Shown here: positions 1-64,000 of the stretch, piece after piece | Numbering within the stretch: position 1 is the stretch's first letter | Layout of the letters: every line of letters begins with the position of its first letter | DNA from: Micromonospora zamorensis | GTDB lineage: Bacteria > Actinomycetota > Actinomycetes > Mycobacteriales > Micromonosporaceae | Direction of reading: 5' to 3' | NCBI RefSeq assembly: GCF_900090275.1 | Contig: NZ_LT607755.1 | Span: forward strand, 6,944,001 to 7,008,000 | DNA: 64,000 bases | Notes under the pieces: model-generated | Databases searched by the model: none | What the model saw: only the letters and a program-made list of their open reading frames with translations | What the model was told of the DNA's origin: nothing | Made by a program: the position numbers and the translations under genes

Positions 1-478
1 GGCCGGCACCGAGCCGGCGAAGCCAGGGCGGGCTCAGACCTCTGGCCTGGAATTGAGCAAGGCGAACCGAGCCTGCGGTCAAGGCAACCCCCGTGGAAGC
101 AGAGACGAGACAGGTGAACGTTATAGACGCACATCAGAGCGCACAAGGGGTCCGAGCGTTCACCCCGCGTCCTCCGACACCGCGCGGAAGACCCGGCAGG
201 CACAGCCTGCTGAGCCGCAAGAACTACACCACCCCTTGAATGAAAGAGACGTCATGGTCTTGGCTGATGTGCGTGATGTGTGCTCTCCAGCGGACGCCAA
301 CCCGGGTCAACCGGTGCCAGCGCGGGTCACCGTGGCCGACCGCCGGTCGCAAACGGGGGTCCGTGTGCTCGGGGTGTGGTCCTGGGCTGGGAGAACAGGG
401 GTGCTGGTGACCTGGGTGAACGTGGGTCACTCCCTGCCACCCCAGGTGAGCGCCCAGGTCGCTAGACTGTGCGCTCGC
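1..478. other. Left-edge stretch without a supported gene
   Basis: No reading frame here has both actinobacterial codon bias and recognisable protein content. An 8-bp inverted repeat (GGTGAACG at 113-120, CGTTCACC at 157-164) flanks 36 nt. It may be a leader or spacer upstream of the tRNA; I see nothing else in it. Confidence 0.4.
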
Positions 479-551
479 GCCCCCGTAGCTCAGGGGATAG
501 AGCATCGGTTTCCTAAACCGTGTGTCGCAGGTTCGAATCCTGCCGGGGGCA
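479..551 (+). tRNA. tRNA-Arg (anticodon CCT)
   Basis: A complete cloverleaf of 73 nt. The acceptor arms GCCCCCG (479-485) and CGGGGGC (544-550) pair, the D arm is GCTC/GAGC, the anticodon loop is TTCCTAA with anticodon CCT, and the T arm is GCAGG-TTCGAAT-CCTGC. It reads AGG codons, which are rare in a high-GC genome. CCA is not encoded. The top pair of the anticodon stem (27-43) is a T-T mismatch. Confidence 0.96.
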
Positions 552-624
552 CCTCGAAGATCCGCCGAAGACCATTTGGCGGCGGAGACGTCACCGCGCC
601 GAGCGTCATCAGGCTCGTGGCGGA

Positions 625-975
625 TCACCAGTGATGAAGCAGATTCAGGACCAGCGCCGCCACCGAGGTGGAGAAGAACACCGCCCATCCCACGAGCTGG
701 CGGGAACCTACCCGCAGGTGCGCGATGAGCGCGCCGACGAAGTACAACACCAGGCCGGCGGCGGCAAGTGTCCCCAGTAGTGGCACGGCGAACCCGGCCA
801 GGAGCCCCAACGCACCGGCTGCCAACGCCGTGCCCAACCTCGGCATCCAGGCCCGTGGCAGGCGCTTCATGTCCATCTGGGCCTTCGGGTAGTCGTGGCC
901 GATCAGGTAGGTGACGGCGGCGACTCCGGTGAAGACCGAGGCGAGGATGGTGACCGTGACATAAGCGGCGTACAT
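625..975 (-). CDS. DoxX-like small membrane protein
   Basis: This 116-aa protein consists of four hydrophobic helices: the N-terminal segment after the start, two central segments around residues 50-85, and a C-terminal one ending in LNLLHHW. Size and helix pattern match DoxX/DUF4870-like membrane proteins, which in actinobacteria are often linked to redox or thiol stress. It stands alone, and its 3' end lies 73 bp from the tRNA gene. No catalytic residues are evident, so the function is inferred from family resemblance only. The assignment to DoxX rather than another four-helix family is moderately secure. Confidence 0.7.
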   Translation of the reverse strand: MYAAYVTVTILASVFTGVAAVTYLIGHDYPKAQMDMKRLPRAWMPRLGTALAAGALGLLAGFAVPLLGTLAAAGLVLYFVGALIAHLRVGSRQLVGWAVFFSTSVAALVLNLLHHW

Positions 976-1064
976 GTGCCCTCCCTTGTGGTTGGTGCTG
1001 CCTCAAGGACGGGCTGGTCGAACGGATTGTTACCGGTGGCGCTGTGAGCTGACGCACAGACAAT

Positions 1065-1100
1065 GGCGGGTGGTCTGCGGGAATCCGCAGACCACCCGCC
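1065..1100. terminator. Rho-independent-type hairpin downstream of the lipoprotein gene
   Basis: A perfect 16-bp stem (GGCGGGTGGTCTGCGG at 1065-1080 with its complement at 1085-1100) closes a GAAT loop. It begins 7 bp beyond the stop of the minus-strand lipoprotein gene. No U tract follows, as is usual in actinobacteria. Confidence 0.8.
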
Positions 1101-1106
1101 GACCGG

Positions 1107-1874
1107 TCAGAGGAACTTGTACATCTCCTCGGACGCCGCCTCGGTCTCGCTGGCGGGCGGCGCGTCCACCGTGACGGGCTTGCCGAAGTCGCTCATGCGC
1201 ATCTCGGTGACGAGGTCGCCCAGCTTCTTCGTGGCGATCGTGTAGGAGAGCGCGGTGAGGCGCCCGTCGGCGTCGAGAGTCGCCTCGAACGGGACCGCCT
1301 TCGGGTCCTTCGCCAGCTTGGCGGTCGACTCGAGGCCCTCCCGCATCCCGGCTTCGCTGTTGGCCGCCGCGGCGGCCTTCTCCAGGTCGGCGACGCCGGT
1401 GTACCGACCGCCGCCCACCTCCTGGGCGGACACGACGCCGCCGATGAGGCCGGTCTGCGACTTCAGGTCGAAGGACTGGCGCAACGAGCTGTTCGGCCTG
1501 AGCTTGGTGAGGTCGATCTTCATCCACGGCTTCTCGCCGTCGAGCGAGTCCGACTTGAGGTAGGCGGCATCCCCGATCAGCCGCGCCTCGATCGGTTCCG
1601 GCGCCTTGCCGGTCAAGTGCAGCGTGCGGGCGGCAGGGTCCATCTTTCCGCTCATGGTGATCGACTGGTTGCCGGCCTTGACCGAGGCATCCATGGTGAG
1701 CGGGCCGGCGAGGCTGCGGTCCATGCCCTGCTTGACGGCGGCGGTCGGCTCGACCTTGGACGCTGCGGGCGCGGCGGAGGACGATGACGCCGCCGGGTCG
1801 CCGGAATTGGTGCCGCAGCCGCTGACGAGGGTCACGGCGAGGGCAATCGAGAGGGCTGGGATCAGTCGACGCAT
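1107..1874 (-). CDS. Secreted lipoprotein, LppX/LprG-like
   Basis: A 255-aa protein begins with a lipoprotein signal peptide ending in the lipobox LVSGC (Cys20), followed by a Ser/Ala/Pro-rich linker to about residue 45. The rest is a soluble domain with alternating beta-strand-like segments (TMDASVKAG, MKIDLTKL). The layout matches the actinobacterial LppX/LprAFG-type lipoproteins, whose known members carry lipids across the envelope; whether this one does is inference. TAGGGT ends 7 nt before the ATG, which suggests leaderless transcription. The gene is monocistronic, with a strong hairpin after its stop. Confidence 0.8.
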   Translation of the reverse strand: MRRLIPALSIALAVTLVSGCGTNSGDPAASSSSAAPAASKVEPTAAVKQGMDRSLAGPLTMDASVKAGNQSITMSGKMDPAARTLHLTGKAPEPIEARLIGDAAYLKSDSLDGEKPWMKIDLTKLRPNSSLRQSFDLKSQTGLIGGVVSAQEVGGGRYTGVADLEKAAAAANSEAGMREGLESTAKLAKDPKAVPFEATLDADGRLTALSYTIATKKLGDLVTEMRMSDFGKPVTVDAPPASETEAASEEMYKFL

Positions 1875-1881
1875 AGACGTG

Positions 1882-1887
1882 ACCCTA
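1882..1887 (-). promoter_or_regulatory. -10-like TAGGGT, leaderless position
   Basis: TAGGGT on the minus strand ends 7 nt before the ATG at 1874. No Shine-Dalgarno sequence is present between them. Confidence 0.5.
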
Positions 1888-1947
1888 ACGGGCGAGCGCT
1901 ACCGATATTGCCCGAGTGCCGCCGCCGAGACCAGGCCAGCGGGTGGC

Positions 1948-2547
1948 TCAGACCGCCGGTAGCTGCTCGGCTCGGGTGATCACCTGGTCGATGAGGCCGT
2001 ACTCCCGGGCCTGCTCGGCGGTGAACCAGCGGTCCCGGTCCCAGTCGCGCTGGATCTCGTCCAGCGTCCGTCCGCTGTGCTGGGCGGTCAGCTCCTGCAT
2101 CGTCCGCTTCACGTGCAGCATGTTCTCCGCCTGGATGGTGATGTCCGAGGCGGTCCCGCCCATTCCACCGGAGGGCTGGTGCATCATGATCCGCGAGTGC
2201 GGCAGCGCGTACCGCTTGCCGGCCGCCCCCGCGCACAGCAGGAACTGCCCCATCGAGCCGGCGAAGCCGAGCGCCAGGGTGGCCACATCGTTGCGGACGT
2301 AGCGCATCGTGTCGTAGACCGCCATTCCCGCGCTGACCGACCCGCCCGGCGAGTTGATGTAGAGGTAGATGTCCGATTTGGCGTCCTCGGCGGCGAGCAG
2401 CAGGATCTGCGCGCAGATCTGGTTGGCCGACTCCTCCGTCACCTCGGTGCCGAGGAAGACGATGCGTTCGCGCAGCAGCCGCTCGAACACCTGGTCACCG
2501 AAGGACGCCTGCGGGCCGTCCAGCATCCGTACGCCGTACTCGATCAT
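1948..2547 (-). CDS. clpP: ATP-dependent Clp protease proteolytic subunit
   Basis: This is the serine peptidase subunit that forms the Clp barrel with ClpC/ClpX ATPases. Starting at the ATG at 2547 gives 199 aa, and the catalytic triad then falls exactly at family numbering: Ser98 in GFAGSMGQ, His123 in RIMMHQP and Asp172 in DRDRWF. The frame is open for a further 43 codons upstream (to 2676), but that Arg/Ala/Pro-rich extension looks non-coding. A GTG 15 nt upstream (2562) is another possible start. It is a single clpP rather than a tandem pair, next to a ClgR/PopR-type regulator on the same strand. That makes it the likely equivalent of the regulated clpP3/P4 type rather than the housekeeping clpP1P2 pair (inference). 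Confidence 0.95.
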   Translation of the reverse strand: MIEYGVRMLDGPQASFGDQVFERLLRERIVFLGTEVTEESANQICAQILLLAAEDAKSDIYLYINSPGGSVSAGMAVYDTMRYVRNDVATLALGFAGSMGQFLLCAGAAGKRYALPHSRIMMHQPSGGMGGTASDITIQAENMLHVKRTMQELTAQHSGRTLDEIQRDWDRDRWFTAEQAREYGLIDQVITRAEQLPAV

Positions 2548-2681
2548 GTGCCGCCGCCTCACGGTGCCGGCGGGCGATGGGACCGCCCGGGGGACCGGCG
2601 CCTTGAGCGTGCGCGCGGCTGCGGTGGCCAGCCCAGTGATTCTGCCGCCGGCAGATCCGCCGTCGGCAGAACCCACGCGGC

Positions 2682-3179
2682 CTACGCGGCGGTCAGCCGC
2701 CGCAGGCCGAGCCGGGTCTGTGCGCTGTCAGCCGGGGCGGCGGTACGCGGACCGGGGCGCGAGCCACCAGCGGAGGCTTTTCCGGCGACGCTGAGGGCCG
2801 GCTCGCTCGCCACCGGCCCGTTGTGCAGGACGAACCCGCCGATGCGTGGACCCACCAGCAGGGTGGCGTTGCCGATCTCGCGTCGGGTCGCATCGACCCG
2901 CTCCAGGTGGGTGAGCGCGGCGCGCGGCGCGGCCGGGAGGCGGGGCTCGACCCGGCGCATATCGTCGCGGGCCTCGCCGAGCAGGTCGGCGAGGCTGATG
3001 CCGAGCGCTCGGCAGATCGCCGCCAGCACCTCCGACGAGGCCTCCTTCCGGCCCCGCTCGACCTCCGAGAGGTAGGGCACCGAGACGTCGGCCGATGCGG
3101 CCACCTCGCGCAGCGTGCGGCCCTGACGCTGCCGGTGGCGGCGTAGCACTCCGCCGATGACTCGTCGCAGCAACGACAT
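2682..3179 (-). CDS. clgR: ClgR/PopR-type XRE-family activator
   Basis: A 165-aa protein with an N-terminal helix-turn-helix (residues about 8-65; GRTLREVAASADVSVPYLSE then VERGRKEAS) that matches the actinobacterial ClgR/PopR signature. ClgR and PopR activate clp genes and are themselves Clp substrates. The remainder is Ala/Pro-rich and ends LRRLTAA, the sort of small-residue C-terminus that is degraded by ClpP in known PopR/ClgR. The ATG at 3179 is preceded by GAGG at a suitable distance. It lies just upstream of clpP in the same direction (134 bp between them), which suggests a regulator-target pair. I could not assign a ClgR box with confidence. Confidence 0.85.
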   Translation of the reverse strand: MSLLRRVIGGVLRRHRQRQGRTLREVAASADVSVPYLSEVERGRKEASSEVLAAICRALGISLADLLGEARDDMRRVEPRLPAAPRAALTHLERVDATRREIGNATLLVGPRIGGFVLHNGPVASEPALSVAGKASAGGSRPGPRTAAPADSAQTRLGLRRLTAA

Positions 3180-3331
3180 GCCGGCCTCACTTTCGCGGTC
3201 GTCGTCGGGAACACCCTCATCATGCCCGTCCCGGGCCGTCCAGGTTGTCCGCGAGCGACCCGGACGTGCGAAGCGGGACGTAACCGCTATGTTGTGGGCG
3301 TGCAGGCGACGGTGGCGGGGCAGGTTCGACG

Positions 3332-4345
3332 GTGATCCATTTCCCCGCGCAACGCCGGGGCCCTCTGAGCGCGCTGAGCCTACGGCTCGCCGCCGCACTG
3401 GGCCTGGTCTTCGCCGTGGTCGCCGCCGTCTATATCGGCCGGGACGGCTACCGCGACGTCAACGAGGACGGCCTCACCCTGCTCGACTGCTTCTACTACG
3501 CGGTCGTGTCGCTCTCGACCACCGGCTACGGCGACATCACACCGGCCGCGCCGTCGGCCCGGCTGGTCAACGTCCTCTTCATCACCCCCGCCCGGGTGAT
3601 CTTCCTTATCATCCTGGTCGGCACCACCCTGGAAGTTCTGACCGAGCAGTACCGCACCGGCCGTCGCCTGTCGCGGTGGAGGAGAAGCGTGAAGGACCAC
3701 GTCATCATCTGCGGCTACGGCACCAAGGGGCGTAGCGCGGTCTCCGCCCTGATGGAGAACGGTCTGGACCGGTCGCGGATCGTGGTGGTGGAGCGCAGCG
3801 CCGCCGCCCTGCGGCAGGCCACCTCCGCCGGGCTGGTGGCGATCGAGGGCTCGGCGACCCGGTCGTCGGTGCTGAACGAGGCGCACGTCAAGAACGCGAA
3901 AGCCGTGATCATCGCGACCGACAGCGACGACGCCTCGGTGCTGGTCGCGCTGACGGTGCGGCAGCTCACCGCCGGGCAGGTCCGGATCATCGCGGCGGCG
4001 CGGGAGGCGGAGAACGCCCCGCTGCTCAAGCAGAGCGGTGCGCACCACGTGATCGTCTCCTCGGCCACTGCGGGCCGGCTGCTCGGTCTGTCCACCTCTG
4101 CCCCGCCGTTGATCGACGTGGTGGAGGATCTGCTCACTCCCGGTCAGGGCATGGCGTTGGCGATGCGGTCGGCCGAGCGGAGCGAGGTGGGTCGCTCGCC
4201 GCGCGAGTTGGAGTCACTGGTGATCGCCCTGGTGCGGCGGGGCAAGGTGGTCAGCCTGGCAGACCGGGCTGGTGCCGTGATCGAGACCGGCGACATGCTG
4301 GTGCACGTACGCGACGACCGCCCGCAGTCGGCGACGACCGCCTGA
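3332..4345 (+). CDS. Two-TM potassium channel with RCK (TrkA-N) domain
   Basis: A 337-aa channel subunit. It has one N-terminal helix (about 15-36), a pore loop with the K+ selectivity filter TTGYGD (residues 63-68), a second helix after it, and then a cytoplasmic Rossmann RCK domain starting VIICGYGTKGR, followed by a TrkA-C-like end. It should form a tetrameric K+ channel gated by ligand binding to the RCK ring. It starts at GTG 3332. It is convergent with the marR gene, with only 17 bp between the stops. Confidence 0.92.
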   Translation: MIHFPAQRRGPLSALSLRLAAALGLVFAVVAAVYIGRDGYRDVNEDGLTLLDCFYYAVVSLSTTGYGDITPAAPSARLVNVLFITPARVIFLIILVGTTLEVLTEQYRTGRRLSRWRRSVKDHVIICGYGTKGRSAVSALMENGLDRSRIVVVERSAAALRQATSAGLVAIEGSATRSSVLNEAHVKNAKAVIIATDSDDASVLVALTVRQLTAGQVRIIAAAREAENAPLLKQSGAHHVIVSSATAGRLLGLSTSAPPLIDVVEDLLTPGQGMALAMRSAERSEVGRSPRELESLVIALVRRGKVVSLADRAGAVIETGDMLVHVRDDRPQSATTA

Positions 4346-4362
4346 CCCTCCGGCCGCCGCCG

Positions 4363-4842
4363 TCAGCAGTTGTCGACGTCGGCGCGGAGCGCTTCGGTGC
4401 AGATGGCCGGTGTCGCGGAGACGGCCCGCCGGAGCAGCTCGTAGAGCGTCTCCCGTTCGGCGGGTCCCAGTGCGGTCAGCACCTCGTCCTCGGCGCCAGC
4501 CAGGGCGCATTCGGCCTCTTTGAGGTGTTTCGCGCCATCTTCGGTCAACTCGACGACGTGTCGTCGGCGGTCCTCGGGTGAGCGTCGCCGCTCGACCAGG
4601 TGCTTCGCTTCCAGGTCGTTGAGCAGCCCGACGATGTTCGTGCTGTCCATTTCCAGGGTGCTGGCGAGCGCCTGCTGACTGCTGCCGCCGCCGTCCCGCA
4701 ACACGGTGAGCGCGACCAGGTGCCGTGGTCGCAGGCCCAGTGGCGCCAGCACCGACTCCGACCGCAGTCGCATCCGCCGGGCCAGGTGGTCCAGGAGCGC
4801 GCCCGAGCGGTGCTCCGAGGGATCTGGGGCCAGGGCGGACAT
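4363..4842 (-). CDS. MarR-family transcriptional regulator
   Basis: The 159-aa protein has a winged helix: an HTH around LRPRHLVALTVLRDGGGSS and the wing sequence VERRRSPEDRRRHVVELT with the DxRR signature of MarR proteins. It is divergent from the azoreductase gene, the usual arrangement when a MarR repressor controls a quinone or azo-compound reductase. TAGACT ends 7 nt before the ATG at 4842, so the message may be leaderless. The frame is open upstream to 5031, but that part overlaps the promoter and azoR and is not plausible protein. Confidence 0.9.
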   Translation of the reverse strand: MSALAPDPSEHRSGALLDHLARRMRLRSESVLAPLGLRPRHLVALTVLRDGGGSSQQALASTLEMDSTNIVGLLNDLEAKHLVERRRSPEDRRRHVVELTEDGAKHLKEAECALAGAEDEVLTALGPAERETLYELLRRAVSATPAICTEALRADVDNC

Positions 4843-4849
4843 GTGACCC

Positions 4850-4855
4850 AGTCTA
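4850..4855 (-). promoter_or_regulatory. -10-like TAGACT of marR
   Basis: TAGACT on the minus strand ends 7 nt before the marR ATG, and the candidate MarR operator lies about 20 bp further upstream. Confidence 0.45.
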
Positions 4856-4874
4856 CCGAGCGATTGGAACATCT

Positions 4875-4894
4875 GCCTGCTATAAATAGTTGGC
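4875..4894. promoter_or_regulatory. Candidate MarR operator
   Basis: An imperfect 20-bp inverted repeat, GCCTGCTAT-AA-ATAGTTGGC, has 7 of 9 arm positions paired. It is AT-rich in its centre and lies midway in the 82-bp marR/azoR divergent region, 30 bp before the azoR ATG. Its placement suits a repressor acting on both genes. Confidence 0.5.
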
Positions 4895-4924
4895 GCTACA
4901 CAGACGATCCCTGGAGGGGGAACC

Positions 4925-5569
4925 ATGCATCTTCTGCATATTGACTCGAGCATCCGCGGTGAGTGGTCGATCAGCCGGCGGCTCACCGCCCGCGCGGTCG
5001 CCGCATGGCGTGCGGCCCACCTGGACGGCACGGTGGACTACCGGGACCTCGGCGCCAAGCCGCTGCCGCACCTCGACGCGGACGGCGGGCTGGCTCGGAT
5101 GACGCCGCCGGACCAGCACACCCCGGCCCAGCGCGAGTCCTGGGAGCTCAGCGAGCGGCTGGTCGACGAGGTGAAGCGGGCCGACGTGGTGCTGCTCGGC
5201 CTGCCGCTCTACAACTACGGCGCGCCCAGCAGCGTCAAGTCCTGGGTCGACCACCTGATCGTCGCCGGCCTCACCTACGACCCGACGACGCAGGAGGGCC
5301 TGCTCGGTGGACGCGAGTTCGTGGTGCTGGCCAGCCGGGGTGGCGGCTACGGCGAGGGCACCCCACGCCACGGCTGGGACCACGCGGAGCAGTGGCTCCC
5401 GCACGGCCTGTCGATGACCGGCCTGGAGCCGCGCTTCATTCATGCCGAGCTGACCCTGGCGCCCTCGGTGCCGGCGATGGCCGAGCTGATCCCGCTGCAC
5501 GAGGCGAGCCTCGCGGCGGCCGAGAAGGAGATCGACAACCTCTGGGTGCCGGCCTCCGCCCAGCGCTGA
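4925..5569 (+). CDS. FMN-dependent NADH-azoreductase / NAD(P)H dehydrogenase (AzoR-like)
   Basis: A 214-aa flavodoxin-fold reductase. The N-terminus MHLLHIDSSIRGEWS is the phosphate-binding strand-loop of AzoR-type FMN enzymes, and LPLYNYGAPSSVKSWVD is the flavin-ring contact region. Members reduce quinones, azo dyes and other electrophiles with NAD(P)H. A very strong Shine-Dalgarno (GGAGGGGG) sits 5 nt before the ATG. The divergent marR gene is its probable repressor. A bidirectional terminator follows. Confidence 0.9.
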   Translation: MHLLHIDSSIRGEWSISRRLTARAVAAWRAAHLDGTVDYRDLGAKPLPHLDADGGLARMTPPDQHTPAQRESWELSERLVDEVKRADVVLLGLPLYNYGAPSSVKSWVDHLIVAGLTYDPTTQEGLLGGREFVVLASRGGGYGEGTPRHGWDHAEQWLPHGLSMTGLEPRFIHAELTLAPSVPAMAELIPLHEASLAAAEKEIDNLWVPASAQR

Positions 5570-5585
5570 ACAACCTGCGCCGAGC

Positions 5586-5628
5586 ATGACGAACGGCCGC
5601 CCCCGAAACGGGGACGGCCGTTCGTCAT
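5586..5628. terminator. Bidirectional terminator between azoR and korB
   Basis: A 20-bp stem with one mismatch (5586-5605 with 5609-5628) around an AAA loop sits between the convergent stops at 5569 and 5639. Confidence 0.88.
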
Positions 5629-5638
5629 GCCGTACGGG

Positions 5639-6673
5639 TCAGAGGATGGTCCATGTGTCGCCACTGCCCAGCAGGCCGGCGAGCTGCTGCTCGGGAGTTT
5701 CGGTGACAGTCGCCTTGGCGGCCGCGAGCTGACTCTGCACCACGCTGTCGTAGGACGGCCGGTCCACCGAGCGGAACACACCGATCGGGGTGTTGCGCAG
5801 GTCGAGACCGGGCAGCCGGGACAGCGCGAACGCGTACGCCGGGTCGGCCACCGTCGCGTCGTGCACGACGATCTCTTCCGGGCGGACCGAACTGGTCTCC
5901 CGGACCTCCAGGCCGAAGCCACCCGGCGGGTGAACCACGCAGAACTGCCCGTCGGCGCCGAAGGTGATCGGCTGGCCGTGCTCCAGGCGGATCAGGTAGT
6001 CGTCCCGCGTGGACGGGTCCTTGAGCTGCTCGAACGCCCCATCGTTGAAGATGTTGCAGTTCTGGTAGATCTCCACGAACGCCGAACCCTCGTGCTCGGC
6101 GGCGGCCCGCAGCACCGACTGGAGGTGCTTGCGGTCCGAGTCGATGGTCCGGCCGACGAAGCTGGCCTCCGCGCCGAGCGCGAGCGAGAGCGGGTTGAAC
6201 GGGGCGTCCGCCGAGCCGGCCGGGGTCGACTTGGTGACCTTGCCGACCTCGGAGGTGGGCGAATACTGACCCTTGGTCAGACCGTAGATCCGGTTGTTGA
6301 ACAGCAGGATCTTGAGGTTGACGTTGCGCCGCAACGCGTGGATCAGGTGGTTGCCGCCGATGGAGAGCGCGTCGCCGTCGCCGGTGACCACCCAGACCGA
6401 CAGGTCCGGCCGGGACACCGACAGGCCGGTCGCGATCGCCGGGGCGCGGCCGTGGATCGAGTGCATCCCGTACGTGTTCATGTAGTACGGGAAGCGCGAC
6501 GAGCAGCCGATCCCGGAGACGAAGACCGTGCGCTCCCGGGGGATGTTCAGCTCCGGCATGAACTGCTGGATGGCCGCCAGGATCGCGTAGTCACCGCAGC
6601 CGGGGCACCAGCGCACCTCCTGGTCGGACTTGAAGTCCTTCGCGGTGAGCTTGAGGGCGACGGGCTCAGACAT
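5639..6673 (-). CDS. korB: 2-oxoglutarate:ferredoxin oxidoreductase, beta subunit
   Basis: A 344-aa thiamine-diphosphate subunit of the CoA-acylating 2-oxoacid:ferredoxin oxidoreductase, which interconverts 2-oxoglutarate and succinyl-CoA using low-potential ferredoxin. The N-terminal WCPGCGDY provides cysteines for the Fe-S cluster, IGCSSR is the usual downstream motif, and VVTGDGDALSIGGNH then NN is the ThDP/Mg-binding motif. It overlaps the 3' end of korA by 8 bp, so the two are translationally coupled. The oxoglutarate assignment over pyruvate rests on the two-subunit actinobacterial KorAB architecture. Confidence 0.95.
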   Translation of the reverse strand: MSEPVALKLTAKDFKSDQEVRWCPGCGDYAILAAIQQFMPELNIPRERTVFVSGIGCSSRFPYYMNTYGMHSIHGRAPAIATGLSVSRPDLSVWVVTGDGDALSIGGNHLIHALRRNVNLKILLFNNRIYGLTKGQYSPTSEVGKVTKSTPAGSADAPFNPLSLALGAEASFVGRTIDSDRKHLQSVLRAAAEHEGSAFVEIYQNCNIFNDGAFEQLKDPSTRDDYLIRLEHGQPITFGADGQFCVVHPPGGFGLEVRETSSVRPEEIVVHDATVADPAYAFALSRLPGLDLRNTPIGVFRSVDRPSYDSVVQSQLAAAKATVTETPEQQLAGLLGSGDTWTIL

Positions 6674-8513
6674 TCTTCAGGACCTCTTCCAGCGTCGTCT
6701 CCAGCTCGGCGGCCGTGAACGGCAGGCCGCGGACCTGGTTGTAGCTGATCGCGTCGACCAGGTAGCGCGCCCGGATGACGTGGGCGAGCTGACCCAGGTT
6801 CATCTCCGGGATGACCACCTTGTCGTACGAGCGCAGCACCTCACCAAGGTTGGCCGGCATCGGGGCGAGGTGCCGCAGGTGTGCCTGGGCGATGGACAGC
6901 CCACGCTGGCGCACCCCGCGGCAGGCCGCGCCGATCGGCCCGTACGTCGAGCCCCAGCCGAGGACCAGCACCCGGGCGTCGCCGTCCGGGTCCTCCACCT
7001 CGATGTCCGGCACCGGAATCGTCTCGATCCGGGCCGCCCGGGTGCGCACCATGAAGTCGTGGTTGGCCGGGTCGTACGAGATGTCGCCGGTCTTGTCGGC
7101 CTTCTCCAGGCCGCCGATCCGGTGCTCCAGCCCGGCGGTGCCGGGGATCGCCCACGGGCGGGCCAGGGTCTCCGGGTCGCGCAGGTAGGGCAGGAAGGTG
7201 GTGCCGTCGTCGCCGTTGGGCTTGGTGGCGAACTCGACCCGCAGGTCGGGCAGCGACTCCACGTCGGGCAGCAGCCACGGCTCCGAACCGTTGGCGACGT
7301 AGTTGTCGGACAGCAGGATCACCGGAGTGCGGTAGGTCAGCGCGATCCGGGCCGCCTCCAGCGCCGCGAAGAAGCAGTCCGACGGTGACCGGGGCGCGAT
7401 GACCGCGACGGGCGCCTCGCCGTGCCGGCCGTAGAGCGCCATGTTGAGGTCGGCCTGCTCGGTCTTGGTCGGCATGCCGGTCGACGGGCCGGCGCGCTGC
7501 ACGTCCACGATCACCAGCGGCAGCTCCAGCGCCACCGCGAGCGAGATCGTCTCGCTCTTGAGCGCCACACCGGGGCCGCTGGTGGTGGTCACGCCGAGCG
7601 AGCCGCCGTACGACGCGCCCAGCGCGGCGCCGACCGCGGCGATCTCGTCCTCGGCCTGCACTGTGAGAACGCCGAAGCGCTTGTGCTTGCTCAGCTCGTG
7701 CAGGATGTCGGAGGCGGGCGTGATCGGGTATGCGCCGAGGAAGACCGGCAGCCCGGACCGGACCCCGGCGGCGACCAGCCCCAGCGAGAGCGCCGCGTTG
7801 CCGGTGATGTTGCGGTAGGTGCCCGGCTTCATCTTCGCCGGCTTGACCTCGTAGCGGACCGCGAAGTCCTCGGTCGTCTCGCCGAAGTTCCAGCCGGCCT
7901 TGAAGGCGGCGACGTTCGCCGCGACCAGCTCCGGACGGGCCGCGAACTTGCGCTCCAGGAAGCGCAGCGTCGACTCGAAGGGCCGGGAGTACATCCAGGA
8001 GAGCAGGCCGAGGGCGAACATGTTCTTCGACCGCTCGGCGTCCTTCTTGGACACCTGGTACGCGGCGAGCGCACCGACCGTCATCGAGGTCAGCGCCACC
8101 GGGTGCACGACGTAGCCGGCCAGCGAGTCGTCGTCCAGAGGGCTGGCCTGGTAGCCGACCTTGGCGAGGTTGCGCTTGGTGAACTCGTCGGTGTTGACGA
8201 TGATGTCCGCGCCGCGCGGCAGATCGGCCAGGTTGGCCTTGAGGGCCGCCGGGTTCATCGCCACCAGCACGTTCGGCGCGTCGCCCGGTGTGAGGATGTC
8301 GTAGTCGGCGAAGTGCACCTGGAAGCTCGACACACCGGGCAGGGTGCCGGCGGGAGCCCGGATCTCGGCGGGGAAGTTTGGCAGCGTGGAGATGTCGTTG
8401 CCGAGCTGCGCCGTCTCCGAGGTGAACCGGTCGCCGGTCAGCTGCATGCCGTCGCCGGAGTCACCGGCGAATCGGATGACCACCCGGTCGAGCTGACGGA
8501 TCTGCTTGGTCAC
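6666..8513 (-). CDS. korA: 2-oxoglutarate:ferredoxin oxidoreductase, fused gamma-alpha subunit
   Basis: A 615-aa fusion. The gamma domain comes first (residues about 1-190, beginning with FAGDSGDGMQLTG) and is followed by the alpha pyrimidine-binding domain (GAYPITPASDILHEL, TTTSGPGVALKSE, MPTKTEQADL). It starts at GTG 8513 and is the first gene of the korAB operon. The gamma-alpha fusion is typical of the aerobic KorAB of actinobacteria, where it works beside or instead of 2-oxoglutarate dehydrogenase. The 294 bp upstream hold its promoter and the end of the next operon. Confidence 0.95.
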   Translation of the reverse strand: MTKQIRQLDRVVIRFAGDSGDGMQLTGDRFTSETAQLGNDISTLPNFPAEIRAPAGTLPGVSSFQVHFADYDILTPGDAPNVLVAMNPAALKANLADLPRGADIIVNTDEFTKRNLAKVGYQASPLDDDSLAGYVVHPVALTSMTVGALAAYQVSKKDAERSKNMFALGLLSWMYSRPFESTLRFLERKFAARPELVAANVAAFKAGWNFGETTEDFAVRYEVKPAKMKPGTYRNITGNAALSLGLVAAGVRSGLPVFLGAYPITPASDILHELSKHKRFGVLTVQAEDEIAAVGAALGASYGGSLGVTTTSGPGVALKSETISLAVALELPLVIVDVQRAGPSTGMPTKTEQADLNMALYGRHGEAPVAVIAPRSPSDCFFAALEAARIALTYRTPVILLSDNYVANGSEPWLLPDVESLPDLRVEFATKPNGDDGTTFLPYLRDPETLARPWAIPGTAGLEHRIGGLEKADKTGDISYDPANHDFMVRTRAARIETIPVPDIEVEDPDGDARVLVLGWGSTYGPIGAACRGVRQRGLSIAQAHLRHLAPMPANLGEVLRSYDKVVIPEMNLGQLAHVIRARYLVDAISYNQVRGLPFTAAELETTLEEVLKNV

Positions 8514-8770
8514 TGTGCCACCTTCGTTCGCGACTGCGGGGCTCGCAGAAACTCGCCATGCCCGGCCACGGAACCTCCTTGACGCAACGTGTCACCGCAC
8601 CGCCCCAGGCTGGTCCGGCCGCTGTCGTACCTCACCTGAGAGCCTACGTCTAAGGGAGCCCTAACCATCCCCGGAGGTCCGCCGACTGGGACCCCTAACC
8701 GCTGCGGATTGCCCCGGTTTGCGGTGTTACGCCCCGCCCGCCGTAATTCAGATCACCACCGGATCACCAC

Positions 8771-8801
8771 GGCGACCCCGACCGGGTGCGGCGGGGTCGC
8801 C
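8771..8801. terminator. Hairpin after the secreted-protein gene
   Basis: GGCGACCCCG (8771-8780) pairs perfectly with CGGGGTCGCC (8792-8801) across an 11-nt loop. It begins 7 bp past the stop at 8808 on the minus strand. Confidence 0.7.
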
Positions 8802-8807
8802 GGGCGA

Positions 8808-10238
8808 TCACTCGACCGGGTTGGGCGCGGGCCCGGGCGCCGGGCCGTTGAGGCGGCGGCGCAGCGAGACAGTGGCCAGGGTGAGGGCGAGCACCACCAG
8901 CAGCGTGGAGACCACGATCAGGATGATCGCGGTGCGCTGCACCGAGGTCATCCCGCCGTCGCCGTTGGCAGCACCCCCGGGGAGTACGCCCTGGGAACCG
9001 GTCGGTGCGGGCGGTGAGACCACCGGCGTGGCCAGCGCGGCCGCAGCGGTGATCCGGAAGCTCATCTGGAGTTGCCGGGTCGCGCCGCTGCGTGGGTCGA
9101 GTTGACCGATCAGGGCACCGGACAGCGGTGCCGCCCGCTGGGCCTCCGGCGTCGCCTCCACCGGCAGCCGCAACTCGGCGGTCTTACCCGCCGCCACCAG
9201 ACCCGCGTCGCAGCGGGTCCGGGTCGGGTCGACCGCCACGCAGCCGGGCGGCGGAGTCGGAACGGTCACCCCGGGTGGCAGCACGACCTCGACCCGGCCG
9301 GTGGCGTCCACCGCGCCGGTGTTGCCCAGTCGGAGCGCGAGGGTGCTGGCGGCACCGCTGATGTCGAAGGCCACCTCGTCGGCGGCGAGAGCGATCCCGG
9401 CCGCCGGCGGGCCGGGCGGGAAGAGCACCGCGAAGCCCTGGTCGTCCTTTGCTTCCCCGGGCACTCCCGGCGCGTCCGCGACGACCTGGACGGAGCCGGC
9501 GAGCGGCATCTGCTTCCACGCGCTGCCGTCGACCCGCAGGCGGAGCAGGGCGCTGAACCGTACGCCCGCCTCGGCTGTCCAGGCCCCACAGCGGTACGTG
9601 CCGTTACCGGCGGCGGTGCAGCCCTTCGTGCCGACGTCGGTCAGCCCGGCCGGCAGCGTGTACGAGAGCCGGATCCGCTGCGCGGTCGTGCCCGTGTTGT
9701 TGACGGTGACCTGCAACGTGGTGGCCGTGCTGGCGGCGTTCCAGTAGGCCTCGGTGAGGGTGACGTCCTGGGTGGTGACCTGGACGCCCAACGGGCTCGG
9801 CGGCGGCGCCGCCGAGCCTGGGGGAGGCGGGCGGACCGGCGGGACCGGGGGTGGCGGCGCGATCGGGGGCACGGCTGTCGGTGGTCCGCCGGGCGCGGGC
9901 GCGGTGGTGGTCGGTGCCGGAGGCACCTCCGGGGCGGTGGTCACCGGTGGCGGTGGCGTCGTCTCCGGCGCGGGTGCGGTGGTCTCCGGCGCCGGGTCGG
10001 TGGGCACCGGATCCGTCGGCTCCTCGGTCGGGGTCGGATCCTGCGACGCGGTGGTCTCCGGTTCGCTGACCGGGTCGGTGACCATCACGACCGGCTCGGG
10101 TTCCGGCGTCGCCGCGTTGGCTCCGGTCGGTCCCACGGCGAGCGCCGTGAGCAGGCCGAGCGCGAGCGCGGCCGCCAGCGAGGGCGCGGTACGCCGCACC
10201 TCCGCCCGGAGACCGGGCAATGCCTTCACGCGGGCCAT
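8808..10238 (-). CDS. Secreted, membrane-anchored Pro/Thr-rich surface protein
   Basis: A 476-aa protein. It has a Sec signal peptide with cleavage predicted after GANA (about residue 42), then a long low-complexity Pro/Thr/Glu stalk (to about 150), then two beta-sandwich domains resembling DUF11/CARDB modules (around TTQDVTLTEAYWNAAS and ALAADEVAFDISG). A C-terminal helix (IILIVVSTLLVVLALTLATV) is followed by a short basic tail. There is no LPXTG motif, so anchoring is by the helix. The ATG at 10238 has GGAGG 7 nt upstream; the frame extends to 10295 but without support. It is probably a cell-surface adhesive or structural protein (inference). Confidence 0.8.
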   Translation of the reverse strand: MARVKALPGLRAEVRRTAPSLAAALALGLLTALAVGPTGANAATPEPEPVVMVTDPVSEPETTASQDPTPTEEPTDPVPTDPAPETTAPAPETTPPPPVTTAPEVPPAPTTTAPAPGGPPTAVPPIAPPPPVPPVRPPPPGSAAPPPSPLGVQVTTQDVTLTEAYWNAASTATTLQVTVNNTGTTAQRIRLSYTLPAGLTDVGTKGCTAAGNGTYRCGAWTAEAGVRFSALLRLRVDGSAWKQMPLAGSVQVVADAPGVPGEAKDDQGFAVLFPPGPPAAGIALAADEVAFDISGAASTLALRLGNTGAVDATGRVEVVLPPGVTVPTPPPGCVAVDPTRTRCDAGLVAAGKTAELRLPVEATPEAQRAAPLSGALIGQLDPRSGATRQLQMSFRITAAAALATPVVSPPAPTGSQGVLPGGAANGDGGMTSVQRTAIILIVVSTLLVVLALTLATVSLRRRLNGPAPGPAPNPVE

Positions 10239-10353
10239 CTGTCCTCCGTGCCGTGGGTGGGGGTCCAGTATTCGGTAACAGTTGCCCTGGTGCACTAGTC
10301 CCGTCCGGAAACAAATCCGTAACGTGTTTGGGACGACGCCTCCGGGCGGACGG

Positions 10354-10359
10354 TAGGCT
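10354..10359 (+). promoter_or_regulatory. -10-like TAGGCT of the orphan nuoA
   Basis: TAGGCT ends 8 nt before the GTG start of nuoA. This suggests that nuoA has its own, probably leaderless, promoter. Confidence 0.5.
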
Positions 10360-10367
10360 CCCGAACT

Positions 10368-10745
10368 GTGACCGGATACCTGGGCTCGTACGCGACGCTC
10401 GGGCTCTTACTGCTCGCCAGCGTCCTGTTCTTCGTTACGGCGTTCTCGGCCAACCGGGTGTTACGTCCCGCGCGTCCGGCCGACCCGCCCGGCAAACGGA
10501 CCAGCTACGAGTGCGGTCTCGACCCGGTCGGCGCGGACTGGGCGCAGATGCAGATCCGCTACTACGTGTACGCGTACCTGTACGTGCTGTTTGCGGTCGA
10601 GGCGGTGTTCCTCTTCCCCTGGGCGGTGGTCTTCGACCGGCCGGGCTTCGGCCTGGTGACGGTGGTGGAGATGGCGGTGTTCGTGGCGGTGCTCGCGCTC
10701 GGCATCCTCTATGCCTGGCGCAGGAACATCCTCCGCTGGACCTGA
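10368..10745 (+). CDS. nuoA: NADH-quinone oxidoreductase subunit A, standing alone
   Basis: A 125-aa three-helix membrane subunit of respiratory complex I. It carries the family signatures YECGLDPVG and QIRYYVYAYLYVLFAVEA. Length and motifs are normal. What is odd is the context: nuoA is normally first in a nuoA-N operon, but here the next gene is folP on the opposite strand 67 bp away, and no other nuo gene is in the window. It lies 1.9 kb from korAB. In Streptomyces coelicolor, from memory, korAB sit near a second, incomplete nuo cluster, so this could be a relic of such an arrangement. Confidence 0.93.
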   Translation: MTGYLGSYATLGLLLLASVLFFVTAFSANRVLRPARPADPPGKRTSYECGLDPVGADWAQMQIRYYVYAYLYVLFAVEAVFLFPWAVVFDRPGFGLVTVVEMAVFVAVLALGILYAWRRNILRWT

Positions 10746-10812
10746 GCGTCACGACCTCCGGCGATCGTGTCGGCCCGCCCGGCCGTTAGCGGTCGGTTAC
10801 GGCGACGACCGG

Positions 10813-11682
10813 TCAGGCCAGCCCTCGGCGGGTCGCTGCCGGCGGGCGGTCACCCCGGATCGAGGCCACCATGTCCAGCACCCGGCGGGTGGGGCCGACC
10901 TGGTGGGCCCGGAAGACCCGGGCGCCCAGCCAGGCCGACACCGCCGTCGCGGCCAGCGTCCCCTCCAGCCGTTCGGCCACCGGCAGGTCCAGCGTCTCGC
11001 CGACGAAGTCCTTGTTGGAGAGCGCCACCAGCACCGGCCAGCCGGTCGAGGTCAGCTCGTCCAGTCGGTGGGTGATCTCCAGGGAATGCCGGGTGTTCTT
11101 GCCGAAGTCGTGTGCCGGGTCGATGAGGATGCCGTCGGGGCGTACCCCTGCCGCCACCGCGCGCTCGGCGAGCCCGGTCACCGTCGTCACCACGTCGGCG
11201 ACCACGTCGTCGAAGGCGGCCCGGTGTGGCCTGGTCCGGGGGACCAGGCCACCGGCGTGCGAACAGACCAGGCCCGCGCCGGTCTGCGCGGCCACCCGGG
11301 CCAGCGCCGGGTCGGCACCCGACCAGGTGTCGTTGAGCAGGTCGGCGCCGGCCGCCACGGCCTCCGTGGCCACCTCGGCGCGCCAGGTGTCGATGGAGAT
11401 GACCACCTCCGGGAACGCGGCCCGGACGGCGGCGATGGTGTCCACCGTGCGCCGGATCTCCTCGGCGGCGCCCACGTCCGCGCCGGGGCCGGCCTTGACC
11501 CCGCCGATGTCGATGATGGCCGCGCCCTCGGCCACCGCCCGCTCCACCGCGCGCAGGGCGCTGTCGGCGGCGAAGGTGGCCCCCCGGTCGAAGAACGAGT
11601 CCGGCGTGCGGTTGATGATCGCCATCACCACCAGCTCGCCGGGGGCGAACGTGCGCCCACCCAGCCGAAGCGCCCCCGCCAT
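10813..11682 (-). CDS. folP2: Dihydropteroate synthase-like protein, FolP2 type
   Basis: A 289-aa TIM-barrel protein of the DHPS family. The pterin-binding loops are altered: INRTPDSFFDRG replaces the usual NVTPDSFSDGG, and DIGGVKAGPGAD replaces DIGGESTRPGA, so the Ser-Thr-Arg-Pro stretch that contacts pABA and sulfonamides is missing. The neighbours (DivIVA-like, tagI, DUF3117) match the folP2 locus of M. tuberculosis (Rv1207), and mycobacterial FolP2 has no demonstrable DHPS activity. A housekeeping folP1 is therefore expected elsewhere. AGGAGG stands 5 nt before the ATG. Confidence 0.88.
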   Translation of the reverse strand: MAGALRLGGRTFAPGELVVMAIINRTPDSFFDRGATFAADSALRAVERAVAEGAAIIDIGGVKAGPGADVGAAEEIRRTVDTIAAVRAAFPEVVISIDTWRAEVATEAVAAGADLLNDTWSGADPALARVAAQTGAGLVCSHAGGLVPRTRPHRAAFDDVVADVVTTVTGLAERAVAAGVRPDGILIDPAHDFGKNTRHSLEITHRLDELTSTGWPVLVALSNKDFVGETLDLPVAERLEGTLAATAVSAWLGARVFRAHQVGPTRRVLDMVASIRGDRPPAATRRGLA

Positions 11683-11837
11683 GCCGCCTCCTGAGAGTCC
11701 GCGCCGTCGCCGCCGCGTCGGCCGGTCCCGACGCTAGTCGGTCGACGGAGGAGAACCGTGGGCGGGAGTCCGCACCGATCATGATCGGAACGGGTGGCGG
11801 GGTCGCTCCTGGCCGGCTGCCATGCCACGATCAGTAC

Positions 11838-12476
11838 ATGGGTCAGCTTCTGCTCCTTCTGGTCGTGGCATTGACCGTCGCGGCGGTGATATTCGGCGTG
11901 ACGGTGCTGGTCAGCGGCCGCGATCCCGGCCTGGTGCCCACCGAACCGGACTCCCAGGCCGTGGCGTTGCCGGGCACCCGTCCGCTGCGCGAATCCGACG
12001 TGGGGGCGGTCCGTTTCGACACCGGGTTGCGCGGGTACCGGATGGCCCAGGTCGATCAGGCGATGCGCCGCGCCGCCTACGACATCGGCTACAAGTCCGA
12101 GCTGATCGGCGTACTGGAGGCGGAGGTCACCGCGTTGCGTGAAGGCCGCACCGACGACGCGGAGGCGCTGCGCCAGGCCCGTGAGCAGTCCGCCAGCAAG
12201 GCGACGAACGCGGACGTGACCGACCCGGACGACAACGCGTCATCGACCGATGTCGTGGGTTCCGACGCCGGCCCGCTGCCCGCCGCCACGTCGTCTCCGG
12301 CGGATTCCGACGGCGTGGCCCCGCTCGACGGCGAGCCGACCGATCGTGAGCCGACCGATCGTGAGCCGACCGACGGCGATCGTGAGCCGACCGACGGCGA
12401 TCGTGAGCAGACCGACGGCACGTCCGCCGACGGCACCGGGCAGCGCGACGTGGTGGTCCGGTCGGAGTCGGCGTGA
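11838..12476 (+). CDS. Membrane-anchored DivIVA-domain protein
   Basis: A 212-aa protein. One N-terminal helix (MGQLLLLLVVALTVAAVIFG) is followed by a DivIVA-type segment (FDTGLRGYRMAQVDQAMRR, then a coiled coil) and an acidic tail containing tandem REPTD/REPTDGD repeats (about 12340-12420). It corresponds in order and content to Rv1209. DivIVA domains mark curved membranes and division or polar-growth sites; a role there is inferred. The ATG at 11838 puts the helix at the N-terminus; an in-frame ATG at 11781 adds 19 unlikely residues. It overlaps the next gene by 4 bp. Confidence 0.85.
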   Translation: MGQLLLLLVVALTVAAVIFGVTVLVSGRDPGLVPTEPDSQAVALPGTRPLRESDVGAVRFDTGLRGYRMAQVDQAMRRAAYDIGYKSELIGVLEAEVTALREGRTDDAEALRQAREQSASKATNADVTDPDDNASSTDVVGSDAGPLPAATSSPADSDGVAPLDGEPTDREPTDREPTDGDREPTDGDREQTDGTSADGTGQRDVVVRSESA

Positions 12477-12970
12477 CCGACCCGGTAGGCGCTGACGATC
12501 TTCGGGAGGCAGCCCAACCCGGCGCCGGCGAGGTGACCGCCACGGTGATCGTCGACGCACCGGCGGAGCAGGTCTTCGCCGCGCTGCTCGCCTGGGAGCG
12601 CCAGTCCGACTGGATCCCGTTCACCCGTGTCCGGGTGGTCGAGGGTGACGGGCGCGAGGGCAGCCGGATCGAGGCGGTGACCGCGGTAGGCCGGGCCACG
12701 CTGCGCGACGAGATGCGGGTGGTCCGGGTCGACGAACCGTACGAGATCGGCGTCGTGCACCACGGTCAGTTGCTGCGTGGCCCGGGCGTGCTGCGCTGCA
12801 CCCAGCTGGGCCGGGCCCGCACCCAGGTCGTCTGGCACGAGTGGTTCCATCTGCCGGGCGGCCGGGCCGGTCGACTGGCCTGGCCGCTGCTCTGGCCCGG
12901 CTCCAAGCTCGGCCTCACCCAGGCGCTGAAGAGGTTCGCCCGTCTGGTCGAGCAGGGCCAACTGCCCTGA
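12473..12970 (+). CDS. SRPBCC (polyketide cyclase/START-like) protein
   Basis: A 165-aa helix-grip protein starting TVIVDAPAEQVFAALLAWER, typical of the SRPBCC superfamily, whose members bind hydrophobic ligands in an internal cavity. The GTG start overlaps the stop of the DivIVA-like gene (GTGA), so it is co-translated with it. Its last 56 bp overlap the end of the convergent sterol-desaturase-like gene. The ligand cannot be predicted from the sequence. Confidence 0.85.
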   Translation: MTDPVGADDLREAAQPGAGEVTATVIVDAPAEQVFAALLAWERQSDWIPFTRVRVVEGDGREGSRIEAVTAVGRATLRDEMRVVRVDEPYEIGVVHHGQLLRGPGVLRCTQLGRARTQVVWHEWFHLPGGRAGRLAWPLLWPGSKLGLTQALKRFARLVEQGQLP

Positions 12971-13808
12971 CCGCGCCCGGTGCCGGCTGCCAGCCCGGCG
13001 CTCGGAAGAGGTGCCCGACCCGATGCCGCCAGGTCGCCGCGGTGCGGAGGTCCCGGGCGATCGAGGCGTACTCGTGGAAGGCCACCCGGACGGGGTTGTA
13101 GCTGCCGACGTTCTTGGTGAGGCCGTACACGCAGCGCTCCCGCTCGGCGGCGAACGAGCCGAAGAGCCGGTCCCAGACGATCAGGATGCCGCCGAAGTTG
13201 CGGTCCAGGTAGCCGCCCTGGGAGGCGTGGTGCACCCGGTGGTGCGACGGGGTGTTGAACACCGCCTCGTACCAGCGCGGCATGCGGTCGATGCGTTCGG
13301 TGTGGATCCAGAACTGGTAGAGCAGGTTGACCGAGCCGCAGAACGCGACCACCGCCGGGTGTACGCCGATGAGGATCAGCGGGATGTAGAAGACCCAACT
13401 GGTCAGCCCGGTCCACGGTTGGCGCAGCGCCGTGGAGAGGTTGAACCGCTGCGACGAGTGGTGCACCACGTGCGAGGCCCAGAGGATCCGGATCACGTGG
13501 TGGCCGCGATGGGACCAGTAGTAGAAGAAGTCCTGCGCGAGCAGGATCAGCGGCCAGGTCCACCAGACCTCGGCCACCCGCAGCGGGGTGAGCGCGTAGA
13601 GCAGCGCGTACGCGGCGGCGATCGGCACCTTCCAGAGCAGGTCGGTGAAGATGCTGCCCAGGCCCATCGCCATGCTGGTCGCGGTGTCGGCGCCGCCGTA
13701 GCCGACCTCGTCGTCGTCTCGGTGCAGCAGGTAGGAGACCCGCTCCAGCACGATGAGCAACACGAAGGCCGGGATCGACCAGGCGATGACGTCCGGGAAT
13801 TCTTTCAT
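12915..13808 (-). CDS. Sterol desaturase / fatty acid hydroxylase family protein
   Basis: A 297-aa integral membrane di-iron enzyme. The histidine clusters of the family are all present: HRGHH, HVVHHSS and HHRVHHAS, which bind two irons at the cytoplasmic face. Hydrophobic helices span the first 180 residues. Such enzymes hydroxylate or desaturate lipids, so membrane lipid tailoring is likely. The C-terminal 18 codons overlap the convergent SRPBCC gene by 56 bp. The substrate is unknown. Confidence 0.88.
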   Translation of the reverse strand: MKEFPDVIAWSIPAFVLLIVLERVSYLLHRDDDEVGYGGADTATSMAMGLGSIFTDLLWKVPIAAAYALLYALTPLRVAEVWWTWPLILLAQDFFYYWSHRGHHVIRILWASHVVHHSSQRFNLSTALRQPWTGLTSWVFYIPLILIGVHPAVVAFCGSVNLLYQFWIHTERIDRMPRWYEAVFNTPSHHRVHHASQGGYLDRNFGGILIVWDRLFGSFAAERERCVYGLTKNVGSYNPVRVAFHEYASIARDLRTAATWRHRVGHLFRAPGWQPAPGAVRAVGPARPDGRTSSAPG

Positions 13809-13932
13809 CGCGCGGCCTCCGCTCGCCGTCGCCGGTCGGGGCGCACCGCTGGGTGACCCCGAGCTACCGGTCGGTAACCAGCACCTTAGGCAGCCGAACG
13901 CCCGGTGGCAATGGGGTGTCGGTGCGATGCCC

Positions 13933-13938
13933 TAGCGT
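13933..13938 (+). promoter_or_regulatory. -10-like TAGCGT of tagI
   Basis: TAGCGT ends 7 nt before the GTG chosen as the tagI start (13946). This spacing decides the start in favour of 13946 over the GTG at 13937, which overlaps the hexamer. Confidence 0.5.
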
Positions 13939-13945
13939 GTACGAG

Positions 13946-14527
13946 GTGACAGACCTGGTGATCGGCGCCGACGGCCTGGCGCGCTGCGCGTGGGGGTCGA
14001 GCACCCCCGACTACGCCGTCTACCACGACACCGAGTGGGGGCGGCCGCTGCGCGGCGACGACGCGCTCTACGAGCGGATGACGCTGGAGGCGTTCCAGTC
14101 AGGCCTGTCCTGGTTGACCATCCTGCGCAAGCGCCCGGCGTTCCGGCTGGCCTTCGACGAGTTCCACCTCCCGACCGTCGCCGTATACGGCGACGCCGAC
14201 GTGACCCGGCTGCTGGCCGACGCGGGCATCGTCCGTAACCGGGCCAAGATCGAGGCGGCGATCGCCAACGCCCGCGCCGCACTGGAGCTGCCGGAGGGGC
14301 TGTCCGCGCTGCTCTGGTCCTTCGCTCCGGAGCGCCGGCCGGCCCGTCCCGCCTCGTTCGCCGAGCTGGCGCCGATCACCGGAGAGTCGACGGCGATGGC
14401 CAAGGCGCTCAAGAAGCGCGGCTTCCGGTTCGTGGGCCCGACCACCGCGTACGCGCTGATGCAGGCCACCGGCATGGTCGACGATCACATCGTCGGCTGT
14501 CACGTCACGCTCCCATCGGCGACATGA
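13946..14527 (+). CDS. tagI: DNA-3-methyladenine glycosylase I
   Basis: A 193-aa base-excision repair glycosylase that removes 3-methyladenine. The family zinc ligands are present: Cys in LARCAWG, His in YHDTEWG, and the C-terminal His/Cys in HIVGCHV. The pocket motif FQSGLSWLTILRKRPAFR is also intact. It corresponds to Rv1210 in the conserved folP2 neighbourhood. The start is uncertain: GTG 13946 (leaderless) or GTG 13937. The next gene begins 4 bp downstream, so the two form an operon. Confidence 0.94.
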   Translation: MTDLVIGADGLARCAWGSSTPDYAVYHDTEWGRPLRGDDALYERMTLEAFQSGLSWLTILRKRPAFRLAFDEFHLPTVAVYGDADVTRLLADAGIVRNRAKIEAAIANARAALELPEGLSALLWSFAPERRPARPASFAELAPITGESTAMAKALKKRGFRFVGPTTAYALMQATGMVDDHIVGCHVTLPSAT

Positions 14528-14531
14528 TGAG

Positions 14532-15164
14532 ATGGCTGACATGACGACCGAGACCGCTCACCGGGCCGGTGGCCCCGGCCGTGCCGACGGGGTGGGCACC
14601 TGGGCCGTGCTGCTGCCAGCCGAACGGTACGAAGCCGAGCGGCTCGTGCACCACGACACGCTGGAGCTGACCGGTCTGACCGACGTCGTCCGACCGGGCC
14701 CGGGAGACCAGGTGGCGGTGCTGGTCGACGCGCCGCCGCGGCTGGTGGCGCTCGGTCGGGTCGCCGCGACGGGTCAACGCCACCGGGAAGACCCGGACGA
14801 CCCGCAGTCCGACGTCGAGCCGGGGACGCTCGTCGTGGCGTACACCCGCAGGATCTTCGACGAGCCGGCGCCGGCCGACCTGCTGATGCTCGACGGGCCG
14901 GTCACCGCGCTGGAGCCGGCGGCCTTCCGGGCGCTGGCCGACCAGCTCGGCCCGCCCCCGGCGCGGCGCACCTGGCTGGTCAGCCTCGACCTGCCCATCG
15001 AGGCCGCCACGCCGGCCGAGGCGGTCCGGCTGTTCTGGTCCTACGTGCAGGAGCTGGGCCCCCGCGAGCTGCCCGCCTTCGTCTCGCCGGCCGGCGACGA
15101 GCTGGCCATGCAGGCGTTCGTGCTGGGCGCAGAGGCCAATCAGGACCCGGAAGAGGACGACTAG
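14532..15164 (+). CDS. Conserved hypothetical protein, operon partner of tagI
   Basis: A 210-aa soluble acidic protein that I do not recognise. The N-terminal half reads as a small beta domain (WAVLLPAERYEAERLVHHD, DQVAVLVDAPPRLVALGRV), which resembles EVE/PUA-like folds in rhythm only. The C-terminal half is helical and ends in an acidic tail. It follows tagI by 4 bp, which makes a role with DNA repair or nucleic-acid binding possible but unproven. Its TAG stop forms the outer base pairs of the terminator hairpin. Confidence 0.65.
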   Translation: MADMTTETAHRAGGPGRADGVGTWAVLLPAERYEAERLVHHDTLELTGLTDVVRPGPGDQVAVLVDAPPRLVALGRVAATGQRHREDPDDPQSDVEPGTLVVAYTRRIFDEPAPADLLMLDGPVTALEPAAFRALADQLGPPPARRTWLVSLDLPIEAATPAEAVRLFWSYVQELGPRELPAFVSPAGDELAMQAFVLGAEANQDPEEDD

Positions 15165-15213
15165 GGCGTGTTTCGGGAGTGTCGGCCGGCCAGCACTTCC
15201 GAAACACGCCCTA
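15162..15213. terminator. Bidirectional terminator including both stop codons
   Basis: A 20-bp stem with one G-T pair (15162-15181 with 15194-15213) around a 12-nt loop. The outermost bases are the TAG stops of the two convergent genes, one on each strand. Confidence 0.88.
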
Positions 15214-16452
15214 AAACAGCTTGTCCACTCGGCCCCGCCAGTCGGCGAGGATCGGGCCCGGGTCGGTGTCCAGCACCCGTTCCAGCAGGGTGGCGTAGAC
15301 GTCCCGGAAGTCGGTGGTGAACTTCAGGTCGCCGTCGTCGAGGTCGGTGAGGCTCGGCGCCGCTCCGTGCCAACCGCCGCGTACGCCCGCGCCGAGCAGC
15401 AGCACGTCCGAGGCGGTGCCGTGGTCGGTGCCGTCCGAGGCGTTCGCCCGTACGCGCCGGCCGAACTCGGAGTAGACCGCCACCACCACCTTCCGACCCG
15501 CCTCGGTGCGGCTCATCCGGTCGGCGAACCCGGTCAACGCCCGGTCCAGTTGGCCCAGCAGGACGGCCTGCAACTGCTTCTCGTCCGCGTGCGTGTCGAA
15601 GCCACCGAGCGACACCGAGAACGCCCGCGTGGACACTCCCGCCTCGACGCACTGCGCGACCAGGTCCAGCTGCGCGTCCAGCGGGGTGCGTGCCCCGCCC
15701 GTCGCCGTGGCCGGCGCCTGCTCGCCGTCCGGGTCCGCCGTGTCCGGGTCGGCGGCGTCGCGTACCTGGCGGATCATCTCGTCCACCGACCGCAGGTCGG
15801 CGAAGCAGGCGGCGGCCCGGCTCCGGGCCGCCGACTCATCGGCCTGGGCGGCGGCGAGCGCGGCCAGCGTCTCCGCGGACAGGCCCTTGGCGGCCTTCCG
15901 TTCGGTCACCGGCACAGCGGCGCCGGCACTCTGCGCCCCGGCCAGCAGCGGCGGCAGCGCCGGCTCGAAGGAGACCGCCAGCCGGGGGTCGCCGCCGGCG
16001 GAGTCCAGCCAACGGCCCAGCCACCCGGTGTTGCCCGGCCGGTCCGGCTGCGCGGTGTGCCAGATGTCCATCGACCGGAAGTGGCTGCGATCCGGCTTCG
16101 GGTAGCCGACCCCGCGCACGATCGCCAGCCCGCCGCCGGACCAGCGCCGGTGCAGGCCGGCCAGCGCCGGGTTGAGACCGAAGTCGTCGTCCAACCGCAG
16201 CACCTCCCCGTCCGGGTACGCCAGCTCGGGGCGGGCCGCCCGGTAGGCCGGGTCGCCGTACGGGATGACCGTGTTGAGCCCGTCGTTGCCGCCGTAGAGG
16301 GTCACCAGCACCAGCGTGCGGGCCTGCGGATCGCGGTCCCCGCTGGTGTCCAACAGGTCCCGCAGGCTGTACGCGCCGGCTCCGGCGGCCAGCGCGCCCG
16401 CGCCGACCACCCCGCTGGTCAGCAGGAACCTGCGTCGGGTCAGGGTGTCCAT
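15211..16452 (-). CDS. DUF1501 protein with Tat signal
   Basis: A 413-aa exported protein of the DUF1501 (sulfatase/alkaline-phosphatase-like) family. It begins with a twin-arginine signal, TRRRFLLTSGVVGAG, followed by the family hallmarks LVTLYGGNDGLNTV, HFRSMDIWHTAQ, SLGGFDTH and SEFGRR. It partners with the DUF1800 gene 14 bp upstream, as in most genomes that have either. The ATG at 16452 has GGAGGAG before it. The frame is open further upstream (to 17499), but that part is antisense-like and lies over the DUF1800 gene. Its biological role is unknown. Confidence 0.9.
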   Translation of the reverse strand: MDTLTRRRFLLTSGVVGAGALAAGAGAYSLRDLLDTSGDRDPQARTLVLVTLYGGNDGLNTVIPYGDPAYRAARPELAYPDGEVLRLDDDFGLNPALAGLHRRWSGGGLAIVRGVGYPKPDRSHFRSMDIWHTAQPDRPGNTGWLGRWLDSAGGDPRLAVSFEPALPPLLAGAQSAGAAVPVTERKAAKGLSAETLAALAAAQADESAARSRAAACFADLRSVDEMIRQVRDAADPDTADPDGEQAPATATGGARTPLDAQLDLVAQCVEAGVSTRAFSVSLGGFDTHADEKQLQAVLLGQLDRALTGFADRMSRTEAGRKVVVAVYSEFGRRVRANASDGTDHGTASDVLLLGAGVRGGWHGAAPSLTDLDDGDLKFTTDFRDVYATLLERVLDTDPGPILADWRGRVDKLF

Positions 16453-16466
16453 GTCGACTCCTCCGC

Positions 16467-17765
16467 TCAGCTGACTGTGTATTCGGGGCTGACCAGGCCG
16501 GCGGCCAGCAACTTGCGGGGCTCGTCGGCCAGCGGCGTGAGGGCGGCACGGGTGCGCGCGCTCCAGTCGTCGACCACCAGCAGTCGGGCCAGCGCGTCCG
16601 GTCGGCCGGCGGTGGGCGCGGCGGTCAGCCGGGCCAGCACCGCTGGTGCCGTGGCGGCGGCGAGCATCCCGGCGGTGCGCAGCCGGGCCTGCAACGACGA
16701 GGTGGTCAGCCAGGCCGCCCCGGCGGGCCAGCCACCCACGCTGGGCGGTCGCAGCGGCACCTGGTCCAGGGCGTTCAGACCGGCCAGCAGTTGTTTGCGT
16801 TGCTGCTCGGGCAGGGCGGAGGGTCGGATGCCGAGCTGGCGTAGCGCACCTACCAGCCACTCCACCGGCTGCTTGACCAGCGTGCCCCGGGACTGGGCGA
16901 AGGCCGGCGTGGAGAAGAGCGCGCGCAGGGTCGCGGCGGTGTCCGCGCCGGCCAGGCCGTCCGGTGCCGGCACCTCGGTGCCCGCGTAGCGGAACCAGAG
17001 CCGCCCGGCCACGAAGGTCGCCGCCGCGGGTTGGGCGGCCAGCAGCCCGGCGTACGCCTCGGCGTCGAACCGGCTGCTCTGCCCGAGGATGGTCTTCTCG
17101 CCGGGGTCGTGCCGCCTGGCCTCGAACCGGGCGACACCGGTACGCCGGTCGACCACCCAGCCCGTCAGGGCGCGCGCACCGGCCTTCACGTCCGCCTCGG
17201 TGTAGTTGCCGATGCCGAGGGTGAACAGCTCCATCAGCTCGCGGGCCAGGTTCTCGTTCGGTGCCTTGCGGGTGTTCTTCTGCCCGTCCAGCCAAAGGAT
17301 CAGGGCGGGGTCGCGCACCATCGCCGCGACCAGCGGGCCGAGCGGCCCCCGTCCGTGGCGGCGCAGCGTCTCCAACTGACCCAGCATCGTCCGCGCGGAC
17401 TTGACCTTCTGAGCGCTGGTCGCCCAGTGCCCGTGCCAGAAGAAGAGCAGCTTCTCGGTCAGCCCGTCCTCGGCGGCCACCATCCGGTCCAGCCACCACC
17501 CGGTGACCTGCTGGAGCTGCTCACGGCGCTCCGCGTTGGCCTGCTGCCGCTGCTCCCGGGTGGATTCGCCGGTCAGCCGGGCGTACGGGTCCGCGGCCAG
17601 CGCCGGCGGTGGGGTGGCCGCCGCACCACGGTCGGCCCGACCGGGGGCGAGCAGCCGGTCCAGCGTCGCCGCCGGGCCGGCCCGCTCGGCCGCGTCCACC
17701 TCGTCGGCGGTCGGCCCGAAGGTGGCCCGGCGCAGCAGGTGCGCCACCGCTTCACGATCGCTCAT
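16467..17765 (-). CDS. DUF1800 family protein
   Basis: A 432-aa, mostly helical protein with DUF1800 signatures: HLLRRATFGPT near the N-terminus, KLLFFWHGHWATS, and NENLARELMELFTLGIGNYTE (residues about 170-190). It is the first gene of a two-gene operon with the Tat-exported DUF1501 protein. The pair is widespread but uncharacterised; joint secretion and action on a surface polymer has been proposed from context. TAGCGT ends 8 nt before the ATG. Confidence 0.92.
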   Translation of the reverse strand: MSDREAVAHLLRRATFGPTADEVDAAERAGPAATLDRLLAPGRADRGAAATPPPALAADPYARLTGESTREQRQQANAERREQLQQVTGWWLDRMVAAEDGLTEKLLFFWHGHWATSAQKVKSARTMLGQLETLRRHGRGPLGPLVAAMVRDPALILWLDGQKNTRKAPNENLARELMELFTLGIGNYTEADVKAGARALTGWVVDRRTGVARFEARRHDPGEKTILGQSSRFDAEAYAGLLAAQPAAATFVAGRLWFRYAGTEVPAPDGLAGADTAATLRALFSTPAFAQSRGTLVKQPVEWLVGALRQLGIRPSALPEQQRKQLLAGLNALDQVPLRPPSVGGWPAGAAWLTTSSLQARLRTAGMLAAATAPAVLARLTAAPTAGRPDALARLLVVDDWSARTRAALTPLADEPRKLLAAGLVSPEYTVS

Positions 17766-17773
17766 ACCTGCCG

Positions 17774-17779
17774 ACGCTA
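17774..17779 (-). promoter_or_regulatory. -10-like TAGCGT of the DUF1800-DUF1501 operon
   Basis: TAGCGT on the minus strand ends 8 nt before the ATG at 17765. Confidence 0.5.
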
Positions 17780-17824
17780 GGTGGCCCGTGTTCGAGGACG
17801 GTAAGGGCGGCGTCCGAATCGCGT

Positions 17825-18616
17825 TCAGCGTCCCTCGAAGACCGGTTTCTGCTTGGCGACGAAGGCGAGCGTGGCCGCCCGGTGGTCGGCGGTGGCACCG
17901 CAGATCGACTGGGCCTGCGCCTCGGCCGCGAGGGCGTCGGCGAGGGTGCCGGCGTCGGCGATGGAGAGTTGCCGCTTGATCGCCCCGTACGCGACGGTGG
18001 GGCCGGCGGCGAGGCGGGCGGCCAACTCCTGTGCTGCCGGCAGCACCTGCTCGTCGTCGTCGGTCAGCCGGTTGAGCAGCCCCAGCCGGCAGGCCTCCTC
18101 GGCGCGGACCGGCTCGGCCAGCATCAGCAGCTCCACCGCCTTGGCGTGGCCGACCAGTCGGGGCAGCGTCCAGGAGGCGCCGGTGTCGGCGGCGAGGCCG
18201 ACCTTGGCGAAGGCCATCAGGAAACTGGTCGTCGGCCCGCCGATGCGGATGTCGGCGAGGAACGCCAACGACGCGCCTGCCCCGGCGGCCATCCCACGGA
18301 CCGCGGCGACCACCGGCTTGGGCAGGTTGGCCAGCCGGGCGGCGATCGGGTTGTAGTGCGCCCGCACGGTGCCCAGCGGGTCACTGGCGGAGTTCTCCAG
18401 GGTCGACACGTGCTCGCGCAGGTCCTGACCGGCGCTGAACGATCCGCCCGCCCCGGCCAGCACGACCGCGCGGCAGGACCGGTCGGTCTCCAGCTCCGCC
18501 AGGGCGTCCCGCAGCGCCTCCTTGAGCGCCACGTCGAGCGCGTTCATCGCGTTCGGCCGGTTCAGCGTGAGGGTGACGACGGCGTCGGTCCGGTCGACCA
18601 GCAGCGGCTCGGTCAC
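17825..18616 (-). CDS. Enoyl-CoA hydratase/isomerase (PaaG-like)
   Basis: A 263-aa crotonase-fold protein. LTLNRPNAMNALD and the first oxyanion strand GGSFSAGQDLREH are typical, and VRGMAAGAGASLAFLADI supplies the second oxyanion-hole glycine. The position where classical hydratases have a catalytic Glu reads GLAADTGASWTLPRLVG, with Asp, as in PaaG-type isomerases. It follows a paaX gene by 4 bp, so it is likely PaaG (ring-opened 1,2-epoxyphenylacetyl-CoA isomerase) or a related aromatic-CoA enzyme. The start is the GTG at 18616. Confidence 0.88.
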   Translation of the reverse strand: MTEPLLVDRTDAVVTLTLNRPNAMNALDVALKEALRDALAELETDRSCRAVVLAGAGGSFSAGQDLREHVSTLENSASDPLGTVRAHYNPIAARLANLPKPVVAAVRGMAAGAGASLAFLADIRIGGPTTSFLMAFAKVGLAADTGASWTLPRLVGHAKAVELLMLAEPVRAEEACRLGLLNRLTDDDEQVLPAAQELAARLAAGPTVAYGAIKRQLSIADAGTLADALAAEAQAQSICGATADHRAATLAFVAKQKPVFEGR

Positions 18617-18620
18617 GTGT

Positions 18621-19439
18621 CTAACGACCCTTCTGTCGGACGAGGCGGTTGCCGGCGTCGAGGCACTGTTCGACGTACCGGTCGGCGGCCGGACGCAGAC
18701 GTGCCGCGTGCCGGTCGAAGAAACTGGCCGCGGCGGTGCCGGGCCAGCGCTCGGGCAGCAGCGCCGGGGGCAGCTGCGGGTCCTGGAACAGGAACGTACG
18801 CCACGCGTGCACGAGCCGGAACCGGGTCGCGTACGCCTCCTCGTCGCTGCTGCGCACGGTGACCGCCGCGAGCAGCGGGCGCTGGTCCGCGACGAACCGC
18901 TCGTAGGCGTGGCCGATCTCGGTGAGGTTCCACGCCCGCCGGACCACACCCATCGCGCCGGGGGTGCCGGCGAAGTGCGAGGCGGTGAACCGCTCGAACC
19001 GGATGCCGGCCTCGGCGAGGAGCAGGTCCACGTCCTCGGCGGGGCGGGTGGCGACCCAGGTCTGCTCGTCGAGGGTGCCGTAGCCGAGGAAGCTCAGGTT
19101 GGAGGCGAGCCGCTGCCGGTCCCGTCGGGAGCCGGGGGCCTCCAGCACCAGCAGATCGAACCGGCCGTCCCAGGTGACCCGGCCGGTCCGGTAGATCCGG
19201 GCCGCTGCCTCGTCGAGTCGTCGGGCTGCTTTCGGTGTGATCGAATATCCCGGTCCGGAGACCAATCGGAGTGGCTCCAGCCAGCCCTGGCGCACCATCC
19301 GAGACACTGCGGTGCGAACGGCTGGCGGTGCGATTCCCAGCGGCGCCAGCAGCTTGACCAGGGCAGCAACCGGTGCACGGCCACCCCTCGGACGGAGGTG
19401 GTCGCCGTACAGGTCGAAGAGTGCCGACCGTGCCTGCAT
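18621..19439 (-). CDS. paaX: PaaX-family transcriptional repressor
   Basis: A 272-aa regulator with the PaaX layout: an N-terminal winged HTH (ALVKLLAPLGIAPPAVRT AVSRM), a central domain around VTWDGRFDLLVLE, and a C-terminal domain near YERFVADQRPLL. PaaX proteins repress phenylacetate catabolism and respond to phenylacetyl-CoA. It heads an operon with the enoyl-CoA hydratase; the rest of the paa genes are not in the window. The 190 bp upstream should hold its operator, which I could not define. Confidence 0.9.
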   Translation of the reverse strand: MQARSALFDLYGDHLRPRGGRAPVAALVKLLAPLGIAPPAVRTAVSRMVRQGWLEPLRLVSGPGYSITPKAARRLDEAAARIYRTGRVTWDGRFDLLVLEAPGSRRDRQRLASNLSFLGYGTLDEQTWVATRPAEDVDLLLAEAGIRFERFTASHFAGTPGAMGVVRRAWNLTEIGHAYERFVADQRPLLAAVTVRSSDEEAYATRFRLVHAWRTFLFQDPQLPPALLPERWPGTAAASFFDRHAARLRPAADRYVEQCLDAGNRLVRQKGR

Positions 19440-19629
19440 GACCGCACATTGTGACAGGCCTTCTCAAGATAAGCTAGATGCTGTTACATCAATGCTGCTC
19501 CGGTTTGGGTCCGGCGGTGTTCATCAGGGAAAATCGTTGGTCGACACCCCCGTGACCGTTGCGGGTGGTCGAGACGAAGTGGCTGTGGGGCAACCCACCG
19601 ACCCTGGTGTAGGTCTGAGGGGAGACAAC

Positions 19630-19797
19630 ATGGCGGCGATGAAGCCGCGGACGGGCGACGGTCCGCTGGAAGTCACCAAGGAGGGGCGGGGCATCGTCAT
19701 GCGGGTCCCGCTGGAGGGCGGTGGCCGGCTCGTCGTCGAGATGACTCCCGACGAGGCCAACGCGCTCGGTGACGCGTTGAAGGCAGCGGCCGGCTGA
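19630..19797 (+). CDS. DUF3117 small conserved protein
   Basis: A 55-aa protein, MAAMKPRTGDGPLEVTKEG onward, nearly invariant across actinobacteria (Rv1211 in M. tuberculosis). It is predicted to be a small beta-rich protein; its function is unknown. A GAGGGGAGA ribosome-binding site precedes the ATG. The longer frame upstream (from 19237) is antisense to paaX. Two hairpins follow the stop. Confidence 0.93.
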   Translation: MAAMKPRTGDGPLEVTKEGRGIVMRVPLEGGGRLVVEMTPDEANALGDALKAAAG

Positions 19798-19808
19798 GTA
19801 AGGAGTGG

Positions 19809-19832
19809 TCCGGGCGGCTCACGCCGCCCGGA
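19809..19832 (+). terminator. First hairpin after DUF3117
   Basis: TCCGGGCGGC (19809-19818) and GCCGCCCGGA (19823-19832) pair perfectly around a 4-nt loop and are followed by GCGTTCTT. Confidence 0.75.
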
Positions 19833-19842
19833 GCGTTCTTGC

Positions 19843-19879
19843 GACCCTGAGCCACCGGTAACGCCGGTGGCTCAGGGTC
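19843..19879 (+). terminator. Second hairpin, between DUF3117 and pepA
   Basis: A perfect 16-bp stem (19843-19858 with 19864-19879) has a TAACG loop and is followed by TTCATC. Together with the preceding hairpin it separates the DUF3117 transcript from pepA. Confidence 0.75.
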
Positions 19880-19944
19880 TTCATCAGCGCGGGCAGGCGG
19901 GCTCGGTTCCGCTCCGCGACACTTTCCTGGAGGTACGGTCCCGC

Positions 19945-21420
19945 GTGCTCGCCATCCGTCTGATCGCCGAGCCCGACCGGCTCGACGTGCTCGTCCTGCC
20001 TGTTCGCACCGCCGATGCGGCAGCGGGAGGTGACACCTCGGCCGAGCCCGTCTCGACCGCCGTGGCACCCCCGGACGGCACGGCCGACGAGGCCGCCGCG
20101 CTGGTGCCGGCGGCCCGACTGAGCGGACGGGCCGGTGAGATCCACACCCAGCTCCGCCCCGGGCGCACTCCCGGCCGGCTGCTGCTGCTCGGCATCGGTG
20201 ACGGCGACGAGGCGGCCTGGCGGACGGCTGGCGCGGCCCTGGCCCGCTCCGCTGCGGATGAGATCCATATCACCATCGCGTTACCGGAGGGCGTGACTCC
20301 GGCCGCCGTCCGCGGGTTCACCGAGGGGCTGCTGCTCGCCCCATACCGGTTCCGGATGACCGAGGCCGGCACCACAGCGGCGCTCAGCAGCGTCGATCTG
20401 CTGCTGGCCGACCCGGGCGCGTTCGAGGCCATCGTCGCCACGGCCCAGACCACCGCGGCGATGACCCACCTCGCCCGTGACCTGACCAACACCCCCAGCT
20501 CGCTGAAGAACCCGCAGTGGTTCGCCGAGCAGGTGGCCTCCGCCGCAGCCGACCTGCCGCACCTGCGGCTGCGGGTCCGTGGCCCGGACGAGCTGGCCGC
20601 CGAGGGCTTCGGCGGCATCCTCGCCGTGGGCGGCGGCTCGGCCAGCGGCCCCCGACTCGTCGAACTGGACTGGCACCCCGCCGACGCGCGTACGCACGTT
20701 GTGCTGATCGGCAAGGGCATCACCTTCGACACCGGCGGCATCTCGATCAAGCCGGTGCCGGCGATGAAACTGATGCGCAAGGACATGGCCGGCGCCGCCG
20801 CCGTCGTGGCCGCCACCCTGGGCGCCGCCATGCTGCGGCTGCCGGTCCGGGTCACCACGCTGGCCCCGCTCGCCGAGAACATGGTCAGCGGCTCCGCGTT
20901 CCGCCCCGGCGACGTCGTCCGGCACTACGGGGGCACGACCAGCGAGACGACCAACTCCGACGCCGAGGGCCGGCTGGTCCTCGCCGACGCGCTCGCGTAC
21001 GCGGTGCAGCAGCTCAAGCCGGACCTGCTGCTCGACCTGGCCACCCTCACCGGCGCCAACGCCGTAGCCCTGGGCAAGCGCACCGCCGCCCTGTACAGCG
21101 AGAACGACCAGCTGGCCGCCGACGTGCGGGCCGCGGCCGAGGCCGCCGGCGAGTCGGTGTGGCGGATGCCGCTGCACGGCGACTACGTCGAATACCTGGG
21201 CAGCGAGATCGCCGACCTCTACAGCGCGCCGGCGCAGGGTGCCGGCTCGGTGCTGGCCGCCCTCTACCTGCGTGAGTTCACGGGCGACCTACGCGACCGC
21301 TGGCTGCACCTGGACATGTCGGCCCCGTCCTGGGCGGACGGCGACCACGCCGAGGTCAGCCGAGGCGCCACCGGCTGGGGCGTCCGTTGGTTGCTGCGCT
21401 GGCTGGCCAGCGTCGACTGA
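19945..21420 (+). CDS. pepA: Leucyl aminopeptidase (M17)
   Basis: A 491-aa cytosolic di-metal aminopeptidase. The M17 signatures are present: GKGITFDTGGISIKP (metal-binding Lys/Asp), MRKDMAGAAAV, and NSDAEGRLVLADALAY with the bicarbonate-binding Arg. The N-terminal macro-like domain spans about residues 1-160. The start is taken as GTG 19945, with GGAGG 11 nt upstream; the frame opens at 19867, but that region is inside the terminator hairpin. It is convergent with the O-methyltransferase gene, with 5 bp between stops. Confidence 0.94.
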   Translation: MLAIRLIAEPDRLDVLVLPVRTADAAAGGDTSAEPVSTAVAPPDGTADEAAALVPAARLSGRAGEIHTQLRPGRTPGRLLLLGIGDGDEAAWRTAGAALARSAADEIHITIALPEGVTPAAVRGFTEGLLLAPYRFRMTEAGTTAALSSVDLLLADPGAFEAIVATAQTTAAMTHLARDLTNTPSSLKNPQWFAEQVASAAADLPHLRLRVRGPDELAAEGFGGILAVGGGSASGPRLVELDWHPADARTHVVLIGKGITFDTGGISIKPVPAMKLMRKDMAGAAAVVAATLGAAMLRLPVRVTTLAPLAENMVSGSAFRPGDVVRHYGGTTSETTNSDAEGRLVLADALAYAVQQLKPDLLLDLATLTGANAVALGKRTAALYSENDQLAADVRAAAEAAGESVWRMPLHGDYVEYLGSEIADLYSAPAQGAGSVLAALYLREFTGDLRDRWLHLDMSAPSWADGDHAEVSRGATGWGVRWLLRWLASVD

Positions 21421-21425
21421 CCAGG

Positions 21426-22145
21426 TCAGCACTTCACCGCGGCGAGCACCCCGTGGCCGACCGGAAGCAGAGCGGGGATCCAGTGCTCCGACTCCCGGAC
21501 CGCCTTGATCGTCTCGCGGACGGTCACCGTCTCCGCGTCCCGAGCGGCAGGGTCACCGATCCGGCCGCCGGCAAGCACACCGTTGAGCGCGAGCACGCCC
21601 CCCGGGCGCAACAACCGCAGCGCCGCCTCCACGCAGGCGTGGAAGCCGGTCGCCTCCGCGTCCACGAAGACAAGGTCGTACGCGCCGTCGGCGAGCCGGG
21701 GCAGCACGTCCAACGCGCGACCGGTGATGATCCGCGTACGGCCGGCGGCGAAGCCCGCCTCGGCGAAGATCCGTCGCGCGATCCGCTGGTGCTCCACCTC
21801 CACGTCGATGGTGGTGAGCACGCCGTCGGCGCGCATGCCGCGGAGCAGCCAGACGCCGCTCACCCCGGTGCCGGTGCCGATCTCCACCACGGCGCGGGCG
21901 TTGCCGGCAGCGGCCAGCAGCCGCAGCGCCGCTCCCGCGCCGGGGGTGACCGCGTCGAGGCCCACCTCCCGGGCCAGGCTGCGGGCGGTGCGCAGAACGA
22001 GGTCCTCGGTGACGTACGACTCGGCGAACTGTTGAGCCTGTGCCGTCGAACTGCCGGAACCGGCGACCGTGGCGATGGGGCACCTCCGGGGGCGGTGCGT
22101 GGTGCGGGGGCGGGTTGGCACTGTGAGCGTAGAGGCGACCGTCAT
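21426..22145 (-). CDS. Class I SAM-dependent O-methyltransferase (Rv1220c-like)
   Basis: A 239-aa methyltransferase (from the ATG) with the SAM motif VVEIGTGTGVSGVWLL, the acidic residue in LTTIDVEVEHQR and post-motif YDLVFVDAEA. It matches the COMT-like Rv1220c type found next to htrA/tatB in mycobacteria. The start is debatable: the ATG at 22145 lacks a well-spaced Shine-Dalgarno, while GGAGGTG (22081-22087) stands perfectly placed before an in-frame ATC at 22076, which would give 216 aa, near the mycobacterial N-terminus. The substrate is unknown. Confidence 0.9.
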   Translation of the reverse strand: MTVASTLTVPTRPRTTHRPRRCPIATVAGSGSSTAQAQQFAESYVTEDLVLRTARSLAREVGLDAVTPGAGAALRLLAAAGNARAVVEIGTGTGVSGVWLLRGMRADGVLTTIDVEVEHQRIARRIFAEAGFAAGRTRIITGRALDVLPRLADGAYDLVFVDAEATGFHACVEAALRLLRPGGVLALNGVLAGGRIGDPAARDAETVTVRETIKAVRESEHWIPALLPVGHGVLAAVKC

Positions 22146-22309
22146 GAGGCGCAGCCGCGCCTCCGCCTGTTGCGATCACCGGGGCAAGCGGTGACTCCAT
22201 CGCGGGCATCCGTGCAATCCTGGAGGCGGTATCCCGTCAGCCGCGACCGAACCGGCCCGTGGCCGGGCGACGCGGCGCGGGATCCGGGGACGGACTGGGA
22301 GGCACCGAC

Positions 22310-23869
22310 GTGACCGACGGCTGGGACTGGCGCCGGGGCGGTGAGACCCCGGCGGGACCGCCCGGGGCAGGGACCCCTCCGGCGGGATCGCCGACCACGC
22401 CAGGGGCTGGCAACGTGCCCATCGTGCCGTCAGCCGGCGGCCCGGCACCAGGGCACCCGCCGACGACGCCCGGGGCCGCTGTGCCGCCTGTCGGGCCCTC
22501 GTCGAGCTGGCCCGCACCCGGCACGTACGGCCCGGCTGGGGCGTCGCCCTGGCCCGCAGCTGGCACGTACGACTCAGCCGGGGCGTCGCCCTGGCCGGCA
22601 CCTGGCACCTACGGCCCGGCTGGGCCCTCGTCGAGCTGGCCGGCACCCGGCACGTCCGGCACGGTTGGGGCGTCGCCCTGGTGGTCGGACGCGCTTGCTG
22701 ATCCATGGCGGGACCCGGCTGCGCCGACCGCGGTGGTGGTGCCCGGAGTGGTGGCGACCGGCGCCGAGCCCGAGGTGGTCACCGACCCGGACGCGCCGGG
22801 CCGACCGACGCTGCGTCACCTGCTGCTCATCCCCGTACTCACCGCACTGCTGGCCGGCACCCTCGGCGGCGCGCTCGGCTACGCGTTCGCGGTCCGCGGC
22901 GGGGCCGGTGAGGTGGTGCTCGGCGGTGCGCCGGCGGAGGCCCCGGCGCTGGCCCAGCGCAAACCGGAGTCACTGGCCGGTGTCGCCGAGCGGGTCCTGC
23001 CCAGCGTGGTCACCGTGCGGGTGAGCAGTCTCGGCGGCACCAGTGAGGGCTCCGGCTTCATCGCCACCGCCGACGGTCATGTGATCACCAACGACCATGT
23101 GGTGGCCGGCGGCACCGGCAAGGCCTCGGTGGTCTTCAACGACGGCAGCACCGCGCCGGCGACCATCGTCGGTCAGGACCCGGAATCGGACATCGCCGTG
23201 ATCAAGGTGAGTCGGCCCGGCCTGCGGGCGGTGGAGTTCGGGGACTCCGACGCGCTGGCCGTCGGCGACCCGGTGCTCGCCATGGGCTCACCGCTCTCGC
23301 TGGCCAACACGGTCACCGCCGGCATCGTGAGTGCCCTGGACCGGACGATGCAGGCCGGTGAGCCGGGCGGGCCGGTGCGCTACTACGCGGCGATCCAGAC
23401 CGACGCCGCGGTCAACCACGGCAACTCCGGCGGGCCGTTGGTCGACGGCGCCGGGCGGGTGGTCGGGGTCAACTCCACCATCAAGTCACTGGTCGCCGAG
23501 GGGCAGGAGGCCGGCAACATCGGCCTCGCCTTCGCCATCCCGATCAACCAGGCCAAACGGGTGACCCAGGACATCATCGGCACCGGCAAGGCCCGGCGTA
23601 CGGTGATCGGCGCCCGCGTGGACGGCCCGACCGGAGCTCTCGGGGGTGGCCTGCGACTGGCGGAGGTGGAGCCGTCCGGCCCGGCGGCCGGCGCCGGGTT
23701 GAAGGTCGGCGACGTGATCCTCAAGATCAACGGCCGGCCGATGACCGAGCCGACGGACCTGACCGCGCTGGTACGCAAGTACGCGCCTGGATCGGTGGTG
23801 ACCGTCGAGTTCCGGCGGGGCTCCGACCGGCAGAACACCTCGGTAACTCTCGCCGCGGACGCGAAGTGA
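22310..23869 (+). CDS. htrA: HtrA-like trypsin/PDZ membrane serine protease
   Basis: A 519-aa envelope protease. The cytoplasmic N-terminus (about residues 1-150) is Pro/Gly/Ala-rich with four imperfect repeats of the type SWPAPGTYGPAGASP. One transmembrane helix follows (LLLIPVLTALLAGTLGGALG), then a trypsin-like domain with His in TNDHVVAG, Asp in ESDIAVIKV and Ser in HGNSGGPLV, then a C-terminal PDZ domain (GLKVGDVILKING). It handles misfolded envelope proteins. GTG 22310 has GGGAGG 7 nt upstream. As in M. tuberculosis, tatB follows. Confidence 0.93.
   Translation: MTDGWDWRRGGETPAGPPGAGTPPAGSPTTPGAGNVPIVPSAGGPAPGHPPTTPGAAVPPVGPSSSWPAPGTYGPAGASPWPAAGTYDSAGASPWPAPGTYGPAGPSSSWPAPGTSGTVGASPWWSDALADPWRDPAAPTAVVVPGVVATGAEPEVVTDPDAPGRPTLRHLLLIPVLTALLAGTLGGALGYAFAVRGGAGEVVLGGAPAEAPALAQRKPESLAGVAERVLPSVVTVRVSSLGGTSEGSGFIATADGHVITNDHVVAGGTGKASVVFNDGSTAPATIVGQDPESDIAVIKVSRPGLRAVEFGDSDALAVGDPVLAMGSPLSLANTVTAGIVSALDRTMQAGEPGGPVRYYAAIQTDAAVNHGNSGGPLVDGAGRVVGVNSTIKSLVAEGQEAGNIGLAFAIPINQAKRVTQDIIGTGKARRTVIGARVDGPTGALGGGLRLAEVEPSGPAAGAGLKVGDVILKINGRPMTEPTDLTALVRKYAPGSVVTVEFRRGSDRQNTSVTLAADAK
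22498..22689 (+). repeat. In-frame repeats in the htrA N-terminal region
   Basis: Four imperfect units of about 45 bp encode SSWPAPGTYGPAGASP-like blocks in the cytoplasmic domain of HtrA. Copy-number variation would keep the frame. Confidence 0.7.
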
Positions 23870-23945
23870 ACAGCGGCTCACCCCTTGCCCGAACGCCTCC
23901 CGGCGTGCGTAGTCTTGCTGCTGACGCCGAGAGGAGGCCAGCGGG

Positions 23946-24368
23946 ATGCTCGACAACCTGAACTGGTGGGAAATCGGAGCGCTGCTGCTCCTGGCGCTGC
24001 TGATCTTCGGTGACCGGCTGCCCGCAGTCATCACCGACGGCCTGCGGCTGGTGCGCAACCTGCGCAACATGGCCCGCAACGCCACCGGTGACCTGAGTCG
24101 CGAGCTGGGCACCGACATCCAGCTGGAGGACCTGCACCCGAAGGCGTTCATCCGCAAGCACCTCCTCAGCGAGGAGGACGAGGCGGCGATCCGTAAGCCG
24201 TTGCAGGGCGTCTATGACAACCTGCGCGCCGACGTCAGCAGCGTGCACGACGACCTCAAGGACGTGGCCAGCTCCGCCGACCTGAGGTCGGACGGCGCCC
24301 GGCCCGGCACGGCCACCACCAGCCCCTCGGCGCCGGCCCCCCGCGTCAGCTACGACGACGCCACCTGA
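23946..24368 (+). CDS. tatB: Sec-independent translocase protein TatB
   Basis: A 140-aa TatA/B-family protein: a short N-terminal helix (IGALLLLALLIFGDRLP), a hinge, then an amphipathic helix (VITDGLRLVRNLRNMA) and a charged tail. Length and the Asn/Trp-rich N-terminus suit TatB rather than TatA. It follows htrA by 76 bp with its own GAGAGGAGG ribosome-binding site. It would help export the RR-signal DUF1501 protein of this window. Confidence 0.92.
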   Translation: MLDNLNWWEIGALLLLALLIFGDRLPAVITDGLRLVRNLRNMARNATGDLSRELGTDIQLEDLHPKAFIRKHLLSEEDEAAIRKPLQGVYDNLRADVSSVHDDLKDVASSADLRSDGARPGTATTSPSAPAPRVSYDDAT

Positions 24369-24680
24369 CCGACCCCGCGTGCTCGGCCCGCGCTCGGCTC
24401 TGCCTCTGCGGCCTGCCGTCGTGCTCGCGCGGCCTGCGCTCGCCTTGATCAGCTCGGGTTTCAGGAAGTCGGCCTTAAATCGGCGCGGAACGCCCCGACT
24501 TTCAGAAACCCGAGTTGACCATGCGCCGCGCGGCCGTGCCGACCACGCGGCCACGCGGGCCGTGCCGACCACGCGGACCGTGGCGGCCGTGCCGGCCACG
24601 CCGGGGCTGGACTGCCCACCCGCAGACACGACTCAGCCCGCCGGCCAACAGTGGCCGACGGGCTGGCGGTGTCGTGGTGG
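24369..24680. other. 312-bp intergenic region with palindrome and GC repeats
   Basis: No gene is visible. It holds palindrome copy 1 (24444-24520) flanked on both sides by simple GC-rich repeats, the clearest at about 24521-24610 with units close to GCCGTGCCGACCACGCGG. It separates the convergent tatB and mrp genes. Confidence 0.75.
24444..24520. repeat. Dispersed ~80-bp palindromic repeat, copy 1
   Basis: The arms GATCAGCTCGGGTTTC... (left) and ...GAAACCCGAGTTGACC (right) match at 22 of 26 positions and can form a long hairpin. It shares sequence with copies at 54362-54440 and 62241-62321. It could also act as a terminator for tatB and mrp. Confidence 0.8.
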
Positions 24681-25829
24681 TCAGCGACCGGCGGGCTTGA
24701 GGCCGAGCGGCTTGCCGAGCAGCGACTCACGGCGCATCGCGAGCCGGTCGGCGACGGAGTTGAGTGCCTGCGCGGCCGGGGACTCCGGATCGGCCAGCAC
24801 GATCGGGTTGCCCGCGTCGCCGGCTTCGCGGACCCGGGTGTCCAGCGGGATCTGCCCGAGCAGTGGCACCTGGGCGCCGATGGTCCGGCTCAGCGACTCG
24901 GCGACGGCCGTGCCACCCCCGGCACCAAAGATCTCCATCCGTGAGCCGTCCGGGAGCTCCAGCCAGGACATGTTCTCGATGACGCCGACGACCCGCTGGT
25001 GGGTCTGCAGGGCGATCGCACCGGCCCGCTCGGCCACCTCGGCGGCGGCGGTCTGTGGGGTGGTGACGATCAGGATCTCCGAGTTGGGGAGCAGTTGGGC
25101 CAGCGAGATGGCCACGTCGCCAGTGCCCGGGGGCAGGTCGAGCAGGAGCACGTCCAGGTCGCCCCAGTAGACGTCGGCCAGGAACTGCTGCAACGCCCGG
25201 TGCAGCATCGGGCCGCGCCACACCACTGCGGCGTTGCCGGAGGTGAACATGCCGATGGAGATCACCTTCACGCCGTGCGACTGCGGCGGCATGATCATGT
25301 CTTCGACGCGGGTGGGCCGGGCCTCCGTGCCGAGCATCCGGGGCACCGAGTGGCCGTAGATGTCCGCGTCGACCACGCCGACGGAGAGCCCGCGGGCGGC
25401 GAGGGCCGCTGCCAGGTTGACAGTCACGCTGGACTTGCCGACGCCACCCTTGCCGCTGGCAACCGCGTACACACGGGTGCGCGAGCCGGGCTGGGCGAAC
25501 GGGATGACGGGCTCCTCGGTGGCGCCTCCGCCGCGCAGCTGCGACTGCAACCCCTGCCGCTGCTCGGGGGTCATCACACCGAAGTCGATCTCCACGCCGG
25601 TGACGCCGGGCACCGCTGCGACGGCGGCGGTGATGTCGTTACGCAGCTTGTCCTTCAGGGGGCAGCCGGCGACGGTGAGCAGCAGCTCGACGCGTACGAC
25701 ACCGCTGGCACCGATCGTGGCGGAGCGGACCATGCCCAGCTCGGTGATGGGCCGGCGGATCTCCGGGTCGTTGACGGTGGCCAGGGCGGCCTGGATCGCG
25801 TCCTCGACGGTGCTCACGGGTGCTGACAT
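24681..25829 (-). CDS. mrp: Mrp/ApbC-type Fe-S cluster carrier ATPase
   Basis: A 382-aa P-loop protein. The N-terminal MIP18/DUF59 domain (DAIQAALATVNDPEIRRPI, with one Cys in TVAGCPL) is followed by a deviant Walker A, GKGGVGKSS, and LLLDLPPGTGDV. It is predicted to carry or insert Fe-S clusters. The C-terminal CxxC that binds the cluster in many Mrp proteins is absent: the region reads NMSWLELPDGSRMEIFG, as in the mycobacterial protein. TAGCAT ends 7 nt before the ATG at 25829. It corresponds to Rv1229c. Confidence 0.93.
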   Translation of the reverse strand: MSAPVSTVEDAIQAALATVNDPEIRRPITELGMVRSATIGASGVVRVELLLTVAGCPLKDKLRNDITAAVAAVPGVTGVEIDFGVMTPEQRQGLQSQLRGGGATEEPVIPFAQPGSRTRVYAVASGKGGVGKSSVTVNLAAALAARGLSVGVVDADIYGHSVPRMLGTEARPTRVEDMIMPPQSHGVKVISIGMFTSGNAAVVWRGPMLHRALQQFLADVYWGDLDVLLLDLPPGTGDVAISLAQLLPNSEILIVTTPQTAAAEVAERAGAIALQTHQRVVGVIENMSWLELPDGSRMEIFGAGGGTAVAESLSRTIGAQVPLLGQIPLDTRVREAGDAGNPIVLADPESPAAQALNSVADRLAMRRESLLGKPLGLKPAGR

Positions 25830-25836
25830 GCCCGCA

Positions 25837-25842
25837 ATGCTA
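25837..25842 (-). promoter_or_regulatory. -10-like TAGCAT of mrp
   Basis: TAGCAT on the minus strand ends 7 nt before the mrp ATG. Confidence 0.5.
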
Positions 25843-25905
25843 CGTCGCGGGGCATCCGCTGCCGCCGCTGGCCGGGGCGGTGTGAGCCAATCGATGACCC
25901 GTTGA

Positions 25906-26556
25906 TCAGCCGTCCGCTGGGCGCGGCCCGGTGCCGTCCGGCCGGGCTTCCCGGGCGAAGTCGCCGTCCAGGTCGTCGCGTGGCTCGTCCAGGCCGACAC
26001 CGTCGGTCGGTCGCCTGCCGCGCTTCTCCTGCCGGATGTCCTTGTCCTGCTGGCGGCGTTCCAGCCGTTGCCGGCGCTGCCCCGCCTCGTCCAGTTCCTC
26101 GGCCAGCCGGGCCAGCTCGGAGCGGAGGAAGTCGCGGGTGGCCACCTCACCCATCGCGATCCGCAGTGCGGCGATCTCCCTCGCCAGGTACTCGGTGTCC
26201 GCCTTCTGCGCGGTGGCTCGCCGCCGGTCCTCCTCCAGGGCCACGCGGTCCCGGTCGGCCTGCCGGTTCTGGGCCAGCAGGATCAGCGGCGCCGCGTAGC
26301 TGGCCTGCAACGACAGCACCAGGGTCAGGAACGTGAAGGTGTACGGGTCGAAGCGCAGGTCCGTCGGGGCCAACGTGTTCCAGACGAACCAGATCGCGAT
26401 CACCACCGTCATGACGACGATGAAGTTCGCGGTGCCCATGCCCCGGGCGATGCCCTCGGACCACCGGCCGAAGGCCTCCGCGTCGAACCGGGGCAGCTTG
26501 ATGCCCCGGGGCTCGCGTGGCTGGTCGAGCCGCTCGTTCCGCCGCTGCTCAGCCAT
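25906..26556 (-). CDS. DUF1003 membrane protein
   Basis: A 216-aa protein with two transmembrane helices (residues about 43-63 and 75-95), the DUF1003 signature ending SLQASYAAPLILLAQNRQ, and then a long charged coiled coil. Its ATG lies 8 bp inside the end of the MgtE-N/CBS gene, so the two are coupled. The pair equals Rv1231c-Rv1232c in order. The function is unknown; the association with an MgtE-like cytoplasmic domain suggests a divalent-cation or membrane-linked sensor complex (inference). Confidence 0.88.
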   Translation of the reverse strand: MAEQRRNERLDQPREPRGIKLPRFDAEAFGRWSEGIARGMGTANFIVVMTVVIAIWFVWNTLAPTDLRFDPYTFTFLTLVLSLQASYAAPLILLAQNRQADRDRVALEEDRRRATAQKADTEYLAREIAALRIAMGEVATRDFLRSELARLAEELDEAGQRRQRLERRQQDKDIRQEKRGRRPTDGVGLDEPRDDLDGDFAREARPDGTGPRPADG

Positions 26557-27835
26557 CCGCGCCGTCCAGCCCCACGTCGGTGGTGCCCGGGCCGGTCAGG
26601 GCGTCGCGGTCCCGCCAGTCCCGGGGCAGCGAGTGGTCCAGCACGTCGTCCACTGTCACGGCGCCGACCAGCCGGTTGCTCCGGTCGATCACCGGCATGG
26701 CGACCAGGTCGTAGGTGGCCATCCGACGGGTGATCTCCGGTAACGGGGTGGTGGGGCGCAGCGGGTCGATGTCGTTGACCACCACCTTGCCCAGCAGGTC
26801 GGCCGGCGGCTCACGCAGCAGCGCCTGGAAGTGCACCATGCCCAGGTAGCGGCCAGTCGGGGTGATCTGCGGCGCCCGGGTCACGAAGACCTGTGCGGCG
26901 ACGGCGGGAGAGAGCTGTGGCTCCCGGATCCGGGCCAGCGCCTCGGCGACGGTGGCGTCCGGCGGCAGGATGACCGGCTCCGAGGTCATCACACTGCCCG
27001 CCGTGCCGGGCGTGTATTTCAGGAGCTGACGCACCGGGTCGGCCTCGTCCGGCTCCATGAGGTCCAGCAGCACGTCCTGCTCCGGTGGGGGCAGCTCGTT
27101 GAGCAGGTCCGCGGCGTCGTCCGGGTCCATCTCCTCCAGTACGTCGGCGGCCCGCTCCCGGTCGAGGGCGGCGAGGATCTCCACCTGGTCGTGCTCGGGC
27201 AGCTCGCTGAGCACGTCGGCCAGCCGCTCGTCGTCCAGCGCGGCAGCGACCTCGTTGCGCCGGGCGTCGGGCAGGTCCTGCAGCGCGTTGGCCAGGTCGG
27301 CCGGGCGCATGTCCTCCAGGACGGCGAGCAGGTTGGCCGTACCCCGGTTGTCGGCGATGCCGCTGAGCCCGCGCACCCGGTCCCACTCGACCTGGTGCAG
27401 GTGGCCGCGGCGGCTGAGCCGACCGGTCTGCTCCCGTACGGCGACGCGGGTCAGCGACCACTCGCCGCCCCGGCTGCAGTCCATCGCGACGTCCACGACG
27501 GCGCCGGGCTGGCCGCCCGGGTCGAGCTGTACCCGTCGGTCCAGCAGTTCCTGGAGCACCAGCAGCTCGTTCGGGCGCTTCTCGAACCGGCGCAGGTTGA
27601 GGGTGCCGGAGCCCAGCACGACGGCGTCCACGTCGATGGACGTGATCCGGTTGATGGACAGGAAGATCCGGCGGCGCATCGGCATCTCGGCGACGAGGCC
27701 CACCACCTCCGGGGGCCTTTTGGTCGCCCGCAGCCGTGCCACGGCGTCACGAACCCGCCCCACCTGGTCACCGTTCGGGTCGAAGACGGCGACTCCGGCG
27801 AGACGGGCGATGTAGACCCGGGTCGGCGTGCTCAC
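26549..27835 (-). CDS. MgtE-N and CBS domain protein lacking the channel domain
   Basis: A 428-aa soluble protein. An N-terminal PRC-barrel-like part (RVYIARLAGVAVFDPNGDQ) is followed by MgtE-N superhelical repeats (DLANALQDLPDARRNEVAAA and on, about 180-280) and two CBS domains (from MTSEPVILPPDATVAEAL). The MgtE transmembrane Mg2+ channel is missing, so it is not itself a transporter. The neighbouring DUF1003 protein may supply the membrane part. The start is GTG 27835, with TAGGCT ending 7 nt before it. Confidence 0.88.
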   Translation of the reverse strand: MSTPTRVYIARLAGVAVFDPNGDQVGRVRDAVARLRATKRPPEVVGLVAEMPMRRRIFLSINRITSIDVDAVVLGSGTLNLRRFEKRPNELLVLQELLDRRVQLDPGGQPGAVVDVAMDCSRGGEWSLTRVAVREQTGRLSRRGHLHQVEWDRVRGLSGIADNRGTANLLAVLEDMRPADLANALQDLPDARRNEVAAALDDERLADVLSELPEHDQVEILAALDRERAADVLEEMDPDDAADLLNELPPPEQDVLLDLMEPDEADPVRQLLKYTPGTAGSVMTSEPVILPPDATVAEALARIREPQLSPAVAAQVFVTRAPQITPTGRYLGMVHFQALLREPPADLLGKVVVNDIDPLRPTTPLPEITRRMATYDLVAMPVIDRSNRLVGAVTVDDVLDHSLPRDWRDRDALTGPGTTDVGLDGADG

Positions 27836-27842
27836 GGGCACC

Positions 27843-27848
27843 AGCCTA
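27843..27848 (-). promoter_or_regulatory. -10-like TAGGCT, minus half of a compact divergent promoter
   Basis: TAGGCT on the minus strand ends 7 nt before GTG 27835. It lies only 6 bp from the opposite -10 of the phzF-like gene. Confidence 0.55.
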
Positions 27849-27854
27849 AGCGCC

Positions 27855-27860
27855 TAGTGT
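27855..27860 (+). promoter_or_regulatory. -10-like TAGTGT, plus half of a compact divergent promoter
   Basis: TAGTGT ends 8 nt before ATG 27869. A -35 box at standard spacing would fall on the start codon of the divergent gene. Confidence 0.55.
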
Positions 27861-27868
27861 TTATCAAC

Positions 27869-28738
27869 ATGTCGACCTTGGCCTACGAGATCGTGGACGT
27901 CTTCACCGACCGCCCTTTCGCCGGCAACCCGCTGGCCGTGGTGTTCGGCGCGGAAGCGCTGGCCACCGAGCAGATGCAGGCGCTCGCGTTGGAGTTCAAC
28001 CTGTCCGAGACGGTGTTCGTGCTGCCACCGACCCAGGTCGGCGCCACCTACCGGGCCCGGATCTTCACCCCGGTGGAGGAGTTGCCGTTCGCCGGGCACC
28101 CGAGCGTCGGCGCGGCGGTCACCGCCAGCCGCCGGGGCATGTTCGGTGTGGGACAGGTCACCCAGGAGTGCGAGGCCGGGGTGCTGCCGATCGAGGTGAC
28201 CGCGTCGGGGGCGACGCTGACCGGGGGCACGCCGACTCTCGGGCCGGAGTTGGACCCGGAGCCGTTGCTGGAGATCGCCGGGCTGCTCGCGGACGACCAC
28301 ATCGGGCCCGCTCCCCGCGTCGCCGGCTGCGGTTTGGAGTTCCCGTACCTCCCGGTGCGTCCGGAGTCGGTGGCCCGCGCGCGGGTGAACGCGACGGCGG
28401 CGCAGCGTTATGGGGTGTCGCACGTCAGCGTCTTCTCCTGGGACGCCGCCACGCAAACCGCGCACGCCCGGGTCTTCGTGCCGGGGATGGGTGTCCCGGA
28501 GGACCCGGCGACCGGCTCGGCGGCCCTCGGCCTCGGTGTCTGGCTGGTGGCGAGCGGTCAGCTGCCGGCCGAAGGGCTGTCCCGTTACGCGGTCCGTCAG
28601 GGTGTGGAGATCAACCGCCCGTCCTCGCTGGCCTGCACGGTCACCGCGGCGAACGGTGTGGCGGTCGGCGCGACCGTCGCCGGTCAGGTGATGCCGGTGG
28701 CGCGCGGTGAGATCGCGGTGCCGCCGTTCGTGGGCTGA
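27869..28738 (+). CDS. PhzF-family epimerase/isomerase
   Basis: A 289-aa protein of the PhzF / diaminopimelate-epimerase-like fold. FTDRPFAGNPLAVVF at the N-terminus, the catalytic Glu in EFNLSETVFV and GVPEDPATGSAALGLG at the C-terminal half are all present. Most relatives are uncharacterised isomerases; PhzF itself acts in phenazine synthesis, but no other phenazine gene is here. It is divergent from the MgtE-N/CBS gene with 33 bp between start codons. Confidence 0.9.
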   Translation: MSTLAYEIVDVFTDRPFAGNPLAVVFGAEALATEQMQALALEFNLSETVFVLPPTQVGATYRARIFTPVEELPFAGHPSVGAAVTASRRGMFGVGQVTQECEAGVLPIEVTASGATLTGGTPTLGPELDPEPLLEIAGLLADDHIGPAPRVAGCGLEFPYLPVRPESVARARVNATAAQRYGVSHVSVFSWDAATQTAHARVFVPGMGVPEDPATGSAALGLGVWLVASGQLPAEGLSRYAVRQGVEINRPSSLACTVTAANGVAVGATVAGQVMPVARGEIAVPPFVG

Positions 28739-28796
28739 TCGCACCAAAGCGCCGCCGGCCTACGCGTCAGCGGCCAAGGTGCGGCAGGATGCGAGG

Positions 28797-29306
28797 GTGA
28801 CTGACGACGCGCGCGGGTCGACGCCGCTGGTCGACGAGGCGATGAAGAAGGCCGCCGTGGCCTGGGTCAGCGTTTCCGGTGGGCCGGCGCTCGCGCTCTG
28901 GTGCGCCCCACTGGAGGGCGCTCTCCTGGTGGTCAGCGGGCCGGGCGAGCAGGCAGCGCCGGGTCTGGCCGACGCCACCGAGGCGCAGGTCTCCCTGCGC
29001 GGCGACCACGGTGGTCGGATCGTCACCTGGTCGGCACAGGTGAGCCGGGTGCAGCCGGGCACCGAGGCGTGGGACACCACCGCGCCGCTGGTGGCGGCGA
29101 AGCGTCTCAACGCGCCCGGTCCGACCGCTGATCTGGTGGCCCGCTGGGCCGCCGACGGATGCGCGGTCAACCGGCTCACCCCGGCCGGAACGCCGCTGGC
29201 CGGCGCGGACCTGCCGGCCGACGCGCAGGCCGAGCCGCCTCGGCCCACACCGGCCGTCCGGGCCACCCGCAAGCCGTTCCGCCTGCACCGGGTTCGTCGC
29301 CGCTGA
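28797..29306 (+). CDS. Conserved hypothetical protein
   Basis: A 169-aa protein that I do not recognise. The core (AVAWVSVSGGPALALWCAPL, LLVVSGPGEQ, GRIVTWSAQV) reads as a beta-barrel of the flavin-nucleotide or pyridoxamine-oxidase-like type, followed by a Pro/Arg-rich basic tail. It starts at GTG 28797, with GGCAGGAT ending 6 nt before it. The frame opens at 28707, but that part overlaps phzF. Confidence 0.6.
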   Translation: MTDDARGSTPLVDEAMKKAAVAWVSVSGGPALALWCAPLEGALLVVSGPGEQAAPGLADATEAQVSLRGDHGGRIVTWSAQVSRVQPGTEAWDTTAPLVAAKRLNAPGPTADLVARWAADGCAVNRLTPAGTPLAGADLPADAQAEPPRPTPAVRATRKPFRLHRVRRR

Positions 29307-29314
29307 TCGGCGCG

Positions 29315-30034
29315 TCAACCCGTCCGGCCGCCGGCGCCCACCACCTCGGCGTCGACGTCGACCAGGGCGAGCACCTCGCGCAGGGTGCCGATTGTGGGGC
29401 CGCGCCAGTCCAGGTCGGCGTTGAACACCATGTGTGTGGCCAGGTCCGCCGCGGCGAGCCGGACCGCGGTCATCCCGGCCCGCTCGGCGCCGGTCAACTC
29501 CTGGCTGCCGCCGTCACCGACGTACAGGCAGTTGCCCGGGGCGAGCCCGAGCCGCTGGCAGGCGGTCAGGTAGAGCGCCGGGTCCGGCTTGCACCGTCCA
29601 ACCTGTACCGAGAAGACCCGCACGTCGAGCAGCCGGGCGACCGCGAGCTGTGGCAGGAAGGCCGGCAGTTCGTGCGTACAGTCGCTGATCACCCCGGTAC
29701 GCAGGCCGCGCTGGCGTAGGGCCGCCAGCACCGGCACGGCGTCGGCCCGCAGCCAGGTGTCCGCGCGGACCGCCCGGTGCCGGGACGCCACGGCCGCCCG
29801 CACCGCGGTGTCGTTCGGGTGTACGCCGGCCTGGGCGCACACCCACCGAAGGGTCGCCTCCGCGTTGCCGAGTCGACCGGTGGCCCGCTCGTAGTACGTG
29901 CGGTCCAGCACCTCGGTCAACGTGTCGGTGTCGCATCCGAGCAGCTCGGCGGTGTCGGTGTGCGCGACACCGCGCTGCACCGAACGGGTGAGGGTGCCGA
30001 AGAAATCGAACAGCACCGCCTGGTAGGTGGGCAT
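29315..30034 (-). CDS. HAD-superfamily hydrolase
   Basis: A 239-aa phosphatase-type protein. Motif I reads LFDFFGTLT, so the first nucleophile Asp is present (DFFGT; the common form is DxDGT), motif II Ser/Thr in VISDCTHE, motif III Lys in RCKPDPALY and motif IV in YVGDGGSQE. GGAGG precedes the ATG at 30034. The substrate is unknown; the short cap and overall layout suit a small-molecule phosphatase or dehalogenase-like member. Confidence 0.88.
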   Translation of the reverse strand: MPTYQAVLFDFFGTLTRSVQRGVAHTDTAELLGCDTDTLTEVLDRTYYERATGRLGNAEATLRWVCAQAGVHPNDTAVRAAVASRHRAVRADTWLRADAVPVLAALRQRGLRTGVISDCTHELPAFLPQLAVARLLDVRVFSVQVGRCKPDPALYLTACQRLGLAPGNCLYVGDGGSQELTGAERAGMTAVRLAAADLATHMVFNADLDWRGPTIGTLREVLALVDVDAEVVGAGGRTG

Positions 30035-30140
30035 GGGGGAGCGCCTCCGGGCGGTCGGGGGTTGGCGGCGCGGACCCGCGTGATCGTAACGGAGTGATGA
30101 CCCTGCGTGTTGTCCGTCATACGTGTGAGGATTACGTCCC

Positions 30141-31097
30141 GTGTCCCCACCTTCACCCCGGCCGTCCCTGGATCCGCTGACCACCGGCGCGGTCGGTCTG
30201 GCCGTGGTCGCCGTGTCGTCGTCCGCGCCACTGATCGCGTACGCCGCCGCACCCGCGCTGGCCATCGCGTTCTGGCGCAACCTGCTCGCGGTGGCAGTGC
30301 TGAGCCCTTTCGCGCTGGCCCGCCGTCGCGCCGAGTTCCGCAGGCTGACCACCGGCGTGGGCCGGCGGGAGGGACTGTTCTGCATCCTGTCCGGGGTCGC
30401 GCTGGCCGGTCACTTCGCGACGTGGGTGCCGAGCGCCCAGCTCACCTCGGTCGCCACGTCCACCGCCCTGGTCGCCACCCAGCCGGTCTGGCAGGGGCTG
30501 ATCGCGCGCGCCCAGGGGCGTGGGCTGCCCCGGATCGTGTGGATCGGCATCGCGGTGGCGGTCGGCGGCGCCGCGATCGCCACCGGGGTGGACGTGGGGG
30601 TCTCCGGCAGGGCCGTCCTCGGCGACGTGCTGGCGTTGACCGGCGGCATGTTCGCCGCCGTCTACACCGCCTTCGGTGAGCGGGCGCGGACCAGCATCAG
30701 CACCACCACCTACACCACCATCTGTTACGGGATCTGTGCACTGCTCCTGCTGGTCATGTGCCTGATCGGCGGCGTACGGCTGACCGGGTTCGACGGGCGG
30801 ACCTGGCTGGCCATCCTTGCCCTCGTGGTCGGTGCCCAACTGCTCGGGCACTCGATGTTCAACTACGCGCTGAAGAAGATCCCGGCGACCACGGTGAGCG
30901 TGCTGATCCTGCTGGAGGCGCCCGGCGCGGCCCTGCTCGGTTGGGCCTGGCTGGGTCAGGTTCCCCGCCCGTACGCGTTGCTCGGGATGGCGCTGCTGCT
31001 GGCCGGGGTGGCGGTGGTGGTGCTCGGCGGCGCCCGGGCCGCTCGCCGGCCGGCACCCACCGCGCTGCCGGCCGACCCGACCCCGCTGAACGACTGA
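30141..31097 (+). CDS. EamA/DMT-family transporter
   Basis: A 318-aa membrane protein with about ten helices and an internal EamA duplication (first half to about 150, second half from about 165). The repeat signatures near FWRNLLAVAVL and MFNYALKKIPATTVSVLILLE are typical of the drug/metabolite transporter superfamily. It likely exports or imports a small metabolite; no substrate clue is present. It starts at GTG 30141 and is convergent with the P-loop gene, 6 bp between the ends. Confidence 0.9.
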   Translation: MSPPSPRPSLDPLTTGAVGLAVVAVSSSAPLIAYAAAPALAIAFWRNLLAVAVLSPFALARRRAEFRRLTTGVGRREGLFCILSGVALAGHFATWVPSAQLTSVATSTALVATQPVWQGLIARAQGRGLPRIVWIGIAVAVGGAAIATGVDVGVSGRAVLGDVLALTGGMFAAVYTAFGERARTSISTTTYTTICYGICALLLLVMCLIGGVRLTGFDGRTWLAILALVVGAQLLGHSMFNYALKKIPATTVSVLILLEAPGAALLGWAWLGQVPRPYALLGMALLLAGVAVVVLGGARAARRPAPTALPADPTPLND

Positions 31098-31103
31098 CGG
31101 CCT

Positions 31104-31748
31104 TCACAGGTACGCGGCGAAGTGGTTCGCGACCAGATCGGTCAGCTGATCACCGTCGAGGCTGCCGTCCACCTGGACCACCCGGACGCCCAGCCGCGCG
31201 GCCTGCGCCACTGCGTCCGCCGCCACCAGTTCGTCCCTTGCCCACCTGTTGCGGAGGGCCCGCTCGGGGTCACTGACCCCCGCTGCGGCGATGCTGGCAC
31301 GCGGCAGCCGGGCGATCTGCTGGGCGCGGAACTCGGCAGTGGGCACCAGCACCACCAGTTGCCGTACCGATCCGACGACCGGTGCCACCAACTCCGGTCG
31401 CAGCCCCCAGCCTTCGGCCACCACCCGGCGGCCGGGCACCAGCGCGCTGAGGTCGTCGAGCACCCACGCGAAGCGGCGGGGAAAACCTGCCAGTGTCTCG
31501 GCAGCCATTCGGGCTGGCTCGGTGCGTACCCAGGTCGTCTCCGGATCGGGACCGGCCGGCGGTTCGCCGTGCCGGACCCGGTCTGCGATGCGCCGGTCGT
31601 CGTGCCCTCGGGCGTCGTGCCGGTCGTAGAGGTATGCCGTCAGACCGAACCGCATGGCCAGGTTGACGGCGACTGTCGACTTGCCGGCCCATTGCCCGCC
31701 GCCGATCCAGAGGGCCCGGCGCGCGGTGGCGGTCGCATCGAATTCCAT
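31104..31748 (-). CDS. P-loop NTPase/kinase-like protein
   Basis: A 214-aa protein with Walker A GGGQWAGKST (residues about 15-24) and an Asp pair in WVLDDLSAL that may be Walker B. It resembles small nucleoside/adenylate-kinase-like P-loop proteins of actinobacteria, of unknown substrate. The start is uncertain: ATG 31748 with GAGG very close, or GTG 31772. It stands alone. Confidence 0.75.
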   Translation of the reverse strand: MEFDATATARRALWIGGGQWAGKSTVAVNLAMRFGLTAYLYDRHDARGHDDRRIADRVRHGEPPAGPDPETTWVRTEPARMAAETLAGFPRRFAWVLDDLSALVPGRRVVAEGWGLRPELVAPVVGSVRQLVVLVPTAEFRAQQIARLPRASIAAAGVSDPERALRNRWARDELVAADAVAQAARLGVRVVQVDGSLDGDQLTDLVANHFAAYL

Positions 31749-31840
31749 GCCTCGATGTTGGTTGCCGACCACTCCAAGATCAAGTCTTGTTCTCGCCCGC
31801 CACCCTGTGATGAAGTGAGGGAAGACGCAGGTCCCTCCGG

Positions 31841-32116
31841 TCAGACCTCGTGGACCTCGATGACCCGGGTCGTCGGTGCGGCTTCGCCGAGCGCGGCGCG
31901 CAGCGCGGCCCGTTCCGGATCGACGAGGAACGACTCGTAGCCGGCGCGGGCGTCGAACCGGATCACGTGCACCTCGGTCTGCCCGTCGGTGCCACGCAGC
32001 CGCCGTTCCAGCTGGCCGCCGTGCCGCCCGAGAAAGGCCAGCACGGCGTCCTCGTAGCGTTGCCCGGCGGCCTCGGCCCCGGATGCGTACTCGACCAGCG
32101 CGACGAGAGTGAGCAT
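31841..32116 (-). CDS. Small dimeric alpha-beta barrel protein (ABM/DUF1330-like)
   Basis: A 91-aa protein with the alternating strand-helix order of the dimeric ferredoxin-like barrel (LTLVALVEY, HVIRFDARAGYESFLVDPER). Members include monooxygenases and stand-alone binding proteins. It follows an SDR gene by 10 bp on the same strand. ATG 32116 is chosen because TAGCGT ends 7 nt before it; that hexamer includes the TAG stop of the upstream gene. Confidence 0.7.
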   Translation of the reverse strand: MLTLVALVEYASGAEAAGQRYEDAVLAFLGRHGGQLERRLRGTDGQTEVHVIRFDARAGYESFLVDPERAALRAALGEAAPTTRVIEVHEV

Positions 32117-32123
32117 GGCGGCC

Positions 32124-32129
32124 ACGCTA
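32124..32129 (-). promoter_or_regulatory. -10-like TAGCGT overlapping the SDR stop codon
   Basis: TAGCGT on the minus strand ends 7 nt before ATG 32116. Its first three bases are the SDR stop codon. Co-transcription with the SDR gene is equally possible. Confidence 0.4.
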
Positions 32130-32972
32130 CCCAGCGATGCCGACGGCCTTCGCGCTCGCCTCCCAGAGTCGGGCGGCGAGCCGCGGGTCGCTGGCCTTGC
32201 GGTACGGCCGACGCGGGCGACGGTCGGCGTAGAAGCCGCCGTTGGTCAGCCGGGACCGGTCCTGGTTGGCCAGCCACACCAGGGTCTCGGCGCCCTTCTC
32301 CGGGCTGCGGAACGGCATGAACCGCATGCCGAACGCGACCAGCCTGCTGTCGTTGCCGAACCGGGTGCGCACCACCCCGGGGTGGAAGCAGTACGCGGAC
32401 ATCTCCGGCCAGCGTCGGGCCGCCTCGGCGGTGAACAGGATGTTCGCCTGCTTGCTGGTTCCGTACGCGCCGATCGGCCGGTAGCCGCGCAGCGGCGCGT
32501 TCAGGTCGTCCGGGTCGAGCGCGCCGAAGCGGTGCGCACCGGAGGCGGTCACCACGATTCGGCCCACCCGGTCGGCGAGCAGGTTGGTCAGCAGGAACGG
32601 GGCCAGGTGGTTGGCCTGGATCGACATCTCGAAGCCGTCGACGGTGGTGAGTGGTTGCAGCGCGATGGCACCGGCGTTGTTGGCGAGCACGTCGATCCGG
32701 TCGTAGGCGGCCCGTAGCTGCTCGGCGAGCCGTCGCACGTCGTCCAGGACCGCGAAGTCGGCTCGGAACAACTCCGGACGCTCGCCCGAGTTCTCCCGTA
32801 CCCGCTCCGCTGCGGCCTGGAGGCGCGCCGGGTCCCGCCCGACCAGCACAACCTGGTCACCGCGGCAGGCCAGCTGCACGGCGGCGGCCAACCCGATGCC
32901 GGAGCTTGCCCCGGTCACCACCACCAGCCGACGCCCAGTGAGATCTTCCACAGGTCCATTCACCCCGGTCAT
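32127..32972 (-). CDS. Short-chain dehydrogenase, retinol-dehydrogenase-like
   Basis: A 281-aa SDR. The cofactor motif is VVTGASSGIGLAAA, the NAG motif is VLANNAGAI, the catalytic Ser is in VVTASGAHRFG and YxxxK is YGTSK. The overall length and the C-terminal layout suit the RDH/WWOX-like SDR group acting on lipophilic alcohols or ketones. TAACCT ends 6 nt before ATG 32972. It is divergent from the CitE-like gene, 107 bp apart. Confidence 0.9.
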   Translation of the reverse strand: MTGVNGPVEDLTGRRLVVVTGASSGIGLAAAVQLACRGDQVVLVGRDPARLQAAAERVRENSGERPELFRADFAVLDDVRRLAEQLRAAYDRIDVLANNAGAIALQPLTTVDGFEMSIQANHLAPFLLTNLLADRVGRIVVTASGAHRFGALDPDDLNAPLRGYRPIGAYGTSKQANILFTAEAARRWPEMSAYCFHPGVVRTRFGNDSRLVAFGMRFMPFRSPEKGAETLVWLANQDRSRLTNGGFYADRRPRRPYRKASDPRLAARLWEASAKAVGIAG

Positions 32973-32978
32973 GGCGCG

Positions 32979-32984
32979 AGGTTA
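32979..32984 (-). promoter_or_regulatory. -10-like TAACCT of the SDR gene
   Basis: TAACCT on the minus strand ends 6 nt before ATG 32972. Confidence 0.45.
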
Positions 32985-33079
32985 CCGTGGCGTCACAACG
33001 CCCTTTGGGATCGTTAAGTTCTCAACTCTGTCGTCAGGTGGCGTCGGCATGCCCGCCGGACGCTGGAAGGAGCGCATCC

Positions 33080-34036
33080 ATGGCCGCAGTCGGTCGCCCC
33101 CGCAGGTCCTGCCTCGCCGTGCCGGGTTCCAGCGTCAAGATGCTCGGCAAGGCCCAGGGCCTTCCGGCCGACCAGGTCTTCCTCGACCTGGAGGACGCCG
33201 TCGCCCCGCTGGCCAAGCCGGACGCGCGCAAGAACATCGTGGCCGCGCTCAACGAGGGGGACTGGGCCGGGAAGACCCGCGTGGTCCGCGTCAACGACCT
33301 GACCACCCCGTGGACCTACCGGGACGTCATCGACGTCGTCGAGGGTGCCGGCGCGAACCTGGACTGCATCATGCTGCCGAAGGTGCAGACGGCCGCCCAG
33401 GTGCAGTGGCTGGACCTGACGCTCACCCAGATCGAGAAGACGCTCGGCCTGGAGGTCGGCCGGATCGGCATCGAGGCGCAGATCGAGAACGCCGCCGGGC
33501 TGGTCAACGTGGACGCGATCGCCGCCGCCTCGCCGCGCGTGGAGACCATCATCTTCGGCCCGGCCGACTTCATGGCGTCGATCAACATGAAGTCCCTGGT
33601 GGTCGGCGCGCTGATCCCGGACTACCCGGGCGACCCGTACCACTACATCCTCATGCGGATCCTGATGGCCGCCCGGATGCACGACAAGCAGGCCATCGAC
33701 GGCCCCTTCCTGCAAATCCGGGACGTCGACGGGTTCCGCGAGGTGGCCAAGCGCTCGGCGGCGCTGGGCTTCGACGGCAAGTGGGTGCTGCACCCGGGTC
33801 AGATCGACGCCGCCAACGAGGTCTACCAGCCGGCGCAGGCCGACTACGACCACGCCGAGCTGATCCTCGACGCGTACGAGCACTACACCTCGGAGGCCGG
33901 CGGCAAGCTGGGCGCCGTGATGCTCGGCGACGAGATGATCGATGAGGCGTCCCGCAAGATGGCGCTCGTGGTCGCCGCGAAGGGCCGGGCCGCCGGAATG
34001 AGCCGTACCTCGTCGTTCACCCCACCGGCCGAATGA
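33080..34036 (+). CDS. CitE-like malyl-CoA / beta-methylmalyl-CoA lyase
   Basis: A 318-aa HpcH/HpaI-CitE family protein. The Mg2+/acyl-CoA residues are seen in VFLDLEDAVAP, GIEAQIENAAGL and IIFGPADFMASI. In the ethylmalonyl-CoA pathway this enzyme cleaves methylmalyl-CoA to glyoxylate and propionyl-CoA. The assignment is strengthened by an acyl-CoA dehydrogenase (36373) and a MaoC hydratase (42210) of the types that sit beside it in Streptomyces. AAGGAG lies 8 nt before ATG 33080; the frame opens at 32987 but without support. Confidence 0.88.
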   Translation: MAAVGRPRRSCLAVPGSSVKMLGKAQGLPADQVFLDLEDAVAPLAKPDARKNIVAALNEGDWAGKTRVVRVNDLTTPWTYRDVIDVVEGAGANLDCIMLPKVQTAAQVQWLDLTLTQIEKTLGLEVGRIGIEAQIENAAGLVNVDAIAAASPRVETIIFGPADFMASINMKSLVVGALIPDYPGDPYHYILMRILMAARMHDKQAIDGPFLQIRDVDGFREVAKRSAALGFDGKWVLHPGQIDAANEVYQPAQADYDHAELILDAYEHYTSEAGGKLGAVMLGDEMIDEASRKMALVVAAKGRAAGMSRTSSFTPPAE

Positions 34037-34042
34037 ACCGCC

Positions 34043-34075
34043 GAGCCGCCCCCGGGTCGCACCCGGGGGCGGCTC
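34043..34075. terminator. Bidirectional terminator
   Basis: A perfect 15-bp stem (34043-34057 with 34061-34075) around a CGC loop lies between the convergent CitE-like and DUF4190 genes. Confidence 0.9.
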
Positions 34076-34082
34076 GCCGAAC

Positions 34083-34637
34083 TCAGTAGTTGCCGCTCTC
34101 GTAGCTGGACGTGTCCTGGTTCGCGGCCCAGACGATGAAAATCACGATGACGATGGTGGCCAGCACCGCCAGCGCGGTGGCGACCCAGCCGACGATGATG
34201 CCGGCGGTGGCGAAGCCCTCGCCGCCCTCACCACGCTCCTTGATCTGCTTACGGGACACGTGGCCGAGGATCGCGCCGATCGCGCCGATGTAGCCACCGA
34301 GGCCGTACGCGCAGAGGCCGAGGGCGCCGATGATCGAGACGACCATCGCGGCGATGGCCAGGCCGTTCTGCTTCGGTGCGGGCGGGTACCCGTAACCCGG
34401 GTAGCCAGGCGGCGGGTAACCGGGCGTGGCCGCGTACGGGCCGGGCTGGGTCGGTATCTGCGGCGCGCCGCCCGCGTACGGACTGGTCGGCGCGTACGGG
34501 TCGGTCGGCGCGTATGGGTTGACTTCGATCGGCTGGGTGGGTGCCGGTTGACTGCTCACCGGGAGGGTGGGGTCACCGGACTGCTGTCCCGACCACGCCG
34601 GGTCGTGCCAGCCGCCAGAGGGCGGGGGGTTGGTCAT
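34083..34637 (-). CDS. DUF4190 membrane protein, copy 1
   Basis: A 184-aa protein with a Pro/Tyr/Gly-rich cytoplasmic N-terminus (repeats like DPYAPTSPYAG, PGYPPPGYPGYGY) and two transmembrane helices enclosing the DUF4190 signature GAILGHVSRKQIKERGEGG. Function unknown; such proteins are common at actinobacterial membranes. A paralogue with the same architecture lies 1.6 kb away (35686), with an SDR gene on the other strand between them. Confidence 0.88.
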   Translation of the reverse strand: MTNPPPSGGWHDPAWSGQQSGDPTLPVSSQPAPTQPIEVNPYAPTDPYAPTSPYAGGAPQIPTQPGPYAATPGYPPPGYPGYGYPPAPKQNGLAIAAMVVSIIGALGLCAYGLGGYIGAIGAILGHVSRKQIKERGEGGEGFATAGIIVGWVATALAVLATIVIVIFIVWAANQDTSSYESGNY

Positions 34638-34754
34638 GCGATCTCTCCGTCAGGTCGGGTGCGCCGTCAGGGTAGCCAGGGGTGACCAAAACCGTTGACC
34701 CCGCTCCCGGGTGCCGCGTTGCTTCGAGCCGGTCGTAACGGGCAGGATCTCGAC

Positions 34755-35660
34755 ATGGCATTCGACGCGCGCGCCGCGGACCGCTCCGGCAGCCGACCCA
34801 GACGGGACGTCAGCCGCCCGGGCGGGGCCCGACGTGCCCGCGCGGCCGCGCCGGCAGGCGGCCCCGGCCCCGACGAGCCGGTCGCGCTGGCCGACCCGGT
34901 GACCATGCGGCTCGATGGGCGGGTCGCCCTGGTGACCGGCGCGGGCAGCCCGGACGGCATCGGGTACGCGACCGCGCGCCGACTCGCCGACCTGGGTGCC
35001 CGGGTGGCCATCGTCTCCACCACCCGGCGCATCCACGAACGCGCTGGCGAGCTGGGGGTGACCGGCTTCGTCGCGGACCTGACCGACGAGTCGGAGGTCG
35101 GCGCGCTGGCCGACGCGGTCGCCGAGCAGTTGGGCGACGTCGAGGTGCTGGTCAACAATGCCGGCCTGGCCAGCCGGGCCAGCCAGGGAGTGCTGCGGCC
35201 GGTCGCGCAGCTGACCTACGACGAGTGGCGCGGCGAGATCGACCGCAACCTGTCCACGGCGTTCCTGTGCAGTCGGGCGTTCATCGGGGGGATGGCCGAG
35301 CGGGGCTGGGGTCGGATCGTCAACCTGTCGGCCACCGCCGGCCCCGTCAACGCGCTGCCCACCGAGGCCGCGTACGCCGCGGCGAAGGCCGGCGTCGTCG
35401 GGCTGACCCGGGCGTTGGCGATGGAGATGATCGCCGACGGCGTGACCGTTAACGCGGTCGCACCGGGCACCATCTACACCGCCGCGTCCACGATGGCCGA
35501 GATCAAGCAGGGGCTCGGCACCCCGGTCGGTCGACCGGGCACTCCGGACGAGGTCGCGGCGGCGATCAGCTTCCTCTGCTCGCCGGCCGCCTCGTACATC
35601 ACCGGCCAGATGCTGGTGGTGGACGGCGGCAACAGCGTCCGCGAGGCCCGGTTCCGCTGA
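34755..35660 (+). CDS. SDR-family oxidoreductase (FabG-like)
   Basis: A classical [21 protein letters not shown] (cofactor), [10 protein letters not shown], Ser in [17 protein letters not shown] (YxxxK) and a C-terminal GQMLVVDGG. From ATG 34755 it is 301 aa with an Arg/Ala/Pro-rich 50-residue extension of doubtful reality; ATG 34905 would give the standard 251 aa. GGCAGGAT ends 6 nt before 34755, the only support for the longer form. It probably reduces a 3-oxoacyl or similar ketone. It sits between the twin DUF4190 genes. Confidence 0.85.
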
Positions 35661-35685
35661 CCGGCGGCCTGAGTGTGGCCGGCGG

Positions 35686-36195
35686 TCAGTAGCCGCCGCT
35701 GTCGCCGGTGTTGCCCAGGGCCACGAGGGCCAGCCAGCCGCAGCACGCCAGCAGGGTGAGCCCGGTGAAGACGTAGCCGAGGATCAGCCCCCAGGTGGCG
35801 AGCTGGCCACCCTCCTCGCCGCTGGTGCGGATCTGCCGCTTGGCCACGTGGCCGAGGACGGCACCGGCCGGCGGAAAGGCGAAGGCGAACACCAGCGACA
35901 GGATCGCCAGCACGTTGGTGCCCCGACCCGGCCCGGACGGCGGCGGGCCGTACTGACCGTAGGGGCCCTGCGGGGGGTACGGCGGCTGCTGACTCCAGTG
36001 CCCCGACTGGTGCGGCCCCTGCTGCCCGTACGGCGACGGATCGTCCGCAGGGGGCCCGTACGGTGAGCGTTCCGCCGGCAGCTCGAACGCCGGCTGGTCC
36101 GGTTGTGGCGCGTACGGCGACTGGTCCCGGGGCGGCTCGTAGGGTGACGGTGGCTGCTCGTCTGACGGTGGTCCCGACGGCGGTGGGTAGCTCAC
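35686..36195 (-). CDS. DUF4190 membrane protein, copy 2
   Basis: A 169-aa protein with a Pro/Tyr/Gln-rich N-terminus (SPYGPPADDPSPYGQQG) and two helices around GAVLGHVAKRQIRTSGEEG. It is clearly a paralogue of the protein encoded at 34083. Function unknown. It is divergent from the acyl-CoA dehydrogenase, 177 bp apart. Confidence 0.87.
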   Translation of the reverse strand: MSYPPPSGPPSDEQPPSPYEPPRDQSPYAPQPDQPAFELPAERSPYGPPADDPSPYGQQGPHQSGHWSQQPPYPPQGPYGQYGPPPSGPGRGTNVLAILSLVFAFAFPPAGAVLGHVAKRQIRTSGEEGGQLATWGLILGYVFTGLTLLACCGWLALVALGNTGDSGGY

Positions 36196-36318
36196 AGCTG
36201 TCCTCCTCCTGCCGGTGCCGGAAAAGTCCCTCTTGCCGGACGCTACCCGCAGCGGTGAACCTTTTCACAGCGGTTGTGTGGACTGGTCACCTTGGCCTCT
36301 TCGGCTCCGGAGACCGAT

Positions 36319-36336
36319 ACTGACCCAGCGTTCAGT
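36319..36336. promoter_or_regulatory. Candidate TetR-type operator before the acyl-CoA dehydrogenase
   Basis: ACTGACC-CAGC-GTTCAGT is an inverted repeat with 6 of 7 arm positions matching, 37 bp before the ATG. It resembles operators of TetR-family fatty-acid-catabolism repressors; no such regulator is in the window. Confidence 0.35.
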
Positions 36337-36372
36337 TACCCACGAGTAGTGCGCGGATCCCCGGAGGCTGTG

Positions 36373-37569
36373 ATGGCTCGACTCGCCCAGACGCCCGGCC
36401 TGACCGATGTGCAACAGTCGATCCTGGAGACCGTTCGGGACTTCGCCGACAAGGAGATCATTCCGCACGCCCAGCGGCTGGAGCACGCCGACGAGTACCC
36501 CACCGACATCCTCGACGGCATGCGTGAGATGGGCCTGTTCGGCCTCACCATCGACGAGGAGTTCGGCGGCCTGGGCGAGTCGCTGCTGACCTACGCGCTG
36601 GTGGTGGAGCAACTGTCCCGGGGATGGATGTCGATCTCCGGCATCGTCAACACCCACTTCATCGTGGCGTACCTGATCTCCCAGCACGGCTCGGCCGAGC
36701 AGAAGGCCCGCCTCCTGCCGAAGATGGCCACTGGCGAGGTGCGCGGAGCGTTCTCCATGTCCGAGCCGGAGACCGGCTCCGACGTCTCGGCGATCAAGTC
36801 CCGGGCTGTCCGCGACGGCGACAACTACGTGCTCAACGGCCAGAAGATGTGGCTGACCAACGGGGCGTACTCCTCGGTGGTGGCCACCCTGGTCAAGACC
36901 GACACCGGCGCCGAGTCGGTCTACGGCAACATGAGCACCTTCCTGCTGGAGAAGGAGCCGGGCTTCGGCGAGACCGCCCCCGGCCTCACCATCCCCGGCA
37001 AGATCGAAAAGATGGGCTACAAGGGCGTCGAGACCACCGAGATGGTCCTCGACGGGGTGACAGTGCCCGACTCCGCGATCCTCGGTGGCGCCGACAAGGT
37101 GGGCCGAGGCTTCTACCAGATGATGGACGGCATCGAGGTGGGCCGGGTCAACGTGGCCGCCCGCGCCTGCGGCATCTCCATCCGCGCCTTCGAGCTGGCG
37201 GTCAGCTACGCCCAGCAGCGCAAGACGTTCGGCCAGCCGCTCGCCAAGCACCAGGCGATCGCCTTCAAGCTCGCCGAGATGGGTACGAAGATCGAGGCCT
37301 CGCACGCCCTCATGGTCAACGCCGCACGCCTCAAGGACGCCGGCCAGCGCAACGACGTCGAGGCCGGAATGGCCAAGCTGCTCGCCTCCGAATACTGCGC
37401 CGAGGTCGTCCAGGAGGCGTTCCGCATCCACGGCGGCTACGGCTACTCCAAGGAGTACGAGATCGAGCGGCTGATGCGGGAGGCCCCGTTCCTGCTCATC
37501 GGCGAGGGCACCTCGGAGATCCAGAAGACCATCATCTCCCGCGGCCTGCTCAAGGAGTACAAGCTCTGA
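36373..37569 (+). CDS. Acyl-CoA dehydrogenase (ethylmalonyl-CoA-pathway type)
   Basis: A 398-aa FAD-dependent dehydrogenase. Signatures include AFSMSEPETGSDVSAIKS, KMWLTNGAY, AYAQQRKTFG-like SYAQQRKTFGQP and, near the end, the catalytic-region RIHGGYGYSKEYEIERLMRE with GEGTSEIQK. The N-terminal MARLAQTPGLTDVQQ closely resembles my memory of the Streptomyces enzyme encoded with ccr, meaA, CitE and MaoC genes, so methylsuccinyl-CoA dehydrogenation is plausible. GGAGG lies 5 nt before ATG 36373. A general short-chain acyl-CoA dehydrogenase is the alternative. Confidence 0.9.
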   Translation: MARLAQTPGLTDVQQSILETVRDFADKEIIPHAQRLEHADEYPTDILDGMREMGLFGLTIDEEFGGLGESLLTYALVVEQLSRGWMSISGIVNTHFIVAYLISQHGSAEQKARLLPKMATGEVRGAFSMSEPETGSDVSAIKSRAVRDGDNYVLNGQKMWLTNGAYSSVVATLVKTDTGAESVYGNMSTFLLEKEPGFGETAPGLTIPGKIEKMGYKGVETTEMVLDGVTVPDSAILGGADKVGRGFYQMMDGIEVGRVNVAARACGISIRAFELAVSYAQQRKTFGQPLAKHQAIAFKLAEMGTKIEASHALMVNAARLKDAGQRNDVEAGMAKLLASEYCAEVVQEAFRIHGGYGYSKEYEIERLMREAPFLLIGEGTSEIQKTIISRGLLKEYKL

Positions 37570-37626
37570 CCCGCGCCTGCTGATCGGTTGCCCGTCGCTC
37601 GGTCGGTCTGTCCGTGCCTTCGGTCA

Positions 37627-37676
37627 AGAGCGTGATGACTGTGAGGCATCAATATGACTCAGAGGCATCACGCTCT
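37627..37676. repeat. Composite inverted/direct repeat
   Basis: Outer arms AGAGCGTGATG (37627-37637) and CATCACGCTCT (37666-37676) pair perfectly. Inside are two direct copies of ATGACTnnGAGGCATCA (37635-37651 and 37654-37670; 15 of 17 identical) with a 19-bp period. It lies in the 238 bp between convergent genes and is relatively AT-rich. The layout resembles a dispersed mobile or regulatory repeat. Confidence 0.7.
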
Positions 37677-37807
37677 CCGCCGAGGCCGTCCGCGCCGACG
37701 GACGCCTCGCTCTGCTGCTCGCCAGCTCTCTGGTCAGGCCCTGCGGACCGCCAGGACCAACCCACGAAGCTGGCACCACAACTCCATGATCGCGGGAGCG
37801 GGGTGGG

Positions 37808-38215
37808 TCAGCCGAGGCGGGTGAGGCCGGCGGCGGCGCGTTCGACGATGAGGCAGCGGTCTTCCACGTAGTCCATGCCAGCCTCCTCGGCGATCCGCCG
37901 CGCCTCGGCCGAGACGATGCCCAGTTGCAGCCAGACCGCAGGGGCACCAATGGCCGCCGCGTCCCGGACCACCTGCACGGCGTCGGCCGCCGGCCGGAAC
38001 ACGTCCACCAGGTCGACCGGGTGCGGGATGTCAGCCAGCGACTTGTACGCCCGTTCCCCGAACAGTTCGTCGACGGTCGGGTTGACCGGGATGATGCGCC
38101 AGCCGTGCTGCTGCATCTGCAACGGCACGCCGTGCGCGGCCTTCAACGGGTCGCGGGACGCACCCACGACGGCGATCACGGCGGAGTCGGCGAGGATCTG
38201 CGAAGCGGTACGCAC
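37808..38215 (-). CDS. CoA-binding domain protein (YccU-like)
   Basis: A 135-aa Rossmann-type CoA-binding protein: AVIAVVGASRDPLKAAHGV at the nucleotide site, IIPVNPTVDELFGE and VDLVDVFRP are hallmark strands. Function unknown across the family; CoA binding is structural knowledge. It starts at GTG 38215 with TACAGT ending 6 nt before it. Confidence 0.9.
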   Translation of the reverse strand: MRTASQILADSAVIAVVGASRDPLKAAHGVPLQMQQHGWRIIPVNPTVDELFGERAYKSLADIPHPVDLVDVFRPAADAVQVVRDAAAIGAPAVWLQLGIVSAEARRIAEEAGMDYVEDRCLIVERAAAGLTRLG

Positions 38216-38221
38216 CCGCCG

Positions 38222-38227
38222 ACTGTA
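38222..38227 (-). promoter_or_regulatory. -10-like TACAGT of the CoA-binding protein gene
   Basis: TACAGT on the minus strand ends 6 nt before GTG 38215 and lies only 12 bp past the end of the radical SAM gene. Confidence 0.5.
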
Positions 38228-38239
38228 GCTCTGAGCCGA

Positions 38240-39286
38240 CTAGAGCAGAGTCAACTGCTCCGCAGCCGGCGGTGGCGGCGGCTCGGGCAGGCTGCGGTTG
38301 TCGCCCCGCTCGCCGCGGTGCAGCCCATGCCGGCGTGCCGCGATCCGCACCCGGGCGGTCAACTCCCGCTGGTACGCCTGCGGGGCGTACGCACCGGCCC
38401 GGTAGAGCTCGCGATAGCGGGGCACGAGGTGCGGGTGCTCCCGGGCGAGCCAGTGCGCGTACCACTCCCGAGCGCCGGAACGCAGGTGCAGGGGCAGGGC
38501 GGTCACGCTGGTAGCGCCGGCTGCGGCGATCGCCGACACGGTGGCGTCGATCGACTCGTCGCTGTCGCTGAGGCCAGGCAGGATCGGGGCCATCAGCACC
38601 CCGACGGAGAAGCCGGCGTCGGCGAGCGCCCGGACCGCGTCCAGCCGGCGGTGAGGATGCGGCGTGCCCGGCTCGACGGAACGCCAGAGCTGCTCGTCGA
38701 CGAACCCCACTGAGAAGGAGATGCCCACCGTGGTGACCTCTGCGGCCTGACGCAGCAGGGGCAGGTCGCGAAGGATCAGCGTGCCCTTGGTGAGGATCGA
38801 GAACGGGTTGGCGAAGTCCCGCAGGGCCGCGATGATCTGCGGCATCAGCCGGTAGCGGCCCTCGGCCCGCTGGTAGCAGTCGACGTTGGTGCCCATCGCC
38901 ACGTGCGCGCCCCGCCACTTCGGCGCGGCCAACTCGCGCCGGACCAGCTCACCGGCGTTGACCTTGACGATCACCTTCCGGTCGAAGTCCGCACCGGCAT
39001 CGAGATCGAGATAAGTGTGAGTATTTCTCGCGAAGCAGTAAACACAAGCATGAGAACAGCCACGGTACGGGTTGATGGTCCACTCGAACGGGACGCGGGA
39101 CTGCCCGGGCACGCGGTTGAGGATGGACTTGGCCTGCACCTCGTAGAAGGTCATCCCGGCGAACTCGGGGGTGTCGAAGGTGCGGGCAATGGCGCCGGGC
39201 AGCGCCAGCGGCAGGGGTGGCGTCGCTGGCGCTGCCCGCTCGGGGTCTCCCTCGACCGGGGGAGCGGTGAGGTTGTCCCAGCGCAT
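38240..39286 (-). CDS. Radical SAM protein, Rv2578c family
   Basis: A 348-aa protein of the Rv2578c / spore-photoproduct-lyase-like radical SAM group. The cluster motif CxxxCxxC is GCSHACVYC (Cys77, Cys81, Cys84), followed by FARNTHTYLD, then VAMGTNVDCYQRAE and ISFSVGFVDEQLW. Its reaction is unknown. ATG 39286 starts the recognisable protein; the frame runs far upstream (to 40414) without support. Codons for residues 77-98 use A/T at the third position to a degree not seen elsewhere in the window (see finding). Confidence 0.92.
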   Translation of the reverse strand: MRWDNLTAPPVEGDPERAAPATPPLPLALPGAIARTFDTPEFAGMTFYEVQAKSILNRVPGQSRVPFEWTINPYRGCSHACVYCFARNTHTYLDLDAGADFDRKVIVKVNAGELVRRELAAPKWRGAHVAMGTNVDCYQRAEGRYRLMPQIIAALRDFANPFSILTKGTLILRDLPLLRQAAEVTTVGISFSVGFVDEQLWRSVEPGTPHPHRRLDAVRALADAGFSVGVLMAPILPGLSDSDESIDATVSAIAAAGATSVTALPLHLRSGAREWYAHWLAREHPHLVPRYRELYRAGAYAPQAYQRELTARVRIAARRHGLHRGERGDNRSLPEPPPPPAAEQLTLL

Positions 39287-39379
39287 GGCCACTATTCGAA
39301 CACGCGTACGAGTGGAGTGCAAGTGACCCGCCGTACACCGGTGGTCGTTCGGGTGGTCGGAGAGGGGAGGATGGACAGC

Positions 39380-39799
39380 ATGGAGACGTCGACCTTCGTC
39401 TACGACGGGGACTGCGCGTTCTGCACGCAGTGCGCCGAGTTCATTGCGCGCCGGATCCCCACTGGTGCGCGGGTGGTGCCCTGGCAGTTCACCGACCTGG
39501 ACGCGCTCGGTCTGACCGTGGCCGAGTGCGAGGAGGCGGTGCAGTGGGTCGGGGCGGACGGCGCACGTGCCGCCGGTCCGGATGCCATCGCGAAGCTGCT
39601 CGCCGACAGTGGCCCGGTCTGGCGGGTCGCCGGGGCGGGCCTGCGGTTCCCGCCGGTGCGCGCCGGGGCCTGGCCGGTGTACCGCTGGGTGGCGCGCAAC
39701 CGGCACCGCCTGCCGGGCGGCACGGCGGCCTGCGCACTGCCGCAGGAGGCCCGTGAACGGCTCTACGGCCCGGCGGGGCGCCCGACGACCGGGGCCTGA
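39380..39799 (+). CDS. DCC-family (DUF393) thiol-disulfide oxidoreductase-like protein
   Basis: A 139-aa thioredoxin-like protein with the DCC motif FVYDGDCAFCTQCAEF near its N-terminus. The C-terminal half contains VYRWVARNRHRLPGG, typical of the family. ATG 39380 has GGGGAGG 9 nt upstream; ATG 39371 is too close to it. It is convergent with, and overlaps by 37 bp, an HTTM gene. DCC and HTTM domains commonly occur together, sometimes fused, which supports a joint role at the membrane. Confidence 0.87.
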   Translation: METSTFVYDGDCAFCTQCAEFIARRIPTGARVVPWQFTDLDALGLTVAECEEAVQWVGADGARAAGPDAIAKLLADSGPVWRVAGAGLRFPPVRAGAWPVYRWVARNRHRLPGGTAACALPQEARERLYGPAGRPTTGA

Positions 39800-40710
39800 T
39801 CGCCGAGCGGTGCTGGGCCCGCGCTGGCGCCGACGGGATCCTGGTCCGGCAGTGTGTCGAGGTCCGTCGAGGTCGGTGCGGGGCTGCCACGGCCGATGAG
39901 TCGGCGGGCCCAGACCAGCGGGCGGACCCGCTCCAGCGGCAGGAAGCTGGTCATCGCGGCCAGGTGTGGCGCGAACGAGATCGTGATGGTCGCGATGGTG
40001 ACCACGTGGAACGAGTAGAAGAAGCCGACCATGGCGTGTCGCCAGCGGGGTGGCAGGAAGAAGACCACCGGGCTGAGCAGCTCGAACGCCACGATGCCGA
40101 ACTGGGCGACGATCAGCAGGTACGGCACCTGGGCGATCAGGTCCGCCAGGTCCGTGCCGCGCCGGATGATCGCGCGGGCGAGGACCGAGCCGGTCAGCCA
40201 GTCCAGCCCGCCGAAGCGCAGCTTGGCAAAGGCGGCCAGGAAGTACGTGCAGATCACCGCGATCTGGGTGACGCGGAGGGCCCAGCCGCCAGCCTCGGTG
40301 CGGGTGGTGTCGCCGTGTCGGGCCCGGCCGGCGGTGGGCAGCACGGCCAGCGCGATGAGCAGCCCGAACCGGTCGTGGTCGACCTTCCCGTAGCTCATCG
40401 CGATGATCATCCACTCCAGGTACAGCGCGCAGACCGCCCAGCCGAGCAGGCGGGGTGCCCGGCCGGTCGCGGCGAGGAGTGCGAGCGCCAGCAACGACCA
40501 GAAGATCACCGTCACCAACGTCTCGGTTGGCGTCGGCAGGGGGAGCAGGCGGCCGATCAGGAGCGGCCGGTAGAGGTCGCCGGGCACGCTGACGCGGGTG
40601 CGCACCCAGGGGGTGAAGATCACCAGGTCGGCGGCGACGAAGAGGTAGATCACGGTCCGGAAGGCGGCCACCCGGCCCCGGGGCACGGCCTCGGTCAACC
40701 AGCGGGTCAT
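39763..40710 (-). CDS. HTTM-domain (gamma-carboxylase-like) membrane protein
   Basis: A 315-aa polytopic protein, about seven helices, with the HTTM features WMIIAMSYGKVDHDRFGLL and FAKLRFGGLDWLTG. HTTM is the transmembrane domain of vitamin K-dependent gamma-carboxylase; bacterial versions are uncharacterised. The soluble C-terminal tail is Pro/Asp-rich. Its start overlaps the preceding 146-aa gene by 4 bp (ATGA), so the two form a module with the convergent DCC gene. Confidence 0.88.
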   Translation of the reverse strand: MTRWLTEAVPRGRVAAFRTVIYLFVAADLVIFTPWVRTRVSVPGDLYRPLLIGRLLPLPTPTETLVTVIFWSLLALALLAATGRAPRLLGWAVCALYLEWMIIAMSYGKVDHDRFGLLIALAVLPTAGRARHGDTTRTEAGGWALRVTQIAVICTYFLAAFAKLRFGGLDWLTGSVLARAIIRRGTDLADLIAQVPYLLIVAQFGIVAFELLSPVVFFLPPRWRHAMVGFFYSFHVVTIATITISFAPHLAAMTSFLPLERVRPLVWARRLIGRGSPAPTSTDLDTLPDQDPVGASAGPAPLGDQAPVVGRPAGP

Positions 40711-41147
40711 CGGCTTGCCTGCCAGCGGACGACGGTCTGGTCGGTGTGCTGCCCGGTCGGTCGACCGGCGCGGATGCCGTGCCAGCGGATGACGATGCGG
40801 ACCTCGACCAGCGCTGGGGCGTCGGGGTGGCGTTCGGCGTACGCGTCGGCGACCTCGGTGAGCAGCGTCGGGTCGGCGGCGTAGCGGGCCTGCTGACCCT
40901 CGATCTCGGCGCGACGGATGCCGGTCGCGTCCTGGTTGAGGTCGATAACGGCTCCGGAGCTGTTCACCCCCTCGACGCGGGTGTCCGGTGCGGGTGCGTT
41001 CGGCGGATTCGAGGTGGAGTACATCCGGAACGGGCCGAACGGGAAGTCGTCGTCGCTGCCCCAGAAGGTGCCGACGATCAGCAGGGCGAGGCCGAGTGCG
41101 GTCGCGCCGAGCCGGGTCACGCGCCCGCGGGTGGTCAGGGTCTCCAT
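40707..41147 (-). CDS. Membrane-anchored hypothetical partner of the HTTM protein
   Basis: A 146-aa protein with one N-terminal helix (LGATALGLALLIVGTF) and an extracytoplasmic domain containing PFGPFRMYSTSNPPN and VEVRIVIRWHGI. I do not recognise the family, but this small gene is translationally coupled to the HTTM gene (4-bp overlap). ATG 41147 is chosen over 41201. It may be a substrate-presenting or assembly factor for the HTTM protein (inference). Confidence 0.7.
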   Translation of the reverse strand: METLTTRGRVTRLGATALGLALLIVGTFWGSDDDFPFGPFRMYSTSNPPNAPAPDTRVEGVNSSGAVIDLNQDATGIRRAEIEGQQARYAADPTLLTEVADAYAERHPDAPALVEVRIVIRWHGIRAGRPTGQHTDQTVVRWQASR

Positions 41148-41251
41148 CGGGTCGTGACGATACGGGATGTACCGGCTGCCCCGGGTCCCACCGACGGTCA
41201 CTCCGGCCTGCCCAGGAAGGTGATCATGTGCGCGCCTCCGGATAACGACGA

Positions 41252-41278
41252 AGGCCGGGCCCGAACCGGGCCCGGCCT
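41252..41278 (-). terminator. trxA terminator
   Basis: AGGCCGGGCCCG (41252-41263) pairs perfectly with 41267-41278 around an AAC loop, 20 bp past the trxA stop. Confidence 0.85.
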
Positions 41279-41298
41279 CGCGTGTCGCCGTCGGCGAC

Positions 41299-41661
41299 TC
41301 AGTGGTTGTGCTCGGCCAGCTGCTTACGGACGTCGTCCATGTCCAGAGCCTCGACCTGCTCGATCAGGTTCTCGAGTGCGGACTCGGGAAGGGCGCCCGG
41401 CTGGGCGAAGACGATGACGCCGTCGCGGATCGCCATGATCGTCGGGATCGACCGGATGTCGAACTTGGCGCCCAGCTCCTGCTGGGCCTCCGTGTCGACC
41501 TTGCCGAACACGATGTTCTGGTGCTTTTCCGAGGAGCGCTCGTAGACCGGGGCGAACCGCTTGCACGGACCACACCAGTCGGCCCAGAAGTCGACCAGGA
41601 CGATGCCGTCGTTGCCGGTCACCTCGTCGAAGTTCGCCGAGGTCAGCTCAACGGTTGCCAT
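41299..41661 (-). CDS. trxA: Thioredoxin
   Basis: A 120-aa thioredoxin with the active site WADWCGPCKRF and the cis-Pro in RSIPTIMAIRDG. Strand and helix order is normal, with a short acidic C-terminal extension. It is a cytosolic protein disulfide reductase. It is monocistronic, with a terminator hairpin after it and a long (548 bp) upstream region. Confidence 0.95.
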   Translation of the reverse strand: MATVELTSANFDEVTGNDGIVLVDFWADWCGPCKRFAPVYERSSEKHQNIVFGKVDTEAQQELGAKFDIRSIPTIMAIRDGVIVFAQPGALPESALENLIEQVEALDMDDVRKQLAEHNH

Positions 41662-41988
41662 TGCACTCTCCGATCACCGCGGTTTGTCTACGTCCCGTAG
41701 AACCAGGGCTGACCGTATCGAATTCCCGGGCGGTCGGGCACGAAACGTCCTCCGTGCTGGCGGGGGGCCCGAGGGTCATCGACCCACGTCTGTCTGTCCC
41801 GGCCTGCGGAACGCAAATGCATGACGCACTTGCGTGACCAGCGGTGATGGGAGCGTTTCCAGGGAGATCCACCCGATTGAGCAGTACGAATCGGTAACTT
41901 GAGCCTTGACAAGCAGGTATCCGGCCTGCGGAGATCGCTGATCAACCTCCGAATCGTCACTGAGAGTAGTGTTACAAAAAGATAAATG

Positions 41989-42017
41989 TGACGCCGATCT
42001 CTGTCGAACCTACGCTG
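41989..42017 (+). promoter_or_regulatory. Candidate sigma-A-type promoter
   Basis: GTGACG (-35-like) and TACGCT (-10-like) are separated by exactly 17 nt in an AT-rich stretch. It points towards 42025 and beyond, either as a distal maoC promoter or as the promoter of a small RNA. Confidence 0.45.
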
Positions 42018-42023
42018 TCGTAG

Positions 42024-42110
42024 GGCACACTTCTCGGCATCAGAGCGTGGGCGGCGGGTGCCGGGGAGGGCCCCGCCGCTCATTGCGTCTCCCCCCGTTT
42101 TGAGTGACCG
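42024..42110 (+). ncRNA. Possible small RNA
   Basis: Inferred from a well-spaced promoter ending at 42017, a strong hairpin (GCGGCGGG 42051-42058 with CCCGCCGC 42072-42079) and a following pyrimidine-rich CCCCCCGTTTT near 42091-42101. It has no coding capacity. It could instead be the leader of maoC (start at 42210). Confidence 0.3.
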
Positions 42111-42209
42111 GTGTGACTTTTCCGCCGCCGTCGCGCCCCGCCGGTCGCCTTAACCTTCGGTAAGGCATGCTGTGCCGAACTCCATCGCCACCCGTCGAAG
42201 GGGACCAGC

Positions 42210-42725
42210 ATGCAGTTCGGCCGCTACTACGAGGAGTTCGAGGTCGGCGCGGTCTACCGGCACTGGCCGGGCAAGACCGTCACCGAGTACGACGATCACC
42301 TCTTCTGCCTGCTCACCATGAACCACCATCCGCTGCACATGGACGCGCACTACGCCGAGACGGCCAGCCAGTTCAAGCGCAACGTGGTGGTCGGCAACTA
42401 CATCTACTCCCTGCTGCTCGGCATGTCGGTGCCCGACGTCAGTGGGAAGGCGATCGCCAACCTGGAGGTCGAGTCGCTGCGGCACGTCGCGCCGACCTTC
42501 CACGGCGACACGATCTACGGCGAGACCACGGTGCTGGACAAGCGTGAGTCGGGTTCCAAGCCCGACCGGGGCGTGGTGTCGGTGGAGACCCGCGGCTACA
42601 ACCAGGACGGCACGATGGTCTGCGTCTTCCGGCGCAAGGTCATGGTCCCCAAACGGGAGTACGCGGCCAGCGCCGTGCCCGAGGGAGTGGATCCGGAGCG
42701 GCCCAGCTTCCCCGAGCCGCGCTGA
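42210..42725 (+). CDS. MaoC-family hydratase (mesaconyl-CoA hydratase-like)
   Basis: A 171-aa hot-dog-fold dehydratase. FGRYYEEFEVGAVYRHWPG begins the family, and TMNHHPLHMDAHYAE carries the catalytic Asp/His pair (Asp-x4-His type). In Streptomyces a protein of this type lies beside CitE, acyl-CoA dehydrogenase, ccr and meaA genes and hydrates mesaconyl-CoA in the ethylmalonyl-CoA pathway. Here it is 9 kb from the CitE gene. A terminator follows. Confidence 0.87.
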   Translation: MQFGRYYEEFEVGAVYRHWPGKTVTEYDDHLFCLLTMNHHPLHMDAHYAETASQFKRNVVVGNYIYSLLLGMSVPDVSGKAIANLEVESLRHVAPTFHGDTIYGETTVLDKRESGSKPDRGVVSVETRGYNQDGTMVCVFRRKVMVPKREYAASAVPEGVDPERPSFPEPR

Positions 42726-42757
42726 GCGTCGCCGCGAGTCGGCCGCAGCCAGCCTCC

Positions 42758-42799
42758 GGGCTCCTTCCCCCGCAGCGGGTTCTGCCGGGGAAGGAGCCC
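42758..42799 (+). terminator. maoC terminator
   Basis: GGGCTCCTTCCCC (42758-42770) pairs perfectly with GGGGAAGGAGCCC (42787-42799) around a 16-nt loop. Confidence 0.85.
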
Positions 42800-42839
42800 T
42801 GTTCCCATTACGGGGCATATGCTGGCGATGGAGGTTTCG

Positions 42840-43355
42840 ATGAGCCACTCCGTCGCCGGAGAGCCGCCCTCTGCCGGCCGCCGAGCCGCACCCTTGACCA
42901 CAGCTGTCTATTCCGCCGCCGAGTGGGACCTGCTCACCGGTCTGCCCGGCCGGGTTCTCGTGGCCGCGGTGGCCCCGGGGCCGGGCCGCACAGAACGCGG
43001 TGTCCTGGCGGGACTGGCCGGCCTGGATGCCGTTGCCGCGGGCCGGGCCTCCGACAGCGATCTGGTCCGCGCGGTGGTCGCCGCGATCTACGCCCGTCAC
43101 GACGGCGCCCCGCAGCCCGTCGAGCGGCTCACCGATCTGGTGGACCTGCTCGCGGCCTGCCGGGCGGCGAGCCGGGTGCTGGGGCGGCGCGCCGACCCCG
43201 CCGACTCGGCCGCGTACCGCCAGTGGGTGCAGTCGGTCGCGGCCCGCGTCTGCGGCGCGGTGCCCAGCCCCGGCGAACGCCGGGCGGAGCACCCGATCAG
43301 CCCGGCGGACCGGCGCTTCCTGGACCGGCTCGGCGCCGCGCTCGGACTGGGCTGA
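42840..43355 (+). CDS. Hypothetical protein, helical
   Basis: A 171-aa, Ala-rich, predominantly helical soluble protein. The N-terminal third is polar and then reads TTAVYSAAEWDLLTGLPGRVL. I do not recognise it, although the pattern (an all-alpha protein with an internal VERLTDLVDLLAACRAASR helix) is seen in lineage-specific actinobacterial proteins. GGAGG stands 5 nt before ATG 42840; the ATG at 42819 lacks one. The next gene follows 45 bp later. Confidence 0.65.
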   Translation: MSHSVAGEPPSAGRRAAPLTTAVYSAAEWDLLTGLPGRVLVAAVAPGPGRTERGVLAGLAGLDAVAAGRASDSDLVRAVVAAIYARHDGAPQPVERLTDLVDLLAACRAASRVLGRRADPADSAAYRQWVQSVAARVCGAVPSPGERRAEHPISPADRRFLDRLGAALGLG

Positions 43356-43400
43356 CCGGCAGGTCGTCGCGCCGAGCGCAGACGTGGTCCGTACCCTCTG

Positions 43401-44030
43401 ATGACCGTGACCGACGACCAGCTTGAGGTGGGTGTGGGCCCCTGGCCGGGAACCCCACCGGACGACCCCCGTTACGACCCGCAGTTGCTGACGGAGGGGG
43501 ACCGGCGCAACGTCGTCGACCGCTACCGCTACTGGCGCCACGAGGCGATCGTCGCCGACCTGGACGGGCACCGGCACGGCTTCCACGTCGCGATCGAGAA
43601 CTGGCAGCACGACTTCAACATCGGCACGGTGGTCCGCAACGCCAACGCGTTCAACGCCGCCGAGGTGCACATCGTCGGACGGCGACGGTGGAACCGGCGC
43701 GGTGCGATGGTGACCGATCGCTACCAGCACGTGCGCCATCACGAGACGATCGAGGAGTTCGTGGCCTGGGCGGGCGAGCGCCGGCTGCCGGTGTTCGGCA
43801 TCGACAACCTGCCGGGGTCGCGCCCGTTGGAGACCGGCACCCTGCCCCGGGACTGTGTGCTGCTGTTCGGCCAGGAGGGCCCGGGGCTCTCCGCGCCGGC
43901 CCGCGCCGCGTGCGACCAGCTCTACTCCATCGCCCAGTACGGCTCGACCAGGTCGATCAACGCGGGCGTGGCCAGCGGTATCGCGATGCACGCCTGGATT
44001 CGTGCCCACGCCGGCCCGCCGCCGGACTGA
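43401..44030 (+). CDS. SpoU/TrmH-family RNA 2'-O-methyltransferase
   Basis: A 209-aa SPOUT methyltransferase. Motif 1 is NIGTVVRNANAF, motif 2 LLFGQEGPGLS, motif 3 STRSINAGVASGIAMH, which together form the deep trefoil knot that binds SAM. The N-terminal 60 residues, unlike in RlmB, do not form a L30-like RNA-binding domain. The likely target is tRNA or rRNA; which one cannot be told from sequence alone. Confidence 0.92.
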   Translation: MTVTDDQLEVGVGPWPGTPPDDPRYDPQLLTEGDRRNVVDRYRYWRHEAIVADLDGHRHGFHVAIENWQHDFNIGTVVRNANAFNAAEVHIVGRRRWNRRGAMVTDRYQHVRHHETIEEFVAWAGERRLPVFGIDNLPGSRPLETGTLPRDCVLLFGQEGPGLSAPARAACDQLYSIAQYGSTRSINAGVASGIAMHAWIRAHAGPPPD

Positions 44031-44098
44031 CCCGCGCCCGGGTGCCGAATCGGGCGTTCCCGCTTGACGGGCCGGCGGTACCGGAGAACGGTGGGGAT

Positions 44099-44788
44099 GT
44101 GAGTGTCGCGGTGAGTTGTCCGAGATGCGGGGGCCCGGTAAGGGCGCCGGATCTGATGCACACCGACTCGAGGTGTCTGCGCTGCGGCCCGGTGCCGCCC
44201 CTGCACGTGCCCGAGCACATCGGAGCGGAGATCGTGGCGAGCGTGGTGGAACGCATCACCGCGACCGCGGCTCCGCCGGGAACGCCCCTGTGGTGCCCGT
44301 GGCCGCTGCCGCCCGGCTGGACCCTCACCGGGGTGGCGTACGCCGGGGACGACCGGACGGGAGTGCGGGCGACAGCGGTGGCCTGCGCGGGCCCGGCGCC
44401 GCTCGGTGGTGGTCCGGCCGACCTGGTCTTCGTGGCCGAGGAGCCGGGTGTCGGCCTGGGCACGCGACTCGCCGGACTGGCCGGGCCGGACCCGGGACCG
44501 GAGCTGGTGGACGCGTTGACCGACCCGGGGCCGGGTCACCCCGACCACGTTGGGCAGGCCAGGATCAGGGTCGCCGGGCATCCGACTCCACTGTGGTTGG
44601 TGAATTCTCCAACGGATCGAAGCGCGTACGCCGGCGAAGCTCGGGGAATGTGGCTCCATGCGATAGCCTGGCCGGCGAGTGCGGGTCACCTGCTCGCGGA
44701 AGACGTCGTCCTACACGACCTGACCGAGTGGACTCCCCCCGAGCTCGTGTACGGCGCACCGTCCCCGCACTTACCTGGGAGAGCCTGA
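44099..44788 (+). CDS. DUF6758-type zinc-ribbon protein
   Basis: A 229-aa protein beginning with a zinc ribbon, CPRCGG...CLRCG (residues about 7-31), followed by a conserved domain (PLWCPWPLPPGWTLTGVAYA; GMWLHAIAWPASAGHLLAED). This is a conserved but uncharacterised actinobacterial family, and its gene is often followed by the PH-domain membrane protein genes seen here. The start is GTG 44099. Confidence 0.82.
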   Translation: MSVAVSCPRCGGPVRAPDLMHTDSRCLRCGPVPPLHVPEHIGAEIVASVVERITATAAPPGTPLWCPWPLPPGWTLTGVAYAGDDRTGVRATAVACAGPAPLGGGPADLVFVAEEPGVGLGTRLAGLAGPDPGPELVDALTDPGPGHPDHVGQARIRVAGHPTPLWLVNSPTDRSAYAGEARGMWLHAIAWPASAGHLLAEDVVLHDLTEWTPPELVYGAPSPHLPGRA

Positions 44789-44904
44789 CAAGTCTCCCGG
44801 TTTGACGGAGAACGGACGCAGATATTCACTGTACGACGCCACACTGATACTCTGGGTGCCGCTGCGGTAATGGGACCCGGCGCCGCGCGAGAGGATGGCC
44901 CGCC

Positions 44905-45063
44905 ATGGTCAAGAAGGTCCTCACCTGGGCCGGAATCGCATTCTTGATCTTCTTCGTCGCCTACCGGCCAAACTCTGCGGCGGATGTGTTCAAGTCACTC
45001 GGCGGCGGCGTCATGGACATCGCCCAAGGGTTCGGCGACTTCTTCACCAGTCTCGTCGCCTAG
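44905..45063 (+). CDS. 52-residue membrane protein upstream of the PH-domain gene
   Basis: ATG 44905 starts a 52-codon frame, MVKKVLTWAGIAFLIFFVAY, with one helix, followed by a conserved-looking amphipathic stretch (DVFKSLGGGVMDIAQGFGDF). GAGAGG lies about 10 nt upstream, codon use is native, and the next gene starts 6 bp after the stop. I recall similar 50-55-aa proteins in this position in other actinobacteria. The gene is too short for many gene callers. Confidence 0.8.
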   Translation: MVKKVLTWAGIAFLIFFVAYRPNSAADVFKSLGGGVMDIAQGFGDFFTSLVA

Positions 45064-45069
45064 CAGCCG

Positions 45070-45945
45070 ATGGGCAGCCCCTCCGGTCCACCCTTCGACC
45101 CGGACGACCCCGACCGGGAACGCCGCGAGCGTGACACCGAGCCGATCCCGAGGATCGGGCCCGATGACGGCCCGGGCTACGGGGCCGGTCCCGGCCTGTC
45201 CGACGGTCCGTCCCTTTCGGACGACGTCGGCTATGGCGACGGTCCCGGCTATGCCGGCCAGGGTCGCTCCGGTCGAGGGTGGATCCGTGATCCGGAGGCG
45301 AGCTACCAGCCGCCGCAGATCTCCGAGGACGAGCTGGCCGGGTTGCGCGCCGACGCGACCGGTTCGACTCCCCGGCGGGTGCTGCCACTGGAAGACGAGC
45401 CCAGTTCGCTGGTGGCCCGCTACCTCTTCCCCACCGAGCGCTACCGGGGTGAGTGGAAGCGGCACTGGATCCACCTCACCAACCCGCTGTTGATCGGCGT
45501 CGCGGCGACCTTCGTGCTCGGCTACCTCTCCGGCTTCCTCGCCGGGCAGGACGTCGGTGCGCTGACCACCATCGCCGTGCTGCTCTGGTTCGCGGTGATG
45601 GGCTGGGTGGCGTGGAAGGTCGCCGACTGGTGGTATGACCGTTTCATCCTGACCAACAAGCGGGTCATGGTGGTCAACGGCATCGTCACCCGCAAGGTGG
45701 CCATGATGCCGCTGGTCCGGGTCACCGACATGAAGTACGAGCAGACCCCCACCGGCCGAGCGCTCAACTACGGCACCTTCGTGCTGGAGTCCGCCGGCCA
45801 GGAGCAGGCGCTCCGCGAGATCAAGAACCTGCCCAACCCGAACGAGCTCTACCTGCGCGTCGTCGAAGAGATGTACGAGCCGCAGGCAGTCGAGGCGCGG
45901 CTCGGCAAGGAAGCCGACGAGGCCAAGGCCGACGACGGGGCGTGA
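45070..45945 (+). CDS. PH-domain (DUF304-like) membrane protein
   Basis: A 291-aa protein: a Gly/Asp/Pro-rich cytoplasmic N-terminus (to about 100), two transmembrane helices (about 140-190), then a bacterial PH-like domain (ILTNKRVMVVNGIVTRKVA, MPLVRVTDMKYEQTPTGRA). Bacterial PH domains of this type are oligomeric membrane-associated scaffolds. It starts 6 bp after the 52-aa membrane protein, so the two are a translational unit. Confidence 0.88.
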   Translation: MGSPSGPPFDPDDPDRERRERDTEPIPRIGPDDGPGYGAGPGLSDGPSLSDDVGYGDGPGYAGQGRSGRGWIRDPEASYQPPQISEDELAGLRADATGSTPRRVLPLEDEPSSLVARYLFPTERYRGEWKRHWIHLTNPLLIGVAATFVLGYLSGFLAGQDVGALTTIAVLLWFAVMGWVAWKVADWWYDRFILTNKRVMVVNGIVTRKVAMMPLVRVTDMKYEQTPTGRALNYGTFVLESAGQEQALREIKNLPNPNELYLRVVEEMYEPQAVEARLGKEADEAKADDGA

Positions 45946-46048
45946 AGGTTTTCGACCGAACATCGGAGTAAGTGCGCACCTTTCGTCATGGACCGGAACG
46001 CCTCTGACGTGGCACTCTGCCAGGACGACTGGGGTGTGGAGGTGGGCG

Positions 46049-46825
46049 GTGGCGAGCAAGGACTCGTTGGAGGAGCAGTTCCGCGAGTTCGTCGCGGCCC
46101 GCTCCGCCGCGCTCCTACGCACCGCTTATCTGCTCACCGGAGACTGGGCCACTGCCGAGGACCTGCTCCAGACGGCACTGACCAAGACCTACCTCGCGTG
46201 GAAGCGTCTCGGTGGGATCGAGGCGGTCGAGCCGTACGCCCGCCGTGTGATGGTCAACACGTCGACGAGCTGGTGGCGGCGCCGCTGGCACGGCGAACGC
46301 CCGACCGAGGTGCTGCCCGAACGCGCCGGTGTCGACGAGATCGAGCAGCAGCTCGACCGTGACCTGCTGTGGCGGCACCTCAGGGAGTTGCCCAACCGGC
46401 AGCGGGCGGTGCTGGTGCTGCGCTACTACGAGGACATGTCGGAGGCGCAGACCGCCGCGATGCTGGACATCTCACCGGGCACGGTGAAGAGCCAGGCGTC
46501 GCGAGCCCTGGCCACGCTGCGCCGACGGTTGGGAGCCGACGCAGCGGAGCTCGCCGCCGCTGCCGGCATCGCCGGCCGGCCAGCACCACCGGCTGCCGAC
46601 GGTCGTCCGGCCGCTGCCGGCGCCCCCCGACGTGGCGCCCCGGCCGGGCAGCACCCGACCACCGGTGCCGCCGCGCCGCGCCGACCCCGGCAGGCGGAAG
46701 GTCGAGCCGTTCCCCGCCCTGCCGCGCCCCGACCGGTCGCTCCGCGTCCGATCGGCCCGCCGGTCGTGCTGCCCACCGCCCCGGCGGCCGTGCCCGTCGG
46801 CACGGGCTCCGGGGAGCAGCAGTGA
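46049..46825 (+). CDS. SigE-family ECF sigma factor with a long Pro-rich tail
   Basis: A 258-aa protein. Sigma region 2 (FREFVAARSAALLRTAYLLT) and region 4 (LPNRQRAVLVLRYYEDMSEA, TVKSQASRALATLRR) occupy residues 1-165 and match the actinobacterial SigE family. Residues about 170-258 form an Ala/Pro/Arg tail that ordinary members lack. GTG 46049 has GGAGG 6 nt upstream and is preferred over GTG 46034. The next gene overlaps by 4 bp and may be its anti-sigma partner. Confidence 0.9.
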   Translation: MASKDSLEEQFREFVAARSAALLRTAYLLTGDWATAEDLLQTALTKTYLAWKRLGGIEAVEPYARRVMVNTSTSWWRRRWHGERPTEVLPERAGVDEIEQQLDRDLLWRHLRELPNRQRAVLVLRYYEDMSEAQTAAMLDISPGTVKSQASRALATLRRRLGADAAELAAAAGIAGRPAPPAADGRPAAAGAPRRGAPAGQHPTTGAAAPRRPRQAEGRAVPRPAAPRPVAPRPIGPPVVLPTAPAAVPVGTGSGEQQ

Positions 46826-48084
46826 GCGGATTCCCGGGCCGGTCCGACAACCTGACGGACGGCCCGCGGCGTTCTAACCACGTGCGGCCTGACGAGCTGG
46901 AAGGTGCGGTGCGGGAGACCCTCTCGCACCAGGTCGCCCTTGCCCGCCCCCTCGCAGCCGACCCGGCGGGTCAGGCGATCCGCCGCGCGAACCGGATCCG
47001 TCGTCGGCGCACCGCAACCGGCCTCGCCCTCGCGGCGGCCGTCACCGTGCTGCTGAGCGCCGGGATGGCCCAGCTCGGTGCCGAGACCAGGCGGGACGGC
47101 GCGCCCATCGTGGTGATCGGTGACCCGGACCCGTCCAGCCGGCCGATCCCGACGGTCAGCGCCCCGGGCCCCGGCCCCTCGCCGGGAACGTCCGCGTCCC
47201 TGCTGGTGAGCGAGACGCTGGTCAGCGCCGACGGGAAGCGGCTGGTGCTACCCGACGTCGGGCCGGCCGAACACGCCCAGCTCCTGCCCGGCGGTACCGG
47301 TTGGTTGGTGGTCGGCACGGCGAGCACCGCCGGCCGATCCCTCTGGGTGGTGCAGAACGACGGCCTGGTGCAGGTCCTGCTGGCCGGGGCGGGCCCCATC
47401 GTCCTGGCACCGGACAGCCGCCAGGTCGCCTGGCGTGACGGCAGCGACCTGCTGGTGGCGGGGGTGGTCGGCACCCAGCTCATCGGCGCGGTTCGCACGC
47501 CCGCGCCCGCGGACGCCCAGCCCGTCCGGTTCGTCGGTGACAACGTGCTGGTCCGACTCGACCCCGCCAGCGCCGGCCACACCCTCTGGCGACCCGGCGC
47601 CGGGCCGCTGCCCGCGGCCGTCGACCGACAGACCCTCCACGTCTACGGAGCGCTGCCCGACGGGCGGCTGGTCGGCCAGATCGCCGCAACCGACCCGGGC
47701 GGGACCTGCCTGGCCGTGCTCGACCCGACGCGCCACCTGACCCCGGTGGACTCCGGCTGCGGGCCGGACCTCAGCGAGGACGGCGTCGGCGGAATCTCCG
47801 CCGACGGACAGTGGCTGCTGGTGAACGGACGGGTGGGCAAGGTCGACCGTGCCCTCCTGGTCGACCTGCGGCAACTCGGGCCGGTCACGACCGCCGTTCC
47901 GGCCGGACCGCCAATGACCGGCACGATCGTCTGGAACAACGACTCCCACGCCTCCTACCTCGACGAGGCCGGTGCACTGGTCCGGGTCGACCCCGCGCGG
48001 GTACGGGCAGGAGAGCCCGCCAACCCCGAGCCGGTGCCCGGCCTGCCCGCCGGGGAGCGGCCGGTCCTGGTGAGCAGCTTCTGA
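46822..48084 (+). CDS. Membrane protein with propeller-like extracytoplasmic domain, probable anti-sigma partner
   Basis: A 420-aa protein: a cytoplasmic N-terminus (about 1-60; RPDELEGAVRETLSHQVALA), one helix (LALAAAVTVLLSAGM) and a large exported domain with repeats of WD/TolB-like strands (SADGKRLVLPD, LAPDSRQVAWRDG, SADGQWLLVNG). It is coupled to the sigma gene by a 4-bp overlap, the usual sign of a sigma/anti-sigma pair. No zinc-binding HxxxCxxC is seen, so the anti-sigma role is inferred. Confidence 0.78.
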   Translation: MSGFPGRSDNLTDGPRRSNHVRPDELEGAVRETLSHQVALARPLAADPAGQAIRRANRIRRRRTATGLALAAAVTVLLSAGMAQLGAETRRDGAPIVVIGDPDPSSRPIPTVSAPGPGPSPGTSASLLVSETLVSADGKRLVLPDVGPAEHAQLLPGGTGWLVVGTASTAGRSLWVVQNDGLVQVLLAGAGPIVLAPDSRQVAWRDGSDLLVAGVVGTQLIGAVRTPAPADAQPVRFVGDNVLVRLDPASAGHTLWRPGAGPLPAAVDRQTLHVYGALPDGRLVGQIAATDPGGTCLAVLDPTRHLTPVDSGCGPDLSEDGVGGISADGQWLLVNGRVGKVDRALLVDLRQLGPVTTAVPAGPPMTGTIVWNNDSHASYLDEAGALVRVDPARVRAGEPANPEPVPGLPAGERPVLVSSF

Positions 48085-48129
48085 CGCCGTCGGGACGACC
48101 TTCGCGAGGCGGGCTCGGCTATCCCTGGG

Positions 48130-48135
48130 TAGCGT
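48130..48135 (+). promoter_or_regulatory. -10-like TAGCGT of the PHP gene
   Basis: TAGCGT ends 6 nt before GTG 48142. Confidence 0.5.
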
Positions 48136-48141
48136 CGTGCG

Positions 48142-49014
48142 GTGACCTCGCGTACCGGCGCCGCCCCGCGGATCGACCTGCACACCCACTCGACGGCCAG
48201 CGACGGCACGCTGACCCCGGCGGAGCTGGTCCGCGCGGCCGCCCAGGCCGGGCTGGACGTGCTGGCGATCACCGACCACGACACCACCGCCGGCTGGGCG
48301 CCGGCCGTCGGCGCGCTGCCGCCGGGACTACGCCTGGTCCGGGGGGCGGAGTTGTCCTGCCGCTGGTCCGGCACCGAGCCGGCGGTGCCGCTGCACCTGC
48401 TGGCGTACCTGTTCGACCCGGACCACCCGGAACTGGTCGCCGAGCTGGCCCGGGTGCGGGCCGCCCGGGAAGATCGCGGAGAACGGATCGTCGCGCTGTT
48501 GCGCGCCGACGGCATCGACGTGAGCTGGCCGGACATCCTGGCCGGAGCGGGCGGCGGCACTGTGGGCCGGCCGCACATCGCCCAGGCACTGATCCGGGTC
48601 GGCCTGGTCGGCAGCACCCGGGAGGCGTTCGGCCCGGACTGGCTGGGCGAGCGTTACCGGTTGCCCAAGGACGACATCGACGTGTTCCGGGCGATCCGGC
48701 TGGTGCGGTCGGCCGGCGGTGTGCCGGTCTTCGCCCATCCCCGGGCCACCCGACGCGGCCGGGTGGTGCCCGACGAGTTGATCGCCGAGCTGGCCGCCGC
48801 CGGGCTGGCCGGGCTCGAGGCCGACCACGAGGACCACAGCCCGGCCGAGCGTGCGCACGTGCGGGCGCTCGCCGCCGACCTGGGCCTCTTCGTCACCGGC
48901 TCCTCGGATTTCCACGGCACGCACAAGACCGTCCAGCTCGGCGAGTTCAGCACCAGCGTCGAGGCGTACGAGCGGATCGTCGCCGAAGGCGTGACCGAGG
49001 TCGCTTCCGGCTGA
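48142..49014 (+). CDS. PHP-domain phosphoesterase
   Basis: A 290-aa member of the PHP family (YciV/RNase AM or 3',5'-nucleoside-bisphosphate phosphatase type). Metal ligands: IDLHTHSTASDGT, ITDHDTTAGW, the Glu in RGAELSC, His in GRPHIAQA and VFAHPRAT, and the C-terminal SSDFHGTH. It likely hydrolyses pAp-type or oligoribonucleotide substrates. It starts at GTG 48142 and is followed by marC. Confidence 0.9.
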   Translation: MTSRTGAAPRIDLHTHSTASDGTLTPAELVRAAAQAGLDVLAITDHDTTAGWAPAVGALPPGLRLVRGAELSCRWSGTEPAVPLHLLAYLFDPDHPELVAELARVRAAREDRGERIVALLRADGIDVSWPDILAGAGGGTVGRPHIAQALIRVGLVGSTREAFGPDWLGERYRLPKDDIDVFRAIRLVRSAGGVPVFAHPRATRRGRVVPDELIAELAAAGLAGLEADHEDHSPAERAHVRALAADLGLFVTGSSDFHGTHKTVQLGEFSTSVEAYERIVAEGVTEVASG

Positions 49015-49042
49015 TCCCCATTTTGGGGAATCTCAGCGCGGC

Positions 49043-49048
49043 TAGGTT
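49043..49048 (+). promoter_or_regulatory. -10-like TAGGTT of the MarC gene
   Basis: TAGGTT ends 6 nt before GTG 49055. Confidence 0.5.
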
Positions 49049-49054
49049 GATCAC

Positions 49055-49669
49055 GTGGATCTGAAGCTGTTTGGCGAGGTTTTCGTGACCCTGCTGGTGA
49101 TCACCGACCCGCCGGGCATGATGCCGATCTTCCTGGCGTTGACCGGCCCGCTGCCCGCCCGCGACCGTAACCGGGCGGCCTGGCAGGCCGTCACGCTGGC
49201 GTTGGGCGTGATCGTGGTCTTCGCGGTGGCGGGGCAGACCCTGCTGGACTACCTGCACGTGGACCTGCCGGCGTTGCAGGCGGCCGGTGGGCTGCTGCTC
49301 GTACTCGTCGCCCTGGAGTTGCTGACCGGCAAGACCGACGGCCCGAGCTCGGAAGCCACCTCCAACATCGCCCTGGTGCCGCTGGGCACCCCGCTGCTGG
49401 CCGGCCCCGGTGCCATCGTGGCCACCATGCTCTTCGTCCAGCAGGCCGACGGATTGGCCGACTTCACCGCGATCGCCGTGGCGATCCTCGCCGTGATGCT
49501 CGCGGTCTGGATCGTCCTCCGCTTCTCCGGCGGCATCGTGAAGATCCTGCGTCCCGGCGGGATCGAGGTGCTGACCAGGATCGCCGGTCTGCTGCTGGCC
49601 GCGATCGCCGTGCAGCTCATCGCCGACGCGGTGTTCGCCTTCGTCACGCAGTACGTCAACATGACCTGA
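49055..49669 (+). CDS. MarC-family (UPF0056) integral membrane protein
   Basis: A 204-aa protein with six helices and the MarC signatures FVTLLVITDPPGMMPIFLAL and VPLGTPLLAGPGAI. MarC proteins were once linked to antibiotic resistance, but that link was not upheld; the function is unknown. It starts at GTG 49055. Confidence 0.9.
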   Translation: MDLKLFGEVFVTLLVITDPPGMMPIFLALTGPLPARDRNRAAWQAVTLALGVIVVFAVAGQTLLDYLHVDLPALQAAGGLLLVLVALELLTGKTDGPSSEATSNIALVPLGTPLLAGPGAIVATMLFVQQADGLADFTAIAVAILAVMLAVWIVLRFSGGIVKILRPGGIEVLTRIAGLLLAAIAVQLIADAVFAFVTQYVNMT

Positions 49670-49713
49670 CCGGCACACCAGCGGTGTCGGGGGTGGGTGG
49701 CAGGATCGCAGGC

Positions 49714-50634
49714 GTGCGACGATCCTCCTCAGCGGGACGGCCGGCGGCCGGTGGCCGGGCTCCCCAACAACGCGCCGGCGGTGCCGAGCAGCTCGGCTTC
49801 GAGGGCATGCCGGAGCGCCTGTTCGTCTGCACACCGAGCAAACTCGGCGCTTTCGCGGACTGCCCACGCCGCTACCGCTACTCCTACGTCGATCGGCCGA
49901 CGCCACCCAAGGGCGCGCCGTGGGCGCACAACTCGCTCGGCGCCAGCGTGCACACCGCCCTGAAGAACTGGTATGCGTTGCCCGCCGACCGGCGTCGCCC
50001 CGAGGCGTTGGCCACCCTGCTCAAGGGCACCTGGGTCCGCGAGGGCTACCGCGACGACGAGCAGGAGCGGGCCGCCTACCGGCGGGCGTTGGGCTGGTTG
50101 GAGGCGTACGTCGAGACGCTGGAGGCCGACTCCGACCCGCTCGGCGTGGAGCGGGTGGTGGCGGTCAAGACCGCCGTGCTGGCGTTCAACGGTCGCGCCG
50201 ACCGGATCGACTCCCGGCCCGGGCCAGAGGGGTCGGAGCTGGTCATCGTCGACTACAAGACCGGTCGCAGCGGGCTGGACACCGACGACGCGCGCGGTTC
50301 GCAGGCGTTGGCGCTCTACGCGTACGCGGCCGAGCGGGTGTTCCGGCGGCCGTGCCGTCGGGTGGAGCTGCACCACCTGCCGACCGGCACGGTCGCCGGC
50401 CACGACCACACCGTCGAGTCGCTGGCCCGGCAGTTGACCCGCGCGGAGGAGACGGCCCGCGACATCATGACCGCCGAACGGGCGGTCGCGGACGGCGCCG
50501 ACGCGGACGAGGCGTTCCCGGTGGCACCCGGCCCGCGCTGCGGCTGGTGTGACTTCCGGCGGCACTGCCCGACCGGCGCGCAGGTGCCCGGCAAGGAACC
50601 ATGGGCGGCCGTGGACCGGCACACCGACAGCTGA
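49714..50634 (+). CDS. PD-(D/E)XK nuclease, RecB-like, with Fe-S cysteines
   Basis: A 306-aa RecB-type nuclease. After a basic N-terminal segment come CPRRYRYSYVDRP (first cluster Cys, near residue 50), the catalytic VIVDYKTGR, RGSQALALYAYAAERVF and C-terminal CGWCDFRRHC, a pattern that supplies four cysteines for a 4Fe-4S cluster as in AddB/Cas4-type proteins. It is a stand-alone DNA nuclease, probably in repair; there are no cas genes nearby. It starts at GTG 49714, with CAGGAT ending 7 nt before it. Confidence 0.9.
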   Translation: MRRSSSAGRPAAGGRAPQQRAGGAEQLGFEGMPERLFVCTPSKLGAFADCPRRYRYSYVDRPTPPKGAPWAHNSLGASVHTALKNWYALPADRRRPEALATLLKGTWVREGYRDDEQERAAYRRALGWLEAYVETLEADSDPLGVERVVAVKTAVLAFNGRADRIDSRPGPEGSELVIVDYKTGRSGLDTDDARGSQALALYAYAAERVFRRPCRRVELHHLPTGTVAGHDHTVESLARQLTRAEETARDIMTAERAVADGADADEAFPVAPGPRCGWCDFRRHCPTGAQVPGKEPWAAVDRHTDS

Positions 50635-50655
50635 ATCCCGGCGGCGGACGCCGGG

Positions 50656-51519
50656 TCAGCCGGCCAACGTGGTGGCAGCGTGACGCGCGGCCCGCTCTTT
50701 GGCGGCCAGAATCAACGGCCCCTCCAGATAGCGACGGGGCACGGCAGCGAACGCGAGCCGCAGGGCGCGCACGGACAGGTCCGCCGACAGGGCGGTGGTG
50801 GGCAGGCCCAGCCCGCCGTACATCCGACGAGCCCACCCCGGCAGCAGTCCGAACGCGGTGCCGGCGATCCCCAGGTACGCCCACCGCGGCGGGCCGAGGT
50901 TGAGCCCCAACCGGGCTGGCAGGCTGAGCTTCCACGGAAACGGCGGGGCGGTCAGGAAGATCGCCGTCTCGGCGGCCTCCCGGGTCATCCGCAGCTCCGG
51001 CCGTACGGCGCTGTAGTACTCCGCGACCTCGGCCGCGGTGCCCGGGACGGTGGCCGGGTCCAGGCCGACCAGAGCGGCGGACCGGCGCTGCTCGGTGTAA
51101 TAGCCGTCCACCTCCTCGTCGGTGAGCGGCAGCCCGGCCCGCCGGGCCGTGCTGAGGAACGACTCGACCTCGGTGACGTGCACCCAGCGCAGCAGGTCCG
51201 GCTCGTCGATCCGGAACTCCTCGCCGGTGAGCGGATCGGTGGCCCGCAGCCGGTCGTGCAGCCGGCGCAGCCGGGCCCCGGCCGTCTCCGCCTCGGCGGT
51301 GGTCCCGTAGACGGTGGTCTCGACGTAGGTGGCGGTGCGGGCCAGACGACCCCAGGCGTCCGCGCGGTAGTTGCTGTTCTGCGCCACCCCGGCCATCGCC
51401 CGGGGATGCAACGCCTGGAGGTAGAGCGAGCGCAGGCCCGCGACGATCAGGATCGGCTCCTCGTGCACCTTCCACGTGACCGAACCCGGACCGAAGAGGC
51501 CGAGGTCATCGGAGTCCAC
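50656..51519 (-). CDS. Oxygenase MpaB-like (DUF2236) protein
   Basis: A 287-aa protein of the DUF2236 / mycophenolic-acid B-like family: FGPGSVTWKVHEEPI, LRSLYLQALHPRAM (His at the proposed haem site) and LRWVHVTEVESFL. Some members such as latex-clearing protein are haem b oxygenases. The substrate is unknown. It starts at GTG 51519, immediately downstream of the tandem repeat. It is convergent with the nuclease gene. Confidence 0.87.
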   Translation of the reverse strand: MDSDDLGLFGPGSVTWKVHEEPILIVAGLRSLYLQALHPRAMAGVAQNSNYRADAWGRLARTATYVETTVYGTTAEAETAGARLRRLHDRLRATDPLTGEEFRIDEPDLLRWVHVTEVESFLSTARRAGLPLTDEEVDGYYTEQRRSAALVGLDPATVPGTAAEVAEYYSAVRPELRMTREAAETAIFLTAPPFPWKLSLPARLGLNLGPPRWAYLGIAGTAFGLLPGWARRMYGGLGLPTTALSADLSVRALRLAFAAVPRRYLEGPLILAAKERAARHAATTLAG

Positions 51520-51570
51520 CGTCCAAGAGTGCCACGGTCACCCCGACCTCGTCGGGCACGTCCCGTCGGT

Positions 51571-51660
51571 GCCGGCGGGTCAGACGTCGGCGGGTCGGAC
51601 GTCGGCGGGTCGGACGTCGGCGGGTCAGACGTCGGGTGGTCAGACGTCGGGTGGTCAGAC
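51571..51660. repeat. 15-bp tandem repeat at the 3' end of fur
   Basis: Six contiguous units of GTCGGCGGGTCRGAC (units at 51571, 51586, 51601, 51616, 51631, 51646) differ by one to three bases; the last two share GTCGGGTGGTCAGAC. The array covers nearly all of the fur/DUF2236 gap and runs 6 bp into fur, including its TGA stop. Confidence 0.92.
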
Positions 51661-52083
51661 CTCGGCGGAGCGACGCGCCCGGCAGCCCGGGCAGAGACCC
51701 CAGAAGGTCACCTCCGCCTCGTCCACCTCGAACCCGTGCGACACGCTCGGCTCCAGACACGGCGCGCTGCCCACCGCGCAGTCGATGTCGGCGATCTCGC
51801 CGCAGCCCCGGCAGACCACGTGGTGGTGGTTGTCGCCGACGCGCGCCTCGTAACGCGCGGGACTGCCGGCCGGCTCGATCCGGCGGGACAACCCGGCCCG
51901 GGACAGGGCACCCAGCACGTCGTAGACCGCCTGGGTGGACACCGAGTCGAGGCGTTCACGGACCCGCCGGGTGATCTCGTCGACCTCCAGGTGACCGCCG
52001 CCGTCGAGCACGTCGAGCACCGCGAGGCGTGGCCGCGTGACACGCAGGCCCTTCGATCGCAGCAGCTCCTCGGCACCGGACAT
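51655..52083 (-). CDS. fur: Fur-family metalloregulator (FurA-like)
   Basis: A 142-aa Fur-family repressor. The N-terminal winged helix (KGLRVTRPRLAVLDVLD, STQAVYDVLGALSRAGL) is followed by the metal site HHHVVCRGCGEIADIDC and C-terminal CPGCR, giving two CxxC pairs for structural Zn. The Gln-Ala-Val-Tyr recognition sequence is like FurA/CatR regulators, which are usually beside katG; no katG is present here. ATG 52083 sits in a 10-bp palindrome (ATTGGCCAAT, 52082-52091). The stop lies in a tandem repeat. Confidence 0.92.
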   Translation of the reverse strand: MSGAEELLRSKGLRVTRPRLAVLDVLDGGGHLEVDEITRRVRERLDSVSTQAVYDVLGALSRAGLSRRIEPAGSPARYEARVGDNHHHVVCRGCGEIADIDCAVGSAPCLEPSVSHGFEVDEAEVTFWGLCPGCRARRSAEV

Positions 52084-52286
52084 TGGCCAATGACAGCACG
52101 CGCGACCAGCATCGACAACCGTCGCCGGGCCCGGGTGGCCACCGACACAGCACGGCAAGATCGTGCTCACGACCCGGGACGGTGAACCCGATGGTCGCGT
52201 CGCACGTGTCTCCGGTCGAGAGCCTCGGGACGATCGGCGGACCGTACGCTGACCAACCCCTGACCGTGATCCACCTGGAGGATTCG

Positions 52287-52769
52287 ATGTTCGAGGAGAT
52301 CCTGGGTCTACCGGCACACGTCCTGGTGGTCCACGCGGTCGTCGTGTTCGTGCCGCTGCTGGCGGTGCTGGCCATCGCGTACGTCGGTCTGCCACGGTGG
52401 CGGCACCGGCTGGACTGGGCCCTGGGTCTCCTTGCCGTGGTCGCACCGGTGACCGCCTTCGTGGCCGTCAAGTCGGGAGAGGTGTTCACCGACGCGCTGG
52501 TCGCCCGGGGTTTCCAGGGGCAGATCCTCGACCAGATCTTCGAGCACTCCCGCTACGGCGACATCCTGTTCCGCATCGTCGTGCCGCTGGGAATCGGGGC
52601 CATCCTGCTGCTGGTCGTCACCAGCGGGCACCCCCGGGTGCCGCAGCTGCCGGCACTGGTCACTCCGGTGCTGGCGGTGGCGGTCGTGGCGCTGTCCATC
52701 GCCGCCCTGGTCTACGTCTACCTGACCGGGCACAGCGGCGCCGAGGCCGTCTGGGGCACCACCCTCTGA
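52287..52769 (+). CDS. DUF2231 membrane protein
   Basis: A 160-aa four-helix protein with the DUF2231 signature LGLPAHVLVVHAVVVFVPL at its N-terminus and internal His residues (His in HVLVVH) that resemble those of haem-binding or cytochrome-like small membrane proteins. Function unknown. GGAG and a good spacing precede ATG 52287. It is divergent from fur and may be part of its regulon (inference). Confidence 0.88.
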   Translation: MFEEILGLPAHVLVVHAVVVFVPLLAVLAIAYVGLPRWRHRLDWALGLLAVVAPVTAFVAVKSGEVFTDALVARGFQGQILDQIFEHSRYGDILFRIVVPLGIGAILLLVVTSGHPRVPQLPALVTPVLAVAVVALSIAALVYVYLTGHSGAEAVWGTTL

Positions 52770-52787
52770 CCTGCTCTGCCCGCCGCT

Positions 52788-53204
52788 CTAGAAGATGACC
52801 CGCGAGCAGAGCAGGCAGAACAGGACCACCAGCACCACAGCGGCCGCCGCGCCGAAACCGTAGGTGACCCGCTGCGAGCGCTGCTCGGCCGCGTCCAGGT
52901 CGGCCATGTCCTGCGGGGGCAGCCGCCGCGGCGGTGCCGGCTGAAGGTGTACGGGTGGACGCCAACCACTCGGCGGCGGCACGCTCGGCGGCGGCCCGGC
53001 GTACCCGCTCTGGGGTGGCCCGGCGTACCCGCTCGGGGGTGGGCCGGTGGGCACGCTCGGGGCTGGATCGGTGGGGCCGCTCGGGGGTGGGTTGGTGGGG
53101 CGGCTCGGCGGTGTGGTGGGGGGATGGTTCGGCACCGCGTCGGCACCGGTGCCGGGCCGTCGCCAGTAGTCGTCCGGGGTGCTGCCACCGCTGGGGGTCG
53201 TCAC
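52788..53204 (-). CDS. Pro-rich protein with C-terminal membrane anchor
   Basis: A 138-aa protein: a Pro/Ser/Gly-rich stretch with repeats (PSGPTDPAPSVPTGPPPSGY) over the first 90 residues, a short helical segment (DLDAAEQRSQR), and a C-terminal helix (GFGAAAAVVLVVLFCLLCSRVIF). No function known. TAGCGT ends 8 nt before GTG 53204. It is convergent with the DUF2231 gene. Confidence 0.65.
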   Translation of the reverse strand: MTTPSGGSTPDDYWRRPGTGADAVPNHPPTTPPSRPTNPPPSGPTDPAPSVPTGPPPSGYAGPPQSGYAGPPPSVPPPSGWRPPVHLQPAPPRRLPPQDMADLDAAEQRSQRVTYGFGAAAAVVLVVLFCLLCSRVIF

Positions 53205-53212
53205 GCCGTCCG

Positions 53213-53218
53213 ACGCTA
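53213..53218 (-). promoter_or_regulatory. -10-like TAGCGT of the Pro-rich membrane protein gene
   Basis: TAGCGT on the minus strand ends 8 nt before GTG 53204. Confidence 0.45.
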
Positions 53219-53321
53219 CCAACGTGGGGAGCGGGCGGGTCGTTTCTCACCGGCGTGCCACCGTCGGCGACAGTGCCCAGGAGCAGAGGGTCAACGACGT
53301 GGGGGAGGCACCCGGTTGCGC

Positions 53322-53327
53322 TAGTCT
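53322..53327 (+). promoter_or_regulatory. -10-like TAGTCT of the 60-aa protein gene
   Basis: TAGTCT ends 8 nt before GTG 53336. Confidence 0.45.
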
Positions 53328-53335
53328 TGCCGCTC

Positions 53336-53518
53336 GTGAGCACCGAGGACCCCGGCAAGCAGGGCGTACGCGACGACGACGACCGCACCGTCGACCTGAG
53401 CGAAGACTTCGTGGTGCTGCCCGAGCAGACCTCCGACGACACCGACCGTGGCTGGGGCGAGCGGTCGGGTGGCAACGATGACTGGCTGCTCGCCGAACGC
53501 CCTCCGCACTGGGAGTGA
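53336..53518 (+). CDS. Small acidic protein, 60 residues
   Basis: A 60-aa very acidic protein (VSTEDPGKQGVRDDDDRT, ending LLAERPPHWE). I recall similar short acidic proteins in actinobacteria (ending with a WE/HW motif) but know no function. The native codon bias, a -10 at leaderless spacing and a convergent downstream gene support it. Confidence 0.65.
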   Translation: MSTEDPGKQGVRDDDDRTVDLSEDFVVLPEQTSDDTDRGWGERSGGNDDWLLAERPPHWE

Positions 53519-53539
53519 CCCCGCTGGTGCGGTGAGCGC

Positions 53540-54202
53540 TCAACCGCGTACGACGATGGCGAATCGAGTGCCCTCGGGGAGCCCGACGGCGCGTTTCGCC
53601 TGGTCGGGGCGGAGCGCCAGGTAGAGCGCCGAGGACCCGTCGGTCGCGTCGGCGCCCAGCACGTCCAGCACCAGCACCGCGGGCGCGAGCAACGTCGCCT
53701 CGGTGCCCGCCCCACCCGGTGTCGCGGCGAGCAGGTCGACCCGGGTCCCAGGGCGGGCCACCGCCAGCGCGGCCGGCTCGGCCAACCGGACCGGCACCCC
53801 GACAGCGCCACTGGGCAGCGGCAGCGGGCTGGTCCTCCCGCTCCCGGTGGTCGTGCCGTCCCGGCCAGTGCTGCCGTCTCCGGCGGTGCCGCTTCCGGTG
53901 GTCGAGCTGTCTCCGGCGGCTGCTCCGGTTGGCGGTGGCCCGGCCGTGTCGCTGTCACCGGTGGACCCTGCCCCACCGGGGTCGGTCGGCCCGCCCTCGT
54001 CGAACCGCCCGGCCGTGCCGTCGGCCCCCGTCGGCGCACGGGATGGCTCGGCCGTCGGCGGGCAACTGGTCGGGGTGTGCAGAATGGCAGCGGCCAGGCC
54101 GAGCAGTACGGCGACCAGACCGGCCCGGAGCAGGGTGCGCCCGCCGGGCAGGGTGAGCCGGCGCAGCGGACGCAATGCCCGCGCGGAATCTGGATCGCCC
54201 AT
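53540..54202 (-). CDS. SAF-domain (RcpC/CpaB-like) membrane protein
   Basis: A 220-aa protein with one N-terminal helix (LLRAGLVAVLLGLAAAIL), a long Gly/Thr/Ser-rich linker (about 50-125) and a C-terminal SAF-type beta-clip domain (AVGVPVRLAEPAALAVARPG, LYLALRPDQAKRAVG). In Flp pilus systems CpaB has this layout; no other pilus genes are near, so it may be a stand-alone relative. The 310 bp between it and fmdB hold the second palindrome copy. Confidence 0.75.
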   Translation of the reverse strand: MGDPDSARALRPLRRLTLPGGRTLLRAGLVAVLLGLAAAILHTPTSCPPTAEPSRAPTGADGTAGRFDEGGPTDPGGAGSTGDSDTAGPPPTGAAAGDSSTTGSGTAGDGSTGRDGTTTGSGRTSPLPLPSGAVGVPVRLAEPAALAVARPGTRVDLLAATPGGAGTEATLLAPAVLVLDVLGADATDGSSALYLALRPDQAKRAVGLPEGTRFAIVVRG

Positions 54203-54361
54203 CGTTGCTGCCGCCTCCCGTCCGAGGACGTCGCAGCGACACCCTCGGCGGCAGGTTAGGCCGTTCCAACAGCAGTTGGTCGGCCCTCGGCCGGCGCCTG
54301 TGGATAACCGGCCGGCCTGTGGACAACGCCCACCGGCCGGCCCGATTTGCTATGGCACGGC

Positions 54362-54440
54362 CTTGATCGACTCGACTTCAAGGAAGTCGGGGTGTCAGGG
54401 CAGCCGGGACAGGCCGGTTTCCGTAAACCCGAGTGGATCA
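54362..54440. repeat. Dispersed ~80-bp palindromic repeat, copy 2
   Basis: Shares CTTGATCGACTCG, GGAAGTCGGGGTGTC and AAACCCGAGTGGATC with the other copies. The arms are more diverged than in copies 1 and 3. It is followed directly by GGCTCAGGCCGGC-type tandem repeats. Confidence 0.78.
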
Positions 54441-54445
54441 CGGGT

Positions 54446-54512
54446 CAGGCCGCCGGCTCAGGCCGGCGGCTCAGGCCGGCGGGGTCAAGCCGCCGGACTC
54501 AGGCCGACGGGG
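54446..54512. repeat. GC-rich minisatellite beside palindrome copy 2
   Basis: Imperfect units close to GGCTCAGGCCGGC repeat about five times between the palindrome and the fmdB stop. Confidence 0.6.
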
Positions 54513-54941
54513 TCAGGACGCGGAGCTGGCCGCCGTGGACTTGCCGCCGCTCGACCCACCCGACGACGAGCCGCCAGAGGACCCACCAGAGGACCCACCG
54601 GACGACGAACCCGAACCCGAAGACGACCCGGAACCCGAGGACGATCCCGAACCGGAAGACGACCCCGACGAGGAGGAACCGGACGACCCCGAGCCCTCGC
54701 CTGAGGACGACTCGGACTTGCCGGGCTTGGTGGCCGTGCCGCCGGCCGTCGTCTCGGAGCCGGACGCCCGCGAGTCGGTGCGGTAGAAGCCCGAGCCCTT
54801 GAAGACGATGCCGACCGAGTTGAAGACCTTGCGCAGCCGCCCCTGACACGCCGGGCACTCGGTCAGCGGCTCGTCAGAGAAGGACTGCACCGCCTCGAGC
54901 TGCTCACCGCACGTGGTGCAGGCGTACTGGTACGTGGGCAC
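54513..54941 (-). CDS. FmdB-type zinc-ribbon protein, Ruc-like redox-regulated chaperone
   Basis: A 142-aa protein: an N-terminal zinc ribbon with two CxxC pairs (YACTTCGEQ; TECPACQG), the conserved VGIVFKGSGFYRTDSR, and a C-terminal tail of Ser/Gly repeats (SGSSSGSGSSSG). It is the counterpart of M. tuberculosis Rv0991c (Ruc), a heat-shock redox-regulated chaperone with a disordered tail. A CIRCE element lies 29 bp before its GTG, and GGAGGAG lies 3 nt before. It is downstream of the 5-FCL gene, 62 bp apart. Confidence 0.9.
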   Translation of the reverse strand: MPTYQYACTTCGEQLEAVQSFSDEPLTECPACQGRLRKVFNSVGIVFKGSGFYRTDSRASGSETTAGGTATKPGKSESSSGEGSGSSGSSSSGSSSGSGSSSGSGSSSGSGSSSGGSSGGSSGGSSSGGSSGGKSTAASSAS

Positions 54942-54969
54942 GTTCTCCTCCGGATCTGGGCTCAGCCAG

Positions 54970-54996
54970 TTGGCACTCGACCTATTCGAGTGCCAA
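54970..54996. promoter_or_regulatory. CIRCE element (HrcA operator)
   Basis: TTGGCACTC-N9-GAGTGCCAA is a perfect inverted repeat equal to the CIRCE consensus with the G/C-variant arms used in actinobacteria. It sits upstream of the FmdB/Ruc-like gene and predicts HrcA-dependent heat-shock control. Confidence 0.93.
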
Positions 54997-55003
54997 TGGT
55001 GCG

Positions 55004-55681
55004 TCATCCGGCCCGGGTTCGTCCAGCGGACGTGTGGGGCGCGACACCATGCGCCGCACCCGGGCCGCCGTCAAGCGTACGCACTCCGTCGGCGGGTGTG
55101 ACGACCGCGCGGACAAGCCGGTCGTGTGCCTCCGCCGGCAGCGCCTCGACCAGTTCCCCGTCGTGCAGAGGCACCACGGTCAGCGTCGACTCGGGCACCC
55201 GGGCGAGCGCGCGGTCGTACGAGCCGCCGCCGCGTCCGAGTCGCCGGCCGTGGTGGTCCACGGCGAGAGCCGGTACGACCACCAGCTCCGCGTCCGCCAC
55301 GGCGGTCACCCCGAGGCGGGCGCCGGTCGGCTCCCGCATACCCCGACCGGCGGCGATCAGGTCCTCGGGCCCGGTATATGCCGCCCAGTCCAGATCGAGG
55401 TCGTCGAGGAGCACGGGCAGCAGCAGTTGGGCGTCGGTGGGCAACGCCGCCCGCAGTGCGTCCGGCAGGTCTGCGCCGCCCGGTTCGGAGCCGACCGGCA
55501 CGTACGCCGTCATCCTGCGCGGGCGCAGTCTGCGTACCAGGGCGACCAGCTCGGCCTGCACGCGCCCGGCGGCGGCGGCCCGGGCGGGGCCGGGCAGCGA
55601 GCGGCGGCGGGCGAGCAGGTCGGCGCGGGCTTCCCGCTTCGCGGTACGGGTCACTTCCGCTTCATAAGAAAATTCCGGCAC
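55004..55681 (-). CDS. 5-formyltetrahydrofolate cyclo-ligase
   Basis: A 225-aa ATP-dependent enzyme converting 5-formyl-THF to 5,10-methenyl-THF. Signatures: KREARADLLARRRSL at the N-terminus, YVPVGSEPG, and the ATP/Mg loop GRRLGRGGGSYDRALAR. GTG 55681 is preferred because AGGAG stands 6 nt before it; GTG 55711 and GTG 55654 are alternatives. The first codons are AT-rich. It corresponds to Rv0992c, and fmdB follows with its own CIRCE-controlled promoter. Confidence 0.9.
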   Translation of the reverse strand: MPEFSYEAEVTRTAKREARADLLARRRSLPGPARAAAAGRVQAELVALVRRLRPRRMTAYVPVGSEPGGADLPDALRAALPTDAQLLLPVLLDDLDLDWAAYTGPEDLIAAGRGMREPTGARLGVTAVADAELVVVPALAVDHHGRRLGRGGGSYDRALARVPESTLTVVPLHDGELVEALPAEAHDRLVRAVVTPADGVRTLDGGPGAAHGVAPHTSAGRTRAG

Positions 55682-55766
55682 GCAACACTCCTGACGCAAC
55701 GCCTCTCCCACGGTTGCACTGTGTCAGCATCGCAAGCAACGGAGGCGGAACTTCCGGGGGGACCGA

Positions 55767-58079
55767 GTGACGCTACGCGGGCGGTTGACAGCAGCCTTCC
55801 TCGTGGTGGTGCTCGGGCCGGTCCTGCTCGGCGCGCTGTTCGTCGCCTCCACGCTCGCGGCCGTCGACCGCAGCCGCTCCACCGAGCGCTTGGCGGTGGC
55901 GGCGTCCACAGTGCGTACCTCGGTCGACGCCCTCTGCCAGCAGCTGCGGGCCACCGCCGACGCGGTGGCGCTCACCGCCGAGCCGGCCGTCGGCGCCGCC
56001 CAACTGGTCGATCGAGGTCTGGCCGCCGCGGTGCTGATCACCGACCTGACCGGCGAGGTCAGCTACGTCTCGCCGGACGCGCCGCCGACCCCGTGGCGGG
56101 ACTGCTCCGGCTCGACCACCGGTTCGGCCAGCCCCGTCCGGGCGCTGGCCGCCCACGTCGACCTGCGCGACCGCGCCGGCACGCTGCGGGGCACTGTGAC
56201 CGCCGCGCAACTGGTCGACCCGGCCTTCGTGGCCCGGCTGGCGGCGGTGACCGGGGTGGCGGTCACCCTGCTCGACAGCGGAGCGAGCGCCGCGCGGGTC
56301 ACCCACACCACAGAGTCCCGGGAGGTACGCGACGCGGTGCTGGCCGCCGCCAGCACCGTCGAAGGCGAGCGGGTCACCGAAACCACCGAGGGCCGGTACG
56401 TGCGGAGGATCGGGCCGTCCGACGAGCAGCCGCTGCCACTGGTGCTCTCCGTGCCCAGTGAACGGCCGCCGGGGCTGCACGCCACGCTGGTGGGGGTGGT
56501 CGTGCTGGCCGGGCTGCTCGCCGTGCTGACCGCCTGGCGGCTGGCCCGGGTGACCACCCGGCCGCTGGTGGAACTGGCCGGTGCGGTGGACCGGGTGGCC
56601 CAGGGTGACCTGACCGCCCGCGTGCCGGTCCGCAGCCGCGACGAGCTGGGTCGGCTGGCCGCCGCGTTCAACCGGATGACCCGGGAGACCGGCTCCTACG
56701 TCGCGGCGTTGACCAGCAACCGCGACCAGCTCCGTGGGCACCTCGCCGTGCTCGGCGACACCCTGGCCAGCACGCACGACCTGCAACGCATCCTGCGGGT
56801 GATCCTGCACAGCGCCATCGGCGCGACCGGCGCGCGCGCCGGCGCGGTGCTGCTGGTGGAGGCGGGCGGGGTGCTTGTCGCCCAGTGCACCGAAGGGCTG
56901 GACGGGCGGTGGCCGGAGGGCGACACGGACGGGTCGTCGACGCTTCGGGTGCCGGTGGGGGTCGGTGTGGTCGGTGCGGTCGCCGCCACCGGGGAACCAC
57001 AGCGGGGCAGGGTGGAGCCGAGCGAGGTTCCGTCGGGTGAGCCGCGCTGTCGCACGTACGTCGCGGTCCCGTTCGCGGCCCCGGGCGGAGGCGCCGCGCC
57101 CACCCTCAGCGGGTCCGGCGACGAGGCCGGAGCGGCGGCGGCACTCGGCGTGCTGGCCCTGTACGACCGGCTGGGCGCCGACGAGTTCGACGACGACGAC
57201 CTGGTCACCCTGCGCACCTTCGCCGGTCACGCGGCCGTGGCGGTGGACAACGTGCGGGTGCACGAGGAAGCGCAGCGGCTCTCGCTCACCGACCCGCTCA
57301 CCGGCCTGTGGAACTACCGCTACCTGCGCGAGTCGATCCGGCGGGAGGTGGAACGGGCCAGCCGGTTCGGGCGGATGCTCAGCATCCTCGCGATGGACCT
57401 CGACCGCTTCAAGGACGTCAACGACACGTACGGGCACGCTGCGGGGGACACCGTGCTGGCCGAGTTCGCCCGGAGGGTGCGCGGCGAGATCCGCGAGGTC
57501 GACCTGGCCTTCCGTCAGGGCGGTGAGGAGTTCGTGCTGCTGCTGCCGGAGACCGACGCGCGGGGCGCGGCGATCGTGGCCGAGCGACTCGGCGCGGCGG
57601 TTCGCGAGACGCCGATCGCCGTCGAGGCGTACGCCGGGCCGGTCCTGGTGACCGTGTCGGTGGGCATCGCCGTCTACCCGGACAACGGCAGCACCGGGCG
57701 GGAGGTGCTGGAGGCCGCCGACGACGCGCTCTACGCAGCCAAGGCGGCCGGCCGCGACACGTACCGGGTCGCCGAGGTGCGCCCGGACGTGCCGACGCGG
57801 GAGATACCGGTGCTCGCCTGCGCGGTCAGTCCACCCGACGGGCTGCCGCGCGCCGGTCAACCCGCGCAGGTCATCCGGGAGCCGGGCGGGCCCGCCCGGT
57901 CGGAGCCGGCTGTGGGCGTACCGGAATCATCTGCGACGCACGCGCGGCCGGAACCGGCCGACGACGGCCCGGACAGCGCGACCGGCGGGGCGCGGGCCGG
58001 CCCGGACGCCGCGCGGCCGGGGCCGGGTGGCGGCGCGTCTTCTGGGCCACACCCGCCGCGACAGAGCCGTGGCCGATAG
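55767..58079 (+). CDS. HAMP-GAF-GGDEF diguanylate cyclase
   Basis: A 770-aa membrane sensor. One N-terminal helix, an extracytoplasmic sensor domain (about 35-230), a second helix (VGVVVLAGLLAVLTAW), HAMP (VTTRPLVELAGAVDRV), coiled coil, GAF (about 350-480) and GGDEF (about 500-665). The active-site loop is RQGGEEF, catalytically competent, and the inhibitory I-site RxxD (REVD) is intact five residues before it, so c-di-GMP synthesis with product inhibition is expected. A 100-residue Pro-rich tail follows. It is inserted between the 5-FCL and galU genes relative to the mycobacterial order. Confidence 0.92.
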   Translation: MTLRGRLTAAFLVVVLGPVLLGALFVASTLAAVDRSRSTERLAVAASTVRTSVDALCQQLRATADAVALTAEPAVGAAQLVDRGLAAAVLITDLTGEVSYVSPDAPPTPWRDCSGSTTGSASPVRALAAHVDLRDRAGTLRGTVTAAQLVDPAFVARLAAVTGVAVTLLDSGASAARVTHTTESREVRDAVLAAASTVEGERVTETTEGRYVRRIGPSDEQPLPLVLSVPSERPPGLHATLVGVVVLAGLLAVLTAWRLARVTTRPLVELAGAVDRVAQGDLTARVPVRSRDELGRLAAAFNRMTRETGSYVAALTSNRDQLRGHLAVLGDTLASTHDLQRILRVILHSAIGATGARAGAVLLVEAGGVLVAQCTEGLDGRWPEGDTDGSSTLRVPVGVGVVGAVAATGEPQRGRVEPSEVPSGEPRCRTYVAVPFAAPGGGAAPTLSGSGDEAGAAAALGVLALYDRLGADEFDDDDLVTLRTFAGHAAVAVDNVRVHEEAQRLSLTDPLTGLWNYRYLRESIRREVERASRFGRMLSILAMDLDRFKDVNDTYGHAAGDTVLAEFARRVRGEIREVDLAFRQGGEEFVLLLPETDARGAAIVAERLGAAVRETPIAVEAYAGPVLVTVSVGIAVYPDNGSTGREVLEAADDALYAAKAAGRDTYRVAEVRPDVPTREIPVLACAVSPPDGLPRAGQPAQVIREPGGPARSEPAVGVPESSATHARPEPADDGPDSATGGARAGPDAARPGPGGGASSGPHPPRQSRGR

Positions 58080-58082
58080 TCT
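58077..58082 (+). promoter_or_regulatory. -10-like TAGTCT of galU, overlapping a stop codon
   Basis: TAGTCT ends 6 nt before ATG 58089, and its TAG is the stop codon of the GGDEF gene. Confidence 0.5.
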
Positions 58083-58088
58083 CGCGGC

Positions 58089-59051
58089 ATGTCGGAGCAC
58101 TCAGCGAACCCCTCATCGACGGTCGCCGCAACTGGCCGTCCCCTGGCGGTCAAGGCCGTCATCCCGGCCGCCGGACTGGCCACCCGGTTCCTGCCAGCCA
58201 CCAAGGCGGTGCCCAAGGAGCTGCTGCCGGTGGTGGATCGGCCGGTTCTGCAGTACATCGTCGAGGAGGCCACCCAGGCCGGCATCGGTGACGTGTTGCT
58301 GATCACCGGTCGGGGTAAGACGTCGATGGTGGACCACTTCGACCGTCGCCCAGACCTGGAGACCAGGCTGGAGGAGAAGGGTGACACCGAGCGGCTGGCC
58401 GCGGTGCGTCGCCCCAGTGAGCTGGCCGAGATCTACACCGTCCGGCAGCCCGAGCAGCTCGGGCTCGGCCACGCCGTCGGGTACGCCGAGTCGCACGTCG
58501 GCGACCAGCCCTTCGCGGTGCTGCTCGGCGACGAGTTCGTCAAGCCGTCGGAGCCGCTGCTGCCGGCGATGCTGGAGCTCCAGGCCCGCACCGGCGGTGT
58601 GGTGCTCGCCTTCTTCGAGGTCGACCCGGCCGAGACCAAGCGGTACGGCATCGCCTCCGTCGAGCCGGCCGAGTCGGAGCTGACCGACATCGGTGAGGTC
58701 GTCAAGGTGACCGGGATGGTGGAGAAGCCGCAGCCGGAGGACGCGCCGAGCAACCTCGCGGTGCTCGGCCGCTACGTGTTGCCGGGCAAGATCTTCGACG
58801 CGATCCGGCGGACCAAGCCGGGCAGCGGCGGCGAGATCCAGCTGACCGACGCGATGGAGTTGCTGCGCACCGAGGGCACCCCCGTGCACGCGATCGTCTA
58901 CCGGGGCACCCGCTACGACACCGGCATGCCGCTGGGCTACCTGCAGACGGTGGTGCAGATCGCCGCCGAACGCGAGGACCTGGGCAGCGAGTTCCGCTCG
59001 TGGCTGGCCGACTTCGTCAAGGCCGACGCGGCGGGCGGATCTGGTACATGA
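58089..59051 (+). CDS. galU: UTP-glucose-1-phosphate uridylyltransferase
   Basis: A 320-aa nucleotidyltransferase that makes UDP-glucose for cell-wall and carbohydrate synthesis. Signatures: VIPAAGLATRFLPATKAVPK, GLGHAVGYAESHV, FAVLLGDEF and EIQLTDAMELL. Length and motifs are standard. It starts 9 bp after the GGDEF stop and overlaps the MoeA-like gene by 4 bp, so galU-glp form an operon, as in M. tuberculosis (Rv0993-Rv0994). Confidence 0.96.
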   Translation: MSEHSANPSSTVAATGRPLAVKAVIPAAGLATRFLPATKAVPKELLPVVDRPVLQYIVEEATQAGIGDVLLITGRGKTSMVDHFDRRPDLETRLEEKGDTERLAAVRRPSELAEIYTVRQPEQLGLGHAVGYAESHVGDQPFAVLLGDEFVKPSEPLLPAMLELQARTGGVVLAFFEVDPAETKRYGIASVEPAESELTDIGEVVKVTGMVEKPQPEDAPSNLAVLGRYVLPGKIFDAIRRTKPGSGGEIQLTDAMELLRTEGTPVHAIVYRGTRYDTGMPLGYLQTVVQIAAEREDLGSEFRSWLADFVKADAAGGSGT

Positions 59052-60361
59052 CCGCGACGGCCGACGCCGAGGCGGCCGCGAACGAGTTGACGCCGCTCGC
59101 CGACTACCTGGGCAGCGTGCTGCGCAGGTTACGCGCGCTGCCGCCACTCGACCTCGACCTCACCCAGGCGCACGGCAACGTCCTCGCCGAGGACGTCGTC
59201 GCGCCGCACGCCTTCCCGGCCTTCGACCAGGCTGCCGTGGACGGCTACGCGGCCCGCTGGGAGGACATTTCCGGAGGGGGTCGGGGCCCGAGCTACGTCC
59301 CGGCCCCCTCCGGCACGCCCGGCGGCCGGACCATCCGGCTCAACGTGGTGGGCGATCTGGGTGCCGCGAGCTGGCGGCCGGTCCGGCTCACCCCGGGTTC
59401 GTGCTTCTCGGTGGCCGCCGGAGCGCCGCTGCCGGTCGCCGCGGACGTGGTGGTTCCGGTGGAGTGGACCGACCAGGGCATGGCCGCTGTGGAGATCTTC
59501 CGCACCCCCAAACGGGGGTACGGGGTACGCCGAGCCGGTGAGGAACTGCCCGTCGGCACTCTGCTCGCCCGCGCCGGCACGTACGTCTCGCCGGCCCTGG
59601 TCGCGGTCTTCGCCGCCACCGGCATCGGGCATGTGGTGGTCCGGCCCAGCCCACGGGTGGTCATCGTGGCCACCGGCGACGAACTGGTCGACGTGGGTCG
59701 GGGCAGTCAGCCCGGGCAGGTGGTGGACGCGAACTCGCACGCGTTGACCGCCGCCGCGGCCGAGGTGGGCGCACTGGCGTACCGGGTGGGGATCTGCGAC
59801 GACGACCCGGAGGGGCTGCGCGGGCTGCTGGAGGACCAGACCCTGCGCGCCGACCTGATCATCACCACCGGGGGCACCGGCACCGGCCCCGGAGACATGG
59901 TGCGCCGGATCCTGTCCCGCCGCGAGGGCGGCCGGGCCGGGCCGGTCACGTTCACCGACGTGGCGCTCTATCCCGGCACCGCGCTCGGGTTCGGCACCGT
60001 CGGCGCCGAGGAGGTGCCGGTGGTCTGCCTGCCCGGCGACCCGGGCGCTGCGCTGATCGGTTTCGAGGTGCTGGCCCGCCCCGCCATCCAACTGCTCGCC
60101 GGCGCCGAGCCGGTATTCCGACCCAGCGTGCGGGCGCACCTGCTGGAGACCGTGTCGTCGCCGACGGGGCTGCGCGAGTTCCGGCCGGCGCACGTCGCCG
60201 AGCGACGCGGCGGTGGATACACGGTCCAGCCTCTCAGCGGTGGGCCGTTCACGCTCTCCGGGCTGGCCGAGGCGAACGGCCTGCTGGTGCTCGGCGAGCG
60301 GGTAACCACGGCCGCCGCCGGTTCCACGGTGGACGTCCTGCTGTTGGACCGCCGCCGGTGA
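59048..60361 (+). CDS. glp: MoeA/gephyrin-like protein (Glp)
   Basis: A 437-aa MoeA-family protein. The N-terminal AHGNVLAEDVVAPHAFPAFD and AAVDGYAAR match MoeA; the domain with the nucleotide-binding loop reads IITTGGTGTGPGD, where canonical MoeA has GGVSVGD. In corynebacteria the homologue beside galU, called Glp, binds FtsZ and a membrane receptor (GlpR) and takes part in cell division. The position and the presence of a GlpR-like gene 0.9 kb downstream fit that. ATG 59048 overlaps the galU stop (ATGA). A moonlighting molybdopterin role remains possible. Confidence 0.88.
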   Translation: MTATADAEAAANELTPLADYLGSVLRRLRALPPLDLDLTQAHGNVLAEDVVAPHAFPAFDQAAVDGYAARWEDISGGGRGPSYVPAPSGTPGGRTIRLNVVGDLGAASWRPVRLTPGSCFSVAAGAPLPVAADVVVPVEWTDQGMAAVEIFRTPKRGYGVRRAGEELPVGTLLARAGTYVSPALVAVFAATGIGHVVVRPSPRVVIVATGDELVDVGRGSQPGQVVDANSHALTAAAAEVGALAYRVGICDDDPEGLRGLLEDQTLRADLIITTGGTGTGPGDMVRRILSRREGGRAGPVTFTDVALYPGTALGFGTVGAEEVPVVCLPGDPGAALIGFEVLARPAIQLLAGAEPVFRPSVRAHLLETVSSPTGLREFRPAHVAERRGGGYTVQPLSGGPFTLSGLAEANGLLVLGERVTTAAAGSTVDVLLLDRRR

Positions 60362-60470
60362 CGGTGACCCGGTCGATCCGCCGGCTGGCCACTCGGGCGC
60401 CGCGCGGTCATCGGGTCCACGCGGTGGGTCCACTTGCGCGCGACACGGTCCCGCGCGGGAGACTGTGCGG

Positions 60471-61121
60471 GTGAGTCTCTTCGGACCCCCGCGGGCACCG
60501 GGCTGGCCGGTGGAGTTGGCGGACGGCCCGGTGTTGCTGCGGCCCTACCGGCGCTCCGACGCGGCGGCATGGTCGGAGATACGGCGGGCCAACCGGGCCT
60601 GGCTGGCACCCTGGGAATCATCGCTGCCCGGCGCCTGGGACGACCTCAACTCGCCGGCCGCGTTCCGCTGGGTGCACCGTGACCAGCGTCGTTCCGCCCG
60701 TGAGGGTGAGGGAATGCCGTTCGCGGTCTGTCTGCGCGAGGCCGACCGGGACCGGCTGGTCGGGCACATCAACGTGGGCAGCATCGTGCGGCGGGCGCTC
60801 TGCTCCGGCTACGTCGGCTACTGGGTGGACGCCCGGGTCGCCGGCCGAGGTGTGATCCCGACGGCGCTCGCGCTCGCCGTGGACCACGCGTTCGGCCCGG
60901 GCGGGCTGCACCGGGTGGAGGTCAACATCCGTCCGGAGAACCGGCCGTCCCGGCGGGTGGTGGAGAAACTGGGCTTCCGCGAGGAGTCGTACCACGTGCG
61001 CTACATGCACATCGACGGCGCTTGGCGTGACCACATCGGATACGCGATGACGAGCGAGGAGATCGCCGCCGAGGGCGGCCTGTTGGCCCGCTGGCACCGG
61101 GTACGCGCCAACGCCCGCTGA
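60471..61121 (+). CDS. rimJ: GNAT-family N-acetyltransferase, RimJ-like
   Basis: A 216-aa GNAT acetyltransferase with the acetyl-CoA loop in GYWVDARVAGRGVIPTAL and the C-terminal VEKLGFREE region. In the mycobacterial order galU-moeA-rimJ it corresponds to Rv0995. Its likely role is N-terminal acetylation of a ribosomal or other protein. GTG 60471 is preferred over the GTG six bases earlier. Confidence 0.88.
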   Translation: MSLFGPPRAPGWPVELADGPVLLRPYRRSDAAAWSEIRRANRAWLAPWESSLPGAWDDLNSPAAFRWVHRDQRRSAREGEGMPFAVCLREADRDRLVGHINVGSIVRRALCSGYVGYWVDARVAGRGVIPTALALAVDHAFGPGGLHRVEVNIRPENRPSRRVVEKLGFREESYHVRYMHIDGAWRDHIGYAMTSEEIAAEGGLLARWHRVRANAR

Positions 61122-61304
61122 GTCGTCCCACGGGCGGGATCGGCGCGGCGCGGTGGCATCCCGGTCGGCGCGCCGTAACCTCAAGTAACTGCAAGCTGCG
61201 GCAAGCGCTCCCCGGCCGGACGATCCACGCACCAAGGCGCGATCGGTGGAAGATCCTGCGGTTCGGTGGCGGTTGCGACGAATTCGGTGACGGGAGGGGT
61301 GAGG

Positions 61305-62081
61305 GTGCCGACCTCGGTGCTCCTCGCCGTCCTCGCCGCCGCCGGCCTGCTCGCCCTGGCCCCGGCGCTGGTCCGCCGGTACGACGCCACCGAGCGGCTG
61401 GTGGCGGAGCGGGCGCAGTCGACGGCGCGGGTGCTCCAGCGCCGCCGACGGCGCCGCACTGTGCCCGGACGGCAACCCGTCCACCCACCGCGCTCGCTGG
61501 TCGTCACCCTCAGTGAGAACGCGACTACGGGGGTGTTGGGTGCGCCGGTCTCCGCGCCCCCAGCCGCCCGCCGCTCCGGTCGGCTGCGCGCCGTGCCACC
61601 CGCACCCAAGGGGTCCCGCCGCCGCCCGCCGCCGCGCCGACAGCACACCCCCGCCGTGTACCGGCGCCGGCGGGTGCTCGCCGCGCTGCTGCTCCTCAAC
61701 GTCGTCGAGCTGGTCGGCGTGCTGTTCGTCAGCCCCGGCTTCTGGATCGGCTTCTCGGTCACCTTCCTGCTCCTGGCCACGTACGTCGTCCACCTGCGCG
61801 GTCAGGCCCTCGCTGGGCGTCGTCGCCGCCGCGCCCGGGCCCGCGAGGCGGCCTGGTTGGCCGCCCGGCAGGCCGAGGTGCGCCGGGAACAGGCCCGCCG
61901 GGCGGCGGCCCGCCGGGAGGCGCAACGCCGCCTGGCCGCCCAGCGCGAGGGGGTACGCCGAGCCGCGATGGGCCTGGACCGCCCGGGAGACCTGCCGGCG
62001 GCAGTCAACGGTGGGTCGGTCTCGTACCGGCGCTCGGGCGGCCTACGCGGACGCCCCTACGAGGCCGGCCGCGGCGCCTGA
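61305..62081 (+). CDS. GlpR/SepX-like two-helix membrane protein
   Basis: A 258-aa protein with helices near its N-terminus (VLLAVLAAAGLLALAPALV) and in the middle (LAALLLLNVVELVGVLFV; FWIGFSVTFLLLATYVV), a basic loop between them (residues about 45-125) and a long Arg/Ala-rich coiled-coil tail. It matches Rv0996 in position and layout; homologues are GlpR in corynebacteria (the Glp receptor) and SepX in Streptomyces (division). GTG 61305 follows GGGAGG by 7 nt; earlier starts at 61266 and 61299 are less well placed. Confidence 0.82.
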   Translation: MPTSVLLAVLAAAGLLALAPALVRRYDATERLVAERAQSTARVLQRRRRRRTVPGRQPVHPPRSLVVTLSENATTGVLGAPVSAPPAARRSGRLRAVPPAPKGSRRRPPPRRQHTPAVYRRRRVLAALLLLNVVELVGVLFVSPGFWIGFSVTFLLLATYVVHLRGQALAGRRRRRARAREAAWLAARQAEVRREQARRAAARREAQRRLAAQREGVRRAAMGLDRPGDLPAAVNGGSVSYRRSGGLRGRPYEAGRGA

Positions 62082-62084
62082 GCC

Positions 62085-62225
62085 GGCGACGGCCGGGCGT
62101 GGCCTGGCCGCGCGTGGCCTGGCCTCGTCGGGCCTGGCCTGGCGTGGTCGGGCGCGGCCTGGCGCGGGCCTGGCCTGGTCGGGCGTGGCGTGGTCGGGCG
62201 TGGCCTGGCCCGACTCGGCCTGGTT
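62085..62225. repeat. GC-rich minisatellite beside palindrome copy 3
   Basis: Irregular units related to GGCGTGGCCTGG and GGCGTGGTCGGGC repeat about a dozen times. The array ends 16 bp before the palindrome. Confidence 0.75.
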
Positions 62226-62240
62226 CGGTCGTGCTCCCGG

Positions 62241-62321
62241 CTTGATCGACTCGGGTTTCTGGAAGTCGGGGTGTCGTGGCGTCCCGGATGCCCCGATTTT
62301 CGGGAAGGCGAGTGGATCAAG
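62241..62321. repeat. Dispersed ~80-bp palindromic repeat, copy 3
   Basis: Ends CTTGATC (62241) and GATCAAG (62321) are perfect inverses; the body GACTCGGGTTTCTGGAAGTC then GGGGTGTCG matches copies 1 and 2, and the right arm contains CCCCGATTTTCGGG. Confidence 0.82.
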
Positions 62322-62439
62322 CCGGAGGGTCGGAGCGCCGCGCCGGGGGCGGATTCGCGGTGGGGACCGACGACCTGTTAGCCTTGCTGCCGGCCCGCCC
62401 GGTGTAAGCCGGGTGGGACCGAAGCCGGTTCGCCGGCGG

Positions 62440-62516
62440 GGGGCTGTGGCGCAGACTGGTAGCGCACCTCGTTCGCATCGAGGGGGTCAGGGGTTCAAAT
62501 CCCCTCAGCTCCACCA
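62440..62516 (+). tRNA. tRNA-Ala (anticodon CGC)
   Basis: A complete cloverleaf with encoded CCA (62514-62516). The acceptor arms are GGGGCTG and CAGCTCC (one G-T pair), the anticodon stem is CCTCG/CGAGG with loop TTCGCAT and anticodon CGC, and the T arm is AGGGG-TTCAAAT-CCCCT. It reads GCG, a favoured codon here. A hairpin follows. Confidence 0.96.
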
Positions 62517-62531
62517 CGAAACAGCAGGTCA

Positions 62532-62566
62532 AACGGTGGGTTCTCGTTCAACGGGAACCCACCGTT
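62532..62566 (+). terminator. Hairpin after tRNA-Ala
   Basis: AACGGTGGGTTC (62532-62543) pairs perfectly with GAACCCACCGTT (62555-62566) around an 11-nt loop. Confidence 0.75.
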
Positions 62567-62638
62567 GATCGTTTGACCGTCGTTTGACCGCCGGACGGAG
62601 CCCCAGACCGTGGCATGGGGCAATGTCGAACGACGCCG

Positions 62639-62806
62639 CGACTGGGCCAGGCTCAACTCGAGGGTCAGGTCCACCTCCCGCGCCTCCCCGGCGGCGAGCC
62701 GCCGCACGATCCGCAGCCGAGTCTCATCCGCGAACGACCGGAACAGGGCCACGGCTGGGGTCAGCCCGGCCACGACATTCGCGGTCACGCACTCTCCGTC
62801 ATTCAT
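62639..62806 (-). pseudogene. Truncated ArsR-family regulator
   Basis: From ATG 62806 the first 56 residues match the ArsR fold start (LTPAVALFRSFADETRLRIV then RRLAAGEAREVDLTLEL) up to the recognition helix (SLAQS), but the expected SxVSxHLxxL follows nowhere; the frame continues as non-ArsR sequence into the tRNA-Ala region and stops at 62495. The C-terminal half appears lost at a junction near the tRNA gene. ArsR genes are often paired with SRPBCC (AHSA1-like) genes, one of which lies 0.75 kb away. Confidence 0.6.
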
Positions 62807-62852
62807 CGCCCTGGTTGGTCAAGCATCTGGATCCGTTTGCGGAGGCTGTCGG

Positions 62853-62890
62853 GACGGTCAGGCCATCGCCTGGGCGGCGGCCTGACCGTC
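62853..62890 (-). terminator. Terminator after the FMN reductase gene
   Basis: GACGGTCAGGCC (62853-62864) pairs perfectly with GGCCTGACCGTC (62879-62890), 21 bp past the stop at 62911. Confidence 0.75.
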
Positions 62891-62910
62891 ATCGTGAGCG
62901 GTCTGAGTGG

Positions 62911-63474
62911 TCAGGGTCGGCGCAGTGGTGCGAGCGCGTCGGCCCAGGCGGTCACCTCGGTGAAGAGTTGGTGGAGCGTGGTGTTGTGGCGGCCGTCGGG
63001 GGTGAACGTGGTGAAGCCGACGAAGTCGGTGGCGAGTGACAGGCTGACCTGGGTGCGTACGCCGGCGAGTTGAAGACCTGCCGTGATGAGGCGCAGGTGT
63101 TCGGCCGCGCGGGCGCCGCCGACGTTGCTGCCGTAGGAGACGAAGCCCACCGCCTTGTTGTTCCACTCGCCGTAGAGGTAGTCGATGGCGTTCTTCAACG
63201 CCGCGGGGATCGATCGGTTGTACTCCGGGGTGACGAAGACGTATCCGTCGAACTCGGCGATCTTGGTGCTCCACTTCCTTGTGTGTGCGTGGGAGTAGGA
63301 GCCGAGTAGCGGTGACTGGGGCTCGTCGAAGATCGGCAGACCGTAGTCCTCGATGTCCACCAACTCGACATCGATGCCGTCGTGCTGGCCGCCCTGCTCA
63401 GCTACCCACTCGGCCACTTGGTGACCGACCCGGCCGGGCCGGGTACTGCCGAGGATGATCCCGATGTTCGTCAT
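62911..63474 (-). CDS. NADPH-dependent FMN reductase
   Basis: A 187-aa flavodoxin-fold reductase. IGIILGSTRPGRVGHQVAEW is the phosphate loop, VFVTPEYNRSIPAALKNAID the family signature for FMN-ring binding, and GFVSYGSNVGGARAAEH follows. It reduces FMN, quinones or related compounds. It lies upstream of the truncated ArsR gene on the same strand, with a terminator hairpin between them. ATG 63474. Confidence 0.92.
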   Translation of the reverse strand: MTNIGIILGSTRPGRVGHQVAEWVAEQGGQHDGIDVELVDIEDYGLPIFDEPQSPLLGSYSHAHTRKWSTKIAEFDGYVFVTPEYNRSIPAALKNAIDYLYGEWNNKAVGFVSYGSNVGGARAAEHLRLITAGLQLAGVRTQVSLSLATDFVGFTTFTPDGRHNTTLHQLFTEVTAWADALAPLRRP

Positions 63475-63559
63475 GCGTCGTCCGTTCCTGCTGATCCGAG
63501 GATTACTGACGGTCGAGAACTTGTGTTGCGCGAATCAGTACCTCCATCCGACGAGCGCT

Positions 63560-64000
63560 TCACTGCCGTTGCTGACGCCGGCGTCCGGATCGCAGCGCGG
63601 CGTCGAGGCCGTTCAGCCGCAGCACACTTGCGCCGCGTAGGTGCGCCAGGTCCACACTGCCGTCGCCCTCGTATCTGAGAAACGTCACCTGTTCGGTCCA
63701 TTCCAGGCGGGTTCCGTCCGTTTCGGCGTCGAGCCGAACAGTGACCAGCGAGGTCCATCGCAGTTCGCCGTCGACGACGGCCTCGTAGCCGTAGACGATC
63801 CGGTGGATGCCCGCGATGTCGATGTATCGCGACCGGTACTCCAGCCGTTCGGGCGCGGTGTCCAGCCCGGTGTAGGTGCTGCGCGCCGTCTCGCCTCCGC
63901 CCACCCGGAAGTCGTGTTCGTAGGAGGCCTCGCTGCCGGGGAGCCGAAACCACCGCCGCCTGATCGCGGTGTCGGCAAACGCGGTGAAGACCTCGCCCGG
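63560..64000 (-). CDS. SRPBCC (AHSA1-like) protein, start beyond the window
   Basis: The minus-strand frame is open from the window edge to the stop at 63560, about 146 residues. It reads GEVFTAFADTAIRRRWFRLP, then the family beta strands (YIDIAGIHRIVYGYEAVVDG, TRLEWTEQVTFL). This is the activator-of-Hsp90-ATPase-1-like branch of SRPBCC proteins, which commonly accompany ArsR regulators. The N-terminus lies outside the window. The GTG at 63904 is internal, not the start. Confidence 0.82.
   Translation of the reverse strand, partial: PGEVFTAFADTAIRRRWFRLPGSEASYEHDFRVGGGETARSTYTGLDTAPERLEYRSRYIDIAGIHRIVYGYEAVVDGELRWTSLVTVRLDAETDGTRLEWTEQVTFLRYEGDGSVDLAHLRGASVLRLNGLDAALRSGRRRQQRQ

Follow-up and report, generated by a model that had tools for sequence, protein, structure and literature searches.

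What maintains a long palindromic repeat between the genes of a chromosome from the soil bacterium Micromonospora, and what might it be for? The question is raised by the window, the whole 64,000-nucleotide stretch of DNA analyzed here, in which an earlier note had placed three such palindromes. A covariance model whose training set included all three recovered them on the + strand: copy 1 at 24444..24523 (80 bp, with a centre short by one base; E 4.2e-15), copy 2 at 54362..54442 (E 4.6e-18) and copy 3 at 62241..62321 (E 2.4e-21). Below an E of 0.006, the window contained no fourth full copy. Up to two mismatches allowed, the end motif matched four times in the window and in none of 100 dinucleotide shuffles. 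The long imperfect hairpin attributed to each copy was also confirmed, as the folds of all three are far more stable than those of shuffles on the + strand (z of -6.9, -4.0 and -7.5 for copies 1, 2 and 3; -51.9 kcal/mol for copy 3). According to flanking ORFs of our own choice, all three are intergenic, as proposed: copy 1 lies between an ORF at 23946-24368(+) and a Mrp/ParA-type ATPase ORF at 24681-26150(-), copy 2 between an ORF at 53540-54202(-) and a zinc-ribbon protein at 54513-55007(-), and copy 3 between an ORF at 61266-62081(+) and the tRNA gene at 62440-62513, upstream of which it stands. The letters said to be shared are not exact: copy 2 has CTCGACTTC and not CTCGGGTTTC, and the common right end fails in copy 1, which finishes GAGTTGACCA and not GAGTGGATCA. 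At gathering scores, Rfam matched two tRNAs only in the window and none of the palindromes.

The element has outer ends made of inverted GATCNACT, a pair of inverted arms, each a 17-bp palindrome, and a centre of inverted GGYRTC. Each of the 83 sites listed in the chromosome (G000) is a whole palindrome, and in some of them one end has decayed: the left end is not GATC in 4 and the right end in 7. The pairing and duplication tests excluded the 10 copies in which GATC is not exact at both ends; in the remaining 73, the GATC-to-GATC length is 75 in 65 and 74 in 8. In four clade sets, arm pairing was best in register i+j=32 (0.63-0.77 versus no more than 0.51 in the eight others tried). In copy 3, the left arm occupies 62252..62268 (+ strand; positions 8-24 from GATC = 0) and is mirrored by the right arm at 62294..62310 (- strand), and the left arm of copy 2 is a clean palindrome, CGACTTC-AAG-GAAGTCG. 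Arm sequences differ between clades with their palindromic character kept.

The family extends far beyond the window, as the earlier note had anticipated, with tens to hundreds of copies in this genome and genus, mostly between genes. It occupies at least 84 sites in G000 and matches 30 of 36 same-genus genomes; these site counts are lower bounds, with 150 candidates scored in G000 and at most 76 per genome in the genus survey. A DNA search with copy 1 returned 15 genome matches including itself, two places being counted on both strands. The 17-base end motif matched G000 85 times and its reversed pattern 0 times, a weak control because the reversed pattern contains CTAG, which is rare here (0.155 per kb versus 6.78 for GATC). 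Over 400 kb, 200 letter-permuted patterns gave a mean of 0.015 matches and a maximum of 1, against 10 observed, all in or adjoining a copy. The motif counts against shuffled and letter-permuted patterns rule out a chance origin. In the whole genome collection, a half-element pattern found 19 stretches, all from Micromonospora, and the exact whole-element pattern found none. In other genera of the same bacterial family, the bare pattern matched 56 of 113 genomes, 1-4 times each (reversed control 0, not relied on because it holds the rare CTAG); the matches listed vary in length, several recur in apparent coding sequence, and none has palindromic arms by eye. With one copy as query, plasmids and phages gave no match, and neither literature searches nor a sequence-based search found a paper on this palindrome family.

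The copies are unevenly placed with respect to genes. Under loose limits, our own crude gene caller assigned 28 of the 83 copies to convergent, 38 to tandem and 12 to divergent gaps, with 1 inside a gene and 4 unclassifiable. The limits were tightened because the caller had mislabelled window copies 2 and 3, which are tandem, as convergent. The 32 copies flanked left and right by a called gene no more than 150 bp away then comprised 18 convergent, 13 tandem and 1 divergent, compared with 10, 66 and 41, respectively, among comparable gaps without a copy. Thus, the copies favour convergent gaps (Fisher, 2.9e-8) and avoid divergent ones (1.2e-4). In our gene calls, the TGA that ends an adjacent gene is provided by the palindrome itself in 10 of the 83 copies.

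A GC-rich tandem array had been described beside each window copy. Tandem Repeats Finder upheld this for copy 2 (54441..54517, period 13-14, score 80-84) and copy 3 (62091..62210, period 15, score 117); beside copy 1, an imperfect repeat at 24521..24610 is visible by eye and falls below a score of 50. The enrichment beside minisatellites holds genome-wide, at 33 of 83 copies versus 13.2% of control intergenic positions. Whole elements form tandem arrays of 194-bp units in L049, and half elements do so in G000 (5325715 region) and G019 (6483290-6484150); because of these local arrays, the minisatellites look like a by-product of the element. The same arrays and enrichment would suit fragile palindromes without function, persisting via mutation and local duplication only. 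We regard this explanation as highly improbable, since the length is nearly fixed, the consensus is clade-wide and constraint is column-specific at three orthologous loci.

These three loci offer a view of the element in place. Columns conserved in the G000 family varied in 4 of 96 cases and family-variable columns in 38 of 87 (p 6.6e-11). The test used 5, 6 and 3 sequences at the three loci, without the 77-bp copy of G029 and without the copies of G017 and G020, which are more distant; its column classes derive from 73 rows that include the three tested G000 copies. The copy finder tolerated one change per outer 9-mer, and there is overlap between the discovery pattern and positions 0-17; for inner positions alone, the proportions were 2 of 36 and 18 of 51 (p 0.0015). 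In 15 of 21, 21 of 21 and 8 of 10 orthologous pairs, the elements resembled each other more closely than either 80-bp flank did, a contrast that is overstated because minisatellites make the flanks evolve fast. Since conserved columns vary less than variable ones at the three loci, selection is taken to act in place, and the key letters of the palindrome appear to be guarded by it.

Is it the hairpin that is conserved? The palindromes could be bidirectional transcription terminators, or stabilisers of mRNA 3' ends, acting as RNA hairpins; the strong folds, the position at gene 3' ends, the copies that provide a neighbour's stop codon and the other palindrome families that fill the copy 3 slot in other species would all agree with this. 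However, the compensatory changes that the earlier note had predicted show no general excess over column make-up in 25 copies, in 146 arms or in most columns of 65 copies. Within-arm pairing even fell short of shuffles in 21 copies with type-2 arms (0.759 versus 0.794, with all 1000 shuffles equal or higher), as it did in 14 copies from G034 and G030 (0.652 versus 0.687; 996 of 1000). The exceptions are columns 15, 20, 23 and 25 from GATC, which covary across arms (z 3.4, 2.7, 4.7 and 2.3), so the hairpin state may matter too. Between clades, arms change on both sides. A plain intrinsic terminator finds no backing either: none of the 83 copies showed a T-run, looked for as TTTT in the 12 nt past the right end and as AAAA in the 12 nt preceding the left end, and terminator-like hairpins adjoin or replace the copy in the copy 1 and copy 2 slots. 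RNA structure is disfavoured as the main constraint because there is no general compensatory excess, and letters rather than pairs are conserved; consequently, an RNA hairpin was rejected as the chief conserved feature, and we consider a role as RNA unlikely. A cloverleaf with covarying arm hairpins was likewise rejected, the arms being palindromic across clades yet without covariation within a clade.

Neighbouring bases show the strongest dependence on each other (TG/TA/CA and GT/AC/AT), as for a sequence that would be read as DNA. Such steps may equally come from C-to-T and G-to-A transitions.

A further alternative is a mobile origin: the palindromes would be a MITE or REPIN, non-autonomous and spread by another or a lost enzyme, whose recognition, and not host function, would explain the conservation. 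The copies are dispersed, and slot occupancy differs among relatives. The copy 1 slot lacks the copy in G002 and G024; at the copy 2 slot, the orthologous G024 copy adjoins a terminator-like hairpin and G002 has the hairpin alone; and the copy 3 slot is occupied in G034, G030, G028, G024, G017 and G020. No clean gain was seen among the compared slots, and the empty copy 3 slot is probably a loss. The distant transposase with matching ends that had been suggested was not found: PF01797 (Y1/RAYT) gave 0 candidates in G000 and was detected in 5 of 14 control genomes, E. coli included. Across G000-G022, Y1_Tnp presence was not associated by eye with copy number, and no copy lay within about 1.5 kb of four Y1 loci (G002, G006, G014 and G020). 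A RAYT was rejected for G000. Nor did 73 copies show a target-site duplication with z above 2 (5 offsets, lengths 2-9). Near-identical copies in G020 lie within a larger repeat.

Paralogue borders gave another hint of movement. In G000, the homology of six recent secreted-protein gene paralogues starts within about 7 bases of a copy's outer end, and in G002 three such homology blocks end exactly there. A mobile gene cassette ending in the palindrome was proposed from these borders, which at first suggested an autonomous element, and then kept as an observation, because the two proteins scanned had no Pfam match, the one site followed also has the copy in relatives (G029, G024, G034, G002, G028 and G030), and the 83 copies share no further flanks except overlaps of neighbouring copies. 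Three close copy pairs enclosed genes for Maf, an O-methyltransferase and two small ORFs without a Pfam match. E. coli genomes without RAYT still carry REPINs (PMC8049555), which also favours the mobile-element explanation. Against it stand the lack of duplications, the Y1 results (the enzyme search being for Y1) and the conserved letters, which stay fixed at resident sites; we consider it possible but doubtful.

Among known repeats, REPINs or REP doublets (BIMEs) of Pseudomonas and E. coli are the closest in design, being likewise two inverted palindromic units around a spacer of conserved length; they are also described as having tens to hundreds of extragenic copies, a possible hairpin or clover fold and some ordered tandem clusters with flanks (PMC3116915, PMC8049555). 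The REP-like nature suggested earlier is thus supported as regards this design and unsupported as regards a plain intrinsic terminator. The Micromonospora consensus differs in lacking the GTAG tag at the arm edges, in its GATC ends (both judged by inspection of the 25-copy consensus and of the 83 sites listed) and in the absence of Y1/RAYT from G000; moreover, compensatory changes are reported to be common in REPIN spacers but are no general feature here. CGTC-tagged REPs are also palindromic and without a known dedicated transposase, but they are tagged units of 20-40 bp, compared with an untagged doublet of about 80 bp, and the main text of that paper contains neither 'Micromonospora' nor words starting 'actino' (PMC3733652). 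ERIC-type stem-loop families are similarly long, intergenic, imperfect palindromes but a different family, and the main text of a stem-loop survey of 40 genomes contains neither 'Streptomyces' nor words starting 'actino' (PMC2267715). MITEs are likewise short and dispersed with inverted ends; here, no target duplication was found, and no parent element among the 83 listed sites and the three close pairs looked into.

The persistence of REPINs has been ascribed to a domesticated RAYT that copies them at a low rate (PMC8049555). For the Micromonospora palindromes, we favour, with a probability of about 0.5, a REPIN-like population without RAYT, kept by selection as a double-stranded site for a putative chromosomal protein at gene 3' ends. 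The unit of this population would be the two inverted 17-bp palindromic arms at fixed spacing inside inverted GATCNACT ends, and selection would keep each site as the recognition sequence. The putative protein would bind the element by reading both arms as a dimer or a pair of dimers and would act at gene 3' ends, chiefly between convergent genes. E. coli REP/BIME elements are said to handle supercoils via gyrase. By analogy, the putative protein could serve the chromosome, for example by dealing with supercoils between convergent genes.

Rather than junk, the palindrome may therefore be a site at which a DNA-binding protein docks. A broader picture, which we offer only tentatively, is a genus-wide, RAYT-independent set of about a hundred putative docking sites per chromosome, mainly between converging genes, whose arms would be re-specified in concert as the binding protein of a clade changes. 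This would amount to concerted evolution of a genome-wide cis-code in bacteria, and several further GATC-ended palindrome families would form parallel codes in competition for these intergenic slots. The clade-specific arms would serve as natural specificity variants for tracing the putative binding protein. The case matters because a repeat population of REPIN-like design seems to be kept in position at the level of individual letters, in a genome that yielded no RAYT. Confirmation of this would separate function from copying for REPIN-class repeats and provide a test case for the role of such repeats at gene ends.

The three palindromes in the window (copies 1, 2 and 3, at 24444-24523, 54362-54442 and 62241-62321) are real, as each is matched by a covariance model of the ~80-bp element (R1) with E values of 4e-15 to 2e-21; the 25 copies used for training included these three. 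No further full copy was found within the window by R1 search. The letters that an earlier note had described as shared by the three copies hold approximately, not exactly. Its expectation of many copies was borne out in the M. zamorensis genome (G000, a single contig of 7.096 Mb in which the window spans 6944001-7008000). There, R1 recovered 79 sites among 150 scored candidates, the pattern search added four, and a sequence profile added one more in a 400-kb stretch that was read completely and totals eight copies, giving at least 84 sites; most tests used 83. Genome-wide, TTGATCNACTCGGGTTTC with up to two mismatches matched 85 times and the reversed pattern 0 times; since this control contains CTAG, which is rare in G000, fairer controls were added. 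When the window was dinucleotide-shuffled 100 times, no match ever appeared, and 200 letter-permuted patterns averaged 0.015 matches over 400 kb, versus 10 observed for the real pattern. Copy density is uneven, with 1 to 5 per 0.5 Mb at 1.0-4.0 Mb and 5 to 11 in the other full bins.

GATC stands at both ends in 73 of the 83 copies, separated by a distance of 75 in 65 copies and 74 in 8. Counting from GATC as 0, the outer inverted ends occupy positions 0-7, an arm that is itself palindromic (pairs i+j=32) positions 8-24, and the central inverted part positions 25-33, all mirrored in the second half. The left arm of copy 2 is a plain palindrome, CGACTTC-AAG-GAAGTCG. In other clades the arm sequence differs, yet it is roughly palindromic and its register is unchanged: CCACYTCGnCGARGTGG-like arms occur in G018, G019, G021, G026, G033 and G009, CCGTTCCGCCGGAACGG-like arms in G003 and G036, and CCATGTCGGCGACATGG-like arms in G006 (all same-genus genomes). 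The two arms within a copy share one type. Of 17 genomes, 14 contained the pattern TTGATCNACTCN{45,70}GATCA; most but not all of its matches are palindromic.

The compensatory changes anticipated for such a hairpin showed no general excess. Permuting the 3' letters across 25 copies reproduced the pairing (80.2% versus 80.0%). Cross-arm pairing in 65 copies gave no signal in most columns, four at z 2.3-4.7 and one deficit (z -2.2), and no within-arm covariation signal was found among 146 arms. Within-arm pairing was lower than in 1000 of 1000 shuffles for copies with the clade-specific type-2 arms (n=21), lower than in 996 of 1000 for the G034 and G030 copies (n=14), equal to the shuffle mean in G000, and slightly higher than shuffles in G036, with 3 copies only. 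The strongest dependence in the element is between neighbouring bases. At three orthologous loci (5, 6 and 3 sequences, omitting the distant G017 and G020 copies and the 77-bp G029 copy), family-conserved columns varied in 4 of 96 cases versus 38 of 87 for free columns, and in the part unused in discovery the figures were 2/36 and 18/51. Orthologous elements had mean identities of 0.82, 0.83 and 0.75, with 0.63-0.77 for their 80-bp flanks; random paralogues averaged 0.735 and random flanks 0.616. This conservation looks like that of a sequence-specific site under selection, with free positions randomised; it resembles neither a structure maintained by compensation nor a decaying relic.

Called genes lie within 150 bp on both sides of 32 of the 83 copies (18 convergent, 13 tandem, 1 divergent), and comparable copy-free gaps comprise 10 convergent, 66 tandem and 41 divergent. 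With a 300-bp limit, the copies give 22, 22 and 5 versus 13, 83 and 58 for copy-free gaps. The gene calls came from our own crude caller, whose errors are blunted by tight distance limits; by these calls, 10 of 83 copies supply the TGA stop of the adjoining gene. A T-run follows the hairpin in none of the 83 copies, whichever strand is read, and a plain intrinsic terminator is not supported.

The proposed association with minisatellites stood as an enrichment: an array lies within 150 bp of 33 of 83 copies versus 13.2% of 19,055 random intergenic positions (p 1.5e-9), where the control is one 400-kb stretch, the copies cover the whole genome, and half-element arrays are counted. The minisatellite claimed beside copy 1 falls below the Tandem Repeats Finder threshold. 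A coding minisatellite (54574-54677) lies inside a zinc-ribbon protein gene (54513-55007) adjoining copy 2. At one locus compared across relatives, the interval separating the element from a terminator-like hairpin varies by species and is array-filled in G002 and G030. Tandem units of 194 bp built from whole elements occur in M. cabrerizensis (L049), and tandem units of ~40 bp built from half elements in G000 and G019. At L049 5930-6420, an apparent orthologue of copy 1 is amplified into three tandem units of ~194 bp. We read the minisatellite link as a side effect of local duplication at the palindrome.

R1 matched 30 of 36 same-genus genomes at E <= 1e-6 (2 to at least 76 matches each) and gave a single match in one of 24 genomes from other families of the order. 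The half-element pattern hit 19 stretches in the named genome collection, all Micromonospora. The bare pattern matched 56 of 113 other-genus genomes, 1-4 times each (121 genomes were drawn from the family); among the matches listed, lengths were variable, several were recurrent in coding-like sequence, and no palindromic arms were seen by eye. On this basis, the family is taken as confined to Micromonospora. The family's design matches the REPINs presented in PMC3116915: a pair of palindromic units in inverted orientation, kept a fixed distance apart and able to fold as a rod or a clover. E. coli genomes that lack the RAYT nevertheless contain REPINs (PMC8049555). Unlike REPINs, it has no GTAG tag, and no RAYT (the REPIN Y1 transposase) was found in G000. 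On account of these two differences, it is described as working like a REPIN population and is not filed as one. No description of this family was found in the literature searched.

The genome-wide transposase search covered the Y1 family: no Y1_Tnp was found in G000, and no palindrome copy lies beside four Y1 loci from G002, G006, G014 and G020. No target duplications were found beside copies. Slots turn over among relatives. In the copy-3 slot, compared in 25 genomes besides G000 and unreadable in G016, a type-1 copy occurs in G034, G030, G028, G024, G017 and G020 (partial in G004), a diverged version in G026, G032, G006 and G008 (weakly G012), another palindrome ending AAGATC in G003, G009, G011, G019, G021, G022 and G033, a third kind in G018, and none of these in G002, G029, G005 and G036. 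Since outgroups carry a copy, G002 and G029, both close relatives, probably lost theirs; no clean gain was shown.

In G000, a secreted-protein gene has six recent paralogues, each bordered on one side by a copy; in four of them another palindrome stands at the opposite border. Duplicated blocks are therefore also delimited by palindromes. The product is a small secreted-looking protein of ~185-220 aa from a multi-copy family (G000 698665, 2450662, 2541571, 2934650, 2943644 and 5443996; stretches L307, L310 and L311), two members of which had no Pfam match; its duplicated blocks start at a copy of the ~80-bp palindrome, and their far end is often a palindrome of a second family. Long palindromes of about ten further types, often with GATC close to their ends, occur in 400-kb stretches of G000 (6680001-7080000), G002 and G024 (L081-L100 for G000, and L172-L211), for example TTGATCATGAAGTTATTGCC.., GATCAAGAGGTTTGCGTCA.., GATCTTGGAAGG.., ATCTTGGACAGTTTCCGTTA.. 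and TGATCACTTGATGCTGAGTAG... Hairpins with the common loop CCGGGCGGTCAGGCTTGATCCCT (G000 7030375-7030448 and 7063467-7063528, with relatives in G002 and G024) have divergent stems that keep complementarity; neither G000 locus had an Rfam match, and they resemble either a structured RNA or a hairpin bound by protein.

What emerges is a genuine repeat family of considerable size that is conserved in place at the loci tested, and the palindrome is best read as a putative double-stranded protein-binding site at gene ends.
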